Of a stretch of 64,000 nt of DNA, positions 1 through 64,000 are shown one piece after another. The stretch's first letter is position 1. Every line of letters starts with the position of its first letter. The notes beneath the pieces were generated by a model, which saw nothing but the letters and a program-made list of their open reading frames with translations, ran no database searches and was not told the origin of the DNA. Source of the stretch: Micromonospora sp. NBC_01699 (GTDB taxonomy: Bacteria > Actinomycetota > Actinomycetes > Mycobacteriales > Micromonosporaceae); contig NZ_CP109199.1 of the NCBI RefSeq assembly GCF_036250065.1, forward strand, positions 7,376,001 through 7,440,000, read 5' to 3'. The translations under genes and the position numbers were made by a program.

Positions 1-1115
1 AGCAGGTGCGCGCGTACGCTCGGCCGGAACACCGGCTCGGCGCCAGCGAGCAGCTGGATCGCCGGGCGGGCCAGCATCTCGAAGCCGATCAACGCGGCAC
101 CGGGTTCACCGGGCAGACAGACCACCGGAACCTCCTCGGCACCGACCGTACCGAATCCGAGGGCACTACCGGGGTACAGGGCCACCTCGGTGAAGGTCAC
201 CGGCCCGGCCCGGCCGGCGTCGCGGCGGGACAGGATGCGCCGGACCATGTCGCCGGGGCCGGTGCCGGTACCACCGGTGGTGATGATCAGATCCGCCCGC
301 AGGGTCTGGTCCTCCAGCAGGCCGCGCAGCCCCTCCGGGTCGTCGTCGCAGATCCCGACCCGGTACGCGAGCGCCCCGACCTCGGCCGCGGCGGCGGTCA
401 GCGCGTGCGAGTTGGTGTCCACCACCTGACCGGGCTGGCTCGGTCGGCCCACCTCGACGAGTTCGTCACCGGTCGCCACGATCACCACCCGAGGGCTCGG
501 CCGGACCACCACGTGCCCGATACCGGTGGCGGCGAACACCGCGACCAGCGCCGGTGAGACGTACGTGCCGGAGCGGGCGAGCAGTGCCCCGGCCGGCATC
601 TCCTCCCCGGCCCGGCGCAGGCCGTACCCGCGTTTCGGCACCCGGAAGATCTCCACCGCGGCCATGCCCTGGTCGGTCCACTCGACCGGGACGACGACGT
701 CGGCGGCGATCGGCAGCGGGGACCCGGCCGCCACCGAGAAGCAGGAGCCGGGGGTGAGCCGGACCGGGCGCCAACTCGCCGCCCCCAGGTCGCCGACGAC
801 GTTGAGCCGCACCGGGCGGGTGTCGCCGGGGCGGCCACGACCGGGTGCGCCGGTGCCGGGCGGGATGAAGCCGCCGCCCCGCCCGGCACCGGCGAGGTCC
901 TCCCAGCGGGCCGCGTACCCGTCGATCGCGGCCTGGTCGAACGCCGGGTACGGATGCGGCGCGAGAACGTCCTCGGCGAGCACGTTCCCGTACGCCTGGG
1001 TGAGGTCGAGGTCGAGCGGGGGCAGCGCTCGCAGCCTGCGCAGCGTGCTGCCCAGGTATTCGGCGAGCGGCGTCAGCTCGTTAGCGGCCGCCTCGGCATC
1101 GGCCGTGGCTGTCAT
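1..1115 (-). CDS. moeA: Molybdopterin molybdenumtransferase MoeA, 3' end outside window
   Basis: Catalyses insertion of molybdate into adenylylated molybdopterin during molybdenum cofactor synthesis (cytoplasmic). About 371 codons are visible from ATG at 1115; the reading frame is still open at base 1, so the C-terminal end is missing. Visible family features are an N-terminal segment with AFDQAAIDGYA (the MoeA 'DGYA' signature), the central motif TTGGTGTGPGDMV typical of the MogA/MoeA fold, and GEPGAALIGFEMLARP. The ATG overlaps the galU stop codon in an ATGA arrangement, so translation is probably coupled and the two belong to one leftward operon. The same galU-moeA order is known from mycobacteria (Rv0993-Rv0994). 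Whether this is the housekeeping copy cannot be told from the window. Confidence 0.93.
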   Translation of the reverse strand, partial: MTATADAEAAANELTPLAEYLGSTLRRLRALPPLDLDLTQAYGNVLAEDVLAPHPYPAFDQAAIDGYAARWEDLAGAGRGGGFIPPGTGAPGRGRPGDTRPVRLNVVGDLGAASWRPVRLTPGSCFSVAAGSPLPIAADVVVPVEWTDQGMAAVEIFRVPKRGYGLRRAGEEMPAGALLARSGTYVSPALVAVFAATGIGHVVVRPSPRVVIVATGDELVEVGRPSQPGQVVDTNSHALTAAAAEVGALAYRVGICDDDPEGLRGLLEDQTLRADLIITTGGTGTGPGDMVRRILSRRDAGRAGPVTFTEVALYPGSALGFGTVGAEEVPVVCLPGEPGAALIGFEMLARPAIQLLAGAEPVFRPSVRAHL

Positions 1116-2074
1116 GTATTGCGCCCGCCGAACGCCTCCGAGTTGACGAAGTCGGCGAGCCACTGCCGGAACTCCCGGCCCAGGTCGTCGCGCTGGCTGG
1201 CGAGTTGCACCACCGCCTGGAGGTAGCCCAGTGGCATGCCGGTGTCGAACCGGGTGCCCCGGTAGACGATGGCGTGCACCGGGGTGCCCTCGTCCAGCAG
1301 CGTCGCCATCGCGTCGGTGAGCTGGATCTCGCCGCCGCTGCCCGGCCCGGTACGCCGGATCGCCTCGAAGATCTTGCCCGGCAGGATGTACCGGCCGAGT
1401 ACGGCGAGGTTGCTCGGCGCGTCCTCCGGTGCCGGCTTCTCCACCAGGCCGGTCACCCGGACCACCTCGCCGAGGTCGGTCAGCTCCGGCTCGGCGGGGG
1501 CGACCGAGGCGATGCCGTACCGCTTGGTCTCCTCCGGCGGCACCTCCATGAACGCCAGCACGATGCCGTCGGTACGGGCCTGTAGGTCGAGCATGGCCGG
1601 CAGCAGCGGCTCGGCCAGGTCCACGAACTCGTCGCCGAGCAGTACGGCGAACGGCGCCTCGGTGCCCACGTGCGCCTCGGCGCAGCCGATCGCGTGGCCG
1701 AGCCCGAGCGGCTCGTGCTGCCGGGAGGTGAAGATCTCGACCAGCTGGCTGGGCTTGCGTACCGCTTCCAGCCGCTTCAGGTCACCCTTCTTCTCCAGGT
1801 GCGCCTCCAGCGACGGCGAGCGGTCGAAGTGATCCACCATGGAAGTCTTGCCCCGGCCGGTGACCAGCAGGACGTCACGGATACCGGCTGCGGCGGCCTC
1901 CTCGATGATGTACTGAAGTACCGGGCGGTCCACCACCGGCAGCAGTTCCTTGGGAACCGCCTTGGTGGCGGGCAGGAATCGGGTGGCCAGACCCGCGGCG
2001 GGGATCACCGCCTTGACGGCCCGTCCGGGGGTCGCGCTGGAGGTCGTTCCTGGGGACGCTGAGTGCTCCGACAT
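1112..2074 (-). CDS. galU: UTP--glucose-1-phosphate uridylyltransferase
   Basis: Makes UDP-glucose from UTP and glucose-1-phosphate for cell-wall glycans, trehalose and glycogen-related metabolism. The 320-residue protein has the nucleotidyltransferase signature AAGLATRFLPATKAVPKELL near residues 26-45 and the later segments LLGDEFVD and VTGLVEKPAPEDAPSNLAVLGRYILP, with length normal for GalU. Start is ATG at 2074. It lies 9 bp downstream of the diguanylate cyclase stop codon and overlaps moeA by 4 bp, so all three genes probably form one leftward transcript. Family assignment is firm from the motif series. Confidence 0.96.
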   Translation of the reverse strand: MSEHSASPGTTSSATPGRAVKAVIPAAGLATRFLPATKAVPKELLPVVDRPVLQYIIEEAAAAGIRDVLLVTGRGKTSMVDHFDRSPSLEAHLEKKGDLKRLEAVRKPSQLVEIFTSRQHEPLGLGHAIGCAEAHVGTEAPFAVLLGDEFVDLAEPLLPAMLDLQARTDGIVLAFMEVPPEETKRYGIASVAPAEPELTDLGEVVRVTGLVEKPAPEDAPSNLAVLGRYILPGKIFEAIRRTGPGSGGEIQLTDAMATLLDEGTPVHAIVYRGTRFDTGMPLGYLQAVVQLASQRDDLGREFRQWLADFVNSEAFGGRNT

Positions 2075-2083
2075 GCCGCGAGA

Positions 2084-4279
2084 CTATCGGCCACGGCCCT
2101 GGCGCGGCGGGTGCGGCCCGGAAGACGCGCCGCCATCGCCCGGACCAGGGTGCCCGCCGGCCCGGGGCAGTCCGTCGTCCGGCGTCGCCGCCGCGGCCGG
2201 CACCGGCATCTCCTGCACCGTCGGGCCGTCGCCGGCCGTCGCCACCCGGTGGGTGTCCCGCCCGCCCGCCTTCGCCGCGTACAGGGCGCCGTCGGCCGCG
2301 TCGAGCATTCGGGCCGCGGTGGTGGCGTGGTGCGGATAGACGGCGATGCCGATGGAGACGGTGACCGGGACGAGGGCCCGGGGTGCCGCCGACACCGATC
2401 CCGGCGGCGGGGGGATCGCGATCGGCGTGTCCCGGACCGCCGCGCCGAGCCGTTCGGCGACGGTGACCGCGCCGCGCGCGTCGGTCTCCGGCAGCAGCAG
2501 GACGAACTCCTCGCCACCCTGCCGGAACGCGAGGTCGACCTCCCGGATCACCCCCCGGATCCGGCGGGCGAACTCGGTCAGCACCACGTCCCCGGCCGCG
2601 TGCCCGTAGGTGTCGTTGACCTCCTTGAAGCGGTCCAGGTCCAGCACCAGCAGGCTGATCATGCGACCGAACCGGCTGGCCCGCTCGACCTCGCGACGTA
2701 CCGACTCCTTCAGGTAGCGGTAGTTCCACAACCCGGTCAGCGGATCGGTCAGCGACAGCCGCTGCGCCTCCTCGTGCACCCGTACGTTGTCCACCGCCAC
2801 CGCCGCGTGGCAGGCGAAGCTGCGCAGGGTGACCAGGTCGGTGTCGTCGAAGTCGTCGGAGCCGTGCCGGTCGTAGAGGACCAGCACGCCGAGGGTGGCG
2901 GCGGCCGGGGCCGGGACGAGTGGATCGGCCGGGTGCTGCGGCGGCGGGCCGGCCGAACCGGGGGCGGCGAACGGCACCGCCAGGTACGTCCGGCAGTCCG
3001 GTTCGTACCCGTCCCGGTGCGGCCCGTCCCGCTCGATCCGGCCGCGCAGCGGCTCCCCGGTGGCCGCGACCGTGCCGAGTACGCCGGCACCGAGCGGCAC
3101 CCGGACCGCCTCCGGATCCGCCGCCGGTGGACCGTCCAGCCCCTCGGCGCACTGGCCGACCAGGGTGCCGTCGTCCGGGTCGAGCAGGAGCAGCAGGCCG
3201 GCCCGCGCGCCGGTGGCGACCAGCGCGGTCTGGAGGATGACCTGGAGGATCCGGTGCAGGTCGTGGGTGCTGGCGAGGGTGTCGCCGAGCAGCGCCAGGT
3301 GGCCCCGGAGCTGGTCCCGGCTGGTGGTCAGGGCGTGCACGTAGGACTGGGTCTCGCGGGTCATCCGGTTGAAGGTCCGGGCCAGCCGGCCGACCTCGTC
3401 CGGCCGGTTCACCGGCACCCTGGCGGTCAGGTCCCCGTCGGCGACCCGGTCGACGGCGAGCGCCAGTTCGGACAGCGGGCGGGTGGTCGAGCGGGCCAGC
3501 CGCCAGGCCGCCAGTACGGCGAGTAGTCCGGCGAGCAGCACCGCCCCGGCGATGATGGCGTAGATGTCCCGCGGCGGGTTCGGCGGTACGGACAGCACCA
3601 GCGGCAGCGGCTGGCCGGGTGACGGGCCGACCCGCCGGACGTACCGGCCGGTGTCGGTCTCGCCGACCGCGTCCCCGTCCAGCCGGCGGGCGGCGACCAG
3701 CACCGCGTCCCGGCTGCCGCTGTGCTCGGTGCTCTGGATGGCGGTGCCCGGCGCCGGTTCACCCCGGCAGAGGGTGACGGCGGTGCCGGTGGCCGCCGCG
3801 AGCCGGGAGACGAATTCGGGGTCGAGGCGTTGGGCCGCCCACACCGCGCCGATCGAGCCGCCGGCCGGGTCGCGCAGCTCGACCCGTACCGCGAGGGCCT
3901 GGATCGCGGCACTGACCGGGTAGCCGCCGGCGCAGTCCGCCCACGGCGCGCCCGGCGCGGCCGGGGTGAGCAGGGTGGTGCCGCCGACGGCGTCGGTGAC
4001 CCGGATCGCGACGGCGAGGCCGCGGGCGATCACCTGCCGGGCGGCGACGGCCCGGACGACCGGCTCGCCGGCCACCGCGACGGCGTCGGCGGCCGCGTAG
4101 AGCTGCTGGCAGAGGGCGCTGACCGAGGTGCGTACGGTGGTGGCGGCGAGGTCGAGCCGCTCCCGTGACCGGTGGTCGTTGACCACGGCGACGGTTCCAC
4201 CGGCGAAGAACGCGCCGAGCAGCACCGGGCCGAGCACGACGGCGAGGAAGGCGGTGGTCAGCCGTCCACGCAGCGTCAC
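2084..4279 (-). CDS. Membrane diguanylate cyclase (extracytoplasmic sensor-HAMP-GAF-GGDEF)
   Basis: Predicted to make cyclic di-GMP from two GTP in response to an extracytoplasmic signal. The 731-residue protein has an N-terminal membrane helix (about 9-33), an extracytoplasmic segment of about 200 residues with several Cys, a second helix (about 240-262), a HAMP linker (LARSTTRPLSELALAVDRV onward), a GAF domain (about 340-505) and a C-terminal GGDEF domain with active-site motif GGEEF. An RxxD (REVD) lies five residues before GGEEF, matching the inhibitory I-site. The Pro/Gly-rich last 45 residues look disordered. Start is GTG 4279 after GGGGGA. It sits between fthC (divergent) and galU, where mycobacteria have no such gene. 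Confidence 0.92.
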   Translation of the reverse strand: MTLRGRLTTAFLAVVLGPVLLGAFFAGGTVAVVNDHRSRERLDLAATTVRTSVSALCQQLYAAADAVAVAGEPVVRAVAARQVIARGLAVAIRVTDAVGGTTLLTPAAPGAPWADCAGGYPVSAAIQALAVRVELRDPAGGSIGAVWAAQRLDPEFVSRLAAATGTAVTLCRGEPAPGTAIQSTEHSGSRDAVLVAARRLDGDAVGETDTGRYVRRVGPSPGQPLPLVLSVPPNPPRDIYAIIAGAVLLAGLLAVLAAWRLARSTTRPLSELALAVDRVADGDLTARVPVNRPDEVGRLARTFNRMTRETQSYVHALTTSRDQLRGHLALLGDTLASTHDLHRILQVILQTALVATGARAGLLLLLDPDDGTLVGQCAEGLDGPPAADPEAVRVPLGAGVLGTVAATGEPLRGRIERDGPHRDGYEPDCRTYLAVPFAAPGSAGPPPQHPADPLVPAPAAATLGVLVLYDRHGSDDFDDTDLVTLRSFACHAAVAVDNVRVHEEAQRLSLTDPLTGLWNYRYLKESVRREVERASRFGRMISLLVLDLDRFKEVNDTYGHAAGDVVLTEFARRIRGVIREVDLAFRQGGEEFVLLLPETDARGAVTVAERLGAAVRDTPIAIPPPPGSVSAAPRALVPVTVSIGIAVYPHHATTAARMLDAADGALYAAKAGGRDTHRVATAGDGPTVQEMPVPAAAATPDDGLPRAGGHPGPGDGGASSGPHPPRQGRGR

Positions 4280-4365
4280 TTTTTCCCCCGGGAAGTTCCG
4301 CGTTCGTTGCTGGGATGCTGGGCATCGCCCGACATAGGCAACTGGAGTTACCGCAGGAGTGTTAC

Positions 4366-5064
4366 GTGCCGGATTTTCCGGATGAAGCGGAAGTGACTGA
4401 CGAGACCCATGGGGAGAAGGTCGCCCTGCGGGCCGTCCTGCTCGCCCGCCGCCGGGCGCTGCCGGCCCCGGACCGGGCCGCCGCCGCCGCGCTCGTCCAG
4501 GCCGAGCTGACCCATCTGGTACGCCGAAGCGCGCCGCGCCGGATCACCGCGTACGTTCCGGTCGGCTCCGAACCCGGCGGCCCGAACCTGCCCGAGCACC
4601 TGCTCGCCGCACTCGTCCTTGCTGCTCCCGACACCGCTGGGCTCGGTTCGGGCGGGCTCGGTTCGGGCGGGCTCGGTTCGGGCGGTGAGCTGTTGCTGCC
4701 GGTGCTTCGGGCCGATCTGGACCTGGACTGGGCCCGTTATTCCGGGTCCGGATCGGGCGGGACGCTGGTGGCCGCCGGGCGGGGGCTGCGCGAGCCGTCC
4801 GGCGCCCGGCTGGGCACCGGCGCGATCGGCACCGCGGAGCTGGTGATCGTGCCCGCGCTGGCGGTGGACCGTCGCGGCGTCCGGCTGGGTCGGGGCGGCG
4901 GCTCGTACGACCGGGCACTGGCCCGGGTCGGGCCCGGCGCGCTGATCGTGGCCCTGTTGCACGACGGTGAGCTGGTCGACCGGGTGCCGGCGCAGCCGCA
5001 CGACCGTCCGGTCCACGCCGTGATCACCCCGGCGGACGGGTTCCACCGGCTCGGCCGCGGGTGA
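4366..5064 (+). CDS. 5-formyltetrahydrofolate cyclo-ligase
   Basis: Converts 5-formyl-THF to 5,10-methenyl-THF using ATP, returning stored folate to one-carbon metabolism. The C-terminal family signature is clear: VPALAVDRRGVRLGRGGG followed by SYDRAL. The N-terminal Lys/Arg region (LRAVLLARRRALP) supplies the usual ATP-contacting residues. I choose GTG 4366 because GCAGGAG lies 6 bp upstream; GTG 4393 is the alternative. The middle of the protein contains three perfect copies of a 15-bp unit (4639-4683) that insert GLGSG repeats not expected in the family. The next gene downstream encodes the FmdB-type zinc ribbon, the same pair as mycobacterial Rv0992c-Rv0991c. Confidence 0.92.
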   Translation: MPDFPDEAEVTDETHGEKVALRAVLLARRRALPAPDRAAAAALVQAELTHLVRRSAPRRITAYVPVGSEPGGPNLPEHLLAALVLAAPDTAGLGSGGLGSGGLGSGGELLLPVLRADLDLDWARYSGSGSGGTLVAAGRGLREPSGARLGTGAIGTAELVIVPALAVDRRGVRLGRGGGSYDRALARVGPGALIVALLHDGELVDRVPAQPHDRPVHAVITPADGFHRLGRG

Positions 5065-5183
5065 GCCGGTCCGGGGCCAGCGTCACGCCGGACACCTCGG
5101 GTGGACGAAAATGGGTCCGATGACGCACCATTGGCACTCGGATACGACGAGTGCCAAACGAAAAGCAAGATCCGGAGGAGACC

Positions 5184-5597
5184 GTGCCCACGTACCAGTA
5201 CGCCTGCACCGCGTGTGGCCAGCAGCTTGAGGCGGTGCAGTCGTTCACCGACGCGCCGCTGACGGAGTGCCCGGCCTGCGCGGGGCGGCTGCGCAAGGTG
5301 TTCAACTCGGTCGGCATCGTCTTCAAGGGCTCGGGCTTCTACCGCACCGACTCCCGTACGACCGGGTCGGACACCGTTGCCGGGGGCGGCTCGACCCCGG
5401 CCAAGTCGGAGTCCTCGACCAAGTCGGAGTCCTCGACCGGGTCCGGTTCGACCTCGTCCGGCTCGACGTCGTCGGGCAACGGCGGGTCGGGCAGCGGCGG
5501 TTCCGGCAACGGCTCCGGCGGCGGATCCGCCAGTACGTCGAAGTCGACGGCGGGCACGAGCAGCTCCGGCGGCTCATCGTCCGGCAGCGCCGCTTAG
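5184..5597 (+). CDS. FmdB-family zinc-ribbon protein with Ser/Gly-rich tail
   Basis: Small putative regulatory or assembly protein of unknown exact role. The N-terminal 50 residues carry a zinc ribbon: YACTACG followed 23 residues later by CPACAG, then FNSVGIVFKGSGFYRTD, the conserved FmdB continuation. The remaining ~80 residues are almost only Ser, Gly, Thr and Lys and look disordered. Start GTG 5184 follows GGAGGAG very closely (3 bp), and makes the protein begin VPTYQYACTACG as in other family members; a more upstream ATG at 5151 is less likely. Genetic neighbourhood with 5-formyl-THF cyclo-ligase is conserved in actinobacteria. Confidence 0.9.
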   Translation: MPTYQYACTACGQQLEAVQSFTDAPLTECPACAGRLRKVFNSVGIVFKGSGFYRTDSRTTGSDTVAGGGSTPAKSESSTKSESSTGSGSTSSGSTSSGNGGSGSGGSGNGSGGGSASTSKSTAGTSSSGGSSSGSAA

Positions 5598-5621
5598 CAG
5601 ATCCACAGCCCGACACCGGAG

Positions 5622-5649
5622 TTATCCACAACCCGCCGAGTTATCCACA
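5622..5649. promoter_or_regulatory. Two perfect DnaA boxes
   Basis: TTATCCACA occurs at 5622-5630 and again at 5641-5649, both on the + strand and 19 bp apart; a degenerate third site, GATCCACAG, lies at 5600-5608. The pair lies in the 154-bp gap between fmdB and the SAF-domain gene. TTATCCACA is the classical high-affinity DnaA box. Two boxes are too few for an origin, so a DnaA-titration or gene-regulatory site is more plausible. Confidence 0.7.
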
Positions 5650-5751
5650 ACGGTGAACCGGGCGCCCACGCGCCCGGTTTCCGTACGCCTAGCCTCCTGC
5701 CCACCGGAGTACGCCCGCACCGGGCGCCCGGCTCGAACGGGAGGCAGACCG

Positions 5752-6378
5752 ATGGCGACTCCACCCCGGCCGGGACGGCGACCCCCGTCGCTGTCGCCGT
5801 CCCGCTGGCCGACCCCGCCCCGGCGCGGTACGGCACTCCGCCTGGCCCTGGCCGCCCTGCTGCTCGCCCTCGCCGCCGGGGTGCTCTACGCCCGCGAGCC
5901 GCAGTCTCCCTGCCCCCGGGCCACCGCCGCCGGACCGGACGCGTCACCCCCGGCCGGCGCCGCCGACCCGCCCGGCCACCCGTCATCGGGTCCCGGCTCG
6001 TCAGCGACTCCCCCGGCACCGCCGCCCGACCCGGCGCCGCCGGCCGGTGCCGGACTGCCCGCCGGTTCGGCGCCGTCGGGCGGGGACAGGTTGCCGCTGC
6101 CGGCGGGCACGGTCGGGGTGCCGATCCGGCTGACCGAGCCGGCCGCGCTCGCCGTCGTACGGCCGGGCACGCGGGTGGACCTGCTCGCCGCCGGCACCGG
6201 TTCCCGGCCGACCGGTCCGACCCTGGTCGCCGCGCGAGCGGTGGTGCTGGATGTGCTGACGGCCGACGCCGCGCCGGACGGGACGGGCGCCCTCTACCTC
6301 GCGCTGACGCCCGGCGAGGCGCATCGCGCGATCGCCCTGCCCGACGACACCCGCTTCGCGATCATGGTGCGGGAATAG
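5752..6378 (+). CDS. SAF/RcpC-CpaB-like exported protein
   Basis: Membrane-anchored 208-residue protein of uncertain role. It has a basic, Pro-rich N-terminus, one hydrophobic segment (LRLALAALLLALAAGVLYA, about 28-47), a Pro/Gly/Ala linker, and a C-terminal domain with GTVGVPIRLTEPAALAVVRPG and GTRVDLLA, which resembles the RcpC/CpaB part of Flp-pilus assembly proteins that follows a SAF domain. No other pilus genes are nearby, so a role in pilus assembly is not supported by context. ATG 5752 is preceded by GGGAGG. The two DnaA boxes lie about 100 bp upstream. Confidence 0.72.
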   Translation: MATPPRPGRRPPSLSPSRWPTPPRRGTALRLALAALLLALAAGVLYAREPQSPCPRATAAGPDASPPAGAADPPGHPSSGPGSSATPPAPPPDPAPPAGAGLPAGSAPSGGDRLPLPAGTVGVPIRLTEPAALAVVRPGTRVDLLAAGTGSRPTGPTLVAARAVVLDVLTADAAPDGTGALYLALTPGEAHRAIALPDDTRFAIMVRE

Positions 6379-6460
6379 CCGCCCCCACCGGATCGGACCC
6401 ATCCAAGCCACCAAGTGCCAGACGAATAACTCCTACCCCTGGCTGGTCGTCGTCCTGGCG

Positions 6461-6537
6461 CGACGATCTTGCACTTGTGGTGGCGAACAAATCCGGATGA
6501 GGGGCCTAATTCGGGCGCCACAAGTGCAAGATCGTCG
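6461..6537. repeat. Large intergenic inverted repeat, 20-bp perfect arms
   Basis: CGACGATCTTGCACTTGTGG at 6461-6480 is repeated in inverted orientation at 6518-6537 with a 37-bp loop. It lies between the SAF-domain gene and the 3' end of a small leftward gene (convergent). The left flank is C-rich and the right flank G-rich, so the folded structure could be longer. There is no T-tract, so a simple intrinsic terminator is not the obvious reading; a REP-like dispersed element is an alternative. Compare 20319-20388 and 34855-34920. Confidence 0.75.
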
Positions 6538-6583
6538 ACGAAGTCGGTGGAGTGGGTATCGGCGGGAGTTGGGGGATTACCGT

Positions 6584-6772
6584 CTAGTCCCAGTGCGGTG
6601 GGCGGTCGGCGAGCAGCCGCTCGTCGTTGGAACTCGAACGCTCGCCCCAGCCCCGGTCGGTGTCGTCGGCCGACTGCTCGGGGATCACCACGAAGTCGTC
6701 CTCGGAGAGATCGACCGTACGCTCGCCGTCCAGGCCGGTGCCGGCCGACCGGGGCTCGTCCACGCTTTTCAC
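6584..6772 (-). CDS. Small acidic conserved protein ending RPPHWD
   Basis: A 62-residue acidic protein, probably cytoplasmic, of unknown function. Visible features are TVDLSEDDFVVIPEQSADD, then DRGWGERSSSNDERLLADR and the C-terminal tail RPPHWD. The tail and the aromatic/acidic pattern look selected rather than random, and I recall similar small actinobacterial hypotheticals ending this way, but I cannot name a family. Start is taken at GTG 6772 (GTG 6763 is possible); the ribosome binding site is weak. It is divergent from the Pro-rich membrane protein, with 80 bp between starts. Confidence 0.6.
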   Translation of the reverse strand: MKSVDEPRSAGTGLDGERTVDLSEDDFVVIPEQSADDTDRGWGERSSSNDERLLADRPPHWD

Positions 6773-6852
6773 GCTCAGTAGCGTACCCACCCGGGCACTC
6801 GGGCCGGTGTGCGCCGGCTCGTACCTCGATCGCTCGGGTAGCGTCGAACGCC

Positions 6853-7521
6853 GTGACCTCCCCCAGCGACGAGCCCATCGACGACAGCTTCTGGCGGCGG
6901 CCGGCCGAACCCGCGACGGGCTCGCCCGATACACCCCCGGCAGACTCCCCCGGTCCCCCGCCGGTCACCTCCCCGGACGGCATCGCCGAACCGTCACCGC
7001 GGCCGGCGGAACCGCCGCCGACCGGGCCGCCGTCGGCACCACAGCCTTCGGCCGGGCATGCACCGGCAGCGCGGCCACCGCTGGGCCGGGCACCCGCGGC
7101 GCAGCCGGCAGGCGAGCAGGCGACGGCGCCACCGGTGTCGACCGGGCCGTCACCCGCCGCGCCGGCGCCGTACCCTGCTCGGGCCGCCATGCTGCCGCCG
7201 CCCTCGTTCGCCGGGGGACCGGCGGGCCCGCCGCCGGCGCCCTACTTCGGGCCGCCGCCGGGCGTGGTGTCCGGCCCGCCGCCGGTGGCACCCGGAGCGG
7301 GCGGCTATCCGGGGCCGCCGCAGAGCCCCGTGCCGCCACCGGGCTGGCGACCGCCGGTGCACGTACAGCCGGCGCCGCCGCGTCCGCTGCCGGCCCAGGA
7401 CATACCCACACTGGAGGCGCAGGAGGCGAGCGCCCGGACGCTGACCTACGGCATCGGGCTGATCACCGGGGCGGTCCTGCTCGTGGTGATGTGTCTGCTC
7501 TGCTCCCGCCTGCTGTTCTGA
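6853..7521 (+). CDS. Proline-rich protein with C-terminal membrane anchor
   Basis: Hypothetical 222-residue protein. It starts VTSPSDEPIDDSFWRRPAEP at GTG 6853, continues with a long low-complexity Pro/Ala/Gly stretch, and ends in a single hydrophobic segment (LTYGIGLITGAVLLVVMCLL) close to the C-terminus, so it is likely tail-anchored with most of the chain outside the membrane plane. No catalytic motif is visible. The reading frame continues upstream to 6469 without a better start, but the sequence there is not protein-like. Convergent with the DUF2231 gene 41 bp downstream. Confidence 0.7.
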   Translation: MTSPSDEPIDDSFWRRPAEPATGSPDTPPADSPGPPPVTSPDGIAEPSPRPAEPPPTGPPSAPQPSAGHAPAARPPLGRAPAAQPAGEQATAPPVSTGPSPAAPAPYPARAAMLPPPSFAGGPAGPPPAPYFGPPPGVVSGPPPVAPGAGGYPGPPQSPVPPPGWRPPVHVQPAPPRPLPAQDIPTLEAQEASARTLTYGIGLITGAVLLVVMCLLCSRLLF

Positions 7522-7562
7522 GCCATGCCGCCGGTCGCCGCCGAAGTCCGGACCGGCGCGGG

Positions 7563-8039
7563 CTAGAGCACCCCGTTCCAGACCACCTGGGCGCCCGAGT
7601 CGCCGGTCAGGTAGACGTAGACGGCGCTGAGCACACCCAGCACGATCACCAGACCGGTGACCACCAGCGTCACCCAGCCCGGCAGGTTCGCGCCCCGGGC
7701 GCTGGTGACGTAGAGCAGCAGGCCGGCGACGATGCCCAGCCCGAGGGCGAACCAGAACAGCAGGTCGCCGTACCCCTGGTGTTCGGTGAGCTGGGCGACG
7801 ATCGGCGGCGGGTAGCCCTTGGCGATCAGCGCCTCAAGCAGTTCCTCGCCGGAGAGCTTCGCGAACAGCGCCGAGGCCGGCGCGACCACGGCCAGGAACG
7901 CCACCGCCCAACCGATCCTGGCGCGGAACCGGGGCAGGATCCCGTACCCGATCGACAGCAGCACCAGCAGCGGTACGAACACCACCGCCGCGTGCACGAC
8001 CAACGGATGTACGGGAAGGCCCATGATTTCCAGGAACAC
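7563..8039 (-). CDS. DUF2231 integral membrane protein
   Basis: A 158-residue four-helix membrane protein of the DUF2231 family, whose function is not established. It begins MFLEIMGLPVHPLVVHAAVV, containing the conserved GLPVHPLVVH motif in the first helix, and helices follow at about 45-65, 90-112 and 125-148. GTG 8039 is chosen because GGAGGAGG lies 5 bp upstream; the longer frame from 8108 lacks a comparable site. It is divergent from the Fur-family gene with about 207 bp between starts, so the two could share a control region, though no obvious operator was seen. Confidence 0.85.
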   Translation of the reverse strand: MFLEIMGLPVHPLVVHAAVVFVPLLVLLSIGYGILPRFRARIGWAVAFLAVVAPASALFAKLSGEELLEALIAKGYPPPIVAQLTEHQGYGDLLFWFALGLGIVAGLLLYVTSARGANLPGWVTLVVTGLVIVLGVLSAVYVYLTGDSGAQVVWNGVL

Positions 8040-8246
8040 GACAACCTCCTCCAGCGGCCGACCACACCGCGAGCCACGGTACGTATAGATCGGGAACGCT
8101 TCCCTCAACAGTCGTACACGAAGGCGGAGCCGCTACGGTTCACCCCGGTTCGCAACTCGCCGCTGACCAGGGCCGGGTGCTGTGCCGCACGCCACCGTGC
8201 CCGGCGACGGCTTGATGGCTCCGCATACCCGTGCTGTTATTGCCTC

Positions 8247-8672
8247 ATGACGGGCGAGGAGATGCTCCGGTCGAGGGGCCTGCGGGTCACCCGGCCGCGT
8301 CTCGCCGTGCTTGAGGTGCTCGCCGCCGGTGGGCACCTGGAGGTCGACGAGATCCTGCGGCGGGTCCGCCGGCGCCTCGACTCGGTCTCCACCCAGGCGG
8401 TCTACGACGTGCTCGGCGCGCTGTCGCGGGCCGGGTTGTCCCGACGGATCGAACCGGCCGGCGGCCCGGCGCGGTACGAGGCACGGGCCGGTGACAACCA
8501 CCACCACGTCGTCTGCCGCAGCTGTGGCGAGATCGAGGATGTCGACTGCGCCCACGGCGCGGCGCCCTGTCTCGACCCGGACAACGCCGGTGGCTTCGAG
8601 GTCGACGAGGCCGAGGTCACCTTCTGGGGTCTCTGCCCGAATTGCCAGCAGCGCCGCAGCGCCGACCAGTAG
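8247..8672 (+). CDS. Fur-family transcriptional regulator
   Basis: Metal- or peroxide-responsive DNA-binding repressor of the Fur/PerR group, 141 residues. The winged helix is at the N-terminus (LRVTRPRLAVLEVLAAGGH, then VSTQAVYDVLGALSRAGL). The metal-binding segment NHHHVVCRSCGEIEDVDC and the C-terminal CPNC provide the histidines and the two CxxC pairs of a structural zinc site. In actinobacteria such proteins are often next to a catalase-peroxidase gene; none is present here, so the regulon is unknown. ATG 8247 has only a weak upstream ribosome binding site. Confidence 0.9.
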   Translation: MTGEEMLRSRGLRVTRPRLAVLEVLAAGGHLEVDEILRRVRRRLDSVSTQAVYDVLGALSRAGLSRRIEPAGGPARYEARAGDNHHHVVCRSCGEIEDVDCAHGAAPCLDPDNAGGFEVDEAEVTFWGLCPNCQQRRSADQ

Positions 8673-8725
8673 GACGTCGGCCGGCAAGGCCGCGACCGGC
8701 GCTTCGATGGTGGCACCCTTGGCTG

Positions 8726-9622
8726 ATGAACCCGGACGATCCGCCGGTGGACCCGGAGCACGACCCGGAGCACGAGGACGACCTCGGCCTGTTCGGTCCG
8801 GGCTCGGTCACCTGGAAGGTGCACCGGGAGCCGATCCTGCTCGTCGCCGGGCTCCGCTCCCTCTACCTTCAGGCACTGCATCCACGGGCGGTCGCCGGGG
8901 TGGCCCAGAACAGCAGTTTCAAGTCGGACCCGTGGGGTCGACTGATCCGCACCTCCCGGTACGTCGGCACCACCATCTACGGCACCACGGCGCAGGCACA
9001 GGCCGCCGGGCGGCGGTTGACCGCACTGCACTCCCGGATGCGGGCCCGGGACCCGGAGACCGGACAGGAGTTCCGGATCGACTCCCCGGACCTGCTGCGC
9101 TGGGTGCACGTGACCGAGGTGGAGTCGTTCCTCAGCACGGCCCGGCGGGCCGGCCTGCGGTTGTCCGACGCCGAGACCGACGGCTACTACGCCGAGCAGC
9201 GGCGGGCCGCCGCCCTGGTCGGCCTCGACCCGGCCACCGTGCCCGGCTCGGCTGCCGCCGTCGCCGACTACTACCGCGAGGTCCGGCCCGAGCTGCGGAT
9301 GACCAGGGACGGGGCCGAGACCGCGTTCTTCCTCACCGCGCCGCCGATCCCGTGGAAGGTGAGCCGGCCGGCGCGGCTGGGGCTGAGCCTGGGTCCGCCC
9401 CGATTGGCCTATTTCGGGATCGCCGGCATCGCGTTCGGCCTGCTGCCGCCCTGGGCCCGGCGGCTCTACGGCGGCCTCGGCCTGTCGACCACGGACCGGT
9501 CGGCCGAACTCAGTGCCCGGACGTTGCGGCTGGCGCTGAACGCGATTCCGCGCCGGTACATGGAGGGACCGATCTACCGGGCGGCACAGGCTCGGGCCGC
9601 CCGACTGGCCGGCCCCGGATAG
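8726..9622 (+). CDS. DUF2236 / oxygenase MpaB-like protein
   Basis: A 298-residue protein of the DUF2236 (latex-clearing/MpaB-like oxygenase) family. Visible family segments are LFGPGSVTWKVHREPILLVA, the HPRAVAGVAQNS stretch that supplies a conserved His, WGRLIRTSRYVGTTIYGTT, and LLRWVHVTEVESFL with another conserved His. Family members bind haem or a diiron centre; the actual substrate is unknown. ATG 8726 is chosen because upstream in-frame sequence overlaps the Fur stop region and is Arg/Pro-rich junk. It follows fur by 53 bp on the same strand and may be co-transcribed. Confidence 0.82.
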   Translation: MNPDDPPVDPEHDPEHEDDLGLFGPGSVTWKVHREPILLVAGLRSLYLQALHPRAVAGVAQNSSFKSDPWGRLIRTSRYVGTTIYGTTAQAQAAGRRLTALHSRMRARDPETGQEFRIDSPDLLRWVHVTEVESFLSTARRAGLRLSDAETDGYYAEQRRAAALVGLDPATVPGSAAAVADYYREVRPELRMTRDGAETAFFLTAPPIPWKVSRPARLGLSLGPPRLAYFGIAGIAFGLLPPWARRLYGGLGLSTTDRSAELSARTLRLALNAIPRRYMEGPIYRAAQARAARLAGPG

Positions 9623-9646
9623 GTTCCCGGCCGACCGGTGCCGGTC

Positions 9647-10588
9647 CTACCGGTTCTGGTTGTCGTCCGGTCCGGCCGGCGCCACCGGGAGCAGGGTGCG
9701 CTCGACGGCCGCCCACGGTTCCTTGGCCTGGGCGGTGGCCCCGCCGGGGCAGGTACGCCGGAAGTCGCACCAGGCGCAGCCGGGCCCCGGGGCGACCGGG
9801 AACGCCTCGTCCGGGTCGGTGCCGTCGGTGATCGCCCGTTCGGCGGCCATGATGTCGCGGGCGGTGTCCTCGGCCCGGCTCACCTGACGGGCGATCGACT
9901 CCGGGGTGTGGTCGAACGCGGCGACCGTTCCACTGGGCAGGTGGTGCAGTTCGACCCGGCGGCACGGGCGGCGGAACACCCGCTCGGCCGCGTACGCGTA
10001 GAGGGCGAGTGCCTGCGAGCCGCGGGCGTCGTCGACGTCCTGTCCGGTACGGCCGGTCTTGTAGTCGACGATCGCCAGTTCGGGGCCGTCGGGGCCGGTG
10101 CGGGCGTCGATCCGGTCGGCCCGGCCGTTGAACGCCAGCACCGAGGTCTTGACCGCGACCACCCGTTCCACCCCGAGCGGGTCGACCCCCGGCTCCAGTG
10201 TGTCCACATAGGATTCGAGCCAGTGCAGCGCCCGGCGGTACGCGGTCCGCTCCTGCTCGTCGTCGCGGTAACCCTCGCCGACCCAGGTGCCCTTGAGCAG
10301 CACCGGCAGCGCCTCCGGGCGGCGTTTCGCCTCGGGCAGGGCATACCAGTTGCGCAGCGCGGTGTGCACGCTCGCGCCGAGCGAGTTGTGCGCCCACGGC
10401 GGCCCCTTGACCGGTGCGGGCCGGTCGACGTACGAGTAGCGGTAGCGGCGGGGGCAGTCGGTGTAGCTACCGAGTTTGCTCGGCGTACAGACAAAGAGCC
10501 GTTCCGGCATCCCCTCGAAGCCCAACTGCTCCGGCTCGTTGCCTCGCGGGCGTGGGGTCCGGTTACCAGGGGAGGTTGGTCTGCGCAC
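9647..10588 (-). CDS. RecB-family PD-(D/E)XK nuclease with likely iron-sulfur cysteines
   Basis: Predicted DNA exonuclease of the Cas4/RecB type. An N-terminal CPRRYRYSY motif, the core residues LAFNGRADRID and LAIVDYKTGR (D...E/DxK catalytic series), a QALALYAYAAE helix, and the C-terminal cluster CAWCDFRRTC are all visible; one early and three late Cys are the pattern of a 4Fe-4S clasp. Start is uncertain: the frame opens at GTG 10666, GTG 10588 and ATG 10510 are alternatives and none has a convincing ribosome binding site; homologues usually begin shortly before the PERLFVCTPSKL motif. It follows marC on the same strand. Confidence 0.87.
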   Translation of the reverse strand: MRRPTSPGNRTPRPRGNEPEQLGFEGMPERLFVCTPSKLGSYTDCPRRYRYSYVDRPAPVKGPPWAHNSLGASVHTALRNWYALPEAKRRPEALPVLLKGTWVGEGYRDDEQERTAYRRALHWLESYVDTLEPGVDPLGVERVVAVKTSVLAFNGRADRIDARTGPDGPELAIVDYKTGRTGQDVDDARGSQALALYAYAAERVFRRPCRRVELHHLPSGTVAAFDHTPESIARQVSRAEDTARDIMAAERAITDGTDPDEAFPVAPGPGCAWCDFRRTCPGGATAQAKEPWAAVERTLLPVAPAGPDDNQNR

Positions 10589-10678
10589 GGACCCGATCCT
10601 GCCATCCACCACCGACACTCCGGTCGATGCCCGCTCGGTACGCGCGTCGGCGCCGGCCACCGCCACCCGGCACGGCGG

Positions 10679-11293
10679 TCAGGACGCCTGTTGGAACACC
10701 TTGACGAAGGCGCCGACCGCGTCGGCGATGAGCTGGACCGCGATGGCGGCGAGCAGCAGACCGGCGATCCGGGTGAGCACCTCGATGCCGCTGGGCCGCA
10801 GCACCCGTACGATGCCGCCGGAGAACCGCAGGGTGAGCCAGACGGCGACCATCACCGCGACAATGCCGACCGCGATGGCGAGCTGGTCGGAGAGGCCGTC
10901 GGCGCCCTGGACGAAGAGCATGGTCGCGACGATCGCGCCCGGCCCGGCGAGCAACGGGGTGCCCAGCGGCACCAGCGCGATGTTGGAGGTGGTCTGCTGG
11001 CCGGGGTCGTCGGCCTTGCCGGTGAGCAGTTCGAGCGCCACCAGGACCAGCAGCAACCCGCCGGCACCCTGTAGGGCGGGCAGCGACACGTGCAGGTAGT
11101 CGAGGATCGTCTGGCCGGCGACCGCGAAGATCACGATCACCCCGAGGGCGAGCGTCACCGCCTGCCGCGCCGCCCGGTGTCGTTCGCGGGCGGCGAGCGG
11201 TCCGGTCAGGGCGAGGAAGATCGGCACCATACCCGGCGGGTCCATGATGACCAGCAGGGTGACGAACACCTCCACGAAGAGCTTGAGATCCAC
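10679..11293 (-). CDS. MarC family integral membrane protein
   Basis: A 204-residue inner-membrane protein with six predicted helices. The hallmark N-terminal helix with the MDPPGMVPIFLAL segment and the mid-protein VPLGTPLLAGPGAI motif identify MarC/UPF0056. Despite its name the family has no established transport substrate; a metabolite or amino-acid exporter role is only proposed. Start is at 11293. The PHP-domain gene is upstream on the same strand (about 100 bp), and the nuclease gene is immediately downstream, so these may be one operon. Confidence 0.9.
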   Translation of the reverse strand: MDLKLFVEVFVTLLVIMDPPGMVPIFLALTGPLAARERHRAARQAVTLALGVIVIFAVAGQTILDYLHVSLPALQGAGGLLLVLVALELLTGKADDPGQQTTSNIALVPLGTPLLAGPGAIVATMLFVQGADGLSDQLAIAVGIVAVMVAVWLTLRFSGGIVRVLRPSGIEVLTRIAGLLLAAIAVQLIADAVGAFVKVFQQAS

Positions 11294-11362
11294 GCGGACA
11301 CGGTAGTTGGCCGGCCGGGTTATCCCACGTCGATGTGCGCGAGGCCACCGCGGTCATCGCCA

Positions 11363-11405
11363 CCGATCAGGACGAACCAGTCGGCGGGCCGCCGATCAGG
11401 ACGAA
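11363..11405. repeat. 14-bp direct repeat at PHP gene stop codon
   Basis: CCGATCAGGACGAA occurs perfectly at 11363-11376 and 11392-11405, 29 bp apart. The right copy contains the stop codon of the leftward PHP gene (complement of 11396-11398) and the left copy repeats that TGA in the 3' flank. One of eight gene ends here with repeats at the stop codon. Confidence 0.85.
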
Positions 11406-12295
11406 GAAACCACGGGTACGCCGGTCGCCGCACCCACTATCCGCTCGTACGCCGGCACCGACGTGGTGAACGCGCCCAGCCGTACGGTCTTGTGCTCGCC
11501 GTGGAAGTCCGACGAGCCCGTCACCACCAGTCCCAGTTGCGCCGCGAGCCGCCGTACGTGCGCCTGCTCGGCCGGGGAGTGGTCCTCGTGGTCGGCTTCC
11601 AGCCCGAACAGTCCGGCGGCGGCCAGCTCGACGATCAGCGAGTCCGGCACCACCTCGCCGCGCCGGGTGGCCCGGGGGTGGGCGAAGACCGTCACCCCGC
11701 CGGCCTCGCGGACCAGTCGGATCGCGCGGAAGACGTCCAGGTCGTCCTTTGGCGCTCGGTAACGCCAGCCGAGCCACCTCGGTTCGAACGCCTCGCTGGT
11801 GCTGGCGACCAGGCCGGCCCGGATCAGCGCCTGCGCGATGTGCGGCCGGCCGACCGTGCCACCGGCCGCCCGCGCCTGGATGTCGGTCCAGTCGACGTCG
11901 ATCCCGTCGGCCCGCAGCGACTCGACGATCAGCTCGGCCCGGACCTCGCGGGCGGCCCGGATCCGGGTCAGCTCGGCGACGAGTTCCGGGGCGGTCGGGT
12001 CGAAGAGGTAGGCGAGCAGGTGCAGGGCGATCGACGGCTCGGTGCCGTACCAGCGGCAGGAGAGTTCGGCTCCGCGTACGAGGGTCAGGCCCGGCGGTAG
12101 GGCGGCGACCGCCGGCGCCCAGCCGATGGTGGTGTCGTGGTCGGTGATCGCCACCGTGTCGAGGCCGGCGCGGGCCGCGGCCCGCATCAACTCGGCCGGG
12201 GTGAGCGTGCCGTCGCTGGCGGTCGAGTGGGCGTGCAGGTCGATCCGCGCGTCCGGACCGGGCATGGGCAGGGGGTTCGGTGCGGACGAAATCAC
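11396..12295 (-). CDS. PHP-domain phosphoesterase (RNase AM/3',5'-nucleoside bisphosphatase type)
   Basis: Metal-dependent phosphoesterase of the YciV/TrpH type, 299 residues. Motifs of the PHP fold are in order: DLHAHSTASDGTLTP (HxH plus D), VAITDHDT, GAELSC (Glu ligand), VGRPHIAQAL (His), VFAHPRA and the C-terminal TGSSDFHG. Homologues degrade short oligonucleotides or 3',5'-nucleoside bisphosphates; the exact substrate here is not deduced. I use GTG 12295; ATG 12265 (starting MPGPDARIDLHAHS) is also possible because neither has a strong ribosome binding site. The open frame extending to 13648 is a read-through artefact. Confidence 0.9.
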   Translation of the reverse strand: MISSAPNPLPMPGPDARIDLHAHSTASDGTLTPAELMRAAARAGLDTVAITDHDTTIGWAPAVAALPPGLTLVRGAELSCRWYGTEPSIALHLLAYLFDPTAPELVAELTRIRAAREVRAELIVESLRADGIDVDWTDIQARAAGGTVGRPHIAQALIRAGLVASTSEAFEPRWLGWRYRAPKDDLDVFRAIRLVREAGGVTVFAHPRATRRGEVVPDSLIVELAAAGLFGLEADHEDHSPAEQAHVRRLAAQLGLVVTGSSDFHGEHKTVRLGAFTTSVPAYERIVGAATGVPVVSSS

Positions 12296-12324
12296 TGGTA
12301 CCAGGCTACCGGCAGGCCGGACGT

Positions 12325-12480
12325 CCCCGGTCGGCCGGCCGAACCGGCACCCGTCGGGCCCTGTTCGACCGGCCCGGACGGGATTCGTCGGGCCCCGCTC
12401 GACCGCCCCGAACGGGGACCGCCGGATCCCGGTCGGCCCGACCTCGGGCCGCCGTACCCCGGTCAGCCGGCCGAACCGGC
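12325..12480. repeat. 24-bp direct repeat around the stop codon of the 12463 gene
   Basis: A 24-bp sequence at 12457-12480, which contains the stop codon of the leftward propeller-like gene, recurs at 12325-12348 with one mismatch that turns TCA into TCG (so the second copy has no stop). The two copies bracket a ~108-bp segment in which GTCGGGCC(C)-type words also recur. No gene is seen in 12296-12462. Confidence 0.75.
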
Positions 12481-13683
12481 GACCACCAGCAGGCGGTCGT
12501 TCGCCCCGGTCTCGGGCACCGGAAGCCGGTCGACCACCGGGTCGGGACCGGGCAGCCGGTAAGGCGAGACCCGGAGCAGCGGGCCTCGCTCCCCGGCGTG
12601 CAGCAGCAGCCCGCCGGTGGTCCAGGCCACCGGTCCGGTCAGCCTCGGCCCGGCCGCCCGGACCACCGGCGCCGGCCCGAACACGGTGGTCAGGTCGATC
12701 ATCAGGGCCAGTTCGGCGGAGGCGTTCCCGGCACCGGCGGTGTCGCCGAACCAGTGCGCGAACACCCCGTTGGCGACCAGCCAGCGGCCGTCCGGGGAGA
12801 TGGTGCCGCGACCGCCGGGGGCGAGCGGCAGGGCGCAGGTCACCCTGGTCGTGGCCAGTTCCCGGGCCGCGTCCAGCAGGCCCAGGCAGGGCCGCCCACC
12901 GTCCGCCGCCGGCAGCTGTCCGACCACGGTACGGCCGTCCGGTAGCGCCCCGTAGACGGTGACCGCCGGATCCCGTCCGGACCACCGGTACCCGCCCCGC
13001 TCCGGCCACCACAGGTCGTAGCGCTGGTCCGGGTCGGGCCCGCGGACCAGCACCGCGGCACCGGCGAACCCGGTCGGTACGACCCGGTCCGGTGCGCCGG
13101 TACGCCGGACCGGACCGAGTCGGCCCCCGTCGACCGGGGCGACGAGGAGTTGGTCGCCGTCCCGCCAGGCGACCCGCCGGCCGTCCGGCGCCACCGCCAC
13201 CGCCACCGGCCCGGCCAGCAGCGGTGCCGGCGGGCCGGCGTTGGGGACGTACCAGAGCGTGGATCCGCCGGCCGGGTGGGTGCCCACCACCAGCCAGCCG
13301 CCGGGGGTCCGGCTCGCCTGCGCCACCGGCCCGACCGCGCCGAGGTCGACCAGTTCGCCGGTGGCCGTACGCAGTCCTGCCGGCACCACGACGTCGACCG
13401 GCAGGGCAACGCCACCGGGTGGCCGGGCGGGTTTCGACGGGTCCCCGACCGACAGCCCGCCGACCCCGGCCAGTACGCAGATCAGCAGCACACTCGCGGC
13501 TCCCGTGGCGGTACGCCGCCGCCGGATCCGCCGCCCCCGCCGCCGTACGGCCTCGGCCAGCTCGTCGGCCCGGACCCGATAGCGGTACGCGGCCACCGGC
13601 GGTGGGTCGGCGGCTCCCGGCCCGGTGCCGGCCCGCTCGGCCAGGCACTCCCGCAGCACCCGTTCCAACCTGCCCGTGGTCAC
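12463..13683 (-). CDS. Membrane-anchored propeller-like protein, paralogue of the 13787 gene
   Basis: Hypothetical 406-residue protein. A cytoplasmic N-terminus of about 55 residues rich in Arg (RRRGRRIRRRRTATG) precedes one membrane helix (ASVLLICVLAGVGGL, about 62-76). The rest is predicted extracytoplasmic and contains repeated beta-strand blocks with W/G/D turns such as GRRVAWRDGDQLLVAP, RYDLWWPERGG and GRWLVANGVF, which look like TolB/WD40 propeller blades. It resembles the next gene upstream in overall design. Possibly an anti-sigma-like membrane sensor belonging to the ECF sigma gene at 14953; this is inference from gene order only. Confidence 0.7.
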   Translation of the reverse strand: MTTGRLERVLRECLAERAGTGPGAADPPPVAAYRYRVRADELAEAVRRRGRRIRRRRTATGAASVLLICVLAGVGGLSVGDPSKPARPPGGVALPVDVVVPAGLRTATGELVDLGAVGPVAQASRTPGGWLVVGTHPAGGSTLWYVPNAGPPAPLLAGPVAVAVAPDGRRVAWRDGDQLLVAPVDGGRLGPVRRTGAPDRVVPTGFAGAAVLVRGPDPDQRYDLWWPERGGYRWSGRDPAVTVYGALPDGRTVVGQLPAADGGRPCLGLLDAARELATTRVTCALPLAPGGRGTISPDGRWLVANGVFAHWFGDTAGAGNASAELALMIDLTTVFGPAPVVRAAGPRLTGPVAWTTGGLLLHAGERGPLLRVSPYRLPGPDPVVDRLPVPETGANDRLLVVAGSAG

Positions 13684-13710
13684 ACTGCTTGGACGCCCCG
13701 GCCCCGATTC

Positions 13711-13812
13711 CCGGTTGTCGTCAGCCGGTTGTCGTCAGCCCGTAGGCGGCTCGGTGGTGGTCAGCCGGTGGAGGGCTGGGCGGTGATCAGCCGGTGGAGG
13801 GCTGGGCGGTGA
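13711..13812. repeat. Iterated repeats ending in GGCTGA at a gene's stop codon
   Basis: A 26-bp unit is perfectly duplicated at 13761-13786 and 13787-13812; read on the - strand each copy ends ACCGGCTGA and the right-hand copy supplies the real stop codon (13787-13789). A third, diverged 26-bp unit follows (TGA at 13735-13737), then a 14-bp unit duplicated at 13711-13724 and 13725-13738. TGAs therefore recur at offsets 0, 26, 52 and 66, covering all three frames. Confidence 0.9.
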
Positions 13813-14956
13813 TCAGCTTCGGCACGAACTGCCACTGGGCGGTCACCCCGGCCGGCAGCGGCACCACCCGTTGGGTGCCATCGGTCCCGCACCGGACCAC
13901 ACCCCGGTCGTCGGCGGTCAGCAGGGTCCGGCTGTCGGCCCAGGCCGGCGGGACGGTGGTACGGACCGGGCAGGCCACCGCCTCGGGGCGCCCGGCCACC
14001 GTCGGCGTCAGGTCGACCAGGCGCACCTCCATCGCCCGGGGATCGGCGAGCCAGCCGCCGTCCGGGGTGGTCCGGTCCCCGGTGGTACCGCGTTCGAGGT
14101 CCAGCCCACAGGTGCCGGTCCGCTGGAACGCCAGACCGGCGCCGGCCGCCACCAGGTCGGCCACGCACGGCGGCTGGTCACCGGTCGCGCGTACGAGCCC
14201 GCGCAGGGCGTTGCCGTTGCCGCCGTAGACCGCCGTGACATCGGTGTTCCAGTTCGGCCGGTACGCCCGCTGGGGATCCACCACGTCGAAGCCACCGGTG
14301 TCGGCGGTCACCACCACGGACCGGTCGAGGAAGGCCACCGGCGAGATGCCGGCCGGCACGTCGACCCTCGTCCGTACGGCGAGGCCGGTGGCGCTGACCC
14401 GGGCCACGTAGAGCGCGGTGTCGATGACGAAGGCGAGCTGGTCCCCGCCGGGGTTCAGCGCCCACCGGTCCCGGTTGCCGCTGAGTGAGATCGAGCTGCC
14501 GTCGGTACGCAGGAACCGGATCCCGTCGGTTCCGCCGTACACCCAGCCGGTGGGGACCCGGTAGATCCGGGTCACCCTGCCGACCCCGGTCAGCGGCAGC
14601 GTACGGCCGTCGGTGGTCCAGAGCCGGTCGGTGGCCCAGAGGTCCAGGCCGACGCCGGTGTCGGTGGTGGGGCGCGGCTCGACCGGCGGGCCGCTGGGGG
14701 TGGCATCCGGCTGGCCGTTGAAGGCGATCACCGACTCGCCCGGGTCGGCGTTGCCGCCGGAGATGTCCCGTAGCGAGACGATCCCGCCGACGGTGACCAG
14801 CAGCGCGAGCGCGGCGGCGACCGACGAGGCGGCGGTTCGGCGTCGTCGGGCCGCCCGCCCGCGACGGATGGCGACGCTGGCCGGGTCGTTGATCAGGGGC
14901 GGGGACTGGACCTGTTCGGCGAACATGCCCCGCAGCGAGTCCTCAAGCATCGTCAT
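13787..14956 (-). CDS. Membrane-anchored propeller-like protein, possible anti-sigma partner
   Basis: A 389-residue protein with a short cytoplasmic N-terminus (MTMLEDSLRGMFAEQVQSPP), a basic cluster RRGRAARRRRTAAS, one membrane helix (about 43-60), and a large extracytoplasmic part with propeller-like repeats (VPTGWVYGGTDGIRFL, RWALNPGGDQLAFVID, SPVAFLDRSVVVTAD). It overlaps the SigE-family sigma gene by 4 bp (ATGA), the arrangement typical of a sigma factor and its membrane regulator, so an anti-sigma or co-sensor role is plausible. No zinc-binding HxxxCxxC motif of the classical ZAS domain is present, so binding mode would differ. Confidence 0.72.
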   Translation of the reverse strand: MTMLEDSLRGMFAEQVQSPPLINDPASVAIRRGRAARRRRTAASSVAAALALLVTVGGIVSLRDISGGNADPGESVIAFNGQPDATPSGPPVEPRPTTDTGVGLDLWATDRLWTTDGRTLPLTGVGRVTRIYRVPTGWVYGGTDGIRFLRTDGSSISLSGNRDRWALNPGGDQLAFVIDTALYVARVSATGLAVRTRVDVPAGISPVAFLDRSVVVTADTGGFDVVDPQRAYRPNWNTDVTAVYGGNGNALRGLVRATGDQPPCVADLVAAGAGLAFQRTGTCGLDLERGTTGDRTTPDGGWLADPRAMEVRLVDLTPTVAGRPEAVACPVRTTVPPAWADSRTLLTADDRGVVRCGTDGTQRVVPLPAGVTAQWQFVPKLITAQPSTG

Positions 14957-15741
14957 CGGCCCTCGCCCCGGGCCGCCGGCCCGGCTGGTGCCGGTGCCCC
15001 GGGCACGGTCGTCACCGGCAGCCGGGCCGACGCGGTACGCGGCACGGCCGGCACCCGACGTGGCGCGGGTACGGCTGCCGGGGCGGCGCCGCGTGCTCCA
15101 CCCGGACCGGCGGTCGACCCGGTGTCGGTCCGCCCCCTGGCCGGCGAGCCGTGAGCGGATGCCCCGGCGGCAGCGGGTGCCCCGGCAGCAGCGGCGGTAC
15201 GGGCGGCGAGGGCGGCCTGCGTTCCGAGGGCCGTCGCCGAGCCCGGCTGTTCCTCGCCGAGGCGGCGGCGCAGCGTGTTGAGCGCCCGGAAGGTCTGGCT
15301 CTTGACCGTGCCGGGCGAGATGTTGAGCATCGCGGCGGTCTGCGCCTCGGTCATGTCCTCGTAGAAGCGGAGCACCAGGACGGCCCGCTGCCGGGCCGGC
15401 AGGGTCCGTACGTGCCGCCAGAGGGCGTCACGTTCCAGCTGCTCCTCGATCATGTCCGGGGCCGGCCGCTCGGGCAGCACCTCGGTCGGGCGCTCGCCGT
15501 GCCAGCGCCGCCGCCACCAACTCGTCGCGGTGTTGACCAGCACCCGCCGCGCGTACGGCTCGACCGCCTCGATCTCGCCGAGCCGCTTCCAGGCCAGGTA
15601 CGTCTTGGTCAGCGCGGTCTGCAACAGGTCCTCGGCCGTCGCCCAGTCCCCCGCCAGCAGGTACGCGGTACGCAGCAGGGCGGCGGATCGGGCCGCGACG
15701 AACTCGCGGAACTCGTCTTCCAGGTCTGCCCTGGCCGCCAC
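14953..15741 (-). CDS. SigE-family ECF RNA polymerase sigma factor with Ala/Pro-rich tail
   Basis: ECF sigma factor of the 'SigE family' common in actinomycetes. Region 2 is visible as FVAARSAALLRTAYLLAGDW followed by TAEDLLQTALTKTYLAWKR, and region 4 as LPARQRAVLVLRFYEDMTEA with the helix-turn-helix MLNISPGTVKSQTFRALNTL. The core ends near residue 170; about 90 further residues are Ala/Pro/Gly-rich, longer than usual and probably disordered. GTG 15741 follows GGGGAGG by 8 bp. It overlaps and probably co-transcribes with the two propeller-like membrane genes downstream. Confidence 0.9.
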   Translation of the reverse strand: MAARADLEDEFREFVAARSAALLRTAYLLAGDWATAEDLLQTALTKTYLAWKRLGEIEAVEPYARRVLVNTATSWWRRRWHGERPTEVLPERPAPDMIEEQLERDALWRHVRTLPARQRAVLVLRFYEDMTEAQTAAMLNISPGTVKSQTFRALNTLRRRLGEEQPGSATALGTQAALAARTAAAAGAPAAAGASAHGSPARGRTDTGSTAGPGGARGAAPAAVPAPRRVPAVPRTASARLPVTTVPGAPAPAGPAARGEGR

Positions 15742-15877
15742 CTGTCGCCTCCCCGAAGCTGTACCAACCGTCAGGTTGTCACAGCCAGGGCCGTCGAGTC
15801 GACGGCGATCAGTGCGGGTTCCCTCCGATTTTCGGTTGGAAGTCCCGCACCCATCGCACAGTCTCGGCTACACCGAG

Positions 15878-16753
15878 CTACGCTCCGTCGTCGGCCTTGG
15901 CCTCGTCGGCTTCCTTGCCGAGCCGCGCCTCGACCGCCTGCGGCTCGTACATTTCCTCGACCACACGCAGGTAGAGCTCGTTCGGGTTGGGCAGGTACTT
16001 GACCTCGCGCAACGCCTGGTCCTGACCGGCCGACTCCAGCACGAAGGTGCCGTAGTTGAGGGTCCGGCCCAGCGGCGACTGCTCGTACTTCATGTCGGTG
16101 ACCCGGGCCAGCGGCATCATCGCGACCCGCCGGGTGATGATCCCGTTGACCACCATCACCCGCTTGTTGGTCAGGATGAACCGGTCGAAGAACCAGTCCG
16201 CGACCTTCCATGCCACGTAGCCCATGACGCCGAGCCAGATCAGCGCGGCGATCAGGGTGAGCCCGGCGATCTGCTGCCCGGCCAGGAAGCCGGAGAGGTA
16301 GCCGAGCACGAAGGTGGCGGCGAGCCCGATCAGGATCGGGGTGGCCAGATAGATCTTGTGTCGCTTCCACTCGCCCCGGTACCGCTCGGTGGGGAAGAGG
16401 TAACGCGCCACCAGGGCGGTCGGCTCGTCCTCCAGCGGCAGCACCCGGCGCGGGCCGAGCGGCATGCCCGACGCGTCGACCCGGAGCCCGGCCAACTCCT
16501 CTTCGGAGATTTCCGGGGGCCGGTAGCCGGCGTCCGGGTCACGGTCCCAGGTCCGGCCCGAGCGTGACTCGTCGTCGTAGCCGGCGCCCTCGGGGTAGGG
16601 CGGCCCGTCCGAATAGGAGGGGCCGCCACCGTAGGGAGAGCCGTCGCCGAGGTCGTCGTCGGGTCGGGCTCGGGGAATCGGCTCGGTGTCCCGCTCGCGA
16701 CGCCAGCGTTCGGCGTCGTCTGGGTCGGGGGGTGGCCCGGACGGATTGCCCAT
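15878..16753 (-). CDS. Bacterial PH-domain (DUF304) membrane protein
   Basis: A 291-residue membrane protein. The first ~120 residues are acidic and Gly/Pro/Tyr-rich (GGGPSYSDGPPYPEGAGYDD) and probably disordered; two close membrane helices follow (ATPILIGLAATFVLGYLSGF and GLTLIAALIWLGVMGYVAWK), then a bacterial PH domain with RFILTNKRVMVVNGIITRRV and GTFVLESAGQDQALREV. PH-like domains of this class occur in membrane-stress proteins, but the role is unknown. A 52-residue membrane protein gene ends 6 bp upstream on the same strand, so the two are likely co-translated. Confidence 0.85.
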   Translation of the reverse strand: MGNPSGPPPDPDDAERWRRERDTEPIPRARPDDDLGDGSPYGGGPSYSDGPPYPEGAGYDDESRSGRTWDRDPDAGYRPPEISEEELAGLRVDASGMPLGPRRVLPLEDEPTALVARYLFPTERYRGEWKRHKIYLATPILIGLAATFVLGYLSGFLAGQQIAGLTLIAALIWLGVMGYVAWKVADWFFDRFILTNKRVMVVNGIITRRVAMMPLARVTDMKYEQSPLGRTLNYGTFVLESAGQDQALREVKYLPNPNELYLRVVEEMYEPQAVEARLGKEADEAKADDGA

Positions 16754-16759
16754 GCCCGG

Positions 16760-16918
16760 CTACGCGAAGAGGCTGGCGAAGAAGTCGCTGAAGCCCTGCG
16801 CGATGTCCATTACGCCGCCGCCCAACGACTTGAAGACGTCGGCGGCGGAGTCAGGTCGGAACGCGACGAAGAAAACCAGGAAGGCGATTCCGCCCCAGGT
16901 GAGGACCTTCTTGACCAT
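16760..16918 (-). CDS. 52-residue single-helix membrane protein
   Basis: Small protein starting MVKKVLTWGGIAFLVFFVAF and ending FSDFFASLFA, with one N-terminal hydrophobic helix and a short amphipathic C-terminus. ATG at 16918, stop TAG at 16760-16762. It is directly upstream of the PH-domain membrane protein (6-bp gap), the codons have the high G/C third position of real genes here, and no other frame is plausible. Function unknown; a small membrane partner of the PH-domain protein is an inference from adjacency. Confidence 0.75.
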   Translation of the reverse strand: MVKKVLTWGGIAFLVFFVAFRPDSAADVFKSLGGGVMDIAQGFSDFFASLFA

Positions 16919-17037
16919 GACGGGCCATCCCCTCATCGGCGCCGAGTGGCGTCACCGCAGCAGTACGTAGCGTATCAGTCAGGTGTCGTACCGTGAATTC
17001 CAAGTTTGTGCCATTTCCGAACCGGCCCGGCCGGTCG

Positions 17038-17736
17038 CTAGACCAACCCGTGCAGGTACGGAGACGGCGCGCCGTACACCAGCTCGGGCGGCAACCACTC
17101 GGTCAAGTCGTGTAGCACGACATCTTCCGCGAGGAGGTAGCCCGCGCTCGACGGCCAGGTTATCGCATATAGCCACCGTCCCCGAGCCTCGCCGACGTAC
17201 GCGCTGCGGTCTGTCGGGGATTTGACCGACCAAAGTGGAGTCGGATGCCCGTCGGCCCGTACCTTCGCATGTGGGGGGTGCTCCGCGTGTCCCGGCAGCT
17301 CATCGGTCATCACGTCGGCCAGCAGGGCACCGGGATCGAGACCGGCGATGCCGGCGAACCGGGTGCCGAGACCGACGCCGGGTTCCTCGGCCACCAGGAC
17401 CAGGTCGGCCGGTCCGCCGCCCAGCGGAGCCGGTCCGCTGCACGCCACGGCGGTGGCTCGCACACCCGTACGATCGTCACCGGCCCAGACCGAGCCGGTC
17501 ATCACCCATCCGGGCGGCAGCGGCCACGGGCACCACAGCGGCATCGGAGAACCGTTCGTCGGCTCGGGCGTGTCCCGGATCCGGTCGGTCGCGCTCGCCA
17601 CGATCCCCGGCCCGACCTGCCCCGCCGTGTGCAGCGGCGGCACCGGGCCACAGTCCGTGCAGCGCCAGTCGGTGTGCATCAGGTCCGGCGGCGAAACCGC
17701 ACCACCGCACCTCGGACAACTCACCGCAAGACTCAC
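17038..17736 (-). CDS. DUF6758 family protein with N-terminal zinc ribbon
   Basis: About 232 residues, cytoplasmic, of unknown function. It opens MSLAVSCPRCGGAVSPPD and a second pair WRCTDCG 14 residues later (CxxC...CxxC zinc ribbon), then the conserved actinobacterial segments MPLWCPWPLPPGWVMTGSVW, AGDDRTGVRATAVACSGPAP, LVLVAEEPGVGLGTRFAGI and HAKVRADGHPTPLW. This pattern is shared with Streptomyces proteins of the DUF6758 group, sometimes called phosphotransacetylase-like. Start GTG 17736 is preferred because it gives a short leader before the first CxxC; GTG 17757 is also possible. Confidence 0.82.
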   Translation of the reverse strand: MSLAVSCPRCGGAVSPPDLMHTDWRCTDCGPVPPLHTAGQVGPGIVASATDRIRDTPEPTNGSPMPLWCPWPLPPGWVMTGSVWAGDDRTGVRATAVACSGPAPLGGGPADLVLVAEEPGVGLGTRFAGIAGLDPGALLADVMTDELPGHAEHPPHAKVRADGHPTPLWSVKSPTDRSAYVGEARGRWLYAITWPSSAGYLLAEDVVLHDLTEWLPPELVYGAPSPYLHGLV

Positions 17737-17813
17737 ACGAACTACAGTCCACGGCACAGCACCCCGTAGTCAAGCGAACCGGCCTTTTCGGTCAACTTGC
17801 CTCGGAGCGGCGG

Positions 17814-18482
17814 TCAGCCGGGCGAGCCGGACGACCACTCCGGCGGCGGCGGACCGGCGTGTGCCCGGATCCAGGCGTGCATGGCGATCCCGCTGGCCAC
17901 CCCGGCGTTGATCGAGCGGGTGGACCCGTACTGGGCGATCGAGAAGAGTTGGTCGCAGGCGGTACGGGCCGGATCGGACAACCCCGGCCCCTCCTGCCCG
18001 AAGAGCAGTACGCATCGTGGCGGCAGGGTGACCGTCTCCAGCGGGCGCGAGCCGGGCAGATTGTCGATCCCGATGACCACGAGATCGGCCGACCGCGCCC
18101 AGGCGACGAACTGGTCGATCGTCTCGTGGTGCCGGACATGCTGGTACCGGTCGGTCACCATGGCACCCCGCCGGTTCCACCGCCGCCGCCCGACCACGTG
18201 CACCTCGGCGGCGAGGAAGGCGTTCGCGTTCCGTACCACCGTGCCGATGTTGAAGTCGTGCTGCCAGTTCTCGATCGCCACGTGGAAGGTGTGCCGGCGC
18301 CGGTCCAGGTCGGCGATGACCGCCTCCTGCCGCCAGTACCGGTAGCGGTCCACCACGTTGCGCCGGTCGCCGTGGGCGAGCAGTTCGGGGTCGTACCGGG
18401 GATCGGTCGGCGGATCGCCCGGCCATGGGCCGACGCCGATCTCCGACTCGTCGCCCTCCGGGGCCCCATCTCCCACGAGCAC
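17814..18482 (-). CDS. SpoU/TrmH-family RNA 2'-O-methyltransferase
   Basis: SAM-dependent methyltransferase with the trefoil-knot SPOUT fold, 222 residues. The three family motifs are visible: HDFNIGTVVRNANAFLAAEV (motif 1), VLLFGQEGPGLSD (motif 2) and SIAQYGSTRSINAGVASGIA (motif 3, the knot). The N-terminal LDRRRHTFHVAIENWQ helix region is typical of actinobacterial members. Target RNA (tRNA or rRNA) is not inferable from the sequence. The gene is preceded by four copies of a ~31-bp repeat that belong to the end of the upstream gene. Confidence 0.92.
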   Translation of the reverse strand: MLVGDGAPEGDESEIGVGPWPGDPPTDPRYDPELLAHGDRRNVVDRYRYWRQEAVIADLDRRRHTFHVAIENWQHDFNIGTVVRNANAFLAAEVHVVGRRRWNRRGAMVTDRYQHVRHHETIDQFVAWARSADLVVIGIDNLPGSRPLETVTLPPRCVLLFGQEGPGLSDPARTACDQLFSIAQYGSTRSINAGVASGIAMHAWIRAHAGPPPPEWSSGSPG

Positions 18483-18491
18483 AGAGGGTAC

Positions 18492-18610
18492 GGCCCGTCG
18501 GGCACCCCGCTCGGCGCAGGCCCGGCAGCGCCAAGCCCCGTCCAGCGCAGGCCCGACGGCACCGAGCCCGTTCGACGCGGGCCCGACGGCACCGAGCCCC
18601 GCTCAGCGCA
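18492..18610. repeat. Four tandem ~31-bp units, one containing a stop codon
   Basis: Units lie at 18492-18518 (27 bp, most diverged), 18519-18549 (31), 18550-18579 (30) and 18580-18610 (31). They share the core GGCCCGACGGCACCGAGCCC. The last unit includes the stop codon (18603-18605) of the leftward gene that starts at 19232, and the array extends to within 10 bp of the TrmH start. Only this unit keeps TGA; in the others it has become CGA, TGG or CGA. Confidence 0.88.
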
Positions 18611-19232
18611 GAGCCAGTGCGGTGCCGAGTCGGGCGAGGAAGCCACCGGAGCCGTCGGGCAGCCACTCCCCGGCGGTGCCGAGGTGCCGGTCCACCGGGT
18701 GGGCGGCCCGGCGTACCCGTGCCGCCACCGACTGCACCCACTGCCGGTAGGCCGCCGAATCAGCCGGGTCGGCCCGGTCGGCGAGCAGTTCGACCGCCGC
18801 CTGGCAGGAGACCAGCAGTCCGGCCAACCGGTCGTGCCGGTCGGCCCGCCGCCCGGCACCGGACGCGACCGAAGAGCCGGACACGACCGAAGAGCCGTCA
18901 CCGGGTACGCCACCATGACTCCCGCCCAGCCGCCACGCCGGGCGGAGTCCGGCGTACAGCGGCGCGTCGTCGGGTTCGGCGTAGATCGCCGCCACCACGG
19001 CCCGGACCAGGTCACTGTCGAATGCCCGTCCGGCGGCGATGCCCTCCAGGCCGGCCAGCCCCTCACGGACGGCATGGCGCGGACTTGCCGGTTGCGGCGA
19101 GGTTGCCGCCACCAGGACCCGACCGGGCAGCCGGATGAGTAGTTTCCACTCGTCGGTGGAGTAGGCCAGGGTGGGCGCTCGGCCGGTTCGGCGACCGGCG
19201 ATCGGCGGCTCACCCGGCACGGAGTAACTCAT
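18603..19232 (-). CDS. Conserved hypothetical protein
   Basis: A 209-residue, mostly alpha-helical cytoplasmic protein with no membrane segment or recognised motif. Recognisable stretches are AYSTDEWKLLIRLPGRVLVA at the N-terminus and VREGLAGLEGIAAGRAFDSD, AAYRQWVQSVAARVRRAA and PVDRHLGTAGEWLP later. A Ser/Gly/Val insertion (GDGSSVVSGSSVASGAG) includes an imperfect internal repeat. The overall layout resembles uncharacterised actinobacterial proteins; I cannot assign a function. ATG at 19232; upstream is a 619-bp gene-free stretch. Confidence 0.7.
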   Translation of the reverse strand: MSYSVPGEPPIAGRRTGRAPTLAYSTDEWKLLIRLPGRVLVAATSPQPASPRHAVREGLAGLEGIAAGRAFDSDLVRAVVAAIYAEPDDAPLYAGLRPAWRLGGSHGGVPGDGSSVVSGSSVASGAGRRADRHDRLAGLLVSCQAAVELLADRADPADSAAYRQWVQSVAARVRRAAHPVDRHLGTAGEWLPDGSGGFLARLGTALALR

Positions 19233-19851
19233 GGGGGACCTCCCGGCGCCAGCATATGACCACCGGAGCAGAGGAATGAGGTCTTGCGAGACAGAGAATC
19301 AGGCTTGCGAAAGGCGCTGCGACCCTCGTCGGGCAGGGTCGGGCCCCGGATCAGAAACGGGTCCGGACGCAATGAGCGGCGGGGCCCTCCCCGGCACCCG
19401 CCGCCCACGCTCTGATACGAGAGATTCTGCCCGATGACCGCCACACACAGAAGAGTCTTAACAGAGACAGAGATCACAGTTACTTTTCTGCAACATTACT
19501 TTACGTGAGAGTTGATGTTGCGGTGACCCATGGTCATCCTGGCAATTTCCGCTCCTCATGAGCGTGTTCGTCGGATCACCACGGGTCGCGAAGGTCAAGA
19601 ATTTGGAAGCGCTCCCGTAACTGAACGTAATTAGTTAATCTTCTTTCATCATGCTCTTCTTCGAACCCGCATGGCGATTGACATCGATACGGTCGGTCAC
19701 GAGGCGTTACCAACGGATCGACCCTGTCCACTGGATCGGATCGGCGTGACCCTGGCCACGCTGGGCGTTTCGGTGCGCGGGGACCGGGAATGTCCGTACG
19801 GGCGAAGAGGTTCTTGCAGGCATAGGTCTCAACCCGTGAACGGAGAGTTCG
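19233..19851. other. Gene-free stretch with AT-rich control region
   Basis: No convincing gene is seen in 619 bp. The first ~200 bp are GC-rich with small hairpins. From about 19440 to 19660 base composition falls sharply, with GCAACAT...ATGTTGC inverted arms around 19491-19522, a LacI-type operator at 19605-19616 and an AT-rich stretch (TAATTAGTTAATC) after it. This looks like the promoter region of a lost or relocated gene, or a long thioredoxin leader. A 64-codon frame at 19671-19865 overlaps the thioredoxin start and is not supported. Confidence 0.6.
19605..19616. promoter_or_regulatory. LacI-family operator without an obvious partner gene
   Basis: GGAAGCGCTCCC forms a near-perfect palindrome centred on AGCGCT, the core bound by LacI-family sugar repressors (compare the CebR-type consensus TGGGAGCGCTCCCA). 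It lies 236 bp before the thioredoxin ATG and about 370 bp from the divergent gene, in an AT-rich stretch. No sugar gene adjoins it. Confidence 0.6.
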
Positions 19852-20214
19852 ATGGCGACCGTTGAGCTGACTTCAGCCAACTTCGACGAGGTGACCAGTT
19901 CGGAGGGCACCGTTCTGGTGGACTTCTGGGCAGATTGGTGTGGCCCCTGTAAGCGGTTCGCCCCGGTCTACGAGAACTCGTCCCAGAAGCACCCGGATGT
20001 GGTCTTCGGCAAGGTGGACACCGAGGCCCAGCAGGAGATCGCCGCCAAGTTCGACATCCGCTCGATCCCCACGATCATGGCGGTCCGGGACGGCGTCATC
20101 GTCTTCTCCCAGCCGGGCGCGCTTCCCGAGACCGCCCTTGAGTCGCTGATCGAGCAGGTCCAACAGCTCGACATGGAAGACGTACGCAAGCAACTCGCCA
20201 ACCACGAACACTGA
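19852..20214 (+). CDS. Thioredoxin
   Basis: Dithiol-disulfide oxidoreductase, 120 residues, cytoplasmic. The active site WCGPC is at residues 29-33 (Cys30 and Cys33) after VLVDFWAD; the cis-proline loop is RSIPTIMAV. Length is typical apart from a short extra C-terminal segment (QVQQLDMEDVRKQLANHEH). ATG 19852 is preceded by GGAGAG. It stands alone, followed by a large inverted repeat and the convergent DCC-family gene, itself a thiol protein. Confidence 0.93.
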   Translation: MATVELTSANFDEVTSSEGTVLVDFWADWCGPCKRFAPVYENSSQKHPDVVFGKVDTEAQQEIAAKFDIRSIPTIMAVRDGVIVFSQPGALPETALESLIEQVQQLDMEDVRKQLANHEH

Positions 20215-20318
20215 CCCACCCACCACCCGCACCACCCCGGCCGGCCACCCCAGGTGCCCGGCCGGCCCCTTTCCCCTCCCCTCCCCTCCCCTTCCCCCGC
20301 CCCCTCCCCGCTCTCTTT

Positions 20319-20388
20319 CCCCGTCGATCTAGGGCAAATACGTGCTAGTTGATCTCTATCCACCACCATTTGCCCTAGATCGACGGGG
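20319..20388. repeat. 21-bp perfect inverted repeat between pyrimidine and purine tracts
   Basis: Arms at 20319-20339 and 20368-20388 are perfectly complementary (core GTCGATCTAGGGCAAAT) with a 28-bp loop. Left of the element, roughly 20265-20320 is almost pure C/T; right of it, 20382-20455 is almost pure G/A, so the complementarity extends loosely for tens of bases. It lies between the convergent thioredoxin and DCC genes and could act as a terminator, but its size and flanks go beyond that. Confidence 0.85.
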
Positions 20389-20452
20389 AGAGGGGTGGGG
20401 GGTTAGCGCGGAGGGGGGAGGGGAGGGAGGGGGAGAGGGGGAGAGGGAGGGG

Positions 20453-20857
20453 TTAGTGAGGGGTGGGGTTGGGGTGTTGGTCGCGGGCGGATTGGGGGAG
20501 GGAGCAGGCGGCGGTGCCGCCGGGCATGCGGTGGCGGTTGCGGGCGACCCAGCGGTACGTGGGCCAGGCGACCGCGCGTACCGGTGGGAGGCGGAGCAGT
20601 CGACCCAGCACACGCCACACCGGCCGGCTGTCACCGAGCAGCCGGGCGATGGCATCGGGACCGGCCGCCCGTACGCCGTCCGCACCGACCCACTGGACGG
20701 CTGCGTCGCAGTCCGCGACGGTCAGTCCGAGCGCGTCGATGTCGGTGAACTGCCAGGGCAGCACCCGGGCGCGGGTCGGAACACGCCGACTGGCGAACTC
20801 CGCGCAGGTGGTGCAGAACGCGCAGTCGCCGTCGTACAGGAAAATGGACCGGTCCAT
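20453..20857 (-). CDS. DCC-family thiol-disulfide protein (DUF393)
   Basis: A 134-residue protein of the DCC family. The N-terminal IFLYDGDCAFC carries the defining DxxC (YDGDCxFC) motif, followed by the thioredoxin-like segment CAEFASRRVPTRARVLPWQF and the C-terminal VWRVLGRLLRLPPVRAVAWP with AYRWVARNRHR-type ending typical of the group. Thiol-disulfide exchange is inferred from the family; no partner is known. The last ~25 residues (SARDQHPNPTPH) run into the G-rich tract. ATG 20857. Convergent with thioredoxin. Confidence 0.9.
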   Translation of the reverse strand: MDRSIFLYDGDCAFCTTCAEFASRRVPTRARVLPWQFTDIDALGLTVADCDAAVQWVGADGVRAAGPDAIARLLGDSRPVWRVLGRLLRLPPVRAVAWPTYRWVARNRHRMPGGTAACSLPQSARDQHPNPTPH

Positions 20858-20943
20858 CCGTCCATCCTCCTCCGCCAGGGCGGGACGGGCCAGGTCATGT
20901 CGCGACGATCATGCCGGGCCGGAAAACTGATTCGACCCCGCCG

Positions 20944-21762
20944 CTACCCCACCGCGGTCAGGTAGCCGGCGAGCGTGGCGTCCAGAACCTCGCGCCCCGG
21001 ACGCGCCCACACCCCGGCATGGAACACCTCGACCTCGATCGGTCCGGTGAAACCGGTGGCGTCCACCGCCTCGGCGAACCGGCGCAGGTCCACGCAACCC
21101 TCGCCGGGCAACCCGCGCCCGAGCAGCACCCCCTCCGGTAGCGGGGTGAGCCAGTCGGCGAGTTGGAAGCAGGCGATCCGCCCCTCCCGGCCCGCCCGGT
21201 CGATCTGCGTCCACACCTGGTCGTCCCACCACACGTGGTACGTGTCGACCACCACCCCGACCGCCTCGGCCGGGTACGGCGCGGCCAGGTCGAGCGCCTG
21301 CCCGAGACTGGCCACCACACACCGGTCGGAGCAGAACATCGGGTGCAGCGGCTCGATCGCCAGCCGGACCCCGGCGTCGAGCGCGTACGGCACCAGTGCG
21401 CCGATCGAGTCGCCCACGTGCGCCCGTGCCCCGTCCAGGTCCCGGCCGCCGTCGGGCAGTCCGCCGGAGACCAGCACCAGCACCGGGGCGCCGAGCGTCG
21501 CCGCCTCGTCGATCGCGCGCCGGTTCTCGTCGTACCAGTCGGGGGTGTTGAAGAAACCGCCGCGGCACAGTGAGGTGACCGCGAGCCCGGCGCCCCGGAC
21601 CAGCGCGGCGGTTTTCGCCACGCCGTAGGCCCGGGTCTCCTCGCGCCAGAGGCCGACCTGGCCGACCCCGGCGTCGACGCAGCCGGCGACGAGGTCCTCG
21701 ATCGGCCAGTACTTGGTGGTGGCCTGGTTGAGCGAGAACCGGTCGCGCACGGACTCGCTCAT
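20944..21762 (-). CDS. Sugar phosphate isomerase/epimerase (AP-endonuclease-2 fold)
   Basis: TIM-barrel isomerase, 272 residues, of the xylose-isomerase-like superfamily. Visible features include FSLNQATTKYWPIEDLVAGC, AIEPLHPMFCSDRCV (metal Glu and His), VGVVVDTYHVWWDD (metal Asp/His), and PIEVEVFHAGVWAR (C-terminal metal Glu). The start codon overlaps the stop of the upstream Gfo/Idh/MocA gene in an ATGA arrangement, so the two enzymes are translated together. With the divergent LacI gene they form a small carbohydrate or polyol catabolic unit. The substrate is not inferable. Confidence 0.88.
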   Translation of the reverse strand: MSESVRDRFSLNQATTKYWPIEDLVAGCVDAGVGQVGLWREETRAYGVAKTAALVRGAGLAVTSLCRGGFFNTPDWYDENRRAIDEAATLGAPVLVLVSGGLPDGGRDLDGARAHVGDSIGALVPYALDAGVRLAIEPLHPMFCSDRCVVASLGQALDLAAPYPAEAVGVVVDTYHVWWDDQVWTQIDRAGREGRIACFQLADWLTPLPEGVLLGRGLPGEGCVDLRRFAEAVDATGFTGPIEVEVFHAGVWARPGREVLDATLAGYLTAVG

Positions 21763-22937
21763 CGGTTGGGCTCGCCGGACAGCTCGGGGATCTCGATCCG
21801 AACGCCGTCGCGGGCGGACCGCAGCCCCAGCTCGGCGAGCTGTACGCCGCGTGCGCCGGCCCACAGGTCCCAGGCGTACGGGTGGTCCTCGACCACGTGC
21901 CGCAGGAACAGCTCCCACTGCGCCTTGAACCCGTTGTCGAACTCCTCGTTGTCCGGCACCACCTGCCACTGGGACCGGAAGTCCTCGGTGGCCGGCAGGT
22001 CCGGGTTCCAGACCGGCTTGGGCGTGGTCGACCGGTGCTGGATCCGGCAGTTGCGCAGCCCGGCGACGGCACTGCCCTCGGTGCCGTCGACCTGGAACTC
22101 GACCAGCTCGTCGCGGTAGACCCGCACTCCCCAGGAGGAGTTGATCTGGGCCACGATCGGGCTCGACTGGCCCGGCCGATCGATTTCGAAGATGCCGTAC
22201 GCGGCGTCGTCGGCGGTCGCGTCGTACGGCTCGCCGGCCTCGTCCCAGCGCGTCGGGATGTGCGTGGTCGCGTGCGCCGTCACCGCGCTGACCTGGCCGA
22301 AGATCTGCTCCAGCACGTAGTGCCAGTGCGGGAACATGTCCACCACGATGCCGCCGCCGTCGGCCGCCCGGTAGTTCCAGGACGGGCGCTGCGCCGGTTG
22401 CCAGTCGCCCTCGAAGACCCAGTAGCCGAACTCGCCCCGGACGGACAGGATGCGGCCGAAGAAACCGCCCTTGACCAGCCGGTCGAGCTTGCGCAGGCCG
22501 GGCAGGAAGAGTTTGTCCTGCACCACACCGTGCTTGATGCCGGCGGCGTCGGCGAGCCGGGCCAGCTCGACCGCGCCGGAGAGGTCCTCGGCGGTCGGCT
22601 TCTCGGTGTAGATGTGCTTGCCGGCCTCGATCGCCAGCCGGAGCGCCTTCTCCCGCTGGGCGGTGACCTGGGAGTCGAAGTAGATCTGCACGTCCGGTCG
22701 GGCCAGCGCCGCGGTCAGGTCGGTGGTCCACTCGGTCAGGCCGTGCCGCTCGGCGATCTCCCGGAGCTTGTTCTCGCTGCGGCCGACCAGCACCGGCTCG
22801 GGCCAGAGCCGGGTGCCGTCACGCAGCGGCAGGCCGCCCTGTTCGCGGATCGCGAGCAGTGACCGGACCAGGTGCTGTCGGTAGCCCATGCGGCCGGTCA
22901 CGCCGTTGAGCACGATCCCGATCGTGGTACGGGCCAT
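21759..22937 (-). CDS. Gfo/Idh/MocA-family NAD(P)-dependent oxidoreductase
   Basis: A 392-residue sugar or polyol dehydrogenase. The Rossmann nucleotide-binding region is at the N-terminus (IGIVLNGVTGRMGYRQHLVR), followed by IYFDSQVTAQREKALRLAIE and the conserved catalytic-site segment KHIYTEKPTAEDL with the EKP lysine. The C-terminal domain contains GGGIVVDMFPHWHYVLEQIF. ATG 22937. It is the first gene of a leftward pair with the isomerase and is divergent from the LacI gene; a LacI operator lies at 23025-23038. Confidence 0.9.
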   Translation of the reverse strand: MARTTIGIVLNGVTGRMGYRQHLVRSLLAIREQGGLPLRDGTRLWPEPVLVGRSENKLREIAERHGLTEWTTDLTAALARPDVQIYFDSQVTAQREKALRLAIEAGKHIYTEKPTAEDLSGAVELARLADAAGIKHGVVQDKLFLPGLRKLDRLVKGGFFGRILSVRGEFGYWVFEGDWQPAQRPSWNYRAADGGGIVVDMFPHWHYVLEQIFGQVSAVTAHATTHIPTRWDEAGEPYDATADDAAYGIFEIDRPGQSSPIVAQINSSWGVRVYRDELVEFQVDGTEGSAVAGLRNCRIQHRSTTPKPVWNPDLPATEDFRSQWQVVPDNEEFDNGFKAQWELFLRHVVEDHPYAWDLWAGARGVQLAELGLRSARDGVRIEIPELSGEPNR

Positions 22938-23024
22938 GCCGTTGCCTCCTCAGGCTGTCGCGGTCGATCCAGCTAGCTGTTCGATCCGGGGGGTTTCGGG
23001 TACGGGACACGCCGACAGGCGATA

Positions 23025-23038
23025 GGTAAGCGCTTTCC
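23025..23038. promoter_or_regulatory. LacI-type operator between divergent sugar genes
   Basis: GGTAAGCGCTTTCC is a palindrome (one mismatched pair) centred on the AGCGCT core. It lies 88 bp from the Gfo/Idh/MocA start and 116 bp from the lacI-type start, a position suited to control of both divergent promoters. A partial second site, AAGGGCTTTCCTT, is at about 23070-23082. Confidence 0.75.
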
Positions 23039-23153
23039 TGCGCACGTTACTGGTCCGGACCCGGATTCGGCAAGGGCTTTCCTTATGGCCGGACCGGCTC
23101 GCGCTATCCTCACCTCCAGCCGGCTTCAGGGCGGCCGGGGAGAGGTCGGATCG

Positions 23154-24176
23154 ATGGCCACCTTGGCAGATGTGGCGCGCCGCGCAGGGGTTTCCCCCGC
23201 GACCGCGTCCCGGATCATCAACGGCAGTGCAAAACCGGTCACCGACGCGCTGCGGGAGCGGGTGTTGGCAGCGGTCGAGGAACTCCAATACGTCCCGAAC
23301 GCACACGCCCAACTACTCGCCCGCAACCACCGATCCGCCGTCGGCGTCATCGTCCACGACGTATCCGACCCCTACTTCGCCGAAATCACCCGCGGACTCC
23401 AACGCATCGCCACCGAACACGGCCGACTCGTCATCATCTGCAACACCTACCGCGACCCCGACAAAGAACTCGAATACGTCGAACTCCTCCGCGCCCACCA
23501 AGCCGCCGCCATCATCCTCGCCGGCAGCGGCCACCACAACGAAACCTTCACCAACACCCTCGACGCCAAACTCCGCGTCTACCAAGCCACCGGCGGCCAC
23601 ATCGCCGTCATCGGCCGCCACGAACACACCGGCCACGCCGTCATCCCCGCCAACGAAACCGGCGGCTACCTCATCGGCACCGAACTCTACGCACTCGGCC
23701 ACACCCACCTCGGCGTCATCGCCGGCCCCAAACACCTCACCACCACCACCGACCGCCTCACCGGCCTACGCCACGCCGCCCGCGACCACGGCCACAAACT
23801 CCCCACCCGCAACATCGCCTACGCCAACTTCGACCGCGACGGCGGCGCCACCGCCACCGCCCACCTCCTCGACACCCAACCCCACCTCACCGCCATCGCC
23901 GCCCTCAACGACACCATGGCCATCGGCGCCCTCGCCCTCCTACGCACCCGCGGCATCAAAGTCCCCCAACACATCAGCATCACCGGCTTCGACGACATGC
24001 CCATCGCCCGCGACGTCACCCCCACCCTCACCACCGTCCGCCTCCCCCTCGCCGACATGGGCGCCCGCGCCATGACCCTCGCCCTACAGGCACCCGACCC
24101 GACCAACCACCACCAGGTGGAACACGTACCGGCCGAGTTGATCCGGCGGGAGAGCACCGCGCCACCGCCCGCCTGA
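23154..24176 (+). CDS. LacI-family transcriptional regulator with mosaic codon usage
   Basis: Repressor of 340 residues. The LacI helix-turn-helix is at the extreme N-terminus (TLADVARRAGVSPATASRII, hinge LRERVLAAVEELQYVPN), followed by a periplasmic-binding-protein-like effector domain (VGVIVHDVSDPYFAEITRGL, ISITGFDDMPIARDVTPTLT). ATG 23154 has GGAGAGG upstream. Probably controls the divergent dehydrogenase/isomerase pair. Codon use is odd: from about 23287 to 24090 nearly all codons end in C and Glu/Lys/Gln use GAA/AAA/CAA, while both ends of the gene use the G-ending codons normal for this genome. Confidence 0.93.
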   Translation: MATLADVARRAGVSPATASRIINGSAKPVTDALRERVLAAVEELQYVPNAHAQLLARNHRSAVGVIVHDVSDPYFAEITRGLQRIATEHGRLVIICNTYRDPDKELEYVELLRAHQAAAIILAGSGHHNETFTNTLDAKLRVYQATGGHIAVIGRHEHTGHAVIPANETGGYLIGTELYALGHTHLGVIAGPKHLTTTTDRLTGLRHAARDHGHKLPTRNIAYANFDRDGGATATAHLLDTQPHLTAIAALNDTMAIGALALLRTRGIKVPQHISITGFDDMPIARDVTPTLTTVRLPLADMGARAMTLALQAPDPTNHHQVEHVPAELIRRESTAPPPA

Positions 24177-24218
24177 CCGGGCCGGACGCCGGGCGGCGGG
24201 TCGGACTTGCACCGATGG

Positions 24219-24234
24219 TCGAACACGTGTTCGA
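24219..24234. promoter_or_regulatory. LexA (SOS) box
   Basis: TCGAACACGTGTTCGA is a perfect 16-bp palindrome matching the actinobacterial SOS box (consensus TCGAAC-N4-GTTCGA). It ends 9 bp before the ATG of the radical SAM gene, overlapping the expected promoter or leader, so repression by LexA and damage induction are expected. Confidence 0.9.
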
Positions 24235-24243
24235 ATCAGGGTC

Positions 24244-25296
24244 ATGCGCTGGGAAAACCTGTCCTTCGCGGCGGTCGGCGCCGGGGCGACCGATCCGGCG
24301 GCACCCGCGGCACCACCCCTGCCGCTGGCGCTGCCCGACGCGGTCGCCCGGACCTTCGACACCCCCGGCTTCGCCGGGATGACCTTCTATGAGGTACGCG
24401 CGAAGTCGATCATCAATCGGGTGCCCGGCGCCTCCCGGGTGCCGTTCGAATGGACGATCAACCCGTACCGGGGGTGCTCGCACCGGTGCGTCTACTGCTT
24501 CGCCCGGAACACGCACACGTACCTCGACCTGGACGCGGGGCAGGACTTCGACCGCAGGGTGATCGTCAAGGTCAACGCCGGTGAGCTGGTCCGCCGGGAA
24601 CTGGCCGCGCCGAAGTGGCGGGGCTCCCACATTGCCATGGGCACAAACGTCGACTGCTACCAGCGGGCCGAGGGCCGTTACCGGCTGATGCCGCAGATCA
24701 TCTCGGCGCTGCGCGACTTCGCCAACCCGTTCTCGATCCTCACCAAGGGCACCCTGCTGCTGCGGGACCTGCCGCTGCTCCGGCAGGCCGCGACGGTGAC
24801 CCGGGTCGGCGTGTCGTACTCGGTGGGTTTCGTGAACGAGCAGCTGTGGCGCACGGTCGAGGCCGGCACCCCGAGCCCGCGACGGCGGCTGGACGCGATC
24901 CGGCAGTTGACCGACGCCGGCTTCCCGGTCGGTGTGCTGATGGCCCCGATCCTGCCCGGCCTCACCGACACCGACGAGTCGATCGAGGCCACCGTCGCCG
25001 CCATCGCCGCGGCCGGCGCGGTCAGCGTCACGCCGATCCCGCTGCACCTGCGGCCCGGCGCCCGCGAGTGGTACGCGAGCTGGCTGGCCCGCGAACACCC
25101 CACCCTGGTCCCCCGCTACCGCGAACTGTTCGGCAGCGGCTCCTACCTGCCGCAGAGCTACCAGCGGGAGATCGTGGCCCGGGTCAGGATGGCCGCCCGC
25201 CGGCACGGCCTGCTCCGCTCCGAACCCGGCGAGACCCGCCAGGTGCCGGCGCCGGCACCGGAGCAACCCGCGACCGAACAGCTCACCCTGCTCTGA
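24244..25296 (+). CDS. Rv2578c-type radical SAM protein
   Basis: Radical SAM enzyme related to spore photoproduct lyase-like proteins, 350 residues. The iron-sulfur motif CSHRCVYC gives Cys78, Cys82 and Cys85, following INPYRGC, the arrangement characteristic of the Rv2578c family. Other conserved stretches are HIAMGTNVDCYQRAEGRYRL, ILTKGTLLLRDLPLL and MAPILPGLTDTDESIEATVA. The C-terminal ~30 residues are Pro/Ala-rich. Function is unknown, but a perfect LexA box directly upstream places it in the SOS regulon and suggests a DNA-damage role. ATG 24244. Confidence 0.92.
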   Translation: MRWENLSFAAVGAGATDPAAPAAPPLPLALPDAVARTFDTPGFAGMTFYEVRAKSIINRVPGASRVPFEWTINPYRGCSHRCVYCFARNTHTYLDLDAGQDFDRRVIVKVNAGELVRRELAAPKWRGSHIAMGTNVDCYQRAEGRYRLMPQIISALRDFANPFSILTKGTLLLRDLPLLRQAATVTRVGVSYSVGFVNEQLWRTVEAGTPSPRRRLDAIRQLTDAGFPVGVLMAPILPGLTDTDESIEATVAAIAAAGAVSVTPIPLHLRPGAREWYASWLAREHPTLVPRYRELFGSGSYLPQSYQREIVARVRMAARRHGLLRSEPGETRQVPAPAPEQPATEQLTLL

Positions 25297-25366
25297 TCCG
25301 CCGGGTCGACCGGCGGGCGCACGTTGCGCGGTGCCGACGGGCACCGACCGGAGCTAGAGTCGCCTC

Positions 25367-25774
25367 GTGCGAGATGCCCAACAGATCCTGGCCGACGCCA
25401 AGGTGATCGCGGTGGTCGGTGCCGCCCGCGACCCGATGAAGGCGGCCCACCGCGTGCCGCTCCAAATGCAGCGGTACGGCTGGCGGATCATCCCGGTCAA
25501 CCCGGTCGCGGAAGAACTCTTCGGGGAGAGGGTCTACCGGTCGCTGGCCGACATCCCGCACCCGGTCGACCTGGTCGACGTGTTCCGGCCGGCGCAGGAC
25601 GCGGTCGAGGTGGTCCGGGCGGCGATCGCGATCGGCGCCCCCGCGGTTTGGCTACAGCTCGGAATCGTCTCGGCCGAGGCGCGCCGGCTGGCCGAGCAGG
25701 CCGGGATCGACTACGTCGAGGACGCCTGCCTGGTGATCGAACGAGCGAACGGCAACCTGACCCGCCTGCCCTGA
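25367..25774 (+). CDS. CoA-binding protein (YccU-like)
   Basis: A single Rossmann-like CoA-binding domain of 135 residues. Characteristic segments are KVIAVVGAARDPMKAAHRVP, YGWRIIPVNPVAEELFGERV, VDLVDVFRPAQDAVEVVRAA and GAPAVWLQLGIVSAEARRLA, ending with the ECLVIE-like block EDACLVIERANG. Metabolic role is unknown. GTG 25367 is chosen to begin MRDAQQILADAK. It follows the radical SAM gene by 70 bp on the same strand and might be co-transcribed. Confidence 0.9.
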   Translation: MRDAQQILADAKVIAVVGAARDPMKAAHRVPLQMQRYGWRIIPVNPVAEELFGERVYRSLADIPHPVDLVDVFRPAQDAVEVVRAAIAIGAPAVWLQLGIVSAEARRLAEQAGIDYVEDACLVIERANGNLTRLP

Positions 25775-25863
25775 TCCCCCTAACGGTCACGGCGTCAGTC
25801 GACCCAACCGCCGCGCACGGACTCGCTGGTCAAGTAGCGTCCGGAGCGAGGAGGGCGATTGGT

Positions 25864-26421
25864 ATGAGCTACCCACCACCGGGCGAGAACCCCGATCCCC
25901 ACCAGCCCCAACCGCCGTACGGCCCGCCGCCCGGCGACCCAGACCAGTACGGCCCACCACCAGACCAGTACGGCCAACCACCGGGCCAGTACGGCCCACC
26001 CGAGCAGTACGGCCCACCCGAGCAGTACGGCCAACAGCCCGGCCAGTACGGCCAACCACCACCCGAGCAGTACGGCCAGTACGGTCAACCCGGCCAGTAC
26101 GGCCCGTACGGCACCTACGGTCAGCCGGGACAGTACGGCGGCCAACCCGGCGGCTACCCACCCGGTTACGGGCCGCCGACCGGCACGAACGTACTGGCGA
26201 TCCTGTCGCTGGTGTTCGCCTTCGTCTTCGCGCCGGCCGGCATCGTGCTGGGCCATCTCGCCCGCAGGCAGATCAGGCAGACCGGGGAACAGGGCAACGG
26301 CCTCGCCACCGCCGGCCTGGTACTCGCCTACATCTTCACCGCGTTCTACCTGATCTTCTGCTGCGGCTGGCTGGCGCTAGCGATCTGGGGCGGTGACAAC
26401 GCGGCCGGCACCTCCTACTGA
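25864..26421 (+). CDS. DUF4190 membrane protein with Q/Y/G/P repeat domain
   Basis: A 185-residue protein. Residues about 20-110 are a low-complexity array of QYG(Q)PP-type units, read outside or as a cytoplasmic tail; two membrane helices follow (VLAILSLVFAFVFAPAGIVL and TAGLVLAYIFTAFYLIFCCG) around the DUF4190 signature GHLARRQIRQTGEQGNGLA. ATG 25864 has GGAGG upstream. A second DUF4190 protein is encoded at 27467, with a short-chain dehydrogenase gene between them. Function of DUF4190 is unknown. Confidence 0.85.
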   Translation: MSYPPPGENPDPHQPQPPYGPPPGDPDQYGPPPDQYGQPPGQYGPPEQYGPPEQYGQQPGQYGQPPPEQYGQYGQPGQYGPYGTYGQPGQYGGQPGGYPPGYGPPTGTNVLAILSLVFAFVFAPAGIVLGHLARRQIRQTGEQGNGLATAGLVLAYIFTAFYLIFCCGWLALAIWGGDNAAGTSY

Positions 26422-26424
26422 CCG

Positions 26425-27342
26425 CTACCGGAACTGTGCCTCCCGCACGCTGTTGCCGCCGTCGACAACCAGCATCTGACCGGTGATGTACGAGGCCGCC
26501 GGGGAACAGAGGAACGTGATCGCCGCCGCCACCTCGTCCGGGGTGCCGGGGCGGCCGACCGGCGTACCCAGGCCCTGCTTGAGCTCGGCGACGGTGGATG
26601 CGGCGGTGTAGATCGTGCCCGGCGCCACCGCGTTCACGGTGACCCCGTCGGCGACCATCTCCATCGCCAGCGCGCGGGTGAGGCCCACCACACCGGCCTT
26701 GGCCGCGGCGTAGGCGGCCTCGGTCGGCAGCGCGTTCACCGGTCCGGCGGTCGCGGCGAGGTTCACGATCCGGCCCCAGCCGCGCTCGGCCATACCGCCG
26801 ATGAACGCCCGGCTGCACAGGAAGGCGGTGGTCAGGTTCCGCTCGATCTCACCGTGCCACTCGTCATAGGTGAGCTGCGCGACCGGACGCAGCACCTCCG
26901 GGCTCGCCCGGCTGGCCAGGCCCGCGTTGTTGACCAGCACCTCCACCTCGCCGAGCTGCTCGGCGATGGCGTCGGCGAGCGCGCCCACCTCCGCCTCGTC
27001 GGTGAGATCGGCGACAAAGCCGGTCGCGCCGAGCTCGCTGGCCCGGTCGTGGATACGCCGGGTGGTCGACACGATCCCCACCCGCGCGCCGAGATCACGC
27101 AGCCGGCGGGCGGTGGCGTACCCGATGCCGTCCGGACTACCGGCGCCGGTGACCAGCGCGACCCGGCCGTCCAGGCGGAGCGTGATCGGCTCGCTGTCGG
27201 GCAGGGCGGTGGGTTCGTCGGAGTCGTCGACCGGGACGCCACCCGGCGGTGCGGTCCGGTTACGGCGAGCCAGCGCGGAACGTGAAGCGTCCCGCCGGGG
27301 TCGGCTGCCGGCACGTTCACCGGCGCGCGCGTCGAATGCCAT
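26425..27342 (-). CDS. Short-chain dehydrogenase/reductase with Thr in place of catalytic Ser
   Basis: NAD(P)-dependent oxidoreductase of about 305 residues. The Rossmann motif is [20 protein letters not shown] (TGxxxGxG), then [11 protein letters not shown] and the active-site YAAAK helix; C-terminal [20 protein letters not shown] and DGGNSV are typical. Counting 13 residues before the catalytic Tyr gives Thr rather than the usual Ser (NLAATAG...). The N-terminal ~45 residues before the fold are basic and Pro-rich and may be partly untranslated; ATG 27342 is the best start seen, but GTG starts nearer the Rossmann fold exist. Convergent with the DUF4190 gene (3-bp gap). Confidence 0.88.
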
Positions 27343-27466
27343 GCCGCGATCCTGCCCGGTCCCGCCAATCCGGGCAACGCGGCACCCCCACCGACAGCGG
27401 GCGGATGTCAGTGGCGATCTGCCACTACCCTGGCTGCCGCATCCCCTGCGTAGACGGAGAGACCCG

Positions 27467-28162
27467 ATGAGCGACCCCCAGCAACCCGGCAACTGGAACG
27501 CCCCGGCCGGGCCGAGCCAGCCACCGGACAGCCCGCAGAGCCCGGCCTACCAGCCCCCGCTCGGCGCACCGGACCCGACCGCGTACCAGAACCCGACCTA
27601 CCAGGATCCGACCGCGTACCAGAACCCGACGAGCGCGCCCGCGTACCAGGATCCGACCGCTTTCCAGTATCCGGCCGGGCCGCCCGCCGGACCGGCGTAC
27701 CCGTACCCGCCCGGCCCGGACCCGGCGAGCGCGTACCAGTACCCGGCCGGCAGCCCGGACCCGGCGGCCCAGTACCAGTACGCCGACCCGGCGGCCTACC
27801 AGACGCCGCCCGGCTATCCGGCCCCGGCCGGCTACCCCGCCCCCGGCTACCAGCCGGGCTACGGCTACCCGGTCGCGGCGCCGCAGAACGGGATGGCGGT
27901 CGCCGCGCTGGTGGTGTCGATCGTCTCCGTGCTCGGGCTCTGCGGCTACGGCCTCGGCGGTTACCTCGGCATCGTCGGCGCGATCCTGGGCCACGTCGCC
28001 AAGCGGCAGATCCGCGAGCGCGGCGAGAGCGGCGGCGGGATGGCGACCGCCGGCGTCATCATCGGCTGGATCACGACCGCGATCGCGGTGATCGCCACCA
28101 TCGTCATCATCATCGGCATCGTGTACGTGTCCCAGAACCCGGACGAGTTCGCCACCTACTGA
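27467..28162 (+). CDS. DUF4190 membrane protein with Y/Q/P/A repeat domain
   Basis: A 231-residue protein similar in design to the one at 25864. An N-terminal ~140-residue low-complexity region is made of repeated (AY)[10 protein letters not shown] and YPAP units, then two membrane helices ([20 protein letters not shown] and [20 protein letters not shown]) flank [20 protein letters not shown], the DUF4190 motif. ATG 27467 follows GGAGAGACCCG. No enzyme signature. Convergent with the citrate-lyase-like gene; a strong stem-loop lies between. Confidence 0.87.
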
Positions 28163-28200
28163 GTTCAGGTGCCGGCTGACACCGGTGCCGCCGGGCCTGC

Positions 28201-28227
28201 GGCCGGCCCCGCCCGTCGGGGCCGGCC
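28201..28227. terminator. Stem-loop between convergent genes
   Basis: GGCCGGCCCCG (28201-28211) pairs perfectly with CGGGGCCGGCC (28217-28227) across a 5-base loop. Located between the stops of the DUF4190 gene and the citrate-lyase-like gene, so it probably ends transcription from both sides. No clear T-tract. Confidence 0.65.
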
Positions 28228-28230
28228 GGC

Positions 28231-29184
28231 TCAGTCCGGCACGGTGAAGGTCGACGTACGGCTCAGCCCGGCGGCCCGGCCCTTCGCGGCCATGACCAGC
28301 GCCATCTTGCGGGACGCCTCGTCGATCATCTCGTCGCCGAGCATCACCGCCCCGCGCCGGCCGCCGGCAGCCGAGGTGTAGTGCTGGTACGCGTCGAGGA
28401 TCAGCTCGGCGTGGTCGTAGTCCCGCTGGGACGGTGCGTAGACCTCGTTCGCGGCCTCGATCTGGCCGGGGTGCAGCACCCACTTGCCGTCGAAGCCGAG
28501 CGCGGCCGAGCGGCGGGCCGCCTCGCGGAAACCGTCCACGTCCCGGATTTGCAGGTACGGGCCGTCGATCGCCTGCCGGTCGTACGCGCGGGCGGCCATC
28601 AGCAGCCGCATCAGGATGTAGTGGTACGGGTCGCCGGGGTACTCGGGGATGAGCGCCCCGACCACCATCGACCGCATGTTGATCGACGCCATGAAGTCGG
28701 CCGGGCCGAAGATGATCGTCTCGACCCGGGGCGAGGCGGCGGCGATGCTGTCGACGTTGACCAGGCCGGCCGCGTTCTCGATCTGGGCCTCGATGCCGAT
28801 CCCGCCGACCGGCAGGCCGAGGGCGCGCTCGATCTGGCCGAGGGTGAGGTCCAGCCACTCGACGTGGCTGGCGTTGCTCACCTTCGGCAGCATCACGCAG
28901 TCCAGGTTGGCGCCCGCCCCCTCGACCACGTCGACCACGTCCCGGTACGTCCACGGCGTGGTGAGGTCGTTGACGCGTACGGCCCGGATCTTGCCACCCC
29001 AGTCGCCCTCGTTGAGCGCGGCGACGACGTTGCGGCGGGCCTCCGGTTTGGCCAGTGGCGCGACCGCGTCCTCCAGATCGAGGAACACCTGGTCGACCGG
29101 GAGCTCCTGGGCCTTGCCGAGCATCTTCACGCTCGATCCGGGCACCGCGAGACAGGACCGGCGGGGGCGGCCAGCTGCGGCCAT
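28231..29184 (-). CDS. HpcH/HpaI-type CoA ester lyase (CitE-like)
   Basis: A 317-residue lyase of the citrate lyase beta/malyl-CoA lyase group, which cleaves or makes (3S)-malyl-, methylmalyl- or citramalyl-CoA. Visible motifs: RSCLAVPGSSVKMLGKAQEL, QVFLDLEDAVAPLAKPEAR (catalytic DLED), IRAVRVNDLTTPW, LDCVMLPKVSN, GIGIEAQIENAAGLVNVDSI and VETIIFGPADFMASI. ATG 29184 is preceded by GGAG. The other genes of an ethylmalonyl-CoA or glyoxylate pathway are not nearby, so the substrate is uncertain. Confidence 0.87.
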   Translation of the reverse strand: MAAAGRPRRSCLAVPGSSVKMLGKAQELPVDQVFLDLEDAVAPLAKPEARRNVVAALNEGDWGGKIRAVRVNDLTTPWTYRDVVDVVEGAGANLDCVMLPKVSNASHVEWLDLTLGQIERALGLPVGGIGIEAQIENAAGLVNVDSIAAASPRVETIIFGPADFMASINMRSMVVGALIPEYPGDPYHYILMRLLMAARAYDRQAIDGPYLQIRDVDGFREAARRSAALGFDGKWVLHPGQIEAANEVYAPSQRDYDHAELILDAYQHYTSAAGGRRGAVMLGDEMIDEASRKMALVMAAKGRAAGLSRTSTFTVPD

Positions 29185-29271
29185 CGGGCGCTCCTTCCAC
29201 CACCCGGTCGGCGGTGCTGACCGGGTGGAACGATCACGACAATCTTTGTGACCACACGGTAACCTCGCGCC

Positions 29272-30156
29272 ATGACCGGCGAGGAGCGACCTGTCGAAGA
29301 TGTCACCGGGCCGACGCCGCCCGGTCCGCCGGTCACCGGCCGGCGGACCGGACTCCGGGTGGTGATCACCGGCGCCACCTCGGGCATCGGCCTGGCCGCC
29401 GCCATCGAGCTGGCCGGACGCGGCGACGAGGTCGTCCTGGTCGGGCGGCATCCGGCCCGTCTGACCGCCGCCGCCGATCAGGTACGCGACGCGAGCGGCA
29501 TCCGCCCGGCCGAGTTCCGGGCCGACTTCGCGGTGCTCGACGACGTACGGCGACTCGCCACGCAACTGCGTGCCGCCTACGACCGGATCGACGTGTTGGC
29601 CAACAACGCCGGTGCGGTCAGTCCCCGCCCGGTGACCACGGTGGACGGGTTCGAGTTGACCATGCAGGCCAACCATCTCGCGCCGTTCCTGCTCAGCAGC
29701 CTGCTGCGGGACCGGGTCGACCGGATGGTGACCACCGCGTCCGGCGCGCACCGGTGGGGTGCGCTGGATCCGGACGACCTCTCCGCCGCCCTGCGCGACT
29801 ACCACGTGATGCGCGCGTACGGCAGCAGCAAGCAGGCGAACGTCCTGTTCGCCGCCGAGGCGGCCCGACGCTGGCCGGGAGTGGTGACGGTGTCGTACCA
29901 CCCGGGCGCGGTGCGTACCCGGTTCGCCAACGAGAGTCGACTGGTCGCCTGGGGCATGAAATACGCCTGGTTCATGCGGTCGCCGGCCAAGGGCGCGGAG
30001 ACGCTGGTGTGGCTGGCGCACCAGGCCCCCGGCGGACTGACCAACGGCGGCTACTACGCCGATCGTGAGCTGCGCCGACCCCGGCCGCACGCCGCCGATC
30101 CGCAGTTGGCCGCCCGGCTCTGGCGGGCCAGCGAGCGGGCGGTCGGGCTGCCCTGA
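29272..30156 (+). CDS. Short-chain dehydrogenase/reductase (retinol-dehydrogenase-like)
   Basis: A 294-residue NAD(P)-dependent SDR. Rossmann motif LRVVITGATSGIGLAAAIEL, NNAG motif IDVLANNAGAVSPR, catalytic Ser in MVTTASGAHRWG, and catalytic YGSSKQANVLFA (YxxxK) are all present; C-terminal VSYHPGAVRTRFANES is typical for this subgroup. The first ~24 residues are Pro-rich. It is divergent from the CitE-like gene (about 87 bp) and unrelated in sequence detail to the SDR at 26425. Substrate unknown. Confidence 0.9.
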   Translation: MTGEERPVEDVTGPTPPGPPVTGRRTGLRVVITGATSGIGLAAAIELAGRGDEVVLVGRHPARLTAAADQVRDASGIRPAEFRADFAVLDDVRRLATQLRAAYDRIDVLANNAGAVSPRPVTTVDGFELTMQANHLAPFLLSSLLRDRVDRMVTTASGAHRWGALDPDDLSAALRDYHVMRAYGSSKQANVLFAAEAARRWPGVVTVSYHPGAVRTRFANESRLVAWGMKYAWFMRSPAKGAETLVWLAHQAPGGLTNGGYYADRELRRPRPHAADPQLAARLWRASERAVGLP

Positions 30157-30472
30157 GCGGCGGCATCGGCCGGACACTCCACTATCCTCGGATCGACAGT
30201 TGAAGCTGTTTTGTCAGTAGTCGCAGTGATGAATACCGTTTTCTGTCGATAATCCGTCAGATTCTATATAGTGCCCGACACAATACGAAGCGTAGCCTTC
30301 ACGTAGAAGCATCTAGTAGCTTCCGGGGCGGCAGGGCCCTCGATCATTGACCTTGTTGGACCGACCTGAGAAGTCGACGCGGCACTGACGCCGGCGCGAC
30401 CGAGGTGGGCTACCTAGGCAGGACGGGCAGCGCAGCCGCGCCGTGCGCCGCCCATTCCCCAAGGGCGAAGCC
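30157..30472. other. Gene-free AT-richer leader of the beta-helix gene
   Basis: No gene is seen. ATCGACAG at 30192-30199 is repeated inverted (CTGTCGAT) at 30243-30250; GAAGC arms with an 8-base spacer occur near 30308-30325; and close to the gene a GGGCAGCGCA...TGCGCCGCCC stem forms just before the start. The first 150 bp are AT-rich for this genome (TATATAG around 30265) and likely hold the promoter. I looked for known riboswitch cores and did not find one. Confidence 0.5.
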
Positions 30473-31825
30473 ATGAACAACACCGATTTAAATCCATCGG
30501 GCGAGCCCCAGGCAGGCGACGACCCGACCCCGAGCCGTACCGGCCTGAGCCGTCGCACCCAGATCATCGCCGCCACCAGCGCCGTCGGTCTCGCCGCGAT
30601 AGCCGGCACCGGATACGCGATCCTCGCCGGACCCGGCTCCGACCCGGCCCCCATGGTGTACGCCAACGCGGGCACCATCGTCGCCGGCCAGACGTTCGAC
30701 CGGCCGATCGAGATCGCGGCCGACAACGTCACCCTGCAACGGGTGACCATCCGGACCGGTGGGACGGCGGCCATCCGGATCCGCCCCGGCGTCTCCGGCG
30801 CCACCATCACCGACACCGACATCCACTGCACCGACAGCAACACCGACGGCATAGTGCCCGGCGACTACGCGGCGACCCGGGTCACCGTGCAGGGCTGCCG
30901 AAGGTCGTTCGTACAGAGCACGGCCGCACCGGCGACCATCGTCGACTCGGAGCAGAACGGCGAGGCGTACTCACCGGACGTACCCGGCGGGGTCGCGGTC
31001 GCGCCCACACCCTCCGGCCTCGGCCCGGAGGACCCGCTGCCGAGCCCCACCCGGACACCGACGACGACCCCGCCGACCCCGCTCAGCTACTGGCCCGGCC
31101 CGACCACCACCGGCGTGCCGATCGGCACCGTGCTGACCAGCTCGGGCTCGCTCGACGTACGCCAGGACGGCCAGGTGATAACGAACCTGAACATCGTCGG
31201 CTGCGTCACGGTCCGGGCCAACAATGTGGTCATCCGCAAGTCACGGATCACCTGCAACAGCCCGACCTTCTCCATCCGGGTCTACGACACGGCGGTCAAC
31301 CTGCTGGTGGAGGACGTCGAGATCAACGGCACCGGCCGCAACTCCACCTCGGTCTGCTGCGGCAACTACACCCTGCGCCGGGCCAACGTCTACAACATGG
31401 TCGACGGTCCCCGCATCGGCACCAAGACCACCATCGTGGACTCGTGGATCCACGACCTGTCCAGGGTGCCCAACTCACACAACGACGCCCTGCAAACCAC
31501 CGGCGGCAGCAACATGCTGGTCAAACACAACCGGCTGGAGCCGTACAAGGCGAGCACCAACGACCCGCACAACGCCTGCATCATGATCGGCTCGACCACC
31601 GCGGACGCGGTCCGCAACCTGACCTTCGAGGACAACTACTGCAACGGCGGCAACTACTCCATCGGGGTACGGGACGACCTGGTCGCCTCGAACATCGTGA
31701 TCAGGAACAACAAGTTCGGCCGCAACTACCGCTTCGGCGTCATCGCCCGCCCCAACCAGACAGGCGTCCTCTGGGACCGGGCGACCAACGTCTGGTTCGA
31801 CAACGGCCTCCCGGTCGTCCGTTGA
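30473..31825 (+). CDS. Secreted parallel beta-helix repeat protein
   Basis: A 450-residue exported protein. The N-terminus has a twin-arginine type signal (GLSRRTQIIAATSAVGLAAI), then a first short beta-helix-like block (about 60-160, VTLQRVTIRTGG, GATITDTDIHC), a Pro/Thr linker (SPTRTPTTTPPTPLSYWPGP), and a longer right-handed beta-helix domain with NNVVIRKSRITCNS, NLLVEDVEINGTGRNST and NHNDAL-like turns (PNSHNDALQTTGGSNMLVKH). Such folds are common in polysaccharide lyases and carbohydrate-binding surface proteins; no catalytic residues can be assigned. ATG 30473; weak ribosome binding site. 3' end has a 15-bp tandem array. Confidence 0.85.
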   Translation: MNNTDLNPSGEPQAGDDPTPSRTGLSRRTQIIAATSAVGLAAIAGTGYAILAGPGSDPAPMVYANAGTIVAGQTFDRPIEIAADNVTLQRVTIRTGGTAAIRIRPGVSGATITDTDIHCTDSNTDGIVPGDYAATRVTVQGCRRSFVQSTAAPATIVDSEQNGEAYSPDVPGGVAVAPTPSGLGPEDPLPSPTRTPTTTPPTPLSYWPGPTTTGVPIGTVLTSSGSLDVRQDGQVITNLNIVGCVTVRANNVVIRKSRITCNSPTFSIRVYDTAVNLLVEDVEINGTGRNSTSVCCGNYTLRRANVYNMVDGPRIGTKTTIVDSWIHDLSRVPNSHNDALQTTGGSNMLVKHNRLEPYKASTNDPHNACIMIGSTTADAVRNLTFEDNYCNGGNYSIGVRDDLVASNIVIRNNKFGRNYRFGVIARPNQTGVLWDRATNVWFDNGLPVVR

Positions 31826-31917
31826 CCACCGTCGACCACCGCGCGTTGATCATCGCCCATTGACCAACCGCCCGTTCACCAACCGCCCGTTCACCAACCG
31901 CCCGTTGACGAACCGCC
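31819..31917. repeat. 15-bp tandem array starting at a stop codon
   Basis: The unit CGTTGACCAACCGCC, in variants, is repeated at 31858-31872, 31873-31887, 31888-31902 and 31903-31917, with degraded copies at 31819-31833 and 31843-31857. The first copy contains the stop codon of the beta-helix gene (TGA at 31823-31825). The array fills the space between this gene and the convergent oxidase-family gene. Confidence 0.88.
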
Positions 31918-31957
31918 CGACGGTCTGCCCCGCCGCCCCGTATCGGGGACAGGCCGG

Positions 31958-32470
31958 TCAGGCCGTCCGGGCAGCGGCGAGGACGTGCCGGGACTCCTCC
32001 GGAAAGCGGCGCTCGTCGAAGAGCACCCACTCGGTCACCGCTATCTCGTAGAGCCGGCTGGGGGTCTCGTGCCGGGCCAGCCGGCCCGGATCGACCGCCA
32101 CCTCGGCACCCGGCCAGCGGTCCAGGAACGACCGGGCCGCCGCCTCCACCCCGACCGGCGGCAGCGCCCGGACGACACCGGTGAAGGCCACCCCGCGTAC
32201 GGTTCCGGCCCGCACATCCGGCGGTACGGCGACGATGCTGCCGCCGACCCGCCCGTCCTCCGGTCCGGCCGGCCCGTGCCCACCCGCCCGGTGCCCGTCG
32301 GCCGCCTGCCACCGGTCGTGCCGGGCGACGAACCGGAGCAGGTCGGGGGCGAAGTGCGGGTCGTACCAGAGGTTGCCGACCATCGGCGAACCGTCCGCCC
32401 GTACGGTCGCCAACTGCATGAGCTGCCCCGCGCGGACGTACTCCTGGAGCAGTTCCCGGTCGTCCGGCAT
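31958..32470 (-). CDS. Pyridoxamine 5'-phosphate oxidase-family (split-barrel flavin) protein
   Basis: A 170-residue split-barrel protein. Family stretches: MQLATVRADGSPMVGNLWYD and RFVARHDRWQAADGH at the N-terminal barrel, then GGSIVAVPPDVRAGTVRGVA, FTGVVRALPPVGVEAAARSF and the C-terminal PSRLYEIAVTEWVLFDERRF. FMN or F420 as cofactor is expected from the family, which includes F420-dependent reductases in actinobacteria, but the cofactor is not decided by the sequence. ATG 32470 is preceded by GGAGGGG. Convergent with the beta-helix gene. Confidence 0.85.
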   Translation of the reverse strand: MPDDRELLQEYVRAGQLMQLATVRADGSPMVGNLWYDPHFAPDLLRFVARHDRWQAADGHRAGGHGPAGPEDGRVGGSIVAVPPDVRAGTVRGVAFTGVVRALPPVGVEAAARSFLDRWPGAEVAVDPGRLARHETPSRLYEIAVTEWVLFDERRFPEESRHVLAAARTA

Positions 32471-32588
32471 CGGACCAGCCCCTCCCGTGCTCGGCGCGAC
32501 CGGCGACCACCGGCCCGTACGCCGCCAGCCCAACGTAACCTCGTCCCCTGCGCCGCAGGCGGGAAAGCGGTGGGCGGAACCGGCCGGC

Positions 32589-34805
32589 TCACTCCGGCAG
32601 GTGCACCGGCACGCTGGCGATCACCACTCCGGGCAGGCCGCGCAGGGCCCGGCGCAGCCGCTGGTCGATCGGGGTGTGCAGGAGCCGGTGCCAGGGCCGC
32701 TTCACCATCAGCTCCGGCACCACCACGGTGAGCAGCACGTCCGGCCGCAGCTTGTGCAGCGAGTCGAGGTACTGCACCAGCGGCGCGGTGATCGCCCGGT
32801 ACGGCGTGATGATCGTCTCCAGCCGCAGATGGTCGCCCCAGGTCTGCCACGCCTCCCGGAACCGGTCCGCCTCCTCCTGCTCCGGACTGAGGTGTACGGC
32901 GAAGACCGGCGGCCCGAGCGACGCCGCGTACGCCAGCGCCCGCAGGGCGGCCAGGTTCAGCCGGGCCACCGGCACCACCACCAGGTGACGTACGTCCTGC
33001 GGGCTCTGTTCGCTCTCCTGGTCGTCCCCGCCCACCGCCCGGTCCCGGGGCCCACCGCCCTCTGCCGGCTGCCCCGGCCCGCCGGCCGGCACCGACGGCG
33101 GCCGCAGGGCCAGCGCGTGGTGCATCCGGTCGTAGTGCCGCCGGATCCGCAGCGCGAGCAGCACCAGCAGCGGAATCGCCAGCACCACCACCCACGCCCC
33201 CTCGCCGAACTTGGTGACGGCGGCGGTGACCAGCACGATCGCGCAGAGCGCCGAGCCGAACCCGTTGAGCGCCGCCCGCCGGTGCCAGTGCCGGCCACGG
33301 TGCCGCCGCCAGTGCACCACCATGCCGGCCTGGGACAGGGTGAAGGCGAGGAAGACACCGACCGCGTAGAGCGGGATCAGCTTCTGGGTGGCGCCGCCGA
33401 AGGCGAGGAAGATGATCGCCGCGGCCACCGAGAGGGCGATGATCCCGTTGCTGAACGCCAGCCGGTCGCCCATGTGCAGGAACCGCCGCGGCGCGTAGTC
33501 GTCCCGGGCGACGAAGAACAGCAGCCGGGGAAAGTCCTGGTACGCCGTGTTCGCCGCGAGCAGCAGGATCATCGCCGTGGCCGCCTGGATGAAGCCGTAC
33601 CACGGGCCGGTGCGGAACGTCTGCCGGGCGACCTGGGAGATGAGCGTCTGGTTGGGGTGCGGCACCACCCCGCTCAGGTGGATCAGCAGGCTCAGCCCGG
33701 CGAAGAGCACGACCAGGATGCTGACCATCCAGGTCAACGTCGTACGGGCGTTGCGCCACTCGACCGGCTTGAACACCGGGACCGCGTTCGACACCGCCTC
33801 GATCCCGGTCATCGAGGTCGCGCCGGAGGCGAACGCCCGCAGGATGACCAGCACGGTGAGCCCCTCGACGGCGGTGACCGGGGGCGTCGGCAACCGTTCG
33901 AAGCCGCGCATCCCGGCCTGGGTGAACCCGACGACCAGCAGCAGGACCGCGGCGACGATGAAGACGTACGTCGGCGCGGCGAACAGGTTGCCGGCCACCC
34001 GTACGCCGCGCAGGTTGCCGGCGAGCAGGACGGCGATCGCCAGCAGGCCGAGCGGCACGGTGAACCGGGTCAGTCCGGGCAGTGCCGAGGTGATCGCGCT
34101 GATGCCGGCGGCCACCGACACCGACACGGTCAGCACGTAGTCGAGGATCAGGCCGGCCGCGGCGGCCAGCCCGAACCGGGGACCGAGGCTGTCGCTGGCC
34201 ACCAGGTAGGAGCCGGCGCCGTGCGGGTAGGCGCGGACGGTCTGCCGGTACGACGTACCGACGACGATCATCAGCAGCACCACCGCGCCGGCCAGCGGCA
34301 GCGCGAGGTTCAGCGCGCCGCTGCCGGCCAGGACCAGGACGGCGAGCAGGGCCTCCGGCCCGTACGCGACCGAGGAGAGCAGGTCGGAAGAGAGCACCGG
34401 CAGGGCGACCAGCTTGCGCATCCGTTCCTGGAGTACGGCGGTGCTGGCCAGCGGCGGTCCGAGGATCCCGCGCCGGAGCCGGGCGAGGACCCGGCCGGCT
34501 CCCGACTGCGGCAGGTTCGCGGTCTCGGTGGCGAGCAGTTGGTCCGGCTCGTCGGACTTGAACATCTCGATCCGGGCGAGCCGGCCGAACCGGCTCGGGG
34601 TGGGCGGATGCCGGTACCGGTCCAGGCTCGGGTCCAGCGGCAGTTCGTCCCAGTCGGCCGGCCGGTCGCGGATGGCCGCCGACCACCGCTGCCCGACCTC
34701 GCGCAGCACCGCCAGCTCCTCGGGCCGCAGCGCGGGAAACTCCGCCGACGGGCTGAGCGTCACGGTCGGCCGATCCGCCCCGTCCTCCCCCTCATCCCGC
34801 CCCAC
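32589..34805 (-). CDS. APC-superfamily permease, KimA-like potassium importer candidate
   Basis: Integral membrane transporter of 738 residues with about 12 helices and a cytoplasmic C-terminal domain of ~170 residues. Characteristic points: SDLLSSVAYGPEALLAVLVL in the first transport helix, YPHGAGSYLVASDSLGPRFG, LRAFASGATSMTGIEAVSNA and AFTLSQAGMVVHWRRHRG. The N-terminal ~125 residues (IEMFKSDEPDQLL) and the C-terminal USP-like domain (LVVVPVARLNLAALRALAYA) are the layout of KimA, a proton-coupled potassium importer inhibited by c-di-AMP. KUP/amino-acid permease function is the alternative. Start at 34805. A large inverted repeat lies just upstream. Confidence 0.85.
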   Translation of the reverse strand: MGRDEGEDGADRPTVTLSPSAEFPALRPEELAVLREVGQRWSAAIRDRPADWDELPLDPSLDRYRHPPTPSRFGRLARIEMFKSDEPDQLLATETANLPQSGAGRVLARLRRGILGPPLASTAVLQERMRKLVALPVLSSDLLSSVAYGPEALLAVLVLAGSGALNLALPLAGAVVLLMIVVGTSYRQTVRAYPHGAGSYLVASDSLGPRFGLAAAAGLILDYVLTVSVSVAAGISAITSALPGLTRFTVPLGLLAIAVLLAGNLRGVRVAGNLFAAPTYVFIVAAVLLLVVGFTQAGMRGFERLPTPPVTAVEGLTVLVILRAFASGATSMTGIEAVSNAVPVFKPVEWRNARTTLTWMVSILVVLFAGLSLLIHLSGVVPHPNQTLISQVARQTFRTGPWYGFIQAATAMILLLAANTAYQDFPRLLFFVARDDYAPRRFLHMGDRLAFSNGIIALSVAAAIIFLAFGGATQKLIPLYAVGVFLAFTLSQAGMVVHWRRHRGRHWHRRAALNGFGSALCAIVLVTAAVTKFGEGAWVVVLAIPLLVLLALRIRRHYDRMHHALALRPPSVPAGGPGQPAEGGGPRDRAVGGDDQESEQSPQDVRHLVVVPVARLNLAALRALAYAASLGPPVFAVHLSPEQEEADRFREAWQTWGDHLRLETIITPYRAITAPLVQYLDSLHKLRPDVLLTVVVPELMVKRPWHRLLHTPIDQRLRRALRGLPGVVIASVPVHLPE

Positions 34806-34854
34806 CCGCCCCCACCCCCATCCCCGTCCCGCTGCCCCTGCCCGCTGCCCCTGC

Positions 34855-34920
34855 CCCGCACTTTCACTGAAAGAGTGGCCATCGGCACGCGAATAGCCAC
34901 ACTTGCCGAGAAATTGCGGG
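34855..34920. repeat. Imperfect 25-bp inverted repeat between C-rich and G-rich tracts
   Basis: Arms at 34855-34879 and 34896-34920 match at 20 of 25 positions (CCCGCA-TTTC-C...AAG-GTGGC pattern) with a 16-base loop. The left flank (about 34780-34855) is C-rich and the right flank (34921-35000) G-rich. It lies between the start of the KimA-like gene and the stop of the EamA gene, both leftward. Same architecture as 20319-20388 and, more loosely, 6461-6537. Confidence 0.75.
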
Positions 34921-34954
34921 TTGGGAGCGGCGGGTGGGGTGGCGGCGGGGTCGG

Positions 34955-35923
34955 TCAGTCCGGGAGGGGGGCGGTTTCGGCGGGGGCGGGGATGGGGGTG
35001 GTGCGGCGGTTGGCGCGGGTGTTGCCGAGGATCACGATGGCTACCCCGACGAGTAGCAGGGCGAGGCCGGGTAGGGCGGCCAGTCGGGGCAGCTGGCCCA
35101 GCCAGGCCCAGGCGATCAGTGCCGCGCCGGGTGCTTCGAGCAGGATCAGCACACTGATCGTGGTGGCCGAGAAGTGGTGCAGGGCGTAGTTGAACATCGA
35201 GTGTCCGAGCAGCTGGGCGCCGGCCACCAGCCCGAGGATGGCCAGCCAGGTCGTGCCGGCGAAGCCGGTCAGCCGTACGCCGCCGACCAGGCAGACGACC
35301 AGCAGCAGCGCGGCACAGACCCCGTAGCAGATGGTGGTGTACGTGGTGGTGCTGATCGTGGCGCGGGCCCGCTCCCCGAAGGCGGTGTAGACCGCCGCCG
35401 CCATCCCGCCGATCACCGCGAGCAGGTCACCCATGACCGCCCGGTGCGAGTGCCCGAAGTCGGCTCCGGTGGCGAGGGCGGCACCGAGCACCGCCACCCC
35501 GATCCCGACCCAGGCGACGGTGGGCAGTCGCCGGCCCTGCCCGAGGGCGATCAGGCCCTGCCAGACCGGCTGGGTGGCGACCAGGGCGGTGGCGGCGGCC
35601 ACCGAGGTGAGTTGGGCGCTGGGCATCCAGGTGGCGAAGTGCACGGCCAGCGCCACCCCGGACAGCACGCAGAACCAGCCCTCGCGCCGCCCGGCGCCCC
35701 GGGTCAGCGTACGGAGTTCGGCCCGGCGCCGGAGCAGGGTGACCGGGCTGAGCAGGCCGACCGAGATGGTGTTCCGCCAGAACGCGATCGCCAGCGCGGG
35801 TGCGGCGGCGTACGCGATCAGCGGTGCCGAGGAGGAGACGGCGGCGACCGCGAGGATCACCGCACCGGCGCTCAGTGGGTCGACCGGCGGGCGTCCGGCG
35901 GGCGTGACTTGCGGAGATGGCAC
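34955..35923 (-). CDS. EamA/DMT-family metabolite exporter
   Basis: A 322-residue membrane protein with ten predicted helices in two EamA repeats. The first repeat begins LSAGAVILAVAAVSSSAPLI and contains FWRNTISVGLLSPVTLLRRR; the second begins VMGDLLAVIGGMAAAVYTAF and contains LLGHSMFNYALHHFSATTIS and LLEAPGAALIAWAWLGQLP. Such carriers export amino acids or other small metabolites; the substrate is unknown. GTG 35923. The last ~20 residues overlap the G-rich tract and are Pro/Thr-rich. Confidence 0.92.
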   Translation of the reverse strand: MPSPQVTPAGRPPVDPLSAGAVILAVAAVSSSAPLIAYAAAPALAIAFWRNTISVGLLSPVTLLRRRAELRTLTRGAGRREGWFCVLSGVALAVHFATWMPSAQLTSVAAATALVATQPVWQGLIALGQGRRLPTVAWVGIGVAVLGAALATGADFGHSHRAVMGDLLAVIGGMAAAVYTAFGERARATISTTTYTTICYGVCAALLLVVCLVGGVRLTGFAGTTWLAILGLVAGAQLLGHSMFNYALHHFSATTISVLILLEAPGAALIAWAWLGQLPRLAALPGLALLLVGVAIVILGNTRANRRTTPIPAPAETAPLPD

Positions 35924-36059
35924 GGGAAGATCCTCACACGCGCATCTCGGCCCCTCGAAAGTTCCACACTCCGCTCACCCCGGGCCACGAGACGATCAAC
36001 ACTTCGTTACCATCTGGCCGACCGATGTTCATCGATTTCCTCCCGGAGGCTGGTCCACC

Positions 36060-36815
36060 ATGTCCACATACCGGGCGGTGCTCTTCGACTTCTTCAACAC
36101 CCTGACCCGGCCGGCGAACCGTGGCCGGCGGCACGCCCTCGTCGCCGAGCGGCTCGGTTGCACCACCGAGGCGCTGCTCGACGTCCTCGACCGGTCGTTC
36201 TACCTGCGGGCCAGCGGGGCGCTCGGCACCGCCGAGGCGACCCTGCGCTGGGTCTGCGACCGGATCGGCGTACACCCGTCCGACGACCAGGTACGGGCGG
36301 CGGTGGCCGCCCGGCTGGGTGCGGTCCGGGCCGACACCCGGCTGCGCCCGGAGGCGGTGCCGACGTTGCGCGCGCTGCGCCGGCTCGGGGTCGCCACCGC
36401 CCTGGTCAGCGACTGCACCCACGAACTGCCGGTGTTCCTGCCGCAGCTTCCGATCGCGGCCTTGCTCGACACGCAGGTCTTCTCGGTCCAGGTCGGCTAC
36501 TGCAAGCCCGCCCCGGCGATCTACCGGATCGCCTGTGACCGGCTCGGGGTGGCGCCGACGGACTGCCTCTACGTCGGCGACGGCGGCAGCCGGGAACTGA
36601 CCGGCGCCACCGGGGCCGGGCTGGACGCGGTCCGGCTGAACGCCCCCGACCTCGGTCAGCACCTGGTCTTCGACCCGGACACCGGGTTCACCGGACCGGC
36701 CCTGACCTCGCTGCGCGAGGTGCTCGACCTGGTCGAACCGGCGCTGTCCGGCACCGCCCGGCCGGTCACCCGAACCCTTCGTGGCCGGCGGCGCTCGGCG
36801 GTTCGCACCCGTTGA
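36060..36815 (+). CDS. HAD-superfamily hydrolase with altered motif I
   Basis: A 251-residue HAD-fold protein. Motif I is AVLFDFFNTLTR: the nucleophile Asp10 is present but the second Asp of DxD is Phe12. Motif II is TALVSDCTHE, motif III/IV VGYCKPAPAIYRIA and LYVGDGGSRELTGA. The missing acid/base Asp is unusual for phosphatases but occurs in dehalogenase- and phosphonatase-like branches. The extra C-terminal ~30 residues are basic (TRTLRGRRRSAVRTR). ATG 36060 is preceded by GGAGG. 18 bp before the next gene on the same strand. Confidence 0.87.
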   Translation: MSTYRAVLFDFFNTLTRPANRGRRHALVAERLGCTTEALLDVLDRSFYLRASGALGTAEATLRWVCDRIGVHPSDDQVRAAVAARLGAVRADTRLRPEAVPTLRALRRLGVATALVSDCTHELPVFLPQLPIAALLDTQVFSVQVGYCKPAPAIYRIACDRLGVAPTDCLYVGDGGSRELTGATGAGLDAVRLNAPDLGQHLVFDPDTGFTGPALTSLREVLDLVEPALSGTARPVTRTLRGRRRSAVRTR

Positions 36816-36833
36816 GAATGGGAGGATGCGGGG

Positions 36834-37373
36834 GTGACTGACGAGAATGGCACGTCTGCCCCGGTGGCGTCGGAGGTCGGCCCGTCACCGCTGGTCGAAG
36901 AGGCGATGAAGAAGGCCGCGATGGCCTGGGTGTCGGTCGACGGCGGTCCCGGTCTGGCGCTGTGGTGCATGCCCCTGGACGGCGCCCTCTACGTGGTCAG
37001 CGGGCCGGGCGAGCAGACCGCGCCCGGACTCGCCGACACCGCCACCGCCACCGTGACCCTGCGCGGCGATCACGGCGGCCGGATCGTCACCTGGCCGGCG
37101 CGGGTGACCCGGCTGCTTCCCGGCAGTGAGGAGTGGGGGGCCAGCGCGCCGCTGGTCGCCGCGAAGCGGCTCAACGCCGCCGGTACGGCGACCGAGCTGG
37201 TCGAACGCTGGGCGGCGGGCGGCTGTGCGCTCAACCGACTGGCCCCGGCCGGCACCCCGCTCGCCGAGGGCGGCTCGCTGCCGGATGGTTCGCTGGCCGC
37301 GACGCCGAGACCGTCGCCGGCCGTCCGGCTGACCCACAAGCCGTTCCGCCTGCACCGGGTCCGCCGCCGCTGA
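36834..37373 (+). CDS. Split-barrel, PNPOx-like conserved protein
   Basis: A 179-residue cytoplasmic protein of unknown function. The middle part (MAWVSVDGGPGLALWCMPLD, YVVSGPGEQTAPGLADTATA, VTLRGDHGGRIVTWPARVTR) resembles the split-barrel of pyridoxamine 5'-phosphate oxidase-like proteins, followed by a helical region (LVAAKRLNAAGTATELVERW) and a Pro/Arg tail. GTG 36834 follows GGGAGGATGC. It is directly downstream of the HAD gene and likely in the same transcript. Confidence 0.72.
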   Translation: MTDENGTSAPVASEVGPSPLVEEAMKKAAMAWVSVDGGPGLALWCMPLDGALYVVSGPGEQTAPGLADTATATVTLRGDHGGRIVTWPARVTRLLPGSEEWGASAPLVAAKRLNAAGTATELVERWAAGGCALNRLAPAGTPLAEGGSLPDGSLAATPRPSPAVRLTHKPFRLHRVRRR

Positions 37374-37512
37374 CGCTGGGCCGCACCCCGGCCGACCTGC
37401 TCCCGGAGAGCTCCGCCCGCCGTCGGAGGGTCGATCACCCCCTCGATGCTGGGACACTGTCTACAGTATGTATATTTACAGTCGCAGATGCCTCTCTACT
37501 CTAGGAGCGCAC

Positions 37513-38037
37513 GTGCGACGGACCTCCCCCATCCTCATCGCCGGCATGCTCGGCGCCGCCCTGGTCACCGGGGCCGCCATCAGCGCGGCGGCGGTAACGG
37601 CACCGACGGTGGTCGTGACCGCCACACCCGTCCCGACCGGCATCCCGGCACAGCCGACCGAGCAACAGATCAGGGATCTCTTCAAGGGCTGGGACGAAGC
37701 CCTGGCCACCGGCGACCCGGCAAGGGTGGCCGACCGGTACGCCCCGGACGCCGTCCTCCTTCCGACGGTCTCGAACGAGGTGCGCAAGACCCCCGCGGGG
37801 ATCGTCGACTACTTCGACCACTTCCTGGAGAAGAAGCCGCGCGGCACGATCAAGGACTCGACGGTCAAGATCCTCGGCGACAGGGACGCCATCGACACCG
37901 GCGTCTACGAGTTCACCGTGACCGAGGGCGGTGTGGCCGGGAAGGTCGAGGCGCGCTACACGTTCGTCTACGAGCTGCGGGACGGAAAGTGGCTGATCGT
38001 CAACCACCACTCGTCGCAGATGCCGGAGAAGAAGTGA
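37513..38037 (+). CDS. Exported SgcJ/EcaC-family (nuclear transport factor 2-like) protein
   Basis: A 174-residue protein with an N-terminal signal or anchor (ILIAGMLGAALVTGAAISAA) and an NTF2-like domain: IRDLFKGWDEALATGDPARV, VADRYAPDAVLLPTVSNEVR, IVDYFDHFLEKKP, VYEFTVTEGGVAGKVEARYT and WLIVNHHSSQMPEKK. This matches the SgcJ/EcaC group, whose enzymatic activity is unresolved. GTG 37513 with AGGAG five bases upstream is preferred over the start at 37468. An AT-rich promoter-like stretch (TATGTATATTTACAG) lies about 40 bp upstream. Confidence 0.85.
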   Translation: MRRTSPILIAGMLGAALVTGAAISAAAVTAPTVVVTATPVPTGIPAQPTEQQIRDLFKGWDEALATGDPARVADRYAPDAVLLPTVSNEVRKTPAGIVDYFDHFLEKKPRGTIKDSTVKILGDRDAIDTGVYEFTVTEGGVAGKVEARYTFVYELRDGKWLIVNHHSSQMPEKK

Positions 38038-38075
38038 CCTCCGGATAACCCGGCGGGCCCACCTCGAACGCCGCC

Positions 38076-38119
38076 GGCCGGTGCCGGAATCAACCGACGG
38101 TGGCCGGTGCCGGAAATCA
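38076..38119. repeat. 17/18-bp direct repeat ending in a stop codon
   Basis: GGCCGGTGCCGGAAATCA (38102-38119) ends with the complement of the phzF stop codon (38117-38119); a copy lacking one A lies at 38076-38092, placing a second TGA 27 bp downstream of the first in the same frame. Confidence 0.82.
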
Positions 38120-38986
38120 GCCCACGAACGGCGGGACGGTGATCCGGCCGGCGGCGATCGGGACGACCTGGCCGGCGACGGTGGCGCCCAGCGCCACCCC
38201 GTCGGCCGCGGTCACCGTACATTCGAGCAGGCACGGGCGGGCGATCTCGGCACCCTGGCGCACGGTGTACGACGAGCGCCCCTCCCCCGGCAGCAGCCCG
38301 CTGGTGACCAGCCACACCCCGAGGCCGAGGGCGGCCGAGCCGGTGCCCGGATCCTCCGGCACGCCGACCCCCGGCGCGAAGACCCGGGCGTACGCGGTGC
38401 GCTGCGCCGGATGCCAGGCGAAGACGCTCAGGTGCTCGACCCCGGCCCGTACCGCCGCCGGGGCGTTGAGCACCACCCGGCCCAGTGCCTCCGGTCGGAC
38501 CGACAGGTACGGGAACTCCAGCCCGCAGCCGGCCACCCGGGGAGCCGGCCCGACGAAGTCGGCGGCGGTCAACCCGACCATGGCCAGCAGCGGCTCCACG
38601 TCCAGCTCCGGGCCGAGCGTGGGACCGGCGCCGGTGACCGTGGCCCGGTCGCCGGTCACCTCGATCGGCAGCAGGCCGGCACCGCACTCCTGGATCACCT
38701 CACCGGCACCGAACCAGCCGCGCCGACGGGCGGTGACCGCCGCGCCGATACTCGGGTGCCCGGCGAACGGAAGTTCCTGCTCCGGGGTGAAGATCCGGGC
38801 CCGGTACGTCGCCGTGGCCGCCGTGGACGGCAGCACGAATACCGTCTCGGACAGGTTGAACTCCCGGGCGATGATCTGCATCTGCTCGGTCGCCAGTGCC
38901 TGGGCGTCGAAGACGACCGCGAGCGGGTTGCCGGCGAACGGACGGTCGGTGAAGACGTCCACGATCTCGTACGCCAAGGTCGACAT
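38117..38986 (-). CDS. PhzF-family epimerase/isomerase
   Basis: A 289-residue two-domain diaminopimelate-epimerase-like fold. Family hallmarks: YEIVDVFTDRPFAGNPLAVV at the N-terminus, AREFNLSETVFVLPS (catalytic Glu), ARIFTPEQELPFAGHPSIGA, YARVFAPGVGVPEDPGTGSA and LPGEGRSSYTVRQGAEIARP. Phenazine-type isomerase activity is only known for true PhzF; most homologues have unknown substrates and no phenazine genes are nearby. ATG 38986 is used; an in-frame ATG at 39007 is possible but would nearly abut the divergent gene. The 3' end shows a stop-codon repeat. Confidence 0.9.
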   Translation of the reverse strand: MSTLAYEIVDVFTDRPFAGNPLAVVFDAQALATEQMQIIAREFNLSETVFVLPSTAATATYRARIFTPEQELPFAGHPSIGAAVTARRRGWFGAGEVIQECGAGLLPIEVTGDRATVTGAGPTLGPELDVEPLLAMVGLTAADFVGPAPRVAGCGLEFPYLSVRPEALGRVVLNAPAAVRAGVEHLSVFAWHPAQRTAYARVFAPGVGVPEDPGTGSAALGLGVWLVTSGLLPGEGRSSYTVRQGAEIARPCLLECTVTAADGVALGATVAGQVVPIAAGRITVPPFVG

Positions 38987-39019
38987 GTTGGTAAAGCCTA
39001 GGCGCATAGGCTTGCTCCC

Positions 39020-40336
39020 GTGACCACGCCGACCCGGGTGTACATCGCCCGCCTTGCCGGACTGGCCGTCTTCGACCCCAACGGAGACCAGGTGGGCCGG
39101 ATCCGGGACGCGGTCGCCCGACTCCGTACGAGCAGTCGGAACCCGCAGATCGTCGGGCTGGTGGCGGAGCTGGCGATGCGCCGGCGGATCTTCCTCTCGA
39201 TCAACTGGATCACCACCATCGACGCCGAGTCGGTGCTGCTCGCCAGCGGAACGCTCAACCTGCGCCGGTTCGAGAAGCGCCCGAACGAGTTGCTCGTGCT
39301 GGAGGACCTGCTCGACCGCCGGGTGATCATCGAACCGACCGGTCGGCCCGGCACCGTCGTCGACGTGGCGATGGAGTCCAACCGCCAGGGCGAGTGGTCC
39401 CTGACCCGGGTCGCCGTACGCGAGCAGACCAGCCGGCTCAGCCGGCGCGGGCACCTGCACCAGTTGGAGTGGGAGCGGGCCGGCGGGCTGCTCGGGTTGC
39501 CGGAGACGCGGGGCACCGCCAACCTGCTCTCGGTGCTGGAGAACATGCGCCCGGCCGACCTGGCGAACGCGCTCCAGGACCTGCCGGACGCCCGCCGCAA
39601 CGAGGTCGCCGCCGCGCTGGACGACGAGCGCCTGGCCGACGTGCTGGGTGAGCTGCCCGAGCACGACCAGGTGGAGATCCTGGCCGGGCTGGACCGGGAG
39701 CGGGCCGCCGACGTGCTGGAGGAGATGGACCCGGACGACGCCGCCGACCTGCTCAGCGAGTTGCCACCGCCGGAGCAGGACATGCTGCTCGACATGATGG
39801 AACCGGGCGAGGCCGACCCGGTCCGCCAACTGCTGAAGTACCAGTCCGGTACGGCCGGCAGCCTGATGACCTCCGAGCCGGTGATCCTGCCGCCGGACGC
39901 CACCGTCGCCGAGGCGCTGGCCCGGATCCGGGACCCGCAGCTCTCCCCGGCCATCGCCGCCCAGGTCTTCGTCGTCCGCCCGCCGATGGCCACCCCGACC
40001 GGCCGGTACCTCGGCATGGTGCACTTCCAGCGGCTGCTGCGCGAGCCTCCGGCGGAACTGCTGGGCAGCCTGCTGATCAACGACATCGACCCGTTGCAGC
40101 CGACCACCGGGCTGAACGAGCTCACCCGCCGGATGGCCACCTACGACCTGGTCGCCTTCCCGGTGATCGACCCGTCCAACCGGCTGGTGGGGGCGGTCAC
40201 CGTCGACGACGTACTCGATCATTCGCTGCCGGCCGACTGGCGTGACCGGGACGCGGCGGTGAGCACGGCGGCGGCCGGGGGCGATCTGGGTGCCGGCCGG
40301 GCCGACTGGGCCGGAATCGGCGGCGACGATGACTGA
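39020..40336 (+). CDS. Soluble MgtE N-domain/CBS protein without a channel
   Basis: A 438-residue cytoplasmic protein. It begins with a PRC-barrel-like segment (AGLAVFDPNGDQVGRIRDAV), continues with an MgtE intracellular N-domain superhelix (NLLSVLENMRPADLANALQD, LADVLGELPEHDQVEILAGL, AADVLEEMDPDDAADLLSEL) and two CBS modules (GSLMTSEPVILPPDATVAEA and YDLVAFPVIDPSNRLVGAVT). No membrane helices of MgtE follow, so it is likely a magnesium-sensing regulator rather than a transporter. GTG 39020. It overlaps the DUF1003 gene by 8 bp. The same pair occurs in mycobacteria (Rv1232c/Rv1234 region). Confidence 0.92.
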   Translation: MTTPTRVYIARLAGLAVFDPNGDQVGRIRDAVARLRTSSRNPQIVGLVAELAMRRRIFLSINWITTIDAESVLLASGTLNLRRFEKRPNELLVLEDLLDRRVIIEPTGRPGTVVDVAMESNRQGEWSLTRVAVREQTSRLSRRGHLHQLEWERAGGLLGLPETRGTANLLSVLENMRPADLANALQDLPDARRNEVAAALDDERLADVLGELPEHDQVEILAGLDRERAADVLEEMDPDDAADLLSELPPPEQDMLLDMMEPGEADPVRQLLKYQSGTAGSLMTSEPVILPPDATVAEALARIRDPQLSPAIAAQVFVVRPPMATPTGRYLGMVHFQRLLREPPAELLGSLLINDIDPLQPTTGLNELTRRMATYDLVAFPVIDPSNRLVGAVTVDDVLDHSLPADWRDRDAAVSTAAAGGDLGAGRADWAGIGGDDD

Positions 40337-40922
40337 GCCACGCCGGTTGGAACGCCTCGACCAGCCGCGCGAACCGCGCCGGCTGCGCCTGCCCCGGTTC
40401 GACCCGGAGGCGTTCGGGCGCTGGTCCGAGGGGATCGCCCGCTACATGGGTACGGCGAACTTCATCGTCTACATGACCGTGGTGATCGCGCTCTGGCTGC
40501 TATGGAACACGCTCGCTCCCCGGGAACTGCGGTTCGACCCGTACACGTTCACGTTCCTGACCCTGCTGCTGTCGTTGCAGGCGTCGTACGCGGCGCCGTT
40601 GATCCTGTTGGCGCAGAACCGGCAGGCGGCCCGGGACCGGCTGGCCTCGGAGGAGGACCGGCGGCGGGCGGCGTTGCAGAAGGCGGACACCGAGTATCTG
40701 GCCCGGGAGATCGCCGCCCTGCGGATCGCCCTCGGCGAGGTCGCCACCCGCGACTTCCTGCGGTCGGAGCTGGGCCGGCTGGCCGAGGAGCTGGACGAGC
40801 AGGCGCAGCGGCGGCAACGGCTGGAGCAGCGGCAGTACCGCAAGGACCGGCAGCAGAGTTCGGGGCGTCGGGTGCCGGCGGAGAGCATCGAGGAACCGGT
40901 CGACGAGCTGGACGCCGAGTAA
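40329..40922 (+). CDS. DUF1003 membrane protein
   Basis: A 197-residue protein with two close membrane helices (NFIVYMTVVIALWLLWNTLA and YTFTFLTLLLSLQASYAAPL) followed by a long charged helical C-terminus (QNRQAARDRLASEEDRRRAA, AQRRQRLEQRQYRKDRQQ) that is likely a coiled coil. Family DUF1003; function unknown. ATG 40329 lies inside the end of the preceding MgtE-N/CBS gene, so translation is coupled and a shared role in magnesium or membrane homeostasis is plausible. Confidence 0.9.
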   Translation: MTEPRRLERLDQPREPRRLRLPRFDPEAFGRWSEGIARYMGTANFIVYMTVVIALWLLWNTLAPRELRFDPYTFTFLTLLLSLQASYAAPLILLAQNRQAARDRLASEEDRRRAALQKADTEYLAREIAALRIALGEVATRDFLRSELGRLAEELDEQAQRRQRLEQRQYRKDRQQSSGRRVPAESIEEPVDELDAE

Positions 40923-40996
40923 GCGCGGATCTGATCGATCACACCGGGTGCCCGCGACCGCCAACGGGATCCCGTATGCGACGTACGATGGCAGGC

Positions 40997-42148
40997 ATGT
41001 CAGCACCCGTCAGCACCGTCGAGGAAGCGGTACAGGCCGCCCTGGCCACCGTCGACGATCCGGAGATCCGCCGGCCCATCACGGAGCTCGGCATGGTGCG
41101 CTCCGCCGTGGTCGGCCCGGACGGCCGGGTACGCGTAGAGCTCCTGCTCACCGTTGCCGGCTGCCCGTTGAAGGACAAGTTGCGTACGGACATCACGGCC
41201 GCCGTCAGCGCGGTGCCCGGGATCACCGGCGTGGAGATCGACTTCGGCGTGATGACGCCGGAGCAGCGGCAGTCGCTGCAACAGCGGCTCCGCGGCGGCG
41301 GTGGCGCGACCGAGGAACCGGTCATCCCGTTCGCCCAGCCCGGCACCCGGACCCGGGTGTACGCGGTGGCCAGCGGCAAGGGCGGGGTGGGCAAGTCGAG
41401 CGTGACGGTCAACCTGGCCGCCGCACTGGCCGCCCGTGGCCTCTCCGTCGGCGTGGTCGACGCGGACATCTACGGCCACTCGGTTCCCCGGATGCTCGGC
41501 ACCGAGGCCCGGCCGACCCGGGTCGAAGACATGATCATGCCACCGCAGTCACACGGCGTGAAGATCATCTCGATCGGGATGTTCACCGACGGCAACGCGG
41601 CGGTCGTCTGGCGCGGGCCGATGCTGCACCGGGCGTTGCAGCAGTTCCTGGTCGACGTCTACTGGGGCGAGTTGGACGTACTCCTGCTCGACCTGCCGCC
41701 GGGCACCGGCGACGTGGCCATCTCGCTGGCCCAGTTGCTGCCCAACGCCGAGATCCTGGTCGTGACCACGCCGCAGACCGCCGCCGCCGAGGTGGCCGAG
41801 CGGGCCGGCGCGATCGCCCTGCAAACGCACCAGCGCCTGGTCGGCGTGGTGGAGAACATGTCCTGGCTGGAGCTGCCCGACGGGTCCCGGATGGAGGTCT
41901 TCGGCTCCGGCGGCGGTACGGCGGTGGCCGAGTCGCTCACCCGGGTGGTCGGCGCACCGGTCCCGCTGCTGGGTCAGATCCCGCTCGACACCCGCGTACG
42001 CGAGGCCGGCGACCTGGGCACCCCGATCGTGCTCGCCGACCCGTCCGCGCCCGCCTCGGTGGCCCTCAACGCGGTTGCCGACCGGCTGGCGGTCCGGCGG
42101 GAGTCGCTGATCGGCAAGCCGCTCGGACTGCGCCCGGCCGGTCGCTGA
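40997..42148 (+). CDS. mrp: Mrp/NBP35-type iron-sulfur cluster carrier ATPase
   Basis: P-loop ATPase that carries and transfers iron-sulfur clusters, about 383 residues. The N-terminal DUF59/MIP18 domain contains TVDDPEIRRPITELGMVRSA and LTVAGCPLKDKLRTDI; the ATPase has VASGKGGVGKSSVTVNLAAA (deviant Walker A), VVDADIYGHSVPRML and LDLPPGTGDVAISLAQ (Walker B region). Two in-frame ATGs are close (40988, 40997); I use 40997 because it gives MSAPVSTVEEAV. Followed by a strong intrinsic terminator. Confidence 0.93.
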   Translation: MSAPVSTVEEAVQAALATVDDPEIRRPITELGMVRSAVVGPDGRVRVELLLTVAGCPLKDKLRTDITAAVSAVPGITGVEIDFGVMTPEQRQSLQQRLRGGGGATEEPVIPFAQPGTRTRVYAVASGKGGVGKSSVTVNLAAALAARGLSVGVVDADIYGHSVPRMLGTEARPTRVEDMIMPPQSHGVKIISIGMFTDGNAAVVWRGPMLHRALQQFLVDVYWGELDVLLLDLPPGTGDVAISLAQLLPNAEILVVTTPQTAAAEVAERAGAIALQTHQRLVGVVENMSWLELPDGSRMEVFGSGGGTAVAESLTRVVGAPVPLLGQIPLDTRVREAGDLGTPIVLADPSAPASVALNAVADRLAVRRESLIGKPLGLRPAGR

Positions 42149-42165
42149 CCACCACCCGTACCGTT

Positions 42166-42206
42166 CGGTTCCACCCGCTTGCGAGCGGGTGGAACCGTTT
42201 CTTCTT
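42166..42206. terminator. Intrinsic terminator after mrp
   Basis: CGGTTCCACCCGCT (42166-42179) pairs perfectly with AGCGGGTGGAACCG (42184-42197) across a 4-base loop, followed by TTTCTTCTT. Lies between the convergent mrp and tatB genes; the T-tract is on the mrp side. Confidence 0.92.
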
Positions 42207-42220
42207 GCCGACCGCTCGGA

Positions 42221-42676
42221 TCAGGTGGCGTCGTCGTCGTACGACCGGGCCTGGACGGCACCCGCCGGGGCGGCGGCACTGCCGTTGACCGCACCCGCCC
42301 CGGAGCCGTTGGCGCTCGCCGTACGGCCGCCGTTGCGCAGGTCGGTCGCGGCGGCAACATCCTTCAGCTCGTCGTGTACGCCACTGAGGTCGGACTTGAC
42401 CGTGTCGTAGAGCCCCTGCAACGGCTTGCGCAGCGCGGCCTCGTCGTCCTCGCTGAGCAGGTGTTTGCGGATGAACGCCTTCGGGTGCAGGTCTTCGAGC
42501 TGGATGTCGGTGCCCAACTCGCGGCTCAGGTCGCCGGTGGCGTTGGTGGCCATCCGGCGCAGGTTGCGCAGCATCCGCAGGCCGTCGTTGATCACGGTCG
42601 GCAGCTTGTCACCGAAGATCAACAGCGCAAGTAGAAGCAGCGCGCCGATCTCCCACCAGTTCAGGTTTTCGAACAC
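42221..42676 (-). CDS. tatB: Sec-independent translocase protein TatB
   Basis: Component of the twin-arginine export pathway, 151 residues. The N-terminal helix MFENLNWWEIGALLLLALLI followed by FGDKLPTVINDGLRMLRNLR and an amphipathic helix is the TatA/B signature, with the FxPxKLP-like turn. The C-terminal tail (SGAGAVNGSAAAPAGAVQAR) is long and Ala/Gly-rich. It is next to the HtrA-type protease upstream on the same strand, as in mycobacteria (Rv1223-Rv1224). ATG 42676. Confidence 0.92.
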   Translation of the reverse strand: MFENLNWWEIGALLLLALLIFGDKLPTVINDGLRMLRNLRRMATNATGDLSRELGTDIQLEDLHPKAFIRKHLLSEDDEAALRKPLQGLYDTVKSDLSGVHDELKDVAAATDLRNGGRTASANGSGAGAVNGSAAAPAGAVQARSYDDDAT

Positions 42677-42751
42677 CTCGCCGCCTCCTCGTGCCGGTCC
42701 AGGGCAAGACTACGCACGCCGGGGGCGAATCCGGGAGGGGGTGCGGACCGG

Positions 42752-44113
42752 CTACTTCGCATCTGCGGCAAGTGTCACTGACGCCTGCTGCCGATCGGTA
42801 CCGCGACGGTACTCGACGGTCACCACCGACCCGGGCGCGTATTTGCGGACCAAAGCGATCAAATCAGTTGGTTCCTCCAGGACCCGTCCGTCCAGCCGGA
42901 GCAGCACGTCACCGGTCCGCAGACCGGCACCGGCCGCCGGCCCCGCCGGGTCGACCCCGGCGACGCGTACGCCGCCCTCGGCACCCACCCCGGCGCCGCT
43001 GACCTGGGCACCGATCACCGTACGGCGCGCCTTGCCGGTGTCGATGATCTCCTGGGCGACCCGCTTGGCCTGGTTGATCGGGATCGCGAAGGCGAGTCCG
43101 ATATTGCCCGCCGCCGACTCGTCCACCGCCAGCGACTTGATCACCGAGTTCACCCCGATCACCCGGCCCGCGCCGTCGACCAGCGGGCCACCGGAGTTGC
43201 CCTGGTTGACCGCGGCGTCGGTCTGGATCGCGGCGTAGTAACGCACCTGCCCGCCCGGCTCACCGGCGCTGATCGTCCGGTCCAGGGCGCTGACGATCCC
43301 CGCCGTCACGGTGTTCGCCAGGGCCAGCGGTGTACCGAAGGCCAGCACCGGGTCACCGACCGCTATCGACTCCGAGTCGCCGAACTCGACCGGCACCAGA
43401 CCCGGCCGGGACACCTTGATCACGGCGAGGTCGGACTCCGGGTCGGTGCCCACCACCGTCGCCGCCGTGGTGGACCCGTCGTTGAAGACCACCGTCGCGC
43501 GCCCGTTGCTCCCCTCGACCACGTGATCATTGGTGATCACGTAACCGTCGGTGGAGGCGACGAAGCCGGAACCGACGCTCGACCCGCCACCGCCGTTGAC
43601 GCGTACGGTCACCACGCTCGGCGCCAGCCGCTCGGCCACCCCGGCCAGGGTGTCCGGCTTGCGCTGCGCCGCGGCCGGGGCCTCGGTGCCCTGACGACCG
43701 AGCACCGTGGTCGGCCCGCCGACCCCGCTGCGGGACGCGAACACGAAGCCGAGCGTGCCGCCGAGCGTGCCGGCCAACAGGGCGGCGACCACCGCGACCA
43801 GGAAGACCGGGCCGGTCCCCCGCTGACGCGGCGCGTCCGGGTCGGTGACCGGTTCCGGCAGCGCGTCCGGGGCGAGCGGCGGCGCCTGCACCACCACGGC
43901 GGTGTGCGTCCGTGGGTCCCGCCACGGGTCACCCAGCGCGTCGGACCACCAGGCGGAGGGCGCCGACCCACCGACACCCCCCGGTACGGAGGGCGTCGGG
44001 CCCCCGACACCACCAGATCCCGCTGGCATACGCCCCGGCGGGCCCACCGGCGGCGGCACAGGTGCCGTCATCGGGGTCCCGTCGGGCTGGCGCCAGTTCC
44101 AGCCGTCGGTCAC
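42752..44113 (-). CDS. htrA: HtrA-type membrane-anchored trypsin-like protease with PDZ domain
   Basis: A 453-residue envelope protease/chaperone. After a Pro-rich cytoplasmic N-terminus and one membrane helix (GPVFLVAVVAALLAGTLGGT) comes a trypsin fold with catalytic His in VITNDHVVEG, Asp in PESDLAVIKVSRP and Ser in NQGNSGGPLVDG, then a C-terminal PDZ domain (GVRVAGVDPAGPAAGAGLRT, GDVLLRLDGRVLEEPTD). GTG 44113 is preceded by GGGAGGG and removes an implausible N-terminal extension from the longer frame. Likely co-transcribed with tatB. In mycobacteria this gene follows sigE-rseA; neither is present here. Confidence 0.92.
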   Translation of the reverse strand: MTDGWNWRQPDGTPMTAPVPPPVGPPGRMPAGSGGVGGPTPSVPGGVGGSAPSAWWSDALGDPWRDPRTHTAVVVQAPPLAPDALPEPVTDPDAPRQRGTGPVFLVAVVAALLAGTLGGTLGFVFASRSGVGGPTTVLGRQGTEAPAAAQRKPDTLAGVAERLAPSVVTVRVNGGGGSSVGSGFVASTDGYVITNDHVVEGSNGRATVVFNDGSTTAATVVGTDPESDLAVIKVSRPGLVPVEFGDSESIAVGDPVLAFGTPLALANTVTAGIVSALDRTISAGEPGGQVRYYAAIQTDAAVNQGNSGGPLVDGAGRVIGVNSVIKSLAVDESAAGNIGLAFAIPINQAKRVAQEIIDTGKARRTVIGAQVSGAGVGAEGGVRVAGVDPAGPAAGAGLRTGDVLLRLDGRVLEEPTDLIALVRKYAPGSVVTVEYRRGTDRQQASVTLAADAK

Positions 44114-44352
44114 GTGCCCTCCCAGTCCGTCCCGGAAAGCGTTCGCCGACCTTACGGCGTGAGCCGCTCTCCGGTCGGGGCGTACGGGTTCCGCCTCCAG
44201 GATTGCACGGATAGCCGAAGAGCATTCAGCGGTTGGGTCCGGCGTGGACGGGGAACCGGTGGGACGACTGTCGATCACGTACGGACGCCCTTAGGCTCAT
44301 AGCGTCATAGCCCCTTGTCCACCCCTCACCGTCGCGGAGGTACGCCATCGCC

Positions 44353-45003
44353 ATGGTCGCCCGGTCAGTCACCTCGATGACCGCCCAGGCACTCCAGTTC
44401 ACCGAGGCGTACGTCGCCGAGGACCTGGTCCTCCAGACCGCCCGCAGCCTGGCCCGGGAGGTCGGCCTGCCGGCCATCACGCCCGGTGCCGGCGCGGCCC
44501 TGCGACTACTAGCCGCCGCCGGCAGTGCGCGTTCGGTGGTGGAGATCGGCACCGGCACCGGCGTCAGCGGGCTGTGGCTGCTGCGCGGGATGCGTCCCGA
44601 CGGCGTCCTGACCACGATCGACGTCGAGGCCGAACACCAGCGCATCGCCCGGCGGATCTTCCAGGAGGCGGGCTTCCCGGCCGGTCGTACCCGGATCATC
44701 ACCGGTCGGGCGCTGGACGTGCTGCCCCGGCTGGCCGACGGGGTCTACGACCTGGTCTTCGCCGACGCCGACGCGACCGAGTACAGCGCCTGCGTCGAGG
44801 CCGCCCTGCGGCTGCTGCGCCCCGGCGGCGCGCTCGTGCTGCACGGCGCGTTGGCCGGCGGGCGGATCGGCGACCCGGCCGCCCGCGACCTGACCACGGT
44901 GACCGTGCGCGAGATCGTCAAGGCGGTACGCGAGTCCGACGACTGGATCCCGGCCCTGCTCCCGGCCGGCGAGGGCCTGCTGGCGGCGATCAAGCGGGGG
45001 TGA
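44353..45003 (+). CDS. SAM-dependent O-methyltransferase
   Basis: A 216-residue class I methyltransferase of the O-methyltransferase 3 (catechol-type) family. The SAM-binding motif is SARSVVEIGTGTGVSGLWLL, with ATIDVEAEH-like LTTIDVEAEHQRIAR, VYDLVFADADATEYSACVEA and LLRPGGALVLHGALAGGR. Corresponds in gene order to mycobacterial Rv1220c. The GGAGG is about 13 bp upstream of ATG 44353, further than usual. Divergent from htrA with 239 bp between starts. Confidence 0.9.
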   Translation: MVARSVTSMTAQALQFTEAYVAEDLVLQTARSLAREVGLPAITPGAGAALRLLAAAGSARSVVEIGTGTGVSGLWLLRGMRPDGVLTTIDVEAEHQRIARRIFQEAGFPAGRTRIITGRALDVLPRLADGVYDLVFADADATEYSACVEAALRLLRPGGALVLHGALAGGRIGDPAARDLTTVTVREIVKAVRESDDWIPALLPAGEGLLAAIKRG

Positions 45004-45012
45004 CCGGGGCGG

Positions 45013-45855
45013 TCAGCCCTTGACGGCGCGGGCGGAATCCCACAGCACACCCCGGTTCACCCGGCCGGGGTGCAGCGTGACCATGTAGTCGTACAGTTCC
45101 AGGGTGGTCTTGGTCCGCGCCATGCCGGCCTCGAAGTCGCGCAGGTAGTCGCGGGTCTCCTCGATGATGTGCGGCCCGTCGTCGGCGCCGTCGCGCTTGT
45201 GCCCGGCGACCACCGCGGTGGGGCGCAGCGCCTCGACGGTGTCCAGGGCGGTCAGCCAGGCCGCGATGCCGCCGCTGCCGGCCTCGCCGAGGTAGAGGTG
45301 CACGTCGTTGTAGACGGAGTCACCGGCGACCACCAGCCCGATGGACGGTACGTAGAGCGCGGTCGTGTCGTCCGTGTCGCTGTGGCCGAGTTCGACCACT
45401 ACCAGCCGCTCGCCCTCCAGGTCCAGGGTGTGGTCGGTCAGCGGTTCGGCGACGACCAGCCGGTCGGGCAACTGGCCGGGGAACTGGACCCGCCAGATGT
45501 CGTCGAGCCACCGCGGGCCCAACTGCTGCTGCATCCGCTCGACCACGTGCGCGGCCGCCACCACCCTCGCCGTCGGGAACCGGTCCAGCACCACGGACGT
45601 ACCGAAGAAGTGGTCCCCGTGGCCGTGGGTGATGAAGATCGTGGCGAGGTTCCTGCCGGTGGCGGCGATCCAGTCGGCCAGGCCGGTCGCCTCGTCCACC
45701 GTCATCAGGGCGTCCACCAGGATCGCGTCGCGTTCGCCCGAGATGAGGGTGGCGGTGGTGGGGGACCAGGTCCGCTGCGTCCCGCCGGGCGGCAGGTCGT
45801 CCGAGACCGCCGGCTTGGGCGGTGCGACGTACGTGGAGTAACGAAGCGGTGCCAT
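45013..45855 (-). CDS. MBL-fold metallo-hydrolase
   Basis: A 280-residue metallo-beta-lactamase-fold hydrolase. The zinc motif is FITHGHGDHFFG (HxHxDH), with further ligands expected at GHSDTDDTTALYV (His), VVAGDSVYNDVH (Asp) and AVVAGHKRDG (His). The subgroup includes lactonases and thiolesterases; the substrate is unknown. Start at 45855. Convergent with the O-methyltransferase (9 bp between stops). Confidence 0.92.
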   Translation of the reverse strand: MAPLRYSTYVAPPKPAVSDDLPPGGTQRTWSPTTATLISGERDAILVDALMTVDEATGLADWIAATGRNLATIFITHGHGDHFFGTSVVLDRFPTARVVAAAHVVERMQQQLGPRWLDDIWRVQFPGQLPDRLVVAEPLTDHTLDLEGERLVVVELGHSDTDDTTALYVPSIGLVVAGDSVYNDVHLYLGEAGSGGIAAWLTALDTVEALRPTAVVAGHKRDGADDGPHIIEETRDYLRDFEAGMARTKTTLELYDYMVTLHPGRVNRGVLWDSARAVKG

Positions 45856-45978
45856 GTCGCGTCCTCACGGTTGTCGGCTCGGCCACGGCGTCGAGCCGTC
45901 CCAGGCCAACACGTAACCATCCGGGAGCCGTTCCCCGTGGCGTAACAACGGATCACACCCCACCCGAGCGGCAGCGGG

Positions 45979-47487
45979 CTACCCCAGGCCGCCCAGCCAG
46001 CGCAGCAGCGTACGGACGCCGTAGCCGGTGGCGCCCTTGACCACCGGACCGTCGTTGCCCTCGGCCCACGAGGGGGCGGACATGTCGACGTGCACCCAGC
46101 GGTCGCGCAGCGCTCCGGTGAACTCGCGCAGGTAGAGCGCGGCGGTCACCGAGCCGGCACCCCGGTCCGGGGCGCTGTAGAGGTCGGCGATGTCGCTGCC
46201 GAGGTACTCGACGTAGTCGTTGGGCAGCGGCATCCGCCAGGCCAGTTCGCCGGCCTGCCGACCGGCGCCGATCAGCGCCTCGGCCAGCTCGTCGTTCTCG
46301 CTGTAGAGGGCGGCGTGCCGCTTGCCGAGGGCGACCGCGTTCGCGCCGGTGAGCGTGGCGACGTCGATCAGGAGGTCCGGGGCGAGCCGCTGCACCGCGT
46401 ACGCGAGCGCGTCGGCGAGCACCAGCCGTCCCTCGGCGTCGGAGTTGGTGGTCTCGCTGGTCAGACCGCCGTAGTGGCGGATCACGTCGCCGGGGCGGAA
46501 CGCCGAGCCGCTGACCATGTTCTCGGCGAGCGGGGCGAGCGCGGTGATCCGTACCGGTAGGTTCAGCGCGGCCGCGCCGATGGTGGCGGCGGCGATCGCG
46601 GCGGCACCGGCCATGTCCTTGCGCATCAGCTTCATCGCCTCGCGCGGCTTGATCGAGATGCCGCCGGTGTCGAAGGTGATGCCCTTGCCGACCAGCACCA
46701 CGTGGATGCTCGCGCCGGCCGGTTGCCAGCTCAGCTCGACCAGGCGCGGGCCGGTGGCCGAGCCGCCGCCGACGGCCAGGATGCCGCCGAAGCCCTCGTC
46801 GGCGAGCTGCTCGGGCTCGCGGACCTCGACGGTCAGCCCCGGCTGCTCGGCCGCGGCGGCGACGATCTGGTCGGCGAGCCACCGCGGCGACTTCGTCGAG
46901 GACGGGGTGTTGATCAGGTCGCGGGCGAGCCGGGTGGTCCGGGCGGTCACCCGGGCCAGTTCGAGGGCTGGTTCGTGGGCGGCCGGGTCGGCGACCGCGA
47001 CCAGCACCTCGGCGAGGCCGCCGGGGGCGTCCGCGTCGGTCAATCGGAACCGGTACGAGGCGAGCCACAGCCCCTCGGCCAGCCCGCGTACGGCCTCGGA
47101 GCCGGCATCGACCGGCATGGCTATCGTGATCGAAGTCTCAGAAGCGGTACGGGCGATCGCCGCTCCGGCGGCCCGCCAACCGGCCTCGTCGGCGGCGCCC
47201 ACCCCGACCAGCAGCAGCCGGCTGGGCTGACGCAGCGCCCGGACGGAGAGGTGCGTACTGCCCGCCGAGCCGGTCTGTCCGACCAGCGGCAGCAGGGCGG
47301 TCGCCTCGGCCAGCAGGTCGTCCGGCAGGGCCGGTGCGGTCGGCGGCAGCTCGGCCGCGGGTGCGTCGACGGGGTCGGTTTCCCCGGTGGCCGGACCCGG
47401 TTCGGTGGCCGTCGCGCCGCTCGGGCGGACGGGCAGGGCGAGCGCGTCGAACCCGGTGGGGTCGGCGACGAGACGGATGGTCAGCAC
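45979..47487 (-). CDS. pepA: Leucyl aminopeptidase (M17)
   Basis: Metal-dependent cytosolic aminopeptidase of 502 residues, working in peptide turnover. The catalytic domain shows VLVGKGITFDTGGISIKPRE, MRKDMAGAAAIAAATIGAAA and the metal motif NSDAEGRLVLADALAYAVQR (usually NTDAEGRL), with ATLTGANAVALGKRHAALYS and YGVRTLLRWLGGLG at the end. The N-terminal third carries a macro-like fold with a Pro/Ala insertion (TATEPGPATGETDPVDAPAA). GTG 47487 is preceded by GGAGG about 10 bp upstream; the longer frame to 47574 is unlikely. Confidence 0.93.
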   Translation of the reverse strand: MLTIRLVADPTGFDALALPVRPSGATATEPGPATGETDPVDAPAAELPPTAPALPDDLLAEATALLPLVGQTGSAGSTHLSVRALRQPSRLLLVGVGAADEAGWRAAGAAIARTASETSITIAMPVDAGSEAVRGLAEGLWLASYRFRLTDADAPGGLAEVLVAVADPAAHEPALELARVTARTTRLARDLINTPSSTKSPRWLADQIVAAAAEQPGLTVEVREPEQLADEGFGGILAVGGGSATGPRLVELSWQPAGASIHVVLVGKGITFDTGGISIKPREAMKLMRKDMAGAAAIAAATIGAAALNLPVRITALAPLAENMVSGSAFRPGDVIRHYGGLTSETTNSDAEGRLVLADALAYAVQRLAPDLLIDVATLTGANAVALGKRHAALYSENDELAEALIGAGRQAGELAWRMPLPNDYVEYLGSDIADLYSAPDRGAGSVTAALYLREFTGALRDRWVHVDMSAPSWAEGNDGPVVKGATGYGVRTLLRWLGGLG

Positions 47488-47561
47488 GCCGACCGTACCT
47501 CCAGAAGATCGTGGAACGAGCAGGCCGCCGGCGCGTGCATCCGCGCTCGGGCCCGGTTGAA

Positions 47562-47630
47562 CGTGCTGGGCCACCGGCGTCGCCGGTGGCCCAGCACGAA
47601 CGAAGGTCCGGGCACGCGGCGCGCCCGGAC
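47562..47630. terminator. Double stem-loop after the DUF3117 gene
   Basis: A near-perfect 37-bp palindrome at 47562-47598 (18-base arms with core GCTGGGCCACCGGCG) and a second stem GTCCGGGC/GCCCGGAC at 47606-47613 and 47623-47630. On the - strand they follow the DUF3117 stop by 12 bp or more and precede pepA, so they probably end that short transcript. Confidence 0.7.
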
Positions 47631-47642
47631 CCCCATGATCAC

Positions 47643-47810
47643 TCAGCCCGCGGCGGCCTTCAGCGCGTCGCCGAGCGCGTTGGCCTCGTCAGGAGTCATC
47701 TCGACGACGAGCCGGCCACCACCCTCCAGCGGAACCCGCATGACGATGCCCCGGCCCTCCTTGGTGACTTCCAGCGGACCGTCGCCCGTCCGCGGCTTCA
47801 TCGCCGCCAT
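47643..47810 (-). CDS. DUF3117 small conserved protein
   Basis: A 55-residue cytoplasmic protein conserved across actinobacteria (mycobacterial Rv1211). The sequence MAAMKPRTGDGPLEVTKEGR, then GIVMRVPLEGGGRLVVEMTP and DEANALGDALKAA is a full-length member. Function unknown. ATG 47810 is preceded by GGGGAG. Mycobacterial neighbours tag and DivIVA are about 3 kb away here, separated by a PaaX/enoyl-CoA hydratase pair. Confidence 0.93.
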   Translation of the reverse strand: MAAMKPRTGDGPLEVTKEGRGIVMRVPLEGGGRLVVEMTPDEANALGDALKAAAG

Positions 47811-47947
47811 GTTGTCTCCCCTCAGACCTTCACCAGGGTCGGTGGGTTGCCCCACATTCACTTCGCCGACATCACCGCGCTCACGGCCCGCGGTGCCGAC
47901 CAACGATTTTCCCTGATGAACACCGCCGGACCCAAACCGAACCAGCA

Positions 47948-47962
47948 ACGCTGTAACAGCGT
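47948..47962. promoter_or_regulatory. 15-bp palindrome upstream of paaX
   Basis: ACGCTGTAACAGCGT is a perfect palindrome about a central A, 38 bp before the PaaX-family start codon. It is well placed for autoregulation by the GntR-like PaaX protein, but could equally serve the divergent DUF3117 promoter. Confidence 0.6.
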
Positions 47963-48000
47963 CTAGCATATCTTGCGAAGGGCTGTCACAATGTGCGGTC

Positions 48001-48828
48001 ATGCAGGCACGGTCGGCACTCTTCGACCTCTACGGCGACTATCTGCGCGCCCGAGGTGGTCGTGCGCCGGTCGCCGCCTTGGTCAAGCTTCTCGCACCAC
48101 TGGGCATCGCGCCACCGGCGGTACGGACCGCGGTCTCCCGCATGGTCCGCCAGGGCTGGCTCTACCCGACCAGGATGAGCAGTGGACCCGGCTACCTGCT
48201 GAGCCCGAAGGCAGCCCGCCGGTTGGACGAGGCCGGTGCCCGAATCTACCGTACCGGCAAGATCGGCTGGGATGGCCGGTTCGACCTGATCGTCCTGCAA
48301 CCACCGCCGGCCCGCCGGGACCGCCAGCGGCTCGACACCAGCCTCGCCTTCCTCGGCTACGGCATGATCGACGAGCAGACCTGGGTCGCCACCCGCACCG
48401 GCGAGGAGGTGGACGGGATGCTCAACGAGGCAGGTGTGCGCTACGAGCGGTTCTCCGCCAGCCACACCGCCGGTACGCCGGGCGCGATGGGCCTGGTCCG
48501 CCGGGCCTGGGACCTCGACGAGATCGGCCGGGCGTACGAGGGGTTCATCGCCGAACAGCGCGCACTGGTCGGTGCCGTGACCGTACGCAGCAGTGACGAG
48601 GACGCGTACGCGGTCCGCTTTCGCCTGGTGCACGCCTGGCGTACCTTCCTCTTTCGGGATCCGCAGTTGCCGCCGGCACTGCTGCCGGAACGATGGCCCG
48701 GCACCAGTGCCGCCGCCTTCTTCGACCGGCACGCGGCCCGCCTGCGTCCCGCCGCCGACCGGTACGTCGAGCACTGCCTCGACGTCAGCAGCAAGGTTCC
48801 CCGACAGAAGGGTCCGGAGAAATCGTGA
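48001..48828 (+). CDS. PaaX-family transcriptional regulator
   Basis: A 275-residue repressor of the PaaX (phenylacetate) type. The N-terminal winged helix ALVKLLAPLGIAPPAVRTAV and SRMVRQGWLYPTRMSSGPGY are followed by the long PaaX effector domain (RYERFSASHTAGTPGAMGLV, VHAWRTFLFRDPQLPPALLP). The stop codon overlaps the start of an enoyl-CoA hydratase gene by 4 bp (GTGA). Phenylacetate catabolic genes paaABCDE and paaK are not in the window, so the regulator may serve a small remnant or a distant cluster. ATG 48001. Confidence 0.9.
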   Translation: MQARSALFDLYGDYLRARGGRAPVAALVKLLAPLGIAPPAVRTAVSRMVRQGWLYPTRMSSGPGYLLSPKAARRLDEAGARIYRTGKIGWDGRFDLIVLQPPPARRDRQRLDTSLAFLGYGMIDEQTWVATRTGEEVDGMLNEAGVRYERFSASHTAGTPGAMGLVRRAWDLDEIGRAYEGFIAEQRALVGAVTVRSSDEDAYAVRFRLVHAWRTFLFRDPQLPPALLPERWPGTSAAAFFDRHAARLRPAADRYVEHCLDVSSKVPRQKGPEKS

Positions 48829-49616
48829 CCGAGCCGTTGCTCATCGAGCGTGCCGACGCCGTCGTCACCCTGACCCTCAACCGTCCCGAGGCGATGAACT
48901 CGCTCGACGTCGCGCTCAAGGTCGCGTTGCGGGACGCGCTGGCCGAGCTGGAAACCGACCGCTCCTGCCGAGCGGTGGTGCTCGCCGGTGCCGGTCGGGC
49001 CTTCTGCGCCGGGCAGGACCTGCGCGAGCACGTCGAGACCCTGCGCACCCGCCGGGCCGACCCGCTGGGCACCGTACGGGCGCACTTCAACCCGATCGCG
49101 GCCCGGCTGGGCAACCTGCCCAAACCGGTGGTGGCCGCGGTGCGGGGCACGGCTGCGGGCGCCGGGGCGTCGCTGGCGTTCCTCGCCGACTTCCGGATCG
49201 GCGGCCCGTCGACGAAGTTCCTGATGGCGTTCGCCAAGGTCGGCCTGGCCGCCGACACCGGCGCCTCGTGGTCGCTGCCCCGCCTCGTCGGGCACGCCAA
49301 GGCGGTCGAGCTGCTGATGCTCGCCGAGCCCGTACCGGCCGCCGAGGCCGACCGGCTGGGCCTGCTCACCCAGCTCCTGGACGACGACGAGGACGTGGTG
49401 CCGGCCGCCCAGGCGCTGGCCGCCCGGCTCGCCGCCGGCCCGACCGTGGCGTACGGGGCGATCAAGCGGCAGCTGTCGGTCGGTGACGCCGGAACGCTGT
49501 CCGAGGCGCTGGCCGCCGAGGCCCAGGCGCAGGCGATCTGCGGCGCCACCGAGGACCACCGGGTCGCCACCGTCGCCTTCGTCGACAAGCAGCCGGCGGT
49601 CTTCGTCGGCCACTGA
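48825..49616 (+). CDS. Enoyl-CoA hydratase/isomerase (PaaG-like)
   Basis: Crotonase-fold enzyme of 263 residues. The first oxyanion-hole segment is VVLAGAGRAFCAGQDLREH and the second GTAAGAGASLAFLADFRIGG; the AFAKVGLAADTGASWSLPRL segment is typical of PaaG-like isomerases acting on ring-oxepin or 2,3-didehydroadipyl-CoA. It overlaps paaX by 4 bp, so a phenylacetyl-CoA pathway role is the best guess, but a general beta-oxidation role cannot be excluded. GTG 48825. The 3' end bears a tandem repeat of its last codons. Confidence 0.9.
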   Translation: MTEPLLIERADAVVTLTLNRPEAMNSLDVALKVALRDALAELETDRSCRAVVLAGAGRAFCAGQDLREHVETLRTRRADPLGTVRAHFNPIAARLGNLPKPVVAAVRGTAAGAGASLAFLADFRIGGPSTKFLMAFAKVGLAADTGASWSLPRLVGHAKAVELLMLAEPVPAAEADRLGLLTQLLDDDEDVVPAAQALAARLAAGPTVAYGAIKRQLSVGDAGTLSEALAAEAQAQAICGATEDHRVATVAFVDKQPAVFVGH

Positions 49617-49692
49617 GCCGGGCTACGCGGTCTTCGTCGGCCACTGAACCGGGCTACGCAGCGGTCTTCCTCGGCCACTGATCCGGTGCTAC
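49596..49692. repeat. Three tandem ~31-bp copies of a gene's 3' end including the stop codon
   Basis: Units at 49596-49626 and 49627-49657 differ at one base; a third, diverged unit is at 49661-49692 after a 3-bp insertion. Each contains the TGA that ends the enoyl-CoA hydratase gene (TGAs at 49614, 49645 and 49679, offsets 0, 31 and 65, so all three frames). A partial fourth copy continues into the terminator stem. Confidence 0.92.
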
Positions 49693-49728
49693 CGGTCTTC
49701 CGGGGCTACCCGGAAGACCGGTAGCACC
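49685..49728. terminator. Stem-loop between convergent genes, 19-bp perfect stem
   Basis: Arms at 49685-49703 (GGTGCTACCGGTCTTCCGG) and 49710-49728 are perfectly complementary with a 6-base loop. It sits between the enoyl-CoA hydratase stop and the secreted small protein stop, suggesting bidirectional termination. The left arm is partly built from the upstream tandem repeat. Confidence 0.8.
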
Positions 49729-49731
49729 CGG

Positions 49732-50010
49732 CTAGCGGCGACCCCAGGGCAGCTCGGTGTGCTGGAACCACCAGCCGTCCTGCGCGTCGTTCGGCTTGTC
49801 GTGGTAAGCGCACCGGCCCACGAACACGGGGATCTCCCGGTAGATCTCGCGGTAGCGTTCGCACTCGGCCTCGTCGTAGTACGGCCCGCTCGGGTACCAG
49901 GTCGCGGCGGACGCGGGTCCGGCCGCCGACGAGGCGAGAATCAGTCCGGAGAAGCAGGTGGCCACTGCCACGGCGACACGGTTGCGCACGACGTCTCCCA
50001 GCCTCGACAT
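49732..50010 (-). CDS. Small secreted protein with two cysteines
   Basis: A 92-residue protein with a signal peptide (VAVAVATCFSGLILASSAAGPASA, cleavage probable after ASA-A) and a mature part of about 55 residues: WYPSGPYYDEAECERYREIY, FVGRCAYHDKPNDAQDGWWF. Mature Cys residues likely form one disulfide. No function assigned; similar small exported proteins are common in this family of organisms. ATG 50010. Convergent with the enoyl-CoA hydratase gene. Confidence 0.78.
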   Translation of the reverse strand: MSRLGDVVRNRVAVAVATCFSGLILASSAAGPASAATWYPSGPYYDEAECERYREIYREIPVFVGRCAYHDKPNDAQDGWWFQHTELPWGRR

Positions 50011-50073
50011 AGGGGTACCCCATTATCGGCACACGTCGATCGATGCAACAGCCCCTCGCGGCAAGACGGGGCC

Positions 50074-50640
50074 CTAGTCGTCGTCCTCTTCCGGGTCCTG
50101 GTTCGCCTCGGCGCCGAGCACGAACGCCTGCATGGCCAGTTCGTCACCGGCCGGCGAGACATACGTAGGCAGCTCCCGTGGCCCGAGGTCGCGCACGTAG
50201 GACCAGAAGAGTCCGACCGCCTCGGCCGGCGACCCGGCCTCGATCGGCAGGTCCAGGCTGACCAGCCAGGTGCTCCGGTCGGGCGCGGGACCGACCCGGT
50301 CGGCCAGCGCCCGGTAGGTGGCCGGGTCGACCGGGGTCAGGGGTCCGTCGAGGGCGAGCTGGTCGACCTCGGCCGGCGCGTCGAACACCCGCCGGGTGTA
50401 CGTCACCACCAGCGCTTCGGGCCCGTCACCGTCGGGATCCCGGTCCTGCTCGATCCCGTACGGGGTGACCCGGCCCAGCGCCACCAGAAGCGGGCTGCCG
50501 CCCTCGCGCAGCACCAGCACCGGGTCGCCGTTGGCCGGCCGATGCCGCCCCGGCAGTCCGGTGAACTCCAGCGTGTCGTGGTGGAAGAGTCGTTCCGCCT
50601 CGTACCGCTCGTCGCTGATGACCACTGCCCAGGCGCTCAT
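50074..50640 (-). CDS. Conserved hypothetical protein, possibly EVE/PUA-like
   Basis: A 188-residue cytoplasmic protein. SAWAVVISDERYEAERLFHH, then GDPVLVLREGGSPLLVALGR and VTYTRRVFDAPAEVDQLALD have the look of an EVE/PUA-like beta-barrel that binds modified nucleotides, but the similarity is weak and unverified. The C-terminus is acidic (PEEDDD). ATG 50640; 31 bp before it begins the stop of the tag gene (same strand), so it may be co-transcribed with tag. Confidence 0.6.
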   Translation of the reverse strand: MSAWAVVISDERYEAERLFHHDTLEFTGLPGRHRPANGDPVLVLREGGSPLLVALGRVTPYGIEQDRDPDGDGPEALVVTYTRRVFDAPAEVDQLALDGPLTPVDPATYRALADRVGPAPDRSTWLVSLDLPIEAGSPAEAVGLFWSYVRDLGPRELPTYVSPAGDELAMQAFVLGAEANQDPEEDDD

Positions 50641-50671
50641 GCCCGCGCCTCGTTCCGCTGACCCATGGCTC

Positions 50672-51295
50672 CTATCCCATCACGGCCGCCACCGGCGGCT
50701 CGGAACGACCGGTGCGGTACGCCCCCGCGGCGTGGCAGCCGACGAGGTGGTCGTCGACCATCCCGGTCGCCTGCATCAGCGCGTACGCGGTGGTCGGGCC
50801 GACGAACCGGAAGCCCCGCTGCTTGAGCGCCTTGGCCAGGGCCGTCGACTCGGGCGTACGCGCCGGCACCTGGGCGAAGGAGCGCGGTTGCTCCCGTTGT
50901 CCGGTCCGGGCGAAGCTCCAGAGCAGGGCGGAGAGCCCGTCGGGCAGTTCGAGCGCGGCGCGGGCGTTGTTGACGGCAGCCTCGATCTTGCTACGGTTAC
51001 GGACAATTCCGGCATTCCCCAGCAGTCGCTCGACGTCCGACTCGTCGTACCCGGCGACCGTTTCCAGGTGGAAGTCGTCGAAGGCGACCCGGAAGGCCGC
51101 CCGCTTGCGCAGGATGGTCAGCCAGGACAGGCCCGACTGGAACGCCTCCAGGGTGAGCCGCTCGAAGAGGGCGTCGTCGCCGCGCAGCGGCCGTCCCCAC
51201 TCCTCGTCGTGGTAAATCGCATAGTCCGGCGTGCTCGCGCCCCAGCCGCAGCGGGCCAGCCCGTCCGCGCCGATCACCAGATCCGTCACGGTCAC
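50672..51295 (-). CDS. tag: DNA-3-methyladenine glycosylase I
   Basis: Base-excision repair enzyme removing 3-methyladenine, about 207 residues. Family motifs: RCGWGASTPDYAIYHDEEWG (N-terminal zinc Cys and His), LFERLTLEAFQSGLSWLTIL, KRAAFRVAFDDFHLETVAGY, RFVGPTTAYALMQATGMVDD and DHLVGCHAAGAY (zinc His and Cys). The mycobacterial counterpart is tagA next to DivIVA and DUF3117, the same neighbours as here. Start at GTG 51295 or GTG 51289; no clear ribosome binding site. Confidence 0.94.
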   Translation of the reverse strand: MTVTDLVIGADGLARCGWGASTPDYAIYHDEEWGRPLRGDDALFERLTLEAFQSGLSWLTILRKRAAFRVAFDDFHLETVAGYDESDVERLLGNAGIVRNRSKIEAAVNNARAALELPDGLSALLWSFARTGQREQPRSFAQVPARTPESTALAKALKQRGFRFVGPTTAYALMQATGMVDDHLVGCHAAGAYRTGRSEPPVAAVMG

Positions 51296-51345
51296 TACCG
51301 TAGGTCAGCCAACCGGCCGACGCTAACCCGCCGGCACGGCCGTGA

Positions 51346-51840
51346 TCAGGGCAACTGCCCGCTCTCGACCAGCCGGGCGAACCGCTTCAGCGCCTGGCCG
51401 AGGCTGATCTTCGAACCGGGCCAGAGCAACGGCCAGGCCCACCGGCCGACCGTGCCACCGGGCAGGTGGAACCACTCGTGCCAGACCACCTGGGTCCGCT
51501 CCCGGTCCATCGGCGTGCAGCGCAGTACGCCCGGACCGCGCAGCAGCCGTCCACAGTGCAGCACCCTCAGCTCGTACGGGGCGTCCACCCGCATGACCCG
51601 CATCTCGTCCCGCAGCACCGCCGGGCCGACCGTGGTCACCGCCTCGACCAGGCTGCCCTCGCCGCCGTCACCCTGCACCACCCGGACCCGGGTGAACGGG
51701 ATCCAGTCGCCCTGCCGTTCCCACGCCGTGAAGGCGGCGAACACCGTCGCGGCCGGCGCCCGCACGATCACCGTCGCGGTGACCTCACCGGCGCCCGGCG
51801 CCACGGCGCCGTCGAGCCCATCCGGACCGGTCCCGGTCAC
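51346..51840 (-). CDS. SRPBCC-family protein
   Basis: A 164-residue START-like domain (polyketide cyclase/dehydrase-like). VTATVIVRAPAATVFAAFTA and WERQGDWIPFTRVRVVQGDG begin the fold, followed by RVMRVDAPYELRVLHCGRLL and WHEWFHLPGGTVGRWAWPLL. Probably binds a hydrophobic ligand; none known. The first four bases of its coding sequence overlap the DivIVA-domain gene (ATGA), so the two are translationally coupled. The first ~20 residues are Gly-rich. Confidence 0.85.
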   Translation of the reverse strand: MTGTGPDGLDGAVAPGAGEVTATVIVRAPAATVFAAFTAWERQGDWIPFTRVRVVQGDGGEGSLVEAVTTVGPAVLRDEMRVMRVDAPYELRVLHCGRLLRGPGVLRCTPMDRERTQVVWHEWFHLPGGTVGRWAWPLLWPGSKISLGQALKRFARLVESGQLP

Positions 51841-52547
51841 CCGCGCTCCGACCGGAGTGCCGTACCGGCGCTCTCCGCCCGCACGTCCTGCGTCGCCTGG
51901 TCCGGCACGGATCCGGTGCCGGCCGGATCGGCGTCCGCCACGACGGCGTCGGCCGGCGCCGCGGCGCGGTCCGTGTCGGCACGGTCGGTCGATGCCGGGG
52001 CGGCGGAGTCGGCGCCGACCGGGGTCGTCGAGTCGGCGTCGACCGGGGCAGTGGTGTCAGCGTTGACCGGGGCGGTGGCGGTGTCGGCGTCGACCGGGGC
52101 GGTGGTGGCGGCGACGGTCGCCTGCTCGGCCTCGGGCCGGCGGACCGGCGAGCCGGTCGGCGCGGCCTCGGCCCCGTCGGCGACCGGTGCGAGCGCCGCC
52201 ACCCGGGCCCGACGCAGCGCGTCGGCGTCCGCACCCCGACCCTCGCGCAACGCCGCCACCTCCGCCTCCAGCACGCCGATCAGTTCGTCCTTGTAGCCGA
52301 TGTCGTAGGCCGCCCGCTGGAACGCCCGGTCGACCTGACTCATCCGGTACCCGCGTAGCGCGGTGTCGAACCGCACCTCGCCGACATCGGACTCCGCCAA
52401 TGGCCGGCTGGCCGGCAGCGGCACCGCCCGGCCGTCCGGCTCGGCCGGCGCGAGACCGGGATCGCTGCCGGTCAGCAGCACGGTCACGCCGAAGACGACC
52501 GCCGCGGCGGTCACCGCCACAACCAGGAGGAGCAGAAACTGACCCAT
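51837..52547 (-). CDS. DivIVA-domain membrane protein with repetitive acidic tail
   Basis: A 236-residue protein: N-terminal membrane helix (FLLLLVVAVTAAAVVFGVTV), then the DivIVA-like segment VRFDTALRGYRMSQVDRAFQ, a short coiled coil (YKDELIGVLEAEVAALREGR) and a ~110-residue tail with repeated (V/A)DADT/TAP(V)-type units (APVDADTATAPVNADTTAPV). A membrane-associated cell-division or septum-scaffold role is suggested by the domain. In mycobacteria Rv1209 is the DivIVA-like neighbour of tag. Start at 52547. Confidence 0.85.
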   Translation of the reverse strand: MGQFLLLLVVAVTAAAVVFGVTVLLTGSDPGLAPAEPDGRAVPLPASRPLAESDVGEVRFDTALRGYRMSQVDRAFQRAAYDIGYKDELIGVLEAEVAALREGRGADADALRRARVAALAPVADGAEAAPTGSPVRRPEAEQATVAATTAPVDADTATAPVNADTTAPVDADSTTPVGADSAAPASTDRADTDRAAAPADAVVADADPAGTGSVPDQATQDVRAESAGTALRSERG

Positions 52548-52674
52548 AGAAGAATCGTGTCACGCCCACCCCCGTCGGGCGACCCCGCCACCCCGCCCGA
52601 CTCCCGTCGCACCGCCGTCGCCGGCGGCCGGTTAGCGTCGGGGTCATCGGTGTCGGCTTCGAGGGAGGTTCCGG

Positions 52675-53544
52675 ATGGGCCGGACGTTACGGCTGGGTAC
52701 GCAGACCTTCGGCCCCGGCGACCTGGCCGTGATGGCGATCGTGAACCGTACGCCGGATTCGTTCTTCGATCGCGGCGCGACGTTCGCCGCGGACGCCGCC
52801 CTGCGTGCGGCGGAACGGGCGCTCGCCGAGGGAGCGCAGATCATCGACATCGGCGGGGTCAAGGCCGGCCCCGGCGCGGAGGTCGGGGTGGTCGAGGAGA
52901 TCCGCCGTACGGTGGCCACCATCGCCGCCGTCCGGGCCGCCTTCCCCGATGTGGTGATCTCGATCGACACCTGGCGGGCCGAGGTGGCCGTCGAGGCGGT
53001 GGCCGCCGGGGCGGACCTGCTCAACGACACCTGGTCCGGCGCCGACCCGGCACTCGCGCAGGTCGCCGCCGACACCGGTACGGGTCTGGTCTGCTCGCAC
53101 GCCGGCGGGCTGAGCCCGCGTACCCGGCCGCACCGGGCGGCCTTCGACGACGTGGTCGCCGACGTCGTGTCGACGGTCACCGGACTCGCCGAACGCGCGG
53201 TCGCCCTCGGCGTACGCCCGGACGGGATTCTGATCGACCCCGCGCACGATTTCGGCAAGAACACCCGGCACTCGTTGGAGATCACCCGTCGGCTCGGCGA
53301 GCTGACCTCGACCGGCTGGCCGGTGCTGGTGGCGCTGTCGAACAAGGACTTCGTCGGCGAGACGCTGGACGTGCCGGTCGACGAGCGGCTGGAGGGCACG
53401 CTCGCGGCGACCACGGTCTCGGCCTGGTTGGGCGCGCGGGTGTTCCGGGCACACCAGGTACGCCAGACCCGGCGGGCGCTGGACATGGTCGCCTCGATCC
53501 GGGGCGACCGCCCGCCCGCGCTCTCCCGGCGCGGCCTGGCCTGA
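52675..53544 (+). CDS. folP2: Dihydropteroate synthase homologue FolP2, non-canonical
   Basis: TIM-barrel folate-pathway homologue, 289 residues. The opening MAIVNRTPDSFFDRG (residues 20-34) matches the DHPS signature, with IIDIGGVKAGPGAEVGVVEE and VISIDTWRAEVAVE. Key pterin/phosphate positions differ: SHAGGLSPRTRPH replaces the usual HMRG block and SNKDFVGE replaces SRKxxLG, so the conserved Arg is Asn. These are FolP2 traits, and FolP2 of mycobacteria does not substitute for FolP1. ATG 52675 after GGGAGG. Divergent from the DivIVA gene. gpgS, which follows folP2 in mycobacteria, is absent here. Confidence 0.88.
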   Translation: MGRTLRLGTQTFGPGDLAVMAIVNRTPDSFFDRGATFAADAALRAAERALAEGAQIIDIGGVKAGPGAEVGVVEEIRRTVATIAAVRAAFPDVVISIDTWRAEVAVEAVAAGADLLNDTWSGADPALAQVAADTGTGLVCSHAGGLSPRTRPHRAAFDDVVADVVSTVTGLAERAVALGVRPDGILIDPAHDFGKNTRHSLEITRRLGELTSTGWPVLVALSNKDFVGETLDVPVDERLEGTLAATTVSAWLGARVFRAHQVRQTRRALDMVASIRGDRPPALSRRGLA

Positions 53545-53557
53545 GCCGCCGGGCGGA

Positions 53558-53938
53558 TCAGTCGGACCAGCGCAGGATGTTCTTGCGCCAGGCGTAGAGG
53601 ATGCCGAGCGCGAGCACGGCGACGAAGATCGCCATCTCGACGACGGTGACCAGGCCGAAGCCGGGCCGGTCGAAGACGACCGCCCAGGGGAAGAGGAAGA
53701 CCGCCTCCACCGCGAAGAGCACGTACAGGTAGGCGTAGACGTAGTAGCGGATCTGCACCTGCGCCCAGCCGCTGCCGACCGGGTCGACCCCGCTCTCGTA
53801 GCTGGTCCGCTTGCCCGGCGGGTCGGCCGGGTGGGCCGGCCGGAGCAGCCGGTTCGCCGAGAACGCGCCGACGAAGACCAGCACGCTGGCGAGCAACAGG
53901 AGCCCGAGCGTCGCGTACGACCCGAGGTAGCCGCTCAT
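53558..53938 (-). CDS. nuoA: NADH-quinone oxidoreductase subunit A (orphan)
   Basis: Three-helix membrane subunit of respiratory complex I, 126 residues. YLGSYATLGLLLLASVLVFV, KRTSYESGVDPVGSGWAQVQ (conserved ESG motif) and IRYYVYAYLYVLFAVEAVFL with LFPWAVVF are typical. No nuoB-N genes follow, so this is an isolated extra copy, unless the rest lies elsewhere. The small HTH gene is 31 bp upstream on the same strand; together they may form an operon. Start at 53938. Convergent with folP2 (13 bp). Confidence 0.92.
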   Translation of the reverse strand: MSGYLGSYATLGLLLLASVLVFVGAFSANRLLRPAHPADPPGKRTSYESGVDPVGSGWAQVQIRYYVYAYLYVLFAVEAVFLFPWAVVFDRPGFGLVTVVEMAIFVAVLALGILYAWRKNILRWSD

Positions 53939-53969
53939 GCGCGGGAGCCTACCCGTACCGGGGGGCCGG

Positions 53970-54194
53970 TCAGGGCTGACCGGCGCGCAGCAGCCGGCGG
54001 CGGGTGCCGTACCTGCGGCGGACCTCGGTGGTGGTGACGCCGAGCGCGAGCGCGATCTGGGGCCAGTTCAGGCCGGCGTTGCGGGCCCGCCGGACCTGGA
54101 TCGCCTCGGCCTTCTCCGCGCTGCGGCGCAACTCTCCGGCGGCTCGCAGTGCCCGCCGGGGGTCGTCGTCGGATTCCTGTGCGACCAGTGACAT
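53970..54194 (-). CDS. Small helix-turn-helix protein
   Basis: A 74-residue basic protein. An N-terminal helix (RALRAAGELRRSAEKAEAIQ) precedes a helix-turn-helix (NAGLNWPQIALALGVTTTEV) ending in a basic tail RRRYGTRRRLLRAGQP. Similar small proteins accompany Clp- and Hsp18-type loci in Micromonosporaceae, as far as I recall; here it is upstream of nuoA. ATG 54194 is preceded by GAGGAGG. Two palindromes (54217-54261) lie in its promoter and are likely its operator. Confidence 0.75.
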   Translation of the reverse strand: MSLVAQESDDDPRRALRAAGELRRSAEKAEAIQVRRARNAGLNWPQIALALGVTTTEVRRRYGTRRRLLRAGQP

Positions 54195-54216
54195 GACGGC
54201 GCCTCCTCATCCCTAT

Positions 54217-54261
54217 CGTCAACATACGTTGACGCATCCGGATCGTCAACACATGCTGACG
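54217..54261. promoter_or_regulatory. Two tandem 18-bp palindromes upstream of the HTH gene
   Basis: CGTCAACATACGTTGACG at 54217-54234 has perfect 7-base arms (CGTCAAC/GTTGACG). A second site at 54244-54261, CGTCAACACATGCTGACG, has one mismatch. Centres are 27 bp apart. They lie 23-67 bp upstream of the HTH start codon and 102 bp from the divergent surface-protein start. Confidence 0.8.
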
Positions 54262-54362
54262 GCGGCACCCGCTCGTTACGGATTTGTTCCGTGTGGAGAC
54301 GCCGTACCCGGCCCGGCGGCGCCGAATAATGGGGCTGACCGAGCAGCACCACGGAGGACCGG

Positions 54363-55853
54363 ATGGCAGGCGTCGAGTTCGAACCACGTACTCGCACACC
54401 TCGGCACACCCTCCGGCGGGGCGGTGGCCGCGGCCGTACCGGGAACCGGGCACGAACGAGCGCCACCCTGGCCGTCGCGGCGCTCGTCGCGCTCACCACC
54501 GTGGGGTTCGCCGCGCTCCTGGCCGTCGACGGGGGCCGGCCCGCCGCCGCGACCGTCCGGGCCGTGCCCGAGCCGGAACAGCCGAGCGGCGGGGGGACCG
54601 CCCCGGCGGAACCGGAACCGAGCCAACCACCGGAAACCGGGCAACCGACCACGCCACCGGCCGCCGAGCCACCGACCGACGCTCCGCCGACCGATGCTCC
54701 GCCGACGGGCGGGCCGACCGATCCGCCCCCGCCGGTCGACCCGCCGCCGACCGGCGACCCCGACCCCGTACCGTCCTCCTCCCCGCGGCCGCCCGGCACC
54801 CTGCCCAGGCCGCCGTCGCGGCCGGGACCACCCCGGCTCGGGGTCACGGTCGGCACCGGCGACATCACCCTCACCGACGCCTACTGGGGCGCCCGGAACA
54901 CCACGGCCGAACTGCGGGTGACCGTGACGAACACCGGCGACGTGCCGCAGCTCGTCCGGCTGCGGTACGCGCTGCCCAGCGGCGTCACCGACGCCGGCAC
55001 CGAAGGCTGTTCGGCGACCGGGAACGGGACGTACCAGTGCGGCGCCTGGACCGCCGCGGCCGGCGCCCGGTTCAGCGCCCGGATCCGGGTCCTGGTCGCC
55101 GCCGACGCCTGGCAGCGGATGCCCCTCGACGGTTCGGTGCAGGTCAGCGCCACCGACCCGGCTCGACCGGGGGTGGCCGCGGTGACCGACGACGAGGGCT
55201 TCGCGGTGCTCTTCCCGGCCGGCCCGCCGTCGGCCGGAGTGACGCTCGGCGCCGACGAGGTCGCCTTCGACGTGACCGGGACGCCGACCACGCTGGTGGT
55301 CCGGCTCGGCAACACCGGTACGGCCGACGCGGCGGGCACCGTCGATGTGGTCCTGCCGGCCGGCGTCACCGTGCCGACCCCACCGAGCGGCTGCCGCCCG
55401 ACCGTGCCGTCAGCCGCCGTCCCGGCCCCGACCGATCCCGACCCGTCCGGCGCCGGCCCGACCGGTACGTCCCGGGTCGCCTGCGACCTCGGCCGGGTCC
55501 GGGCGGGTCAGACCGCCACCGTACGGCTACCGGTCGCCGCGACGCCGGACGCCCAGCGGATGGCTCCGCTGTCCGGGGCCGCCATCGGCACCCTCGTCCC
55601 GGCACACGGCCGGACCGACCGGATCCAGATGAGCTTCCGGATCAGCGCGGTCGCCGCCGGCGGCACCGTCGGTACGGCCGGTGCGACGCCGGTCGGTTCC
55701 CAGGGGGTACTGGTGGTGCGACCGGTCTCCCGTCCGGACGACGGGCTGACCGGCGTGCAGCGGACCGCCATCGGGCTGATCGTGGTCTCCGGCCTGCTGG
55801 TGGTGGTGGCACTGACGTTCGCCGCCGTGACGCTGCGCCGGCACACGCACTGA
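54363..55853 (+). CDS. Surface-anchored protein with Pro-rich stalk and CARDB/DUF11-like domains
   Basis: A 496-residue protein with a basic N-terminus, one membrane helix (VAALVALTTVGFAALLAV, about 41-58), a Pro/Thr/Glu-rich stalk (about 70-160), two beta-sandwich-like domains (TAELRVTVTNTGDVPQLVRL and TTLVVRLGNTGTADAAGTVD) and a C-terminal helix (GLIVVSGLLVVVALTFAAVT) with a short basic tail. Features suggest a cell-surface adhesion or envelope protein; no sortase motif is present. The stalk contains near-perfect PPTDA repeats. ATG 54363. Function unassigned. Confidence 0.78.
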   Translation: MAGVEFEPRTRTPRHTLRRGGGRGRTGNRARTSATLAVAALVALTTVGFAALLAVDGGRPAAATVRAVPEPEQPSGGGTAPAEPEPSQPPETGQPTTPPAAEPPTDAPPTDAPPTGGPTDPPPPVDPPPTGDPDPVPSSSPRPPGTLPRPPSRPGPPRLGVTVGTGDITLTDAYWGARNTTAELRVTVTNTGDVPQLVRLRYALPSGVTDAGTEGCSATGNGTYQCGAWTAAAGARFSARIRVLVAADAWQRMPLDGSVQVSATDPARPGVAAVTDDEGFAVLFPAGPPSAGVTLGADEVAFDVTGTPTTLVVRLGNTGTADAAGTVDVVLPAGVTVPTPPSGCRPTVPSAAVPAPTDPDPSGAGPTGTSRVACDLGRVRAGQTATVRLPVAATPDAQRMAPLSGAAIGTLVPAHGRTDRIQMSFRISAVAAGGTVGTAGATPVGSQGVLVVRPVSRPDDGLTGVQRTAIGLIVVSGLLVVVALTFAAVTLRRHTH

Positions 55854-56139
55854 CCGGGGCGGACCCGCGATCGTGCGGACTTCGGGAGCGGCCGCGCAAT
55901 CGGCGGTATCGGCGCCCGGCCTCGGGCGATGATGGATCGGGAACCGGACCGAACCTTCAGTGATCTGGGTTACGTCGATAAAGTTTGACCAGGCAAATAC
56001 CGGTAAATCCGCTTTCTTGACCTTCCCATCGGACGGACCTGGGGGAAGGTTTACCTAAGGGTCCGACGTAGGCTCTCGGAGACAGGGCGGGGACAGACCG
56101 ACAAGGCGTCCGAACCGCCGGCCGGCGACAGGAGGTCAC

Positions 56140-57979
<1,840 letters not shown>

Positions 57980-57987
<8 letters not shown>

Positions 57988-59014
57988 GCCCCTCGCTCTC
58001 AAGCTCACCACCAAGGACTTCAAGTCCGACCAGGAGGTGCGCTGGTGCCCCGGTTGCGGTGACTACGCGATCCTGGCCGCGGTCCAGTCGTTCATGCCCG
58101 AGTTGCAGATCCCGCGTGAGCGGACCGTCTTCGTCTCCGGCATCGGCTGCTCGTCCCGCTTCCCGTACTACATGAACACGTACGGGATGCACTCGATCCA
58201 CGGGCGGGCCCCGGCGATCGCGACCGGCCTGTCGGTGTCCCGGCCGGACCTGTCGGTCTGGGTGGTCACCGGTGACGGCGACGCCCTCTCCATCGGCGGC
58301 AACCACCTGATCCACGCGCTGCGCCGCAACGTCAACCTGAAGATCCTGCTGTTCAACAACCGGATCTACGGCCTGACCAAGGGGCAGTACTCGCCGACCT
58401 CGGAGGTCGGCAAGATCACCAAGTCGACCCCGGTCGGCTCGGCGGACTCGCCGTTCAACCCGCTGTCGCTGGCGCTCGGCGCGGAGGCGACCTTCGTCGC
58501 CCGCACCATCGACTCCGACCGCAAGCACCTCCAGTCGGTGCTCCGGGCCGCCGCCGAGCACCAGGGCTCGGCGTTCGTCGAGATCTACCAGAACTGCAAC
58601 ATCTTCAACGACGGCGCGTTCGAGCAGCTCAAGGAGCCGGGTACGCGCGACGACTACCTGATCCGGCTGGAGCACGGCCAGCCGATCACGTTCGGCGCGC
58701 AGGGGCAGTTCTGCGTCGTACAGGCGCCGGGCGGCTTCGGCCTGGAAGTACGCGACACCGCCTCGGTCCGCCCCGAGGACATCGTGGTGCACGACACCGG
58801 GGTGACCGAGCCGGCGTACGCGTTCGCGCTCTCCCGGCTGCCCGGCTTCGACCTGCGCAACACGCCGATCGGGGTGCTTCGCAAGGTGTCCCGGCCGTCC
58901 TACGACAGCATCGTGCAGGAGCAGGTCGCCACCGCCGTCGCCGGCAACACCGACACCCCGGAGCAGCAGCTCGCCGGCCTGCTCAACAGCGGCGACACCT
59001 GGACCATCAGCTAG
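57980..59014 (+). CDS. korB: 2-oxoacid:acceptor oxidoreductase, beta subunit
   Basis: TPP-binding subunit of 344 residues. VRWCPGCGDYAILAAVQSFM provides Cys of the iron-sulfur/TPP region, VSGIGCSSRFPYYMNTYGMH, and the TPP motif GDGDALSIGGNHLIHALRRN followed by LLFNNRIYGLTKGQYSPTS. C-terminal segment GVLRKVSRPSYDSIVQEQVA is typical. Starts 8 bp inside korA, so both subunits are made together. A perfect 15-bp stem-loop follows and separates it from the convergent potassium channel gene. Confidence 0.95.
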
Positions 59015-59034
59015 CTCGCACCACCGGCACGTGC

Positions 59035-59068
59035 AGCAGGGCCCCGTGGTCGTCCACGGGGCCCTGCT
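59035..59068. terminator. Stem-loop between korB and the potassium channel gene
   Basis: AGCAGGGCCCCGTGG (59035-59049) pairs perfectly with CCACGGGGCCCTGCT (59054-59068) across a 4-base loop. It lies between convergent genes; no T-tract, so termination would be by stem strength or bidirectional use. Confidence 0.85.
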
Positions 59069-59092
59069 CGCGTCGTACGGGGGCCGGAGCGG

Positions 59093-60103
59093 TCAGACCT
59101 GCGTGGTGGACGGACGGTCGTCGCGTACGAAGACCAGCATGTCGCCGGTTTCGATCCGCACCCCGGCCGGTTCCACCACCGAGACCACCTTGCCGCGCCG
59201 GATCAGCGCGATGACGAGCGCCTCGACCTCGCGGGGTGAGGTGCCGACCTCGCGCCGCTCGGCCGACCGCATGGCCAGCGCCATGCCCTGACCGGGGGTC
59301 AGCAGGTCCTCGACCACGTCGATCAGCGGCGGGGCGGAGGTGGACAGGCCGAGCAGCCGGCCGGCGGTGGCGGACGAGACGATCACGTGGTGCGCGCCGC
59401 TCTGCTTCAGCAGGGGCGCGTTCTCGGCCTCGCGTACGGCCGCGATGATCCGCACCTGGCCGGCGGTGAGCTGCCGTACGGTGAGCGCGACCAGCACCGA
59501 CGCGTCGTCGCTGTCGGTGGCGATGATCACCGCCTTGGCGTTCTTGACGTGTGCCTCGTTGAGCACCGAGGACCGGGTGGCCGAGCCCTCGATGGCGACC
59601 AGTCCGGCGGCGGTGGCCTGCCGTACGGCGGTCGCGCTGCGCTCCACCACGACGATCTTCGACTTGTCGTATTCGGTCTCCAGCAGGGCGCTGATGGCGC
59701 TGCGGCCCTTGGTGCCGTAACCGCAGATGATGACGTGGTCTTTCACAGTTTTCCTCCACCGCGTCATGCGGAGGTTGGTGCGGTACTGCTCGGTCAGGAC
59801 TTCCAGCGTGGTGCCGACCAGGATGATCAGGAACAGCACCCGGGCCGGGGTGATGATCAGGACGTTCACCAACCGGGCGGAGGGTGAGATGGGGGTGATG
59901 TCGCCGTACCCGGTGGTCGAGAGGGTCACCACCGCGTAGTAGGCGGAGTCGAGCAGGGTGAGGTTGTCCTCGTTGACGTCCCGGTAGCCGTCCCGGTCTA
60001 TGTAGACCACGAAGACGATGATCAGCACCAGGCCGATGGCGGCGAGAAGTCGCAGGCTGAGGGCGCGCAACGGGCCCTGCCGGACGGCGGGGAAATGGAT
60101 CAC
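59093..60103 (-). CDS. Two-helix potassium channel with RCK (TrkA-N/TrkA-C) domains
   Basis: A 336-residue channel of the MthK type. Two membrane helices (LLAAIGLVLIIVFVVYI and LVNVLIITPARVLFLIILVG) flank the selectivity filter TTGYGD at residues 63-68. A TrkA-N Rossmann domain follows (DHVIICGYGTKGRSAISALL, IVVVERSATAVRQATAAGLV) and a TrkA-C domain ends the protein (VIALIRRGKVVSVVEPAGVR, IETGDMLVFVRDDR). GTG 60103 is the preferred start; the longer frame to 60196 has no good start. Convergent with korB. Confidence 0.93.
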   Translation of the reverse strand: MIHFPAVRQGPLRALSLRLLAAIGLVLIIVFVVYIDRDGYRDVNEDNLTLLDSAYYAVVTLSTTGYGDITPISPSARLVNVLIITPARVLFLIILVGTTLEVLTEQYRTNLRMTRWRKTVKDHVIICGYGTKGRSAISALLETEYDKSKIVVVERSATAVRQATAAGLVAIEGSATRSSVLNEAHVKNAKAVIIATDSDDASVLVALTVRQLTAGQVRIIAAVREAENAPLLKQSGAHHVIVSSATAGRLLGLSTSAPPLIDVVEDLLTPGQGMALAMRSAERREVGTSPREVEALVIALIRRGKVVSVVEPAGVRIETGDMLVFVRDDRPSTTQV

Positions 60104-60428
60104 CGCGGGTCCGGTCCGGTCGCCACACTCTGCTGCACGCCCACAACATAGCGGGTACCCGCGACCGGAAACGCACGGGCGGCCGACACCCGGCATCGAG
60201 CGGCAGCGCCGCCGGCCGCCACGCCGTCACCGGTGGTTTCGACCCGGTGACGCCGGCCCGATGACATGCGTCTGTTTCGACGCATGTCGACAAATATTCA
60301 TGCTAGATCGAGATCGACGTCCAACGATTCATCGAGACTGGGCAGACCCCGGTAACCCGCCGGTAACAAAACCCCATCCCCCCGGGTGCCCCCACCACGG
60401 GCATCGTTTCCTCCGGAGGTATCCCCCC
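60104..60428. other. Intergenic control region before the phospholipase gene
   Basis: No gene seen in 325 bp between divergent starts. GACATGCGTC at 60263-60272 is repeated inverted at 60279-60288 (6-base spacer), a candidate operator or hairpin. Just after it the sequence turns AT-rich (CGACAAATATTCATGCTAGATC), which looks like a promoter. GGAGG at about 60415 is the ribosome binding site of the phospholipase. Confidence 0.6.
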
Positions 60429-60965
60429 ATGCCCCGTCGGTTGACCACAATGCTCGCCGCCGCAGCGTTCGCCCTGCTCGGCATACTCGGCGTTGCCTCG
60501 CCCGCAGCCGCGGTGACGCCCGCCCAGAAGCTCTCCGTCCTGACCGGTTGGACCCAGACCAGCGCCGCCAGCTACAACAACTGGAACGCCGCCCGGAACA
60601 ACAAGGCTCCCTGGGCCGACTACAACTTCGACTGGTCCACCGACTACTGCTCGTCGAGCCCGGACAACCCCCTCGGGTTCAACTTCGAGCTCTCCTGCTA
60701 CCGGCACGACTTCGGCTACCGCAACTTCAAGGCGATCGGCCAGTTCCCGGCCAACAAGTCCCGGTTGGACAGCGCCTTCTACGAGGACCTCAAGCGCTCC
60801 TGCGCCACCTACAACTCGATCGTACGTCCGGCCTGCACCAGCCTGGCCTGGATCTACTACGAGGCGGTGAGCGTCTTCGGCAAGGTGGCCGTCAGCCAGG
60901 CCGACCTGGACCGCGTGGCCAAGATGAAGTCCGACGCCGAGCGGAGCGCCGGCCTCGTCCACTGA
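60429..60965 (+). CDS. Secreted prokaryotic phospholipase A2
   Basis: Exported phospholipase A2 of the Streptomyces violaceoruber type, 178 residues. A signal peptide (TTMLAAAAFALLGILGVASP, cleavage near ASPAAA) is followed by DWSTDYCSSSPDNPLGFNFE and the catalytic SCYRHDFGYRNFKAIGQF, where His-Asp (HD) is the active pair, then KSRLDSAFYEDLKRSCATYN. Cys residues at both motifs would form the structural disulfides. Calcium-dependent lipid hydrolysis outside the cell is expected. ATG 60429 with GGAGG about 9 bp upstream. Its stop codon begins an 18-bp repeat series. Confidence 0.9.
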   Translation: MPRRLTTMLAAAAFALLGILGVASPAAAVTPAQKLSVLTGWTQTSAASYNNWNAARNNKAPWADYNFDWSTDYCSSSPDNPLGFNFELSCYRHDFGYRNFKAIGQFPANKSRLDSAFYEDLKRSCATYNSIVRPACTSLAWIYYEAVSVFGKVAVSQADLDRVAKMKSDAERSAGLVH

Positions 60966-61013
60966 GCCGGTTCCACCCGCCGAGCCGGGCTCGCCCGTCG
61001 AGCCCGGCTCGTC
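60960..61013. repeat. Three degenerate 18-bp units spanning a stop codon, with stem-loop
   Basis: Units at 60960-60977, 60978-60995 and 60996-61013 share the pattern CnCnGAGCCSG; the first holds the phospholipase stop codon, replaced by CGA in the others. The second and third form a perfect 13-bp stem (CGAGCCGGGCTCG, 60981-60993, with 60999-61011; 5-base loop), likely a bidirectional terminator before the convergent cyclase-like gene. Confidence 0.8.
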
Positions 61014-61016
61014 CGG

Positions 61017-63878
61017 TCAGGAACCGGGACGCTCACGGCGGTCGAGGGCCTCGCCCAGCGGATCGGAACGGACCGGGGCGCGCCCGGCCCTCGACCGCTG
61101 GGCCGCCTGCTCCACCCCGGAGAAACGGATCGATCCGGCGGCCAGGTCGGGATGGTCGACCGCGAGCGCCACCGCGGCCGCCTCCTCCAACGTCAACTCG
61201 GCCCCCTCCGCGTAGGCCGCGTCGAACGCCCCGTCACCGAGTACGCCCCGCAGGCCGGCCTGCTCCTCCAGCCAGTACTGACCGAACATGCCGGCCGTGC
61301 TGCGCATCGCCGACCGGGTCGCCTGGGCCGCGCCGAACAGGCGGGCGGCGGTGACCGGGTCACCGCCCCAGGCGCAGCGCACCGCGATCGCGTTGATCGT
61401 GTCGCAGGCGCGTCCGTGGAATCCGTGCCCCATCCGGGAACGAAGCGCCACCACCAGGTGGTCGTGCGCGGCGACCAGGTCGCCTCGGGACAGCGCCACC
61501 ATGCCGAGCAGCATGTCGACCGAGCGCCGGGCCCGCTCGGTCGGGCGGGCCGCCTCCACCGGGCGGGCCGCCCCGAGCAGCTCGGCCGCCTCGTCCAGCG
61601 CGCACCGGCGCCAGAGCAGTTCGGCCAGGCTGTAGACGGCGAACAGCGCGTCGCCGGAGACGTCGTTCTGGTGCGCCCAGGCGATCACCTCCCGGCAGAC
61701 CCGCTCGGCCTCGGCGAGCTGCCCCATGTCGATCAGCGGTGCGGCCCGTCCGGCCAGCACCCGCGCCTGTAGACCGGCGTCACCGGCCTGCCGGGCGGCC
61801 GACTCGGCCCGCTGCGAGAAGCGCAGTTCCTCGGCGAACTCGCCGTCCGCCCCGGCGTGCAGCGAGTGCATGTGGTACGCCGCAGCCAGCTCCGCCTCGG
61901 GGATCCGCTCACCGGTTTCGGCGATCCGACCGTAGAGCCGGAACAGCCACAGCCGCCCCTCCCGGGCCAGTCCGCGTTCGCGCCACCACTGGTCGAGGCC
62001 GCCGGCCAGTTGCAGGCCCTGGCGGGCGCTGCCACCGGTGGCCGTCCACCGCAGCGCGGCGCGCATCTCGTCGGCGAGCGGGTCGAGCGCGTACAGCGAC
62101 AGGGTGACCGGGCGGTCGTCCGGCCCCAGGTACGCCCGTTGCAGGGCATGCAGTGACCAGGCCACGTGCCGGTCCCGGGCGCCCTGCTCCTCGCCGGCGT
62201 CGACCAGGCGGCGGGCGGCATAGGCACGGATCGGGTCGAGCATCCGGTAGGTGCTGCCGGACACGTTCGGCTCGACCTGGATCATGGACTTGTCGGCGAG
62301 CACCGAGAGCGGGTCGAGCGGGTCGTCGTCAAGCAGCCACTCCACGGTGGCCAGGTCGACCGGGCCGGAGAAGACCGCGAGCCAGCGCAGCAGCCGCGCG
62401 GCGCGGGGCCCGAGCGTACGGTACGACCAGGTCACGGTCGCCTGCATGGTGACGTGTCGCTGGGTCGCCGACCGTTGGGCGGCGCGGGTGGCGGCGGCCG
62501 GGGCCACGCCCAGCGCGGCGGCGGCCAGGTCGACGGTGTCGTGCTGGTTGGCGATCCACCTGGGTGCCGGTTCGGGCTGTTCCGGCTCGTCCCGCCCGGC
62601 GTCCAGCGCGCCGAGCACGTCGTCCAGCCGCCCGGCGAGCTGGCTCGCGGAGAGGATCCGCAGCCGGGCGGCGGCCAGCTCGATGGCGAGCGGAAGGCCG
62701 TCCAACCGGGCCACCACCCGTTCCAGGTCGGCCGACTCGGCGGGGCTGGAACGCCGGCCTCCACGGGCGGCCACCGTGCGGTCGAGCAGCAGCGCTATCG
62801 CGTCGCTCGGACCGCCGCCGGGGCCCGGCTCGACGGATAGCGGCGGGATCCGCCACACCACCTCGCCCGGCAGGCCGAGCGATTCCCGGCTGGTCGCCAG
62901 CACCCGCACGCCGCTGCCGCCGGTGAGCAGCCGGGCGATGACCTCGGCGCAGGCCGCCGGCTGGGCGTCACAGGTGTCCAGCAGGACCAGCATCCGCCGC
63001 GACGCGGCGTACTCGACCAGGGTCTCCGACATCGGTCGGCCGGGCTCGGGTCGCAGCCCGAGCACCGCGGCGATGGCGAAGGCGACCAGGCCCGGATCCG
63101 TCACCGCCGCGATGTCGACGAACCAGACCCCGTCCGGGTACGTCTCCACGTCGGCACCGACCACCTCGACCGCGAGCCGGGTCTTGCCCGCGCCACCGGC
63201 CCCGACCACGGTGACCAGACGTTGCTCGTTGACCAGGCGGTGCAGGTCGGCTCGTTCCGCCCGGCGCCCGACGAACGAGGTGACCTGGGTCGGCAGGTTG
63301 TGCGGTACGGCATCCGCGGTACGCGGCCGGGGGAACTGGCGCTCCAGCCCGGGGGCGACCAGTTGGAAGAGGCGTTCCCGGTCGTCGAAGCCGCGCAGCC
63401 GGTGCAGTCCCAGGTCGAGCAGCGATGCTCCGGGCGGCAGTGGTGCCGCGTGCCGGGCGGTCGCGCCGGAGCAGAGCACCTGTCCGCCGTGCGCCGCGGC
63501 GGCGATCCGGGCGGCGCGGTGCACCTCGGGGCTGGCGTACTCGCCCGCGAGCGGCTCGGCGTGGCCGGTGTGCAGCCCCATCCTGACCCGTGGGGTGGCC
63601 TCGGGCGTGGGCCACTCGTGGCTGGCCAGTGCACGTTGTGCGGTCAGGCAGGCGTCCAGTGCGGCGGCCGCGTCGGCGAACGCGATGAAGAACGAGTCGC
63701 CCTCGGTGAAGAGTTCCGTGCCGTCGCTCGCGGCCAGGGTGGAGCGGAGCAGTCGTCGGTGCTCACTGAGCACCGGGCGATAGCCCGAACCGAGCATCTG
63801 GGCCAACCTGGTCGAGCCCTCGATGTCGGTGAACATGAAAGTCACCAGCCCACTCGGCAGGTGGATCCGTACCGACAT
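61017..63878 (-). CDS. Class III cyclase-like / NB-ARC ATPase / TPR signalling protein
   Basis: A 953-residue protein. The N-terminal class III cyclase fold has VTFMFTDIEGSTRLAQMLGS (metal Asp), FTEGDSFFIAFADAAAALDA and VRMGLHTGHAEPLAGEY, but the usual VNxAAR motif reads EVHRAARI, so the ribose-binding Asn is His. Next is an AAA/NB-ARC ATPase with VTVVGAGGAGKTRLAVEVVG (Walker A) and MLVLLDTCDAQPAACAEVIA (Walker B area), a winged-helix-like LRILSASQLAGRLDDVL, and a C-terminal TPR-like helical half. ATG 63878 with GGAGG 8 bp upstream. Unlike the mycobacterial Rv1358-type relatives it has no C-terminal LuxR HTH. Confidence 0.88.
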   Translation of the reverse strand: MSVRIHLPSGLVTFMFTDIEGSTRLAQMLGSGYRPVLSEHRRLLRSTLAASDGTELFTEGDSFFIAFADAAAALDACLTAQRALASHEWPTPEATPRVRMGLHTGHAEPLAGEYASPEVHRAARIAAAAHGGQVLCSGATARHAAPLPPGASLLDLGLHRLRGFDDRERLFQLVAPGLERQFPRPRTADAVPHNLPTQVTSFVGRRAERADLHRLVNEQRLVTVVGAGGAGKTRLAVEVVGADVETYPDGVWFVDIAAVTDPGLVAFAIAAVLGLRPEPGRPMSETLVEYAASRRMLVLLDTCDAQPAACAEVIARLLTGGSGVRVLATSRESLGLPGEVVWRIPPLSVEPGPGGGPSDAIALLLDRTVAARGGRRSSPAESADLERVVARLDGLPLAIELAAARLRILSASQLAGRLDDVLGALDAGRDEPEQPEPAPRWIANQHDTVDLAAAALGVAPAAATRAAQRSATQRHVTMQATVTWSYRTLGPRAARLLRWLAVFSGPVDLATVEWLLDDDPLDPLSVLADKSMIQVEPNVSGSTYRMLDPIRAYAARRLVDAGEEQGARDRHVAWSLHALQRAYLGPDDRPVTLSLYALDPLADEMRAALRWTATGGSARQGLQLAGGLDQWWRERGLAREGRLWLFRLYGRIAETGERIPEAELAAAYHMHSLHAGADGEFAEELRFSQRAESAARQAGDAGLQARVLAGRAAPLIDMGQLAEAERVCREVIAWAHQNDVSGDALFAVYSLAELLWRRCALDEAAELLGAARPVEAARPTERARRSVDMLLGMVALSRGDLVAAHDHLVVALRSRMGHGFHGRACDTINAIAVRCAWGGDPVTAARLFGAAQATRSAMRSTAGMFGQYWLEEQAGLRGVLGDGAFDAAYAEGAELTLEEAAAVALAVDHPDLAAGSIRFSGVEQAAQRSRAGRAPVRSDPLGEALDRRERPGS

Positions 63879-64000
63879 GCGTGGAACCTCCGCCCCCTGG
63901 AAGTCGCGTTTATGCTGCCGTATTTCGACGTCACAGCGCATCGTAGGAACGGACGGGGCGAGGCCGACCCAAGGTGCCAACTCACTACGTGACCATGGAA

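What the first reader, a model, noticed from the sequence alone, without database searches (positions are those of the whole stretch)
11363..61013. Recurrent repeats that span stop codons: eight genes in one window
Eight gene ends carry direct or tandem repeats of 14-31 bp that include the stop codon and continue into the 3' flank: 11363 (PHP), 12325 and 13711 (propeller genes), 18492 (209-aa protein), 31819 (beta-helix), 38076 (phzF), 49596 (enoyl-CoA hydratase), 60960 (phospholipase). The units are unrelated in sequence between genes, so this is not one dispersed element; each gene seems to have copied its own end. At 13711 and 49596 the repeated TGAs fall in all three frames. Slippage during replication, selection for back-up stop codons, or terminator building (the 49685 and 60981 stems are made partly from the repeats) are possible explanations.
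Basis: seen in the sequence. Interest (0 to 1): 0.8.

Follow-up and report, generated by a model that had tools for sequence, protein, structure and literature searches.

The report
Ordinary slippage repeats after genes
Short stretches that include a gene's stop signal really are copied a few times after some genes here, but this looks like ordinary copying slips that survive because DNA just after a gene is free to change.

Summary
The repeats are real, but stop codons play no special part. Under a strict ungapped test, 5 of the 8 listed ends carry a repeat through the stop (11396, 12463, 13787, 18603, 49614); 31823 and 38117 are short or degenerate, and at 60963 the array begins after the stop. 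In about 3.06 Mb outside the window (this genome and relatives), 28 of 2668 stops carry one with a downstream copy: more than coding DNA (11 of 2660) or starts (9 of 2511), but less than DNA 24 nt after the stop (19 against 47 of 1381 in gaps of 60 bp or more). Density is roughly even across convergent gaps, falls towards the next start in tandem gaps and is low in divergent gaps. Random placement predicts 17.7 stop-spanning arrays; 11 were seen. Copies do not favour keeping the stop, periods ignore the frame, in-frame back-up stops are not enriched and flank folding is no stronger. The repeat is absent by the strict test from 20 of 21 orthologous ends in two congeners. Best reading: recent, nearly neutral tandem duplications. 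The window is a local high spot (5 of 66 against 11 of 963).

The parts
11359..11405 (-). Two 18-bp copies (11359-11376 and 11388-11405), the second holding the stop of the PHP-domain gene 11396-12265; shared with congener G002
   Evidence: PF02811
12325..12480 (-). Two 24-bp copies 132 bp apart (12325-12348 and 12457-12480), the second holding the stop of gene 12463-13659; a separate 34-bp tandem repeat (12352-12416) lies between
13711..13817 (-). 14-bp and 26-bp tandem arrays over the stop (13787-13789) of gene 13787-14956; TGAs in three frames
18505..18611 (-). 31-bp tandem array, 3.5 copies, the last holding the stop (18603-18605) of the 209-aa gene; absent from both congeners
31819..31919 (+). 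Weak 10-bp repeat over the stop 31823-31825 (loose score 10, strict test not met), then a 15-bp array wholly in the flank (31854-31919)
38076..38126 (-). 14-bp exact copies at 38076-38089 and 38102-38115 beside the stop 38117-38119 of the PhzF-like gene, with a 1-nt indel (loose score 9, strict test not met)
   Evidence: PF02567
49596..49700 (+). 31-bp tandem array, 3.3 copies by TRF; the first copy holds the last codons and stop (49614-49616) of the enoyl-CoA hydratase gene
   Evidence: PF00378
49688..49725 (+). 17-bp stem with 4-nt loop between two convergent genes; its left arm resembles a partial copy of the repeat
60976..61015 (+). 18-bp tandem repeat forming a stem after the stop 60963-60965 of the phospholipase A2-like gene; the stop is not inside the TRF array
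   Evidence: PF09056

Best explanation
Local tandem duplications of roughly 10-40 bp units arise, probably by replication slippage or template misalignment, across this GC-rich actinobacterial genome. They persist mainly where they do little harm: in DNA just after genes. A duplication that contains a stop codon leaves the protein unchanged because the first copy still ends it, so the stop is the natural left edge of the permissive zone. A duplication over a start codon or promoter would alter expression and tends to be removed. No stop-codon function is needed. Shown: the density gradient, the lack of excess at stops, frequent loss of the stop in copies, lineage specificity. Inferred: slippage as the molecular event, and near-neutrality.
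For: Strict repeats with a downstream copy, outside the window: stops 28 of 2668, coding position -60 11 of 2660; starts with an upstream copy 9 of 2511; stops with an upstream copy 5 of 2668. In gaps of 60 bp or more: stop 19 of 1381, +24 nt 47 of 1381. Positions in repeats: convergent gaps 3.7-6.0% at every distance from a stop, divergent 0.6-1.7%, tandem 4.4% falling to 1.1% towards the next start. Uniform placement predicts 17.7 stop-spanning arrays, 11 seen (P of 11 or fewer 0.06); start side of tandem gaps 1 seen against 9.4, taking the same expectation as on the stop side. Stop triplet kept in 17 of 40 copies against 445 of 675 other triplets; period modulo 3 is 12/12/16. The strict repeat is absent from 20 of 21 orthologous ends in two congeners.
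Against: The window is denser than the rest of the genome: 5 of 66 against 11 of 963, p = 0.0023, explained only as an outlier picked after the fact; in the placement test it has 4 spanning arrays against 1.9 expected. In divergent gaps of G000 start-spanning arrays are not depleted (3 seen; 3.0 expected at threshold 14, 1.2 at 18). G000 has more repeats at +24 than its two congeners (26 of 673 against 5 of 516), so mutation or tolerance differs between species; in those congeners the stop rate (8 of 696) is no lower than the +24 rate. C-rich, G-free tracts after stops are strand-specific, so part of the flank may be selected. The PHP-end repeat is shared with G002. The stop triplet is kept less often than its neighbours (p = 0.0036), which strict neutrality does not predict.
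Confidence: 0.82

Rival explanations
1. Back-up stop codons: repeats through the stop are kept by selection because extra TGAs in several frames catch read-through or frameshifted ribosomes.
For: TGAs fall in all three frames at 49614 and 13787. At 65 ends with a loose repeat, out-of-frame stops are somewhat more frequent than over all ends.
Against: The stop triplet is kept in 17 of 40 copies against 445 of 675 for other triplets; period modulo 3 is flat. Over 1465 ends, in-frame stops number 353 of 27835 against 400 and 433 in the other frames; at the 65 repeat-bearing ends 19 of 1235 against 29 and 31.
Confidence: 0.04
2. Terminator building: repeats are raw material or by-product of hairpin terminators, for example through template switching at stems.
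For: The stems at 49688-49725 and 60976-61015 overlap repeats and fold strongly.
Against: Mean folding z of the first 90 nt does not differ with and without repeats: convergent -1.25 (71) against -1.53 (150 sampled), p 0.22; tandem -1.24 (62) against -1.02 (150 sampled), p 0.15. At the 49614 end both congeners show other inverted repeats but no strict tandem repeat.
Confidence: 0.07
3. Mutational hot spot at gene 3' ends (transcription end, R-loops or replication conflict) makes more duplications there than elsewhere.
For: Density is highest after stops; G000 exceeds its congeners at +24.
Against: In convergent gaps density is roughly even, 3.7-6.0%, with no clear decline from the stop. Low density in divergent and promoter-side DNA is explained by selection without a hot spot.
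Confidence: 0.12

Closest known systems
Tandem repeats of archaeal Borg elements (PMC9879509; passages seen)
   Same: [quoted passage not shown] 14-38% of intergenic unit lengths are divisible by three, so most are not.
   Different: Borg units are perfect, A-enriched and pervasive on an extrachromosomal element; here they are imperfect and sparse on a GC-rich bacterial chromosome.
TAACTGA direct repeats of Beggiatoaceae (PMC4679880; passages seen)
   Same: [quoted passage not shown] relatives of some repeat-bearing gaps have shorter spacers without obvious repeats.
   Different: One shared heptamer across the genome with a proposed regulatory role; here the units differ from gene to gene.
Bacterial VNTR / minisatellite loci (recalled, no call)
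   Same: Head-to-tail units of tens of bp, often in non-coding DNA, thought to be made by slippage.
   Different: Variation between strains could not be tested here.

Membership tests
Short tandem duplications of minisatellite type | Head-to-tail copies at a fixed period | tested here: met
   TRF arrays at 13711, 18505, 31819, 49596, 60976; 5 of 8 ends in the strict test. At 12463 the copies are 132 bp apart rather than head to tail.
Short tandem duplications of minisatellite type | Units unrelated between loci | tested here: met
   Listed units differ by eye; only the 49561-49800 stretch was searched against the genome, and both hits lie at its own place
Short tandem duplications of minisatellite type | Lineage-specific, absent from orthologous sites in sister species | tested here: met
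   20 of 21 orthologous ends fail the strict test; the exception is the PHP end in G002
Short tandem duplications of minisatellite type | Copy number varies between strains | not testable with these tools
   The genome search holds one genome per species
Stop-codon-specific repeat system | Excess of arrays over stop codons compared with other non-coding positions | tested here: not met
   stop 19 of 1381 against +24 47 of 1381; 11 seen against 17.7 expected
Stop-codon-specific repeat system | Stop triplet preserved in the copies | tested here: not met
   17 of 40 against 445 of 675
Dispersed stop-associated element (TAACTGA type) | A common unit shared between genes | tested here: not met
   units listed differ by eye; one stretch searched genome-wide

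The most novel reading that the evidence does not exclude
Gene tails seed new spacer DNA: in this species the non-coding 3' flanks grow by repeated self-copying that can include the coding end and its stop, so that some intergenic DNA is born from gene tails, at a higher load than in its sister species.
Probability: 0.15. Interest if true: 0.4.

Novelty: new member of a known kind. Interest (0 to 1): 0.18.

Why it matters
A striking pattern seen by eye, repeats through stop codons, is the expected edge of a permissive zone. Claims about stop-linked repeats in GC-rich bacteria need a 3'-flank control, not only coding or start-codon controls, which would have given a false positive here. If the spacer-growth reading held, it would give a mutational route by which new intergenic DNA appears.

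Tried and rejected
A first loose score counted arrays that only abut the stop, because strong flank matches paid for mismatches in the stop. A swapped-flank control exposed this: in G000, ends scored 5.88% with their own flank and 4.02% with another gene's flank. Own exceeded swapped in 7 of 8 groups, not in G005. The strict test replaced it; the argument rests on strict counts except where the loose score is named.

Rejected: one dispersed element (units differ); back-up stops; terminators as a general cause; chance for the strong cases. Low-complexity tracts make up 5 of 24 strict repeats at +24 in G000 plus window.

Literature: searches showed, in the titles and abstract openings listed, no paper on stop-spanning repeats with unrelated units in actinobacteria; the library holds open-licence PMC papers only, so this is weak evidence of absence. 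Two papers were seen as passages, the rest as listings.

Limits: genes were called by my own codon-usage caller, not by curated annotation; small genes and starts are uncertain. Repeats were scored without gaps, period 8-150. The Streptomyces group is 39 of the 80 loci, all around one gene family, so it is not a random sample. G001 and G002 samples include the region syntenic to the window. Orthologs were read for 6 of the 11 strict G000 genes outside the window (those with a gap of 60 bp or more) and for all 5 in the window. 'No repeat' flanks in the folding test were sampled (150 per class).

Full report
The window is part of a single-contig 8.28-Mb genome. The family is probably Micromonosporaceae, from the names of the closest loci (Micromonospora, Plantactinospora, Actinoplanes); two congeners, G001 and G002, are held as single contigs. 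Genes were called with my own codon-usage caller; it finds 66 genes in the window.

The observation. I read all eight places. Five carry a clear repeat through the stop codon by a strict rule: 11396, 12463, 13787, 18603 and 49614. The ends at 31823, 38117 and 60963 score 10, 9 and 8 on the loose score and do not meet the rule; at 60963 the TRF array begins after the stop. TGAs in three frames at 13787 and 49614 are real, but follow from spacings such as 26, 31 and 34 that are not multiples of three.

Is it tied to stop codons? I took 60 stretches of 20 kb from the same genome, 20 each from G001 and G002, 10 each from G003, G005, G027 and G036, and 39 Streptomyces loci of the 80 loci: about 3.06 Mb in all. 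With the strict rule and the window excluded, a repeat with a downstream copy covers 28 of 2668 stops and 11 of 2660 coding positions 60 nt before the stop; with an upstream copy it covers 9 of 2511 starts. So stops do exceed coding DNA and starts. But DNA just after the stop is richer still: in gaps of 60 bp or more, 47 of 1381 at +24 nt against 19 of 1381 at the stop. In G000 and in the pooled data there is no peak at the stop; it is the shoulder of a plateau that begins after it. In G001 plus G002 alone the two rates are alike (8 of 696 at the stop, 5 of 516 at +24).

What shapes the plateau? In convergent gaps, where no promoter is expected, 3.7-6.0% of positions lie in repeats at all distances from a stop. 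In divergent gaps it is 0.6-1.7%, lowest near the start. In tandem gaps it falls from 4.4% beside the stop to 1.1% beside the next start (135, 359 and 401 gaps of 120-600 bp). Placing the best array of each gap (80-500 bp) at random, with stop-spanning placements allowed, predicts 17.7 spanning events outside the window at threshold 14, and 11 are seen; at threshold 18 it is 11.3 and 8. On the start side of tandem gaps 1 is seen against 9.4. In divergent gaps the contrast is weak: 3 start-spanning arrays against 5.4 expected at threshold 14, and 3 against 2.6 at 18. On balance the start-codon contrast reflects removal of harmful duplications near starts, not attraction to stops.

Functional readings. 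Back-up stops: over 1465 ends, in-frame stops in the next 19 codons number 353 of 27835, against 400 and 433 in the other frames. Where a repeat runs through the stop, the copy keeps the stop triplet in 17 of 40 cases, other triplets in 445 of 675, and the period modulo 3 is 12, 12 and 16. Terminators: predicted folding of the first 90 nt after the stop does not differ with and without repeats (p 0.22 convergent, 0.15 tandem). The stem at 49688-49725 is strong and by eye its left arm resembles the repeat unit, so repeats can be recruited, but this is not general. At the same gene end the congeners show other inverted repeats by eye and no strict tandem repeat.

History. Most window genes have syntenic orthologs in G001 and G002. 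For the five strict window genes I could read 4 ends in G001 and 5 in G002; for the six strict G000 genes outside the window with a gap of 60 bp or more, 6 and 6. The strict test is met in 1 of these 21, the PHP gene in G002. At 13787 the G001 end scores 13 on the loose score with a period of 25 but fails the strict test; a common origin is not excluded. At 18603 and L139:7173 the coding end is conserved in both congeners while the copies are missing, so there the coding end is the source and the flank holds the copies.

The window as a place. It has 5 of 66 strict stops against 11 of 963 in the sampled rest of the genome (p 0.0023); under a Poisson rate about 0.14 windows of this kind are expected among 129 windows of such a genome. 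The syntenic ends in G001 and G002 are not unusual (2 of 121 strict). Since the window was reported because it looked unusual, I read it as a high spot picked after the fact, but a local cause in G000 is not excluded.

Known relatives. Borg tandem repeats can also start within gene ends and arise independently (PMC9879509, passages). Beggiatoaceae TAACTGA repeats can overlap stops and place them in three frames, but share one unit (PMC4679880, passages). What is here is the ordinary tandem-duplication kind.

Verdict: real repeats, a list that is partly over-read, and an ordinary cause. The distribution, the lack of stop preference and the lineage specificity are shown; slippage and near-neutrality are inferred.

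Noticed in passing
3' flanks of G000 (for example L020:453-1262, L006:16762-17448, L019:3297-4127 ends) and G005: C-rich, G-free tracts of 24 nt within 80 nt after stops, on the sense strand: 12 of 489 in G000 plus window, 2 of 297 in G001 plus G002, 3 of 74 in G005, 0 in the other four groups; the reverse type (G-rich, C-free) 0 in every group; none of the C-rich type upstream of starts. C exceeds G in the first 20 nt after the stop in all seven groups. Possible Rho-loading sites (recalled idea, untested).
   Followed up: partly
G000 samples against G001 and G002 samples: G000 carries more strict repeats at +24 nt after stops than its congeners (26 of 673 against 5 of 516, p 0.0016) though not at stops (11 of 963 against 8 of 696); its called coding fraction is lower (0.804 against 0.859 and 0.844).
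   Followed up: partly
G005 stretches L203-L212: Repeat-rich 3' flanks: 8 of 83 strict at +24; on the loose score 14 (downstream) and 17 (upstream) of 82 positions 80 nt after stops. The units shown differ by eye.
   Followed up: no
window:49688-49725: 17-bp stem with a 4-nt loop between convergent genes; the congeners have different inverted repeats near the same place by eye, which suggests that terminator-like sequences turn over quickly.
   Followed up: partly
window:60018-60965: Prokaryotic phospholipase A2 domain (PF09056), E 1.8e-35.
   Followed up: no
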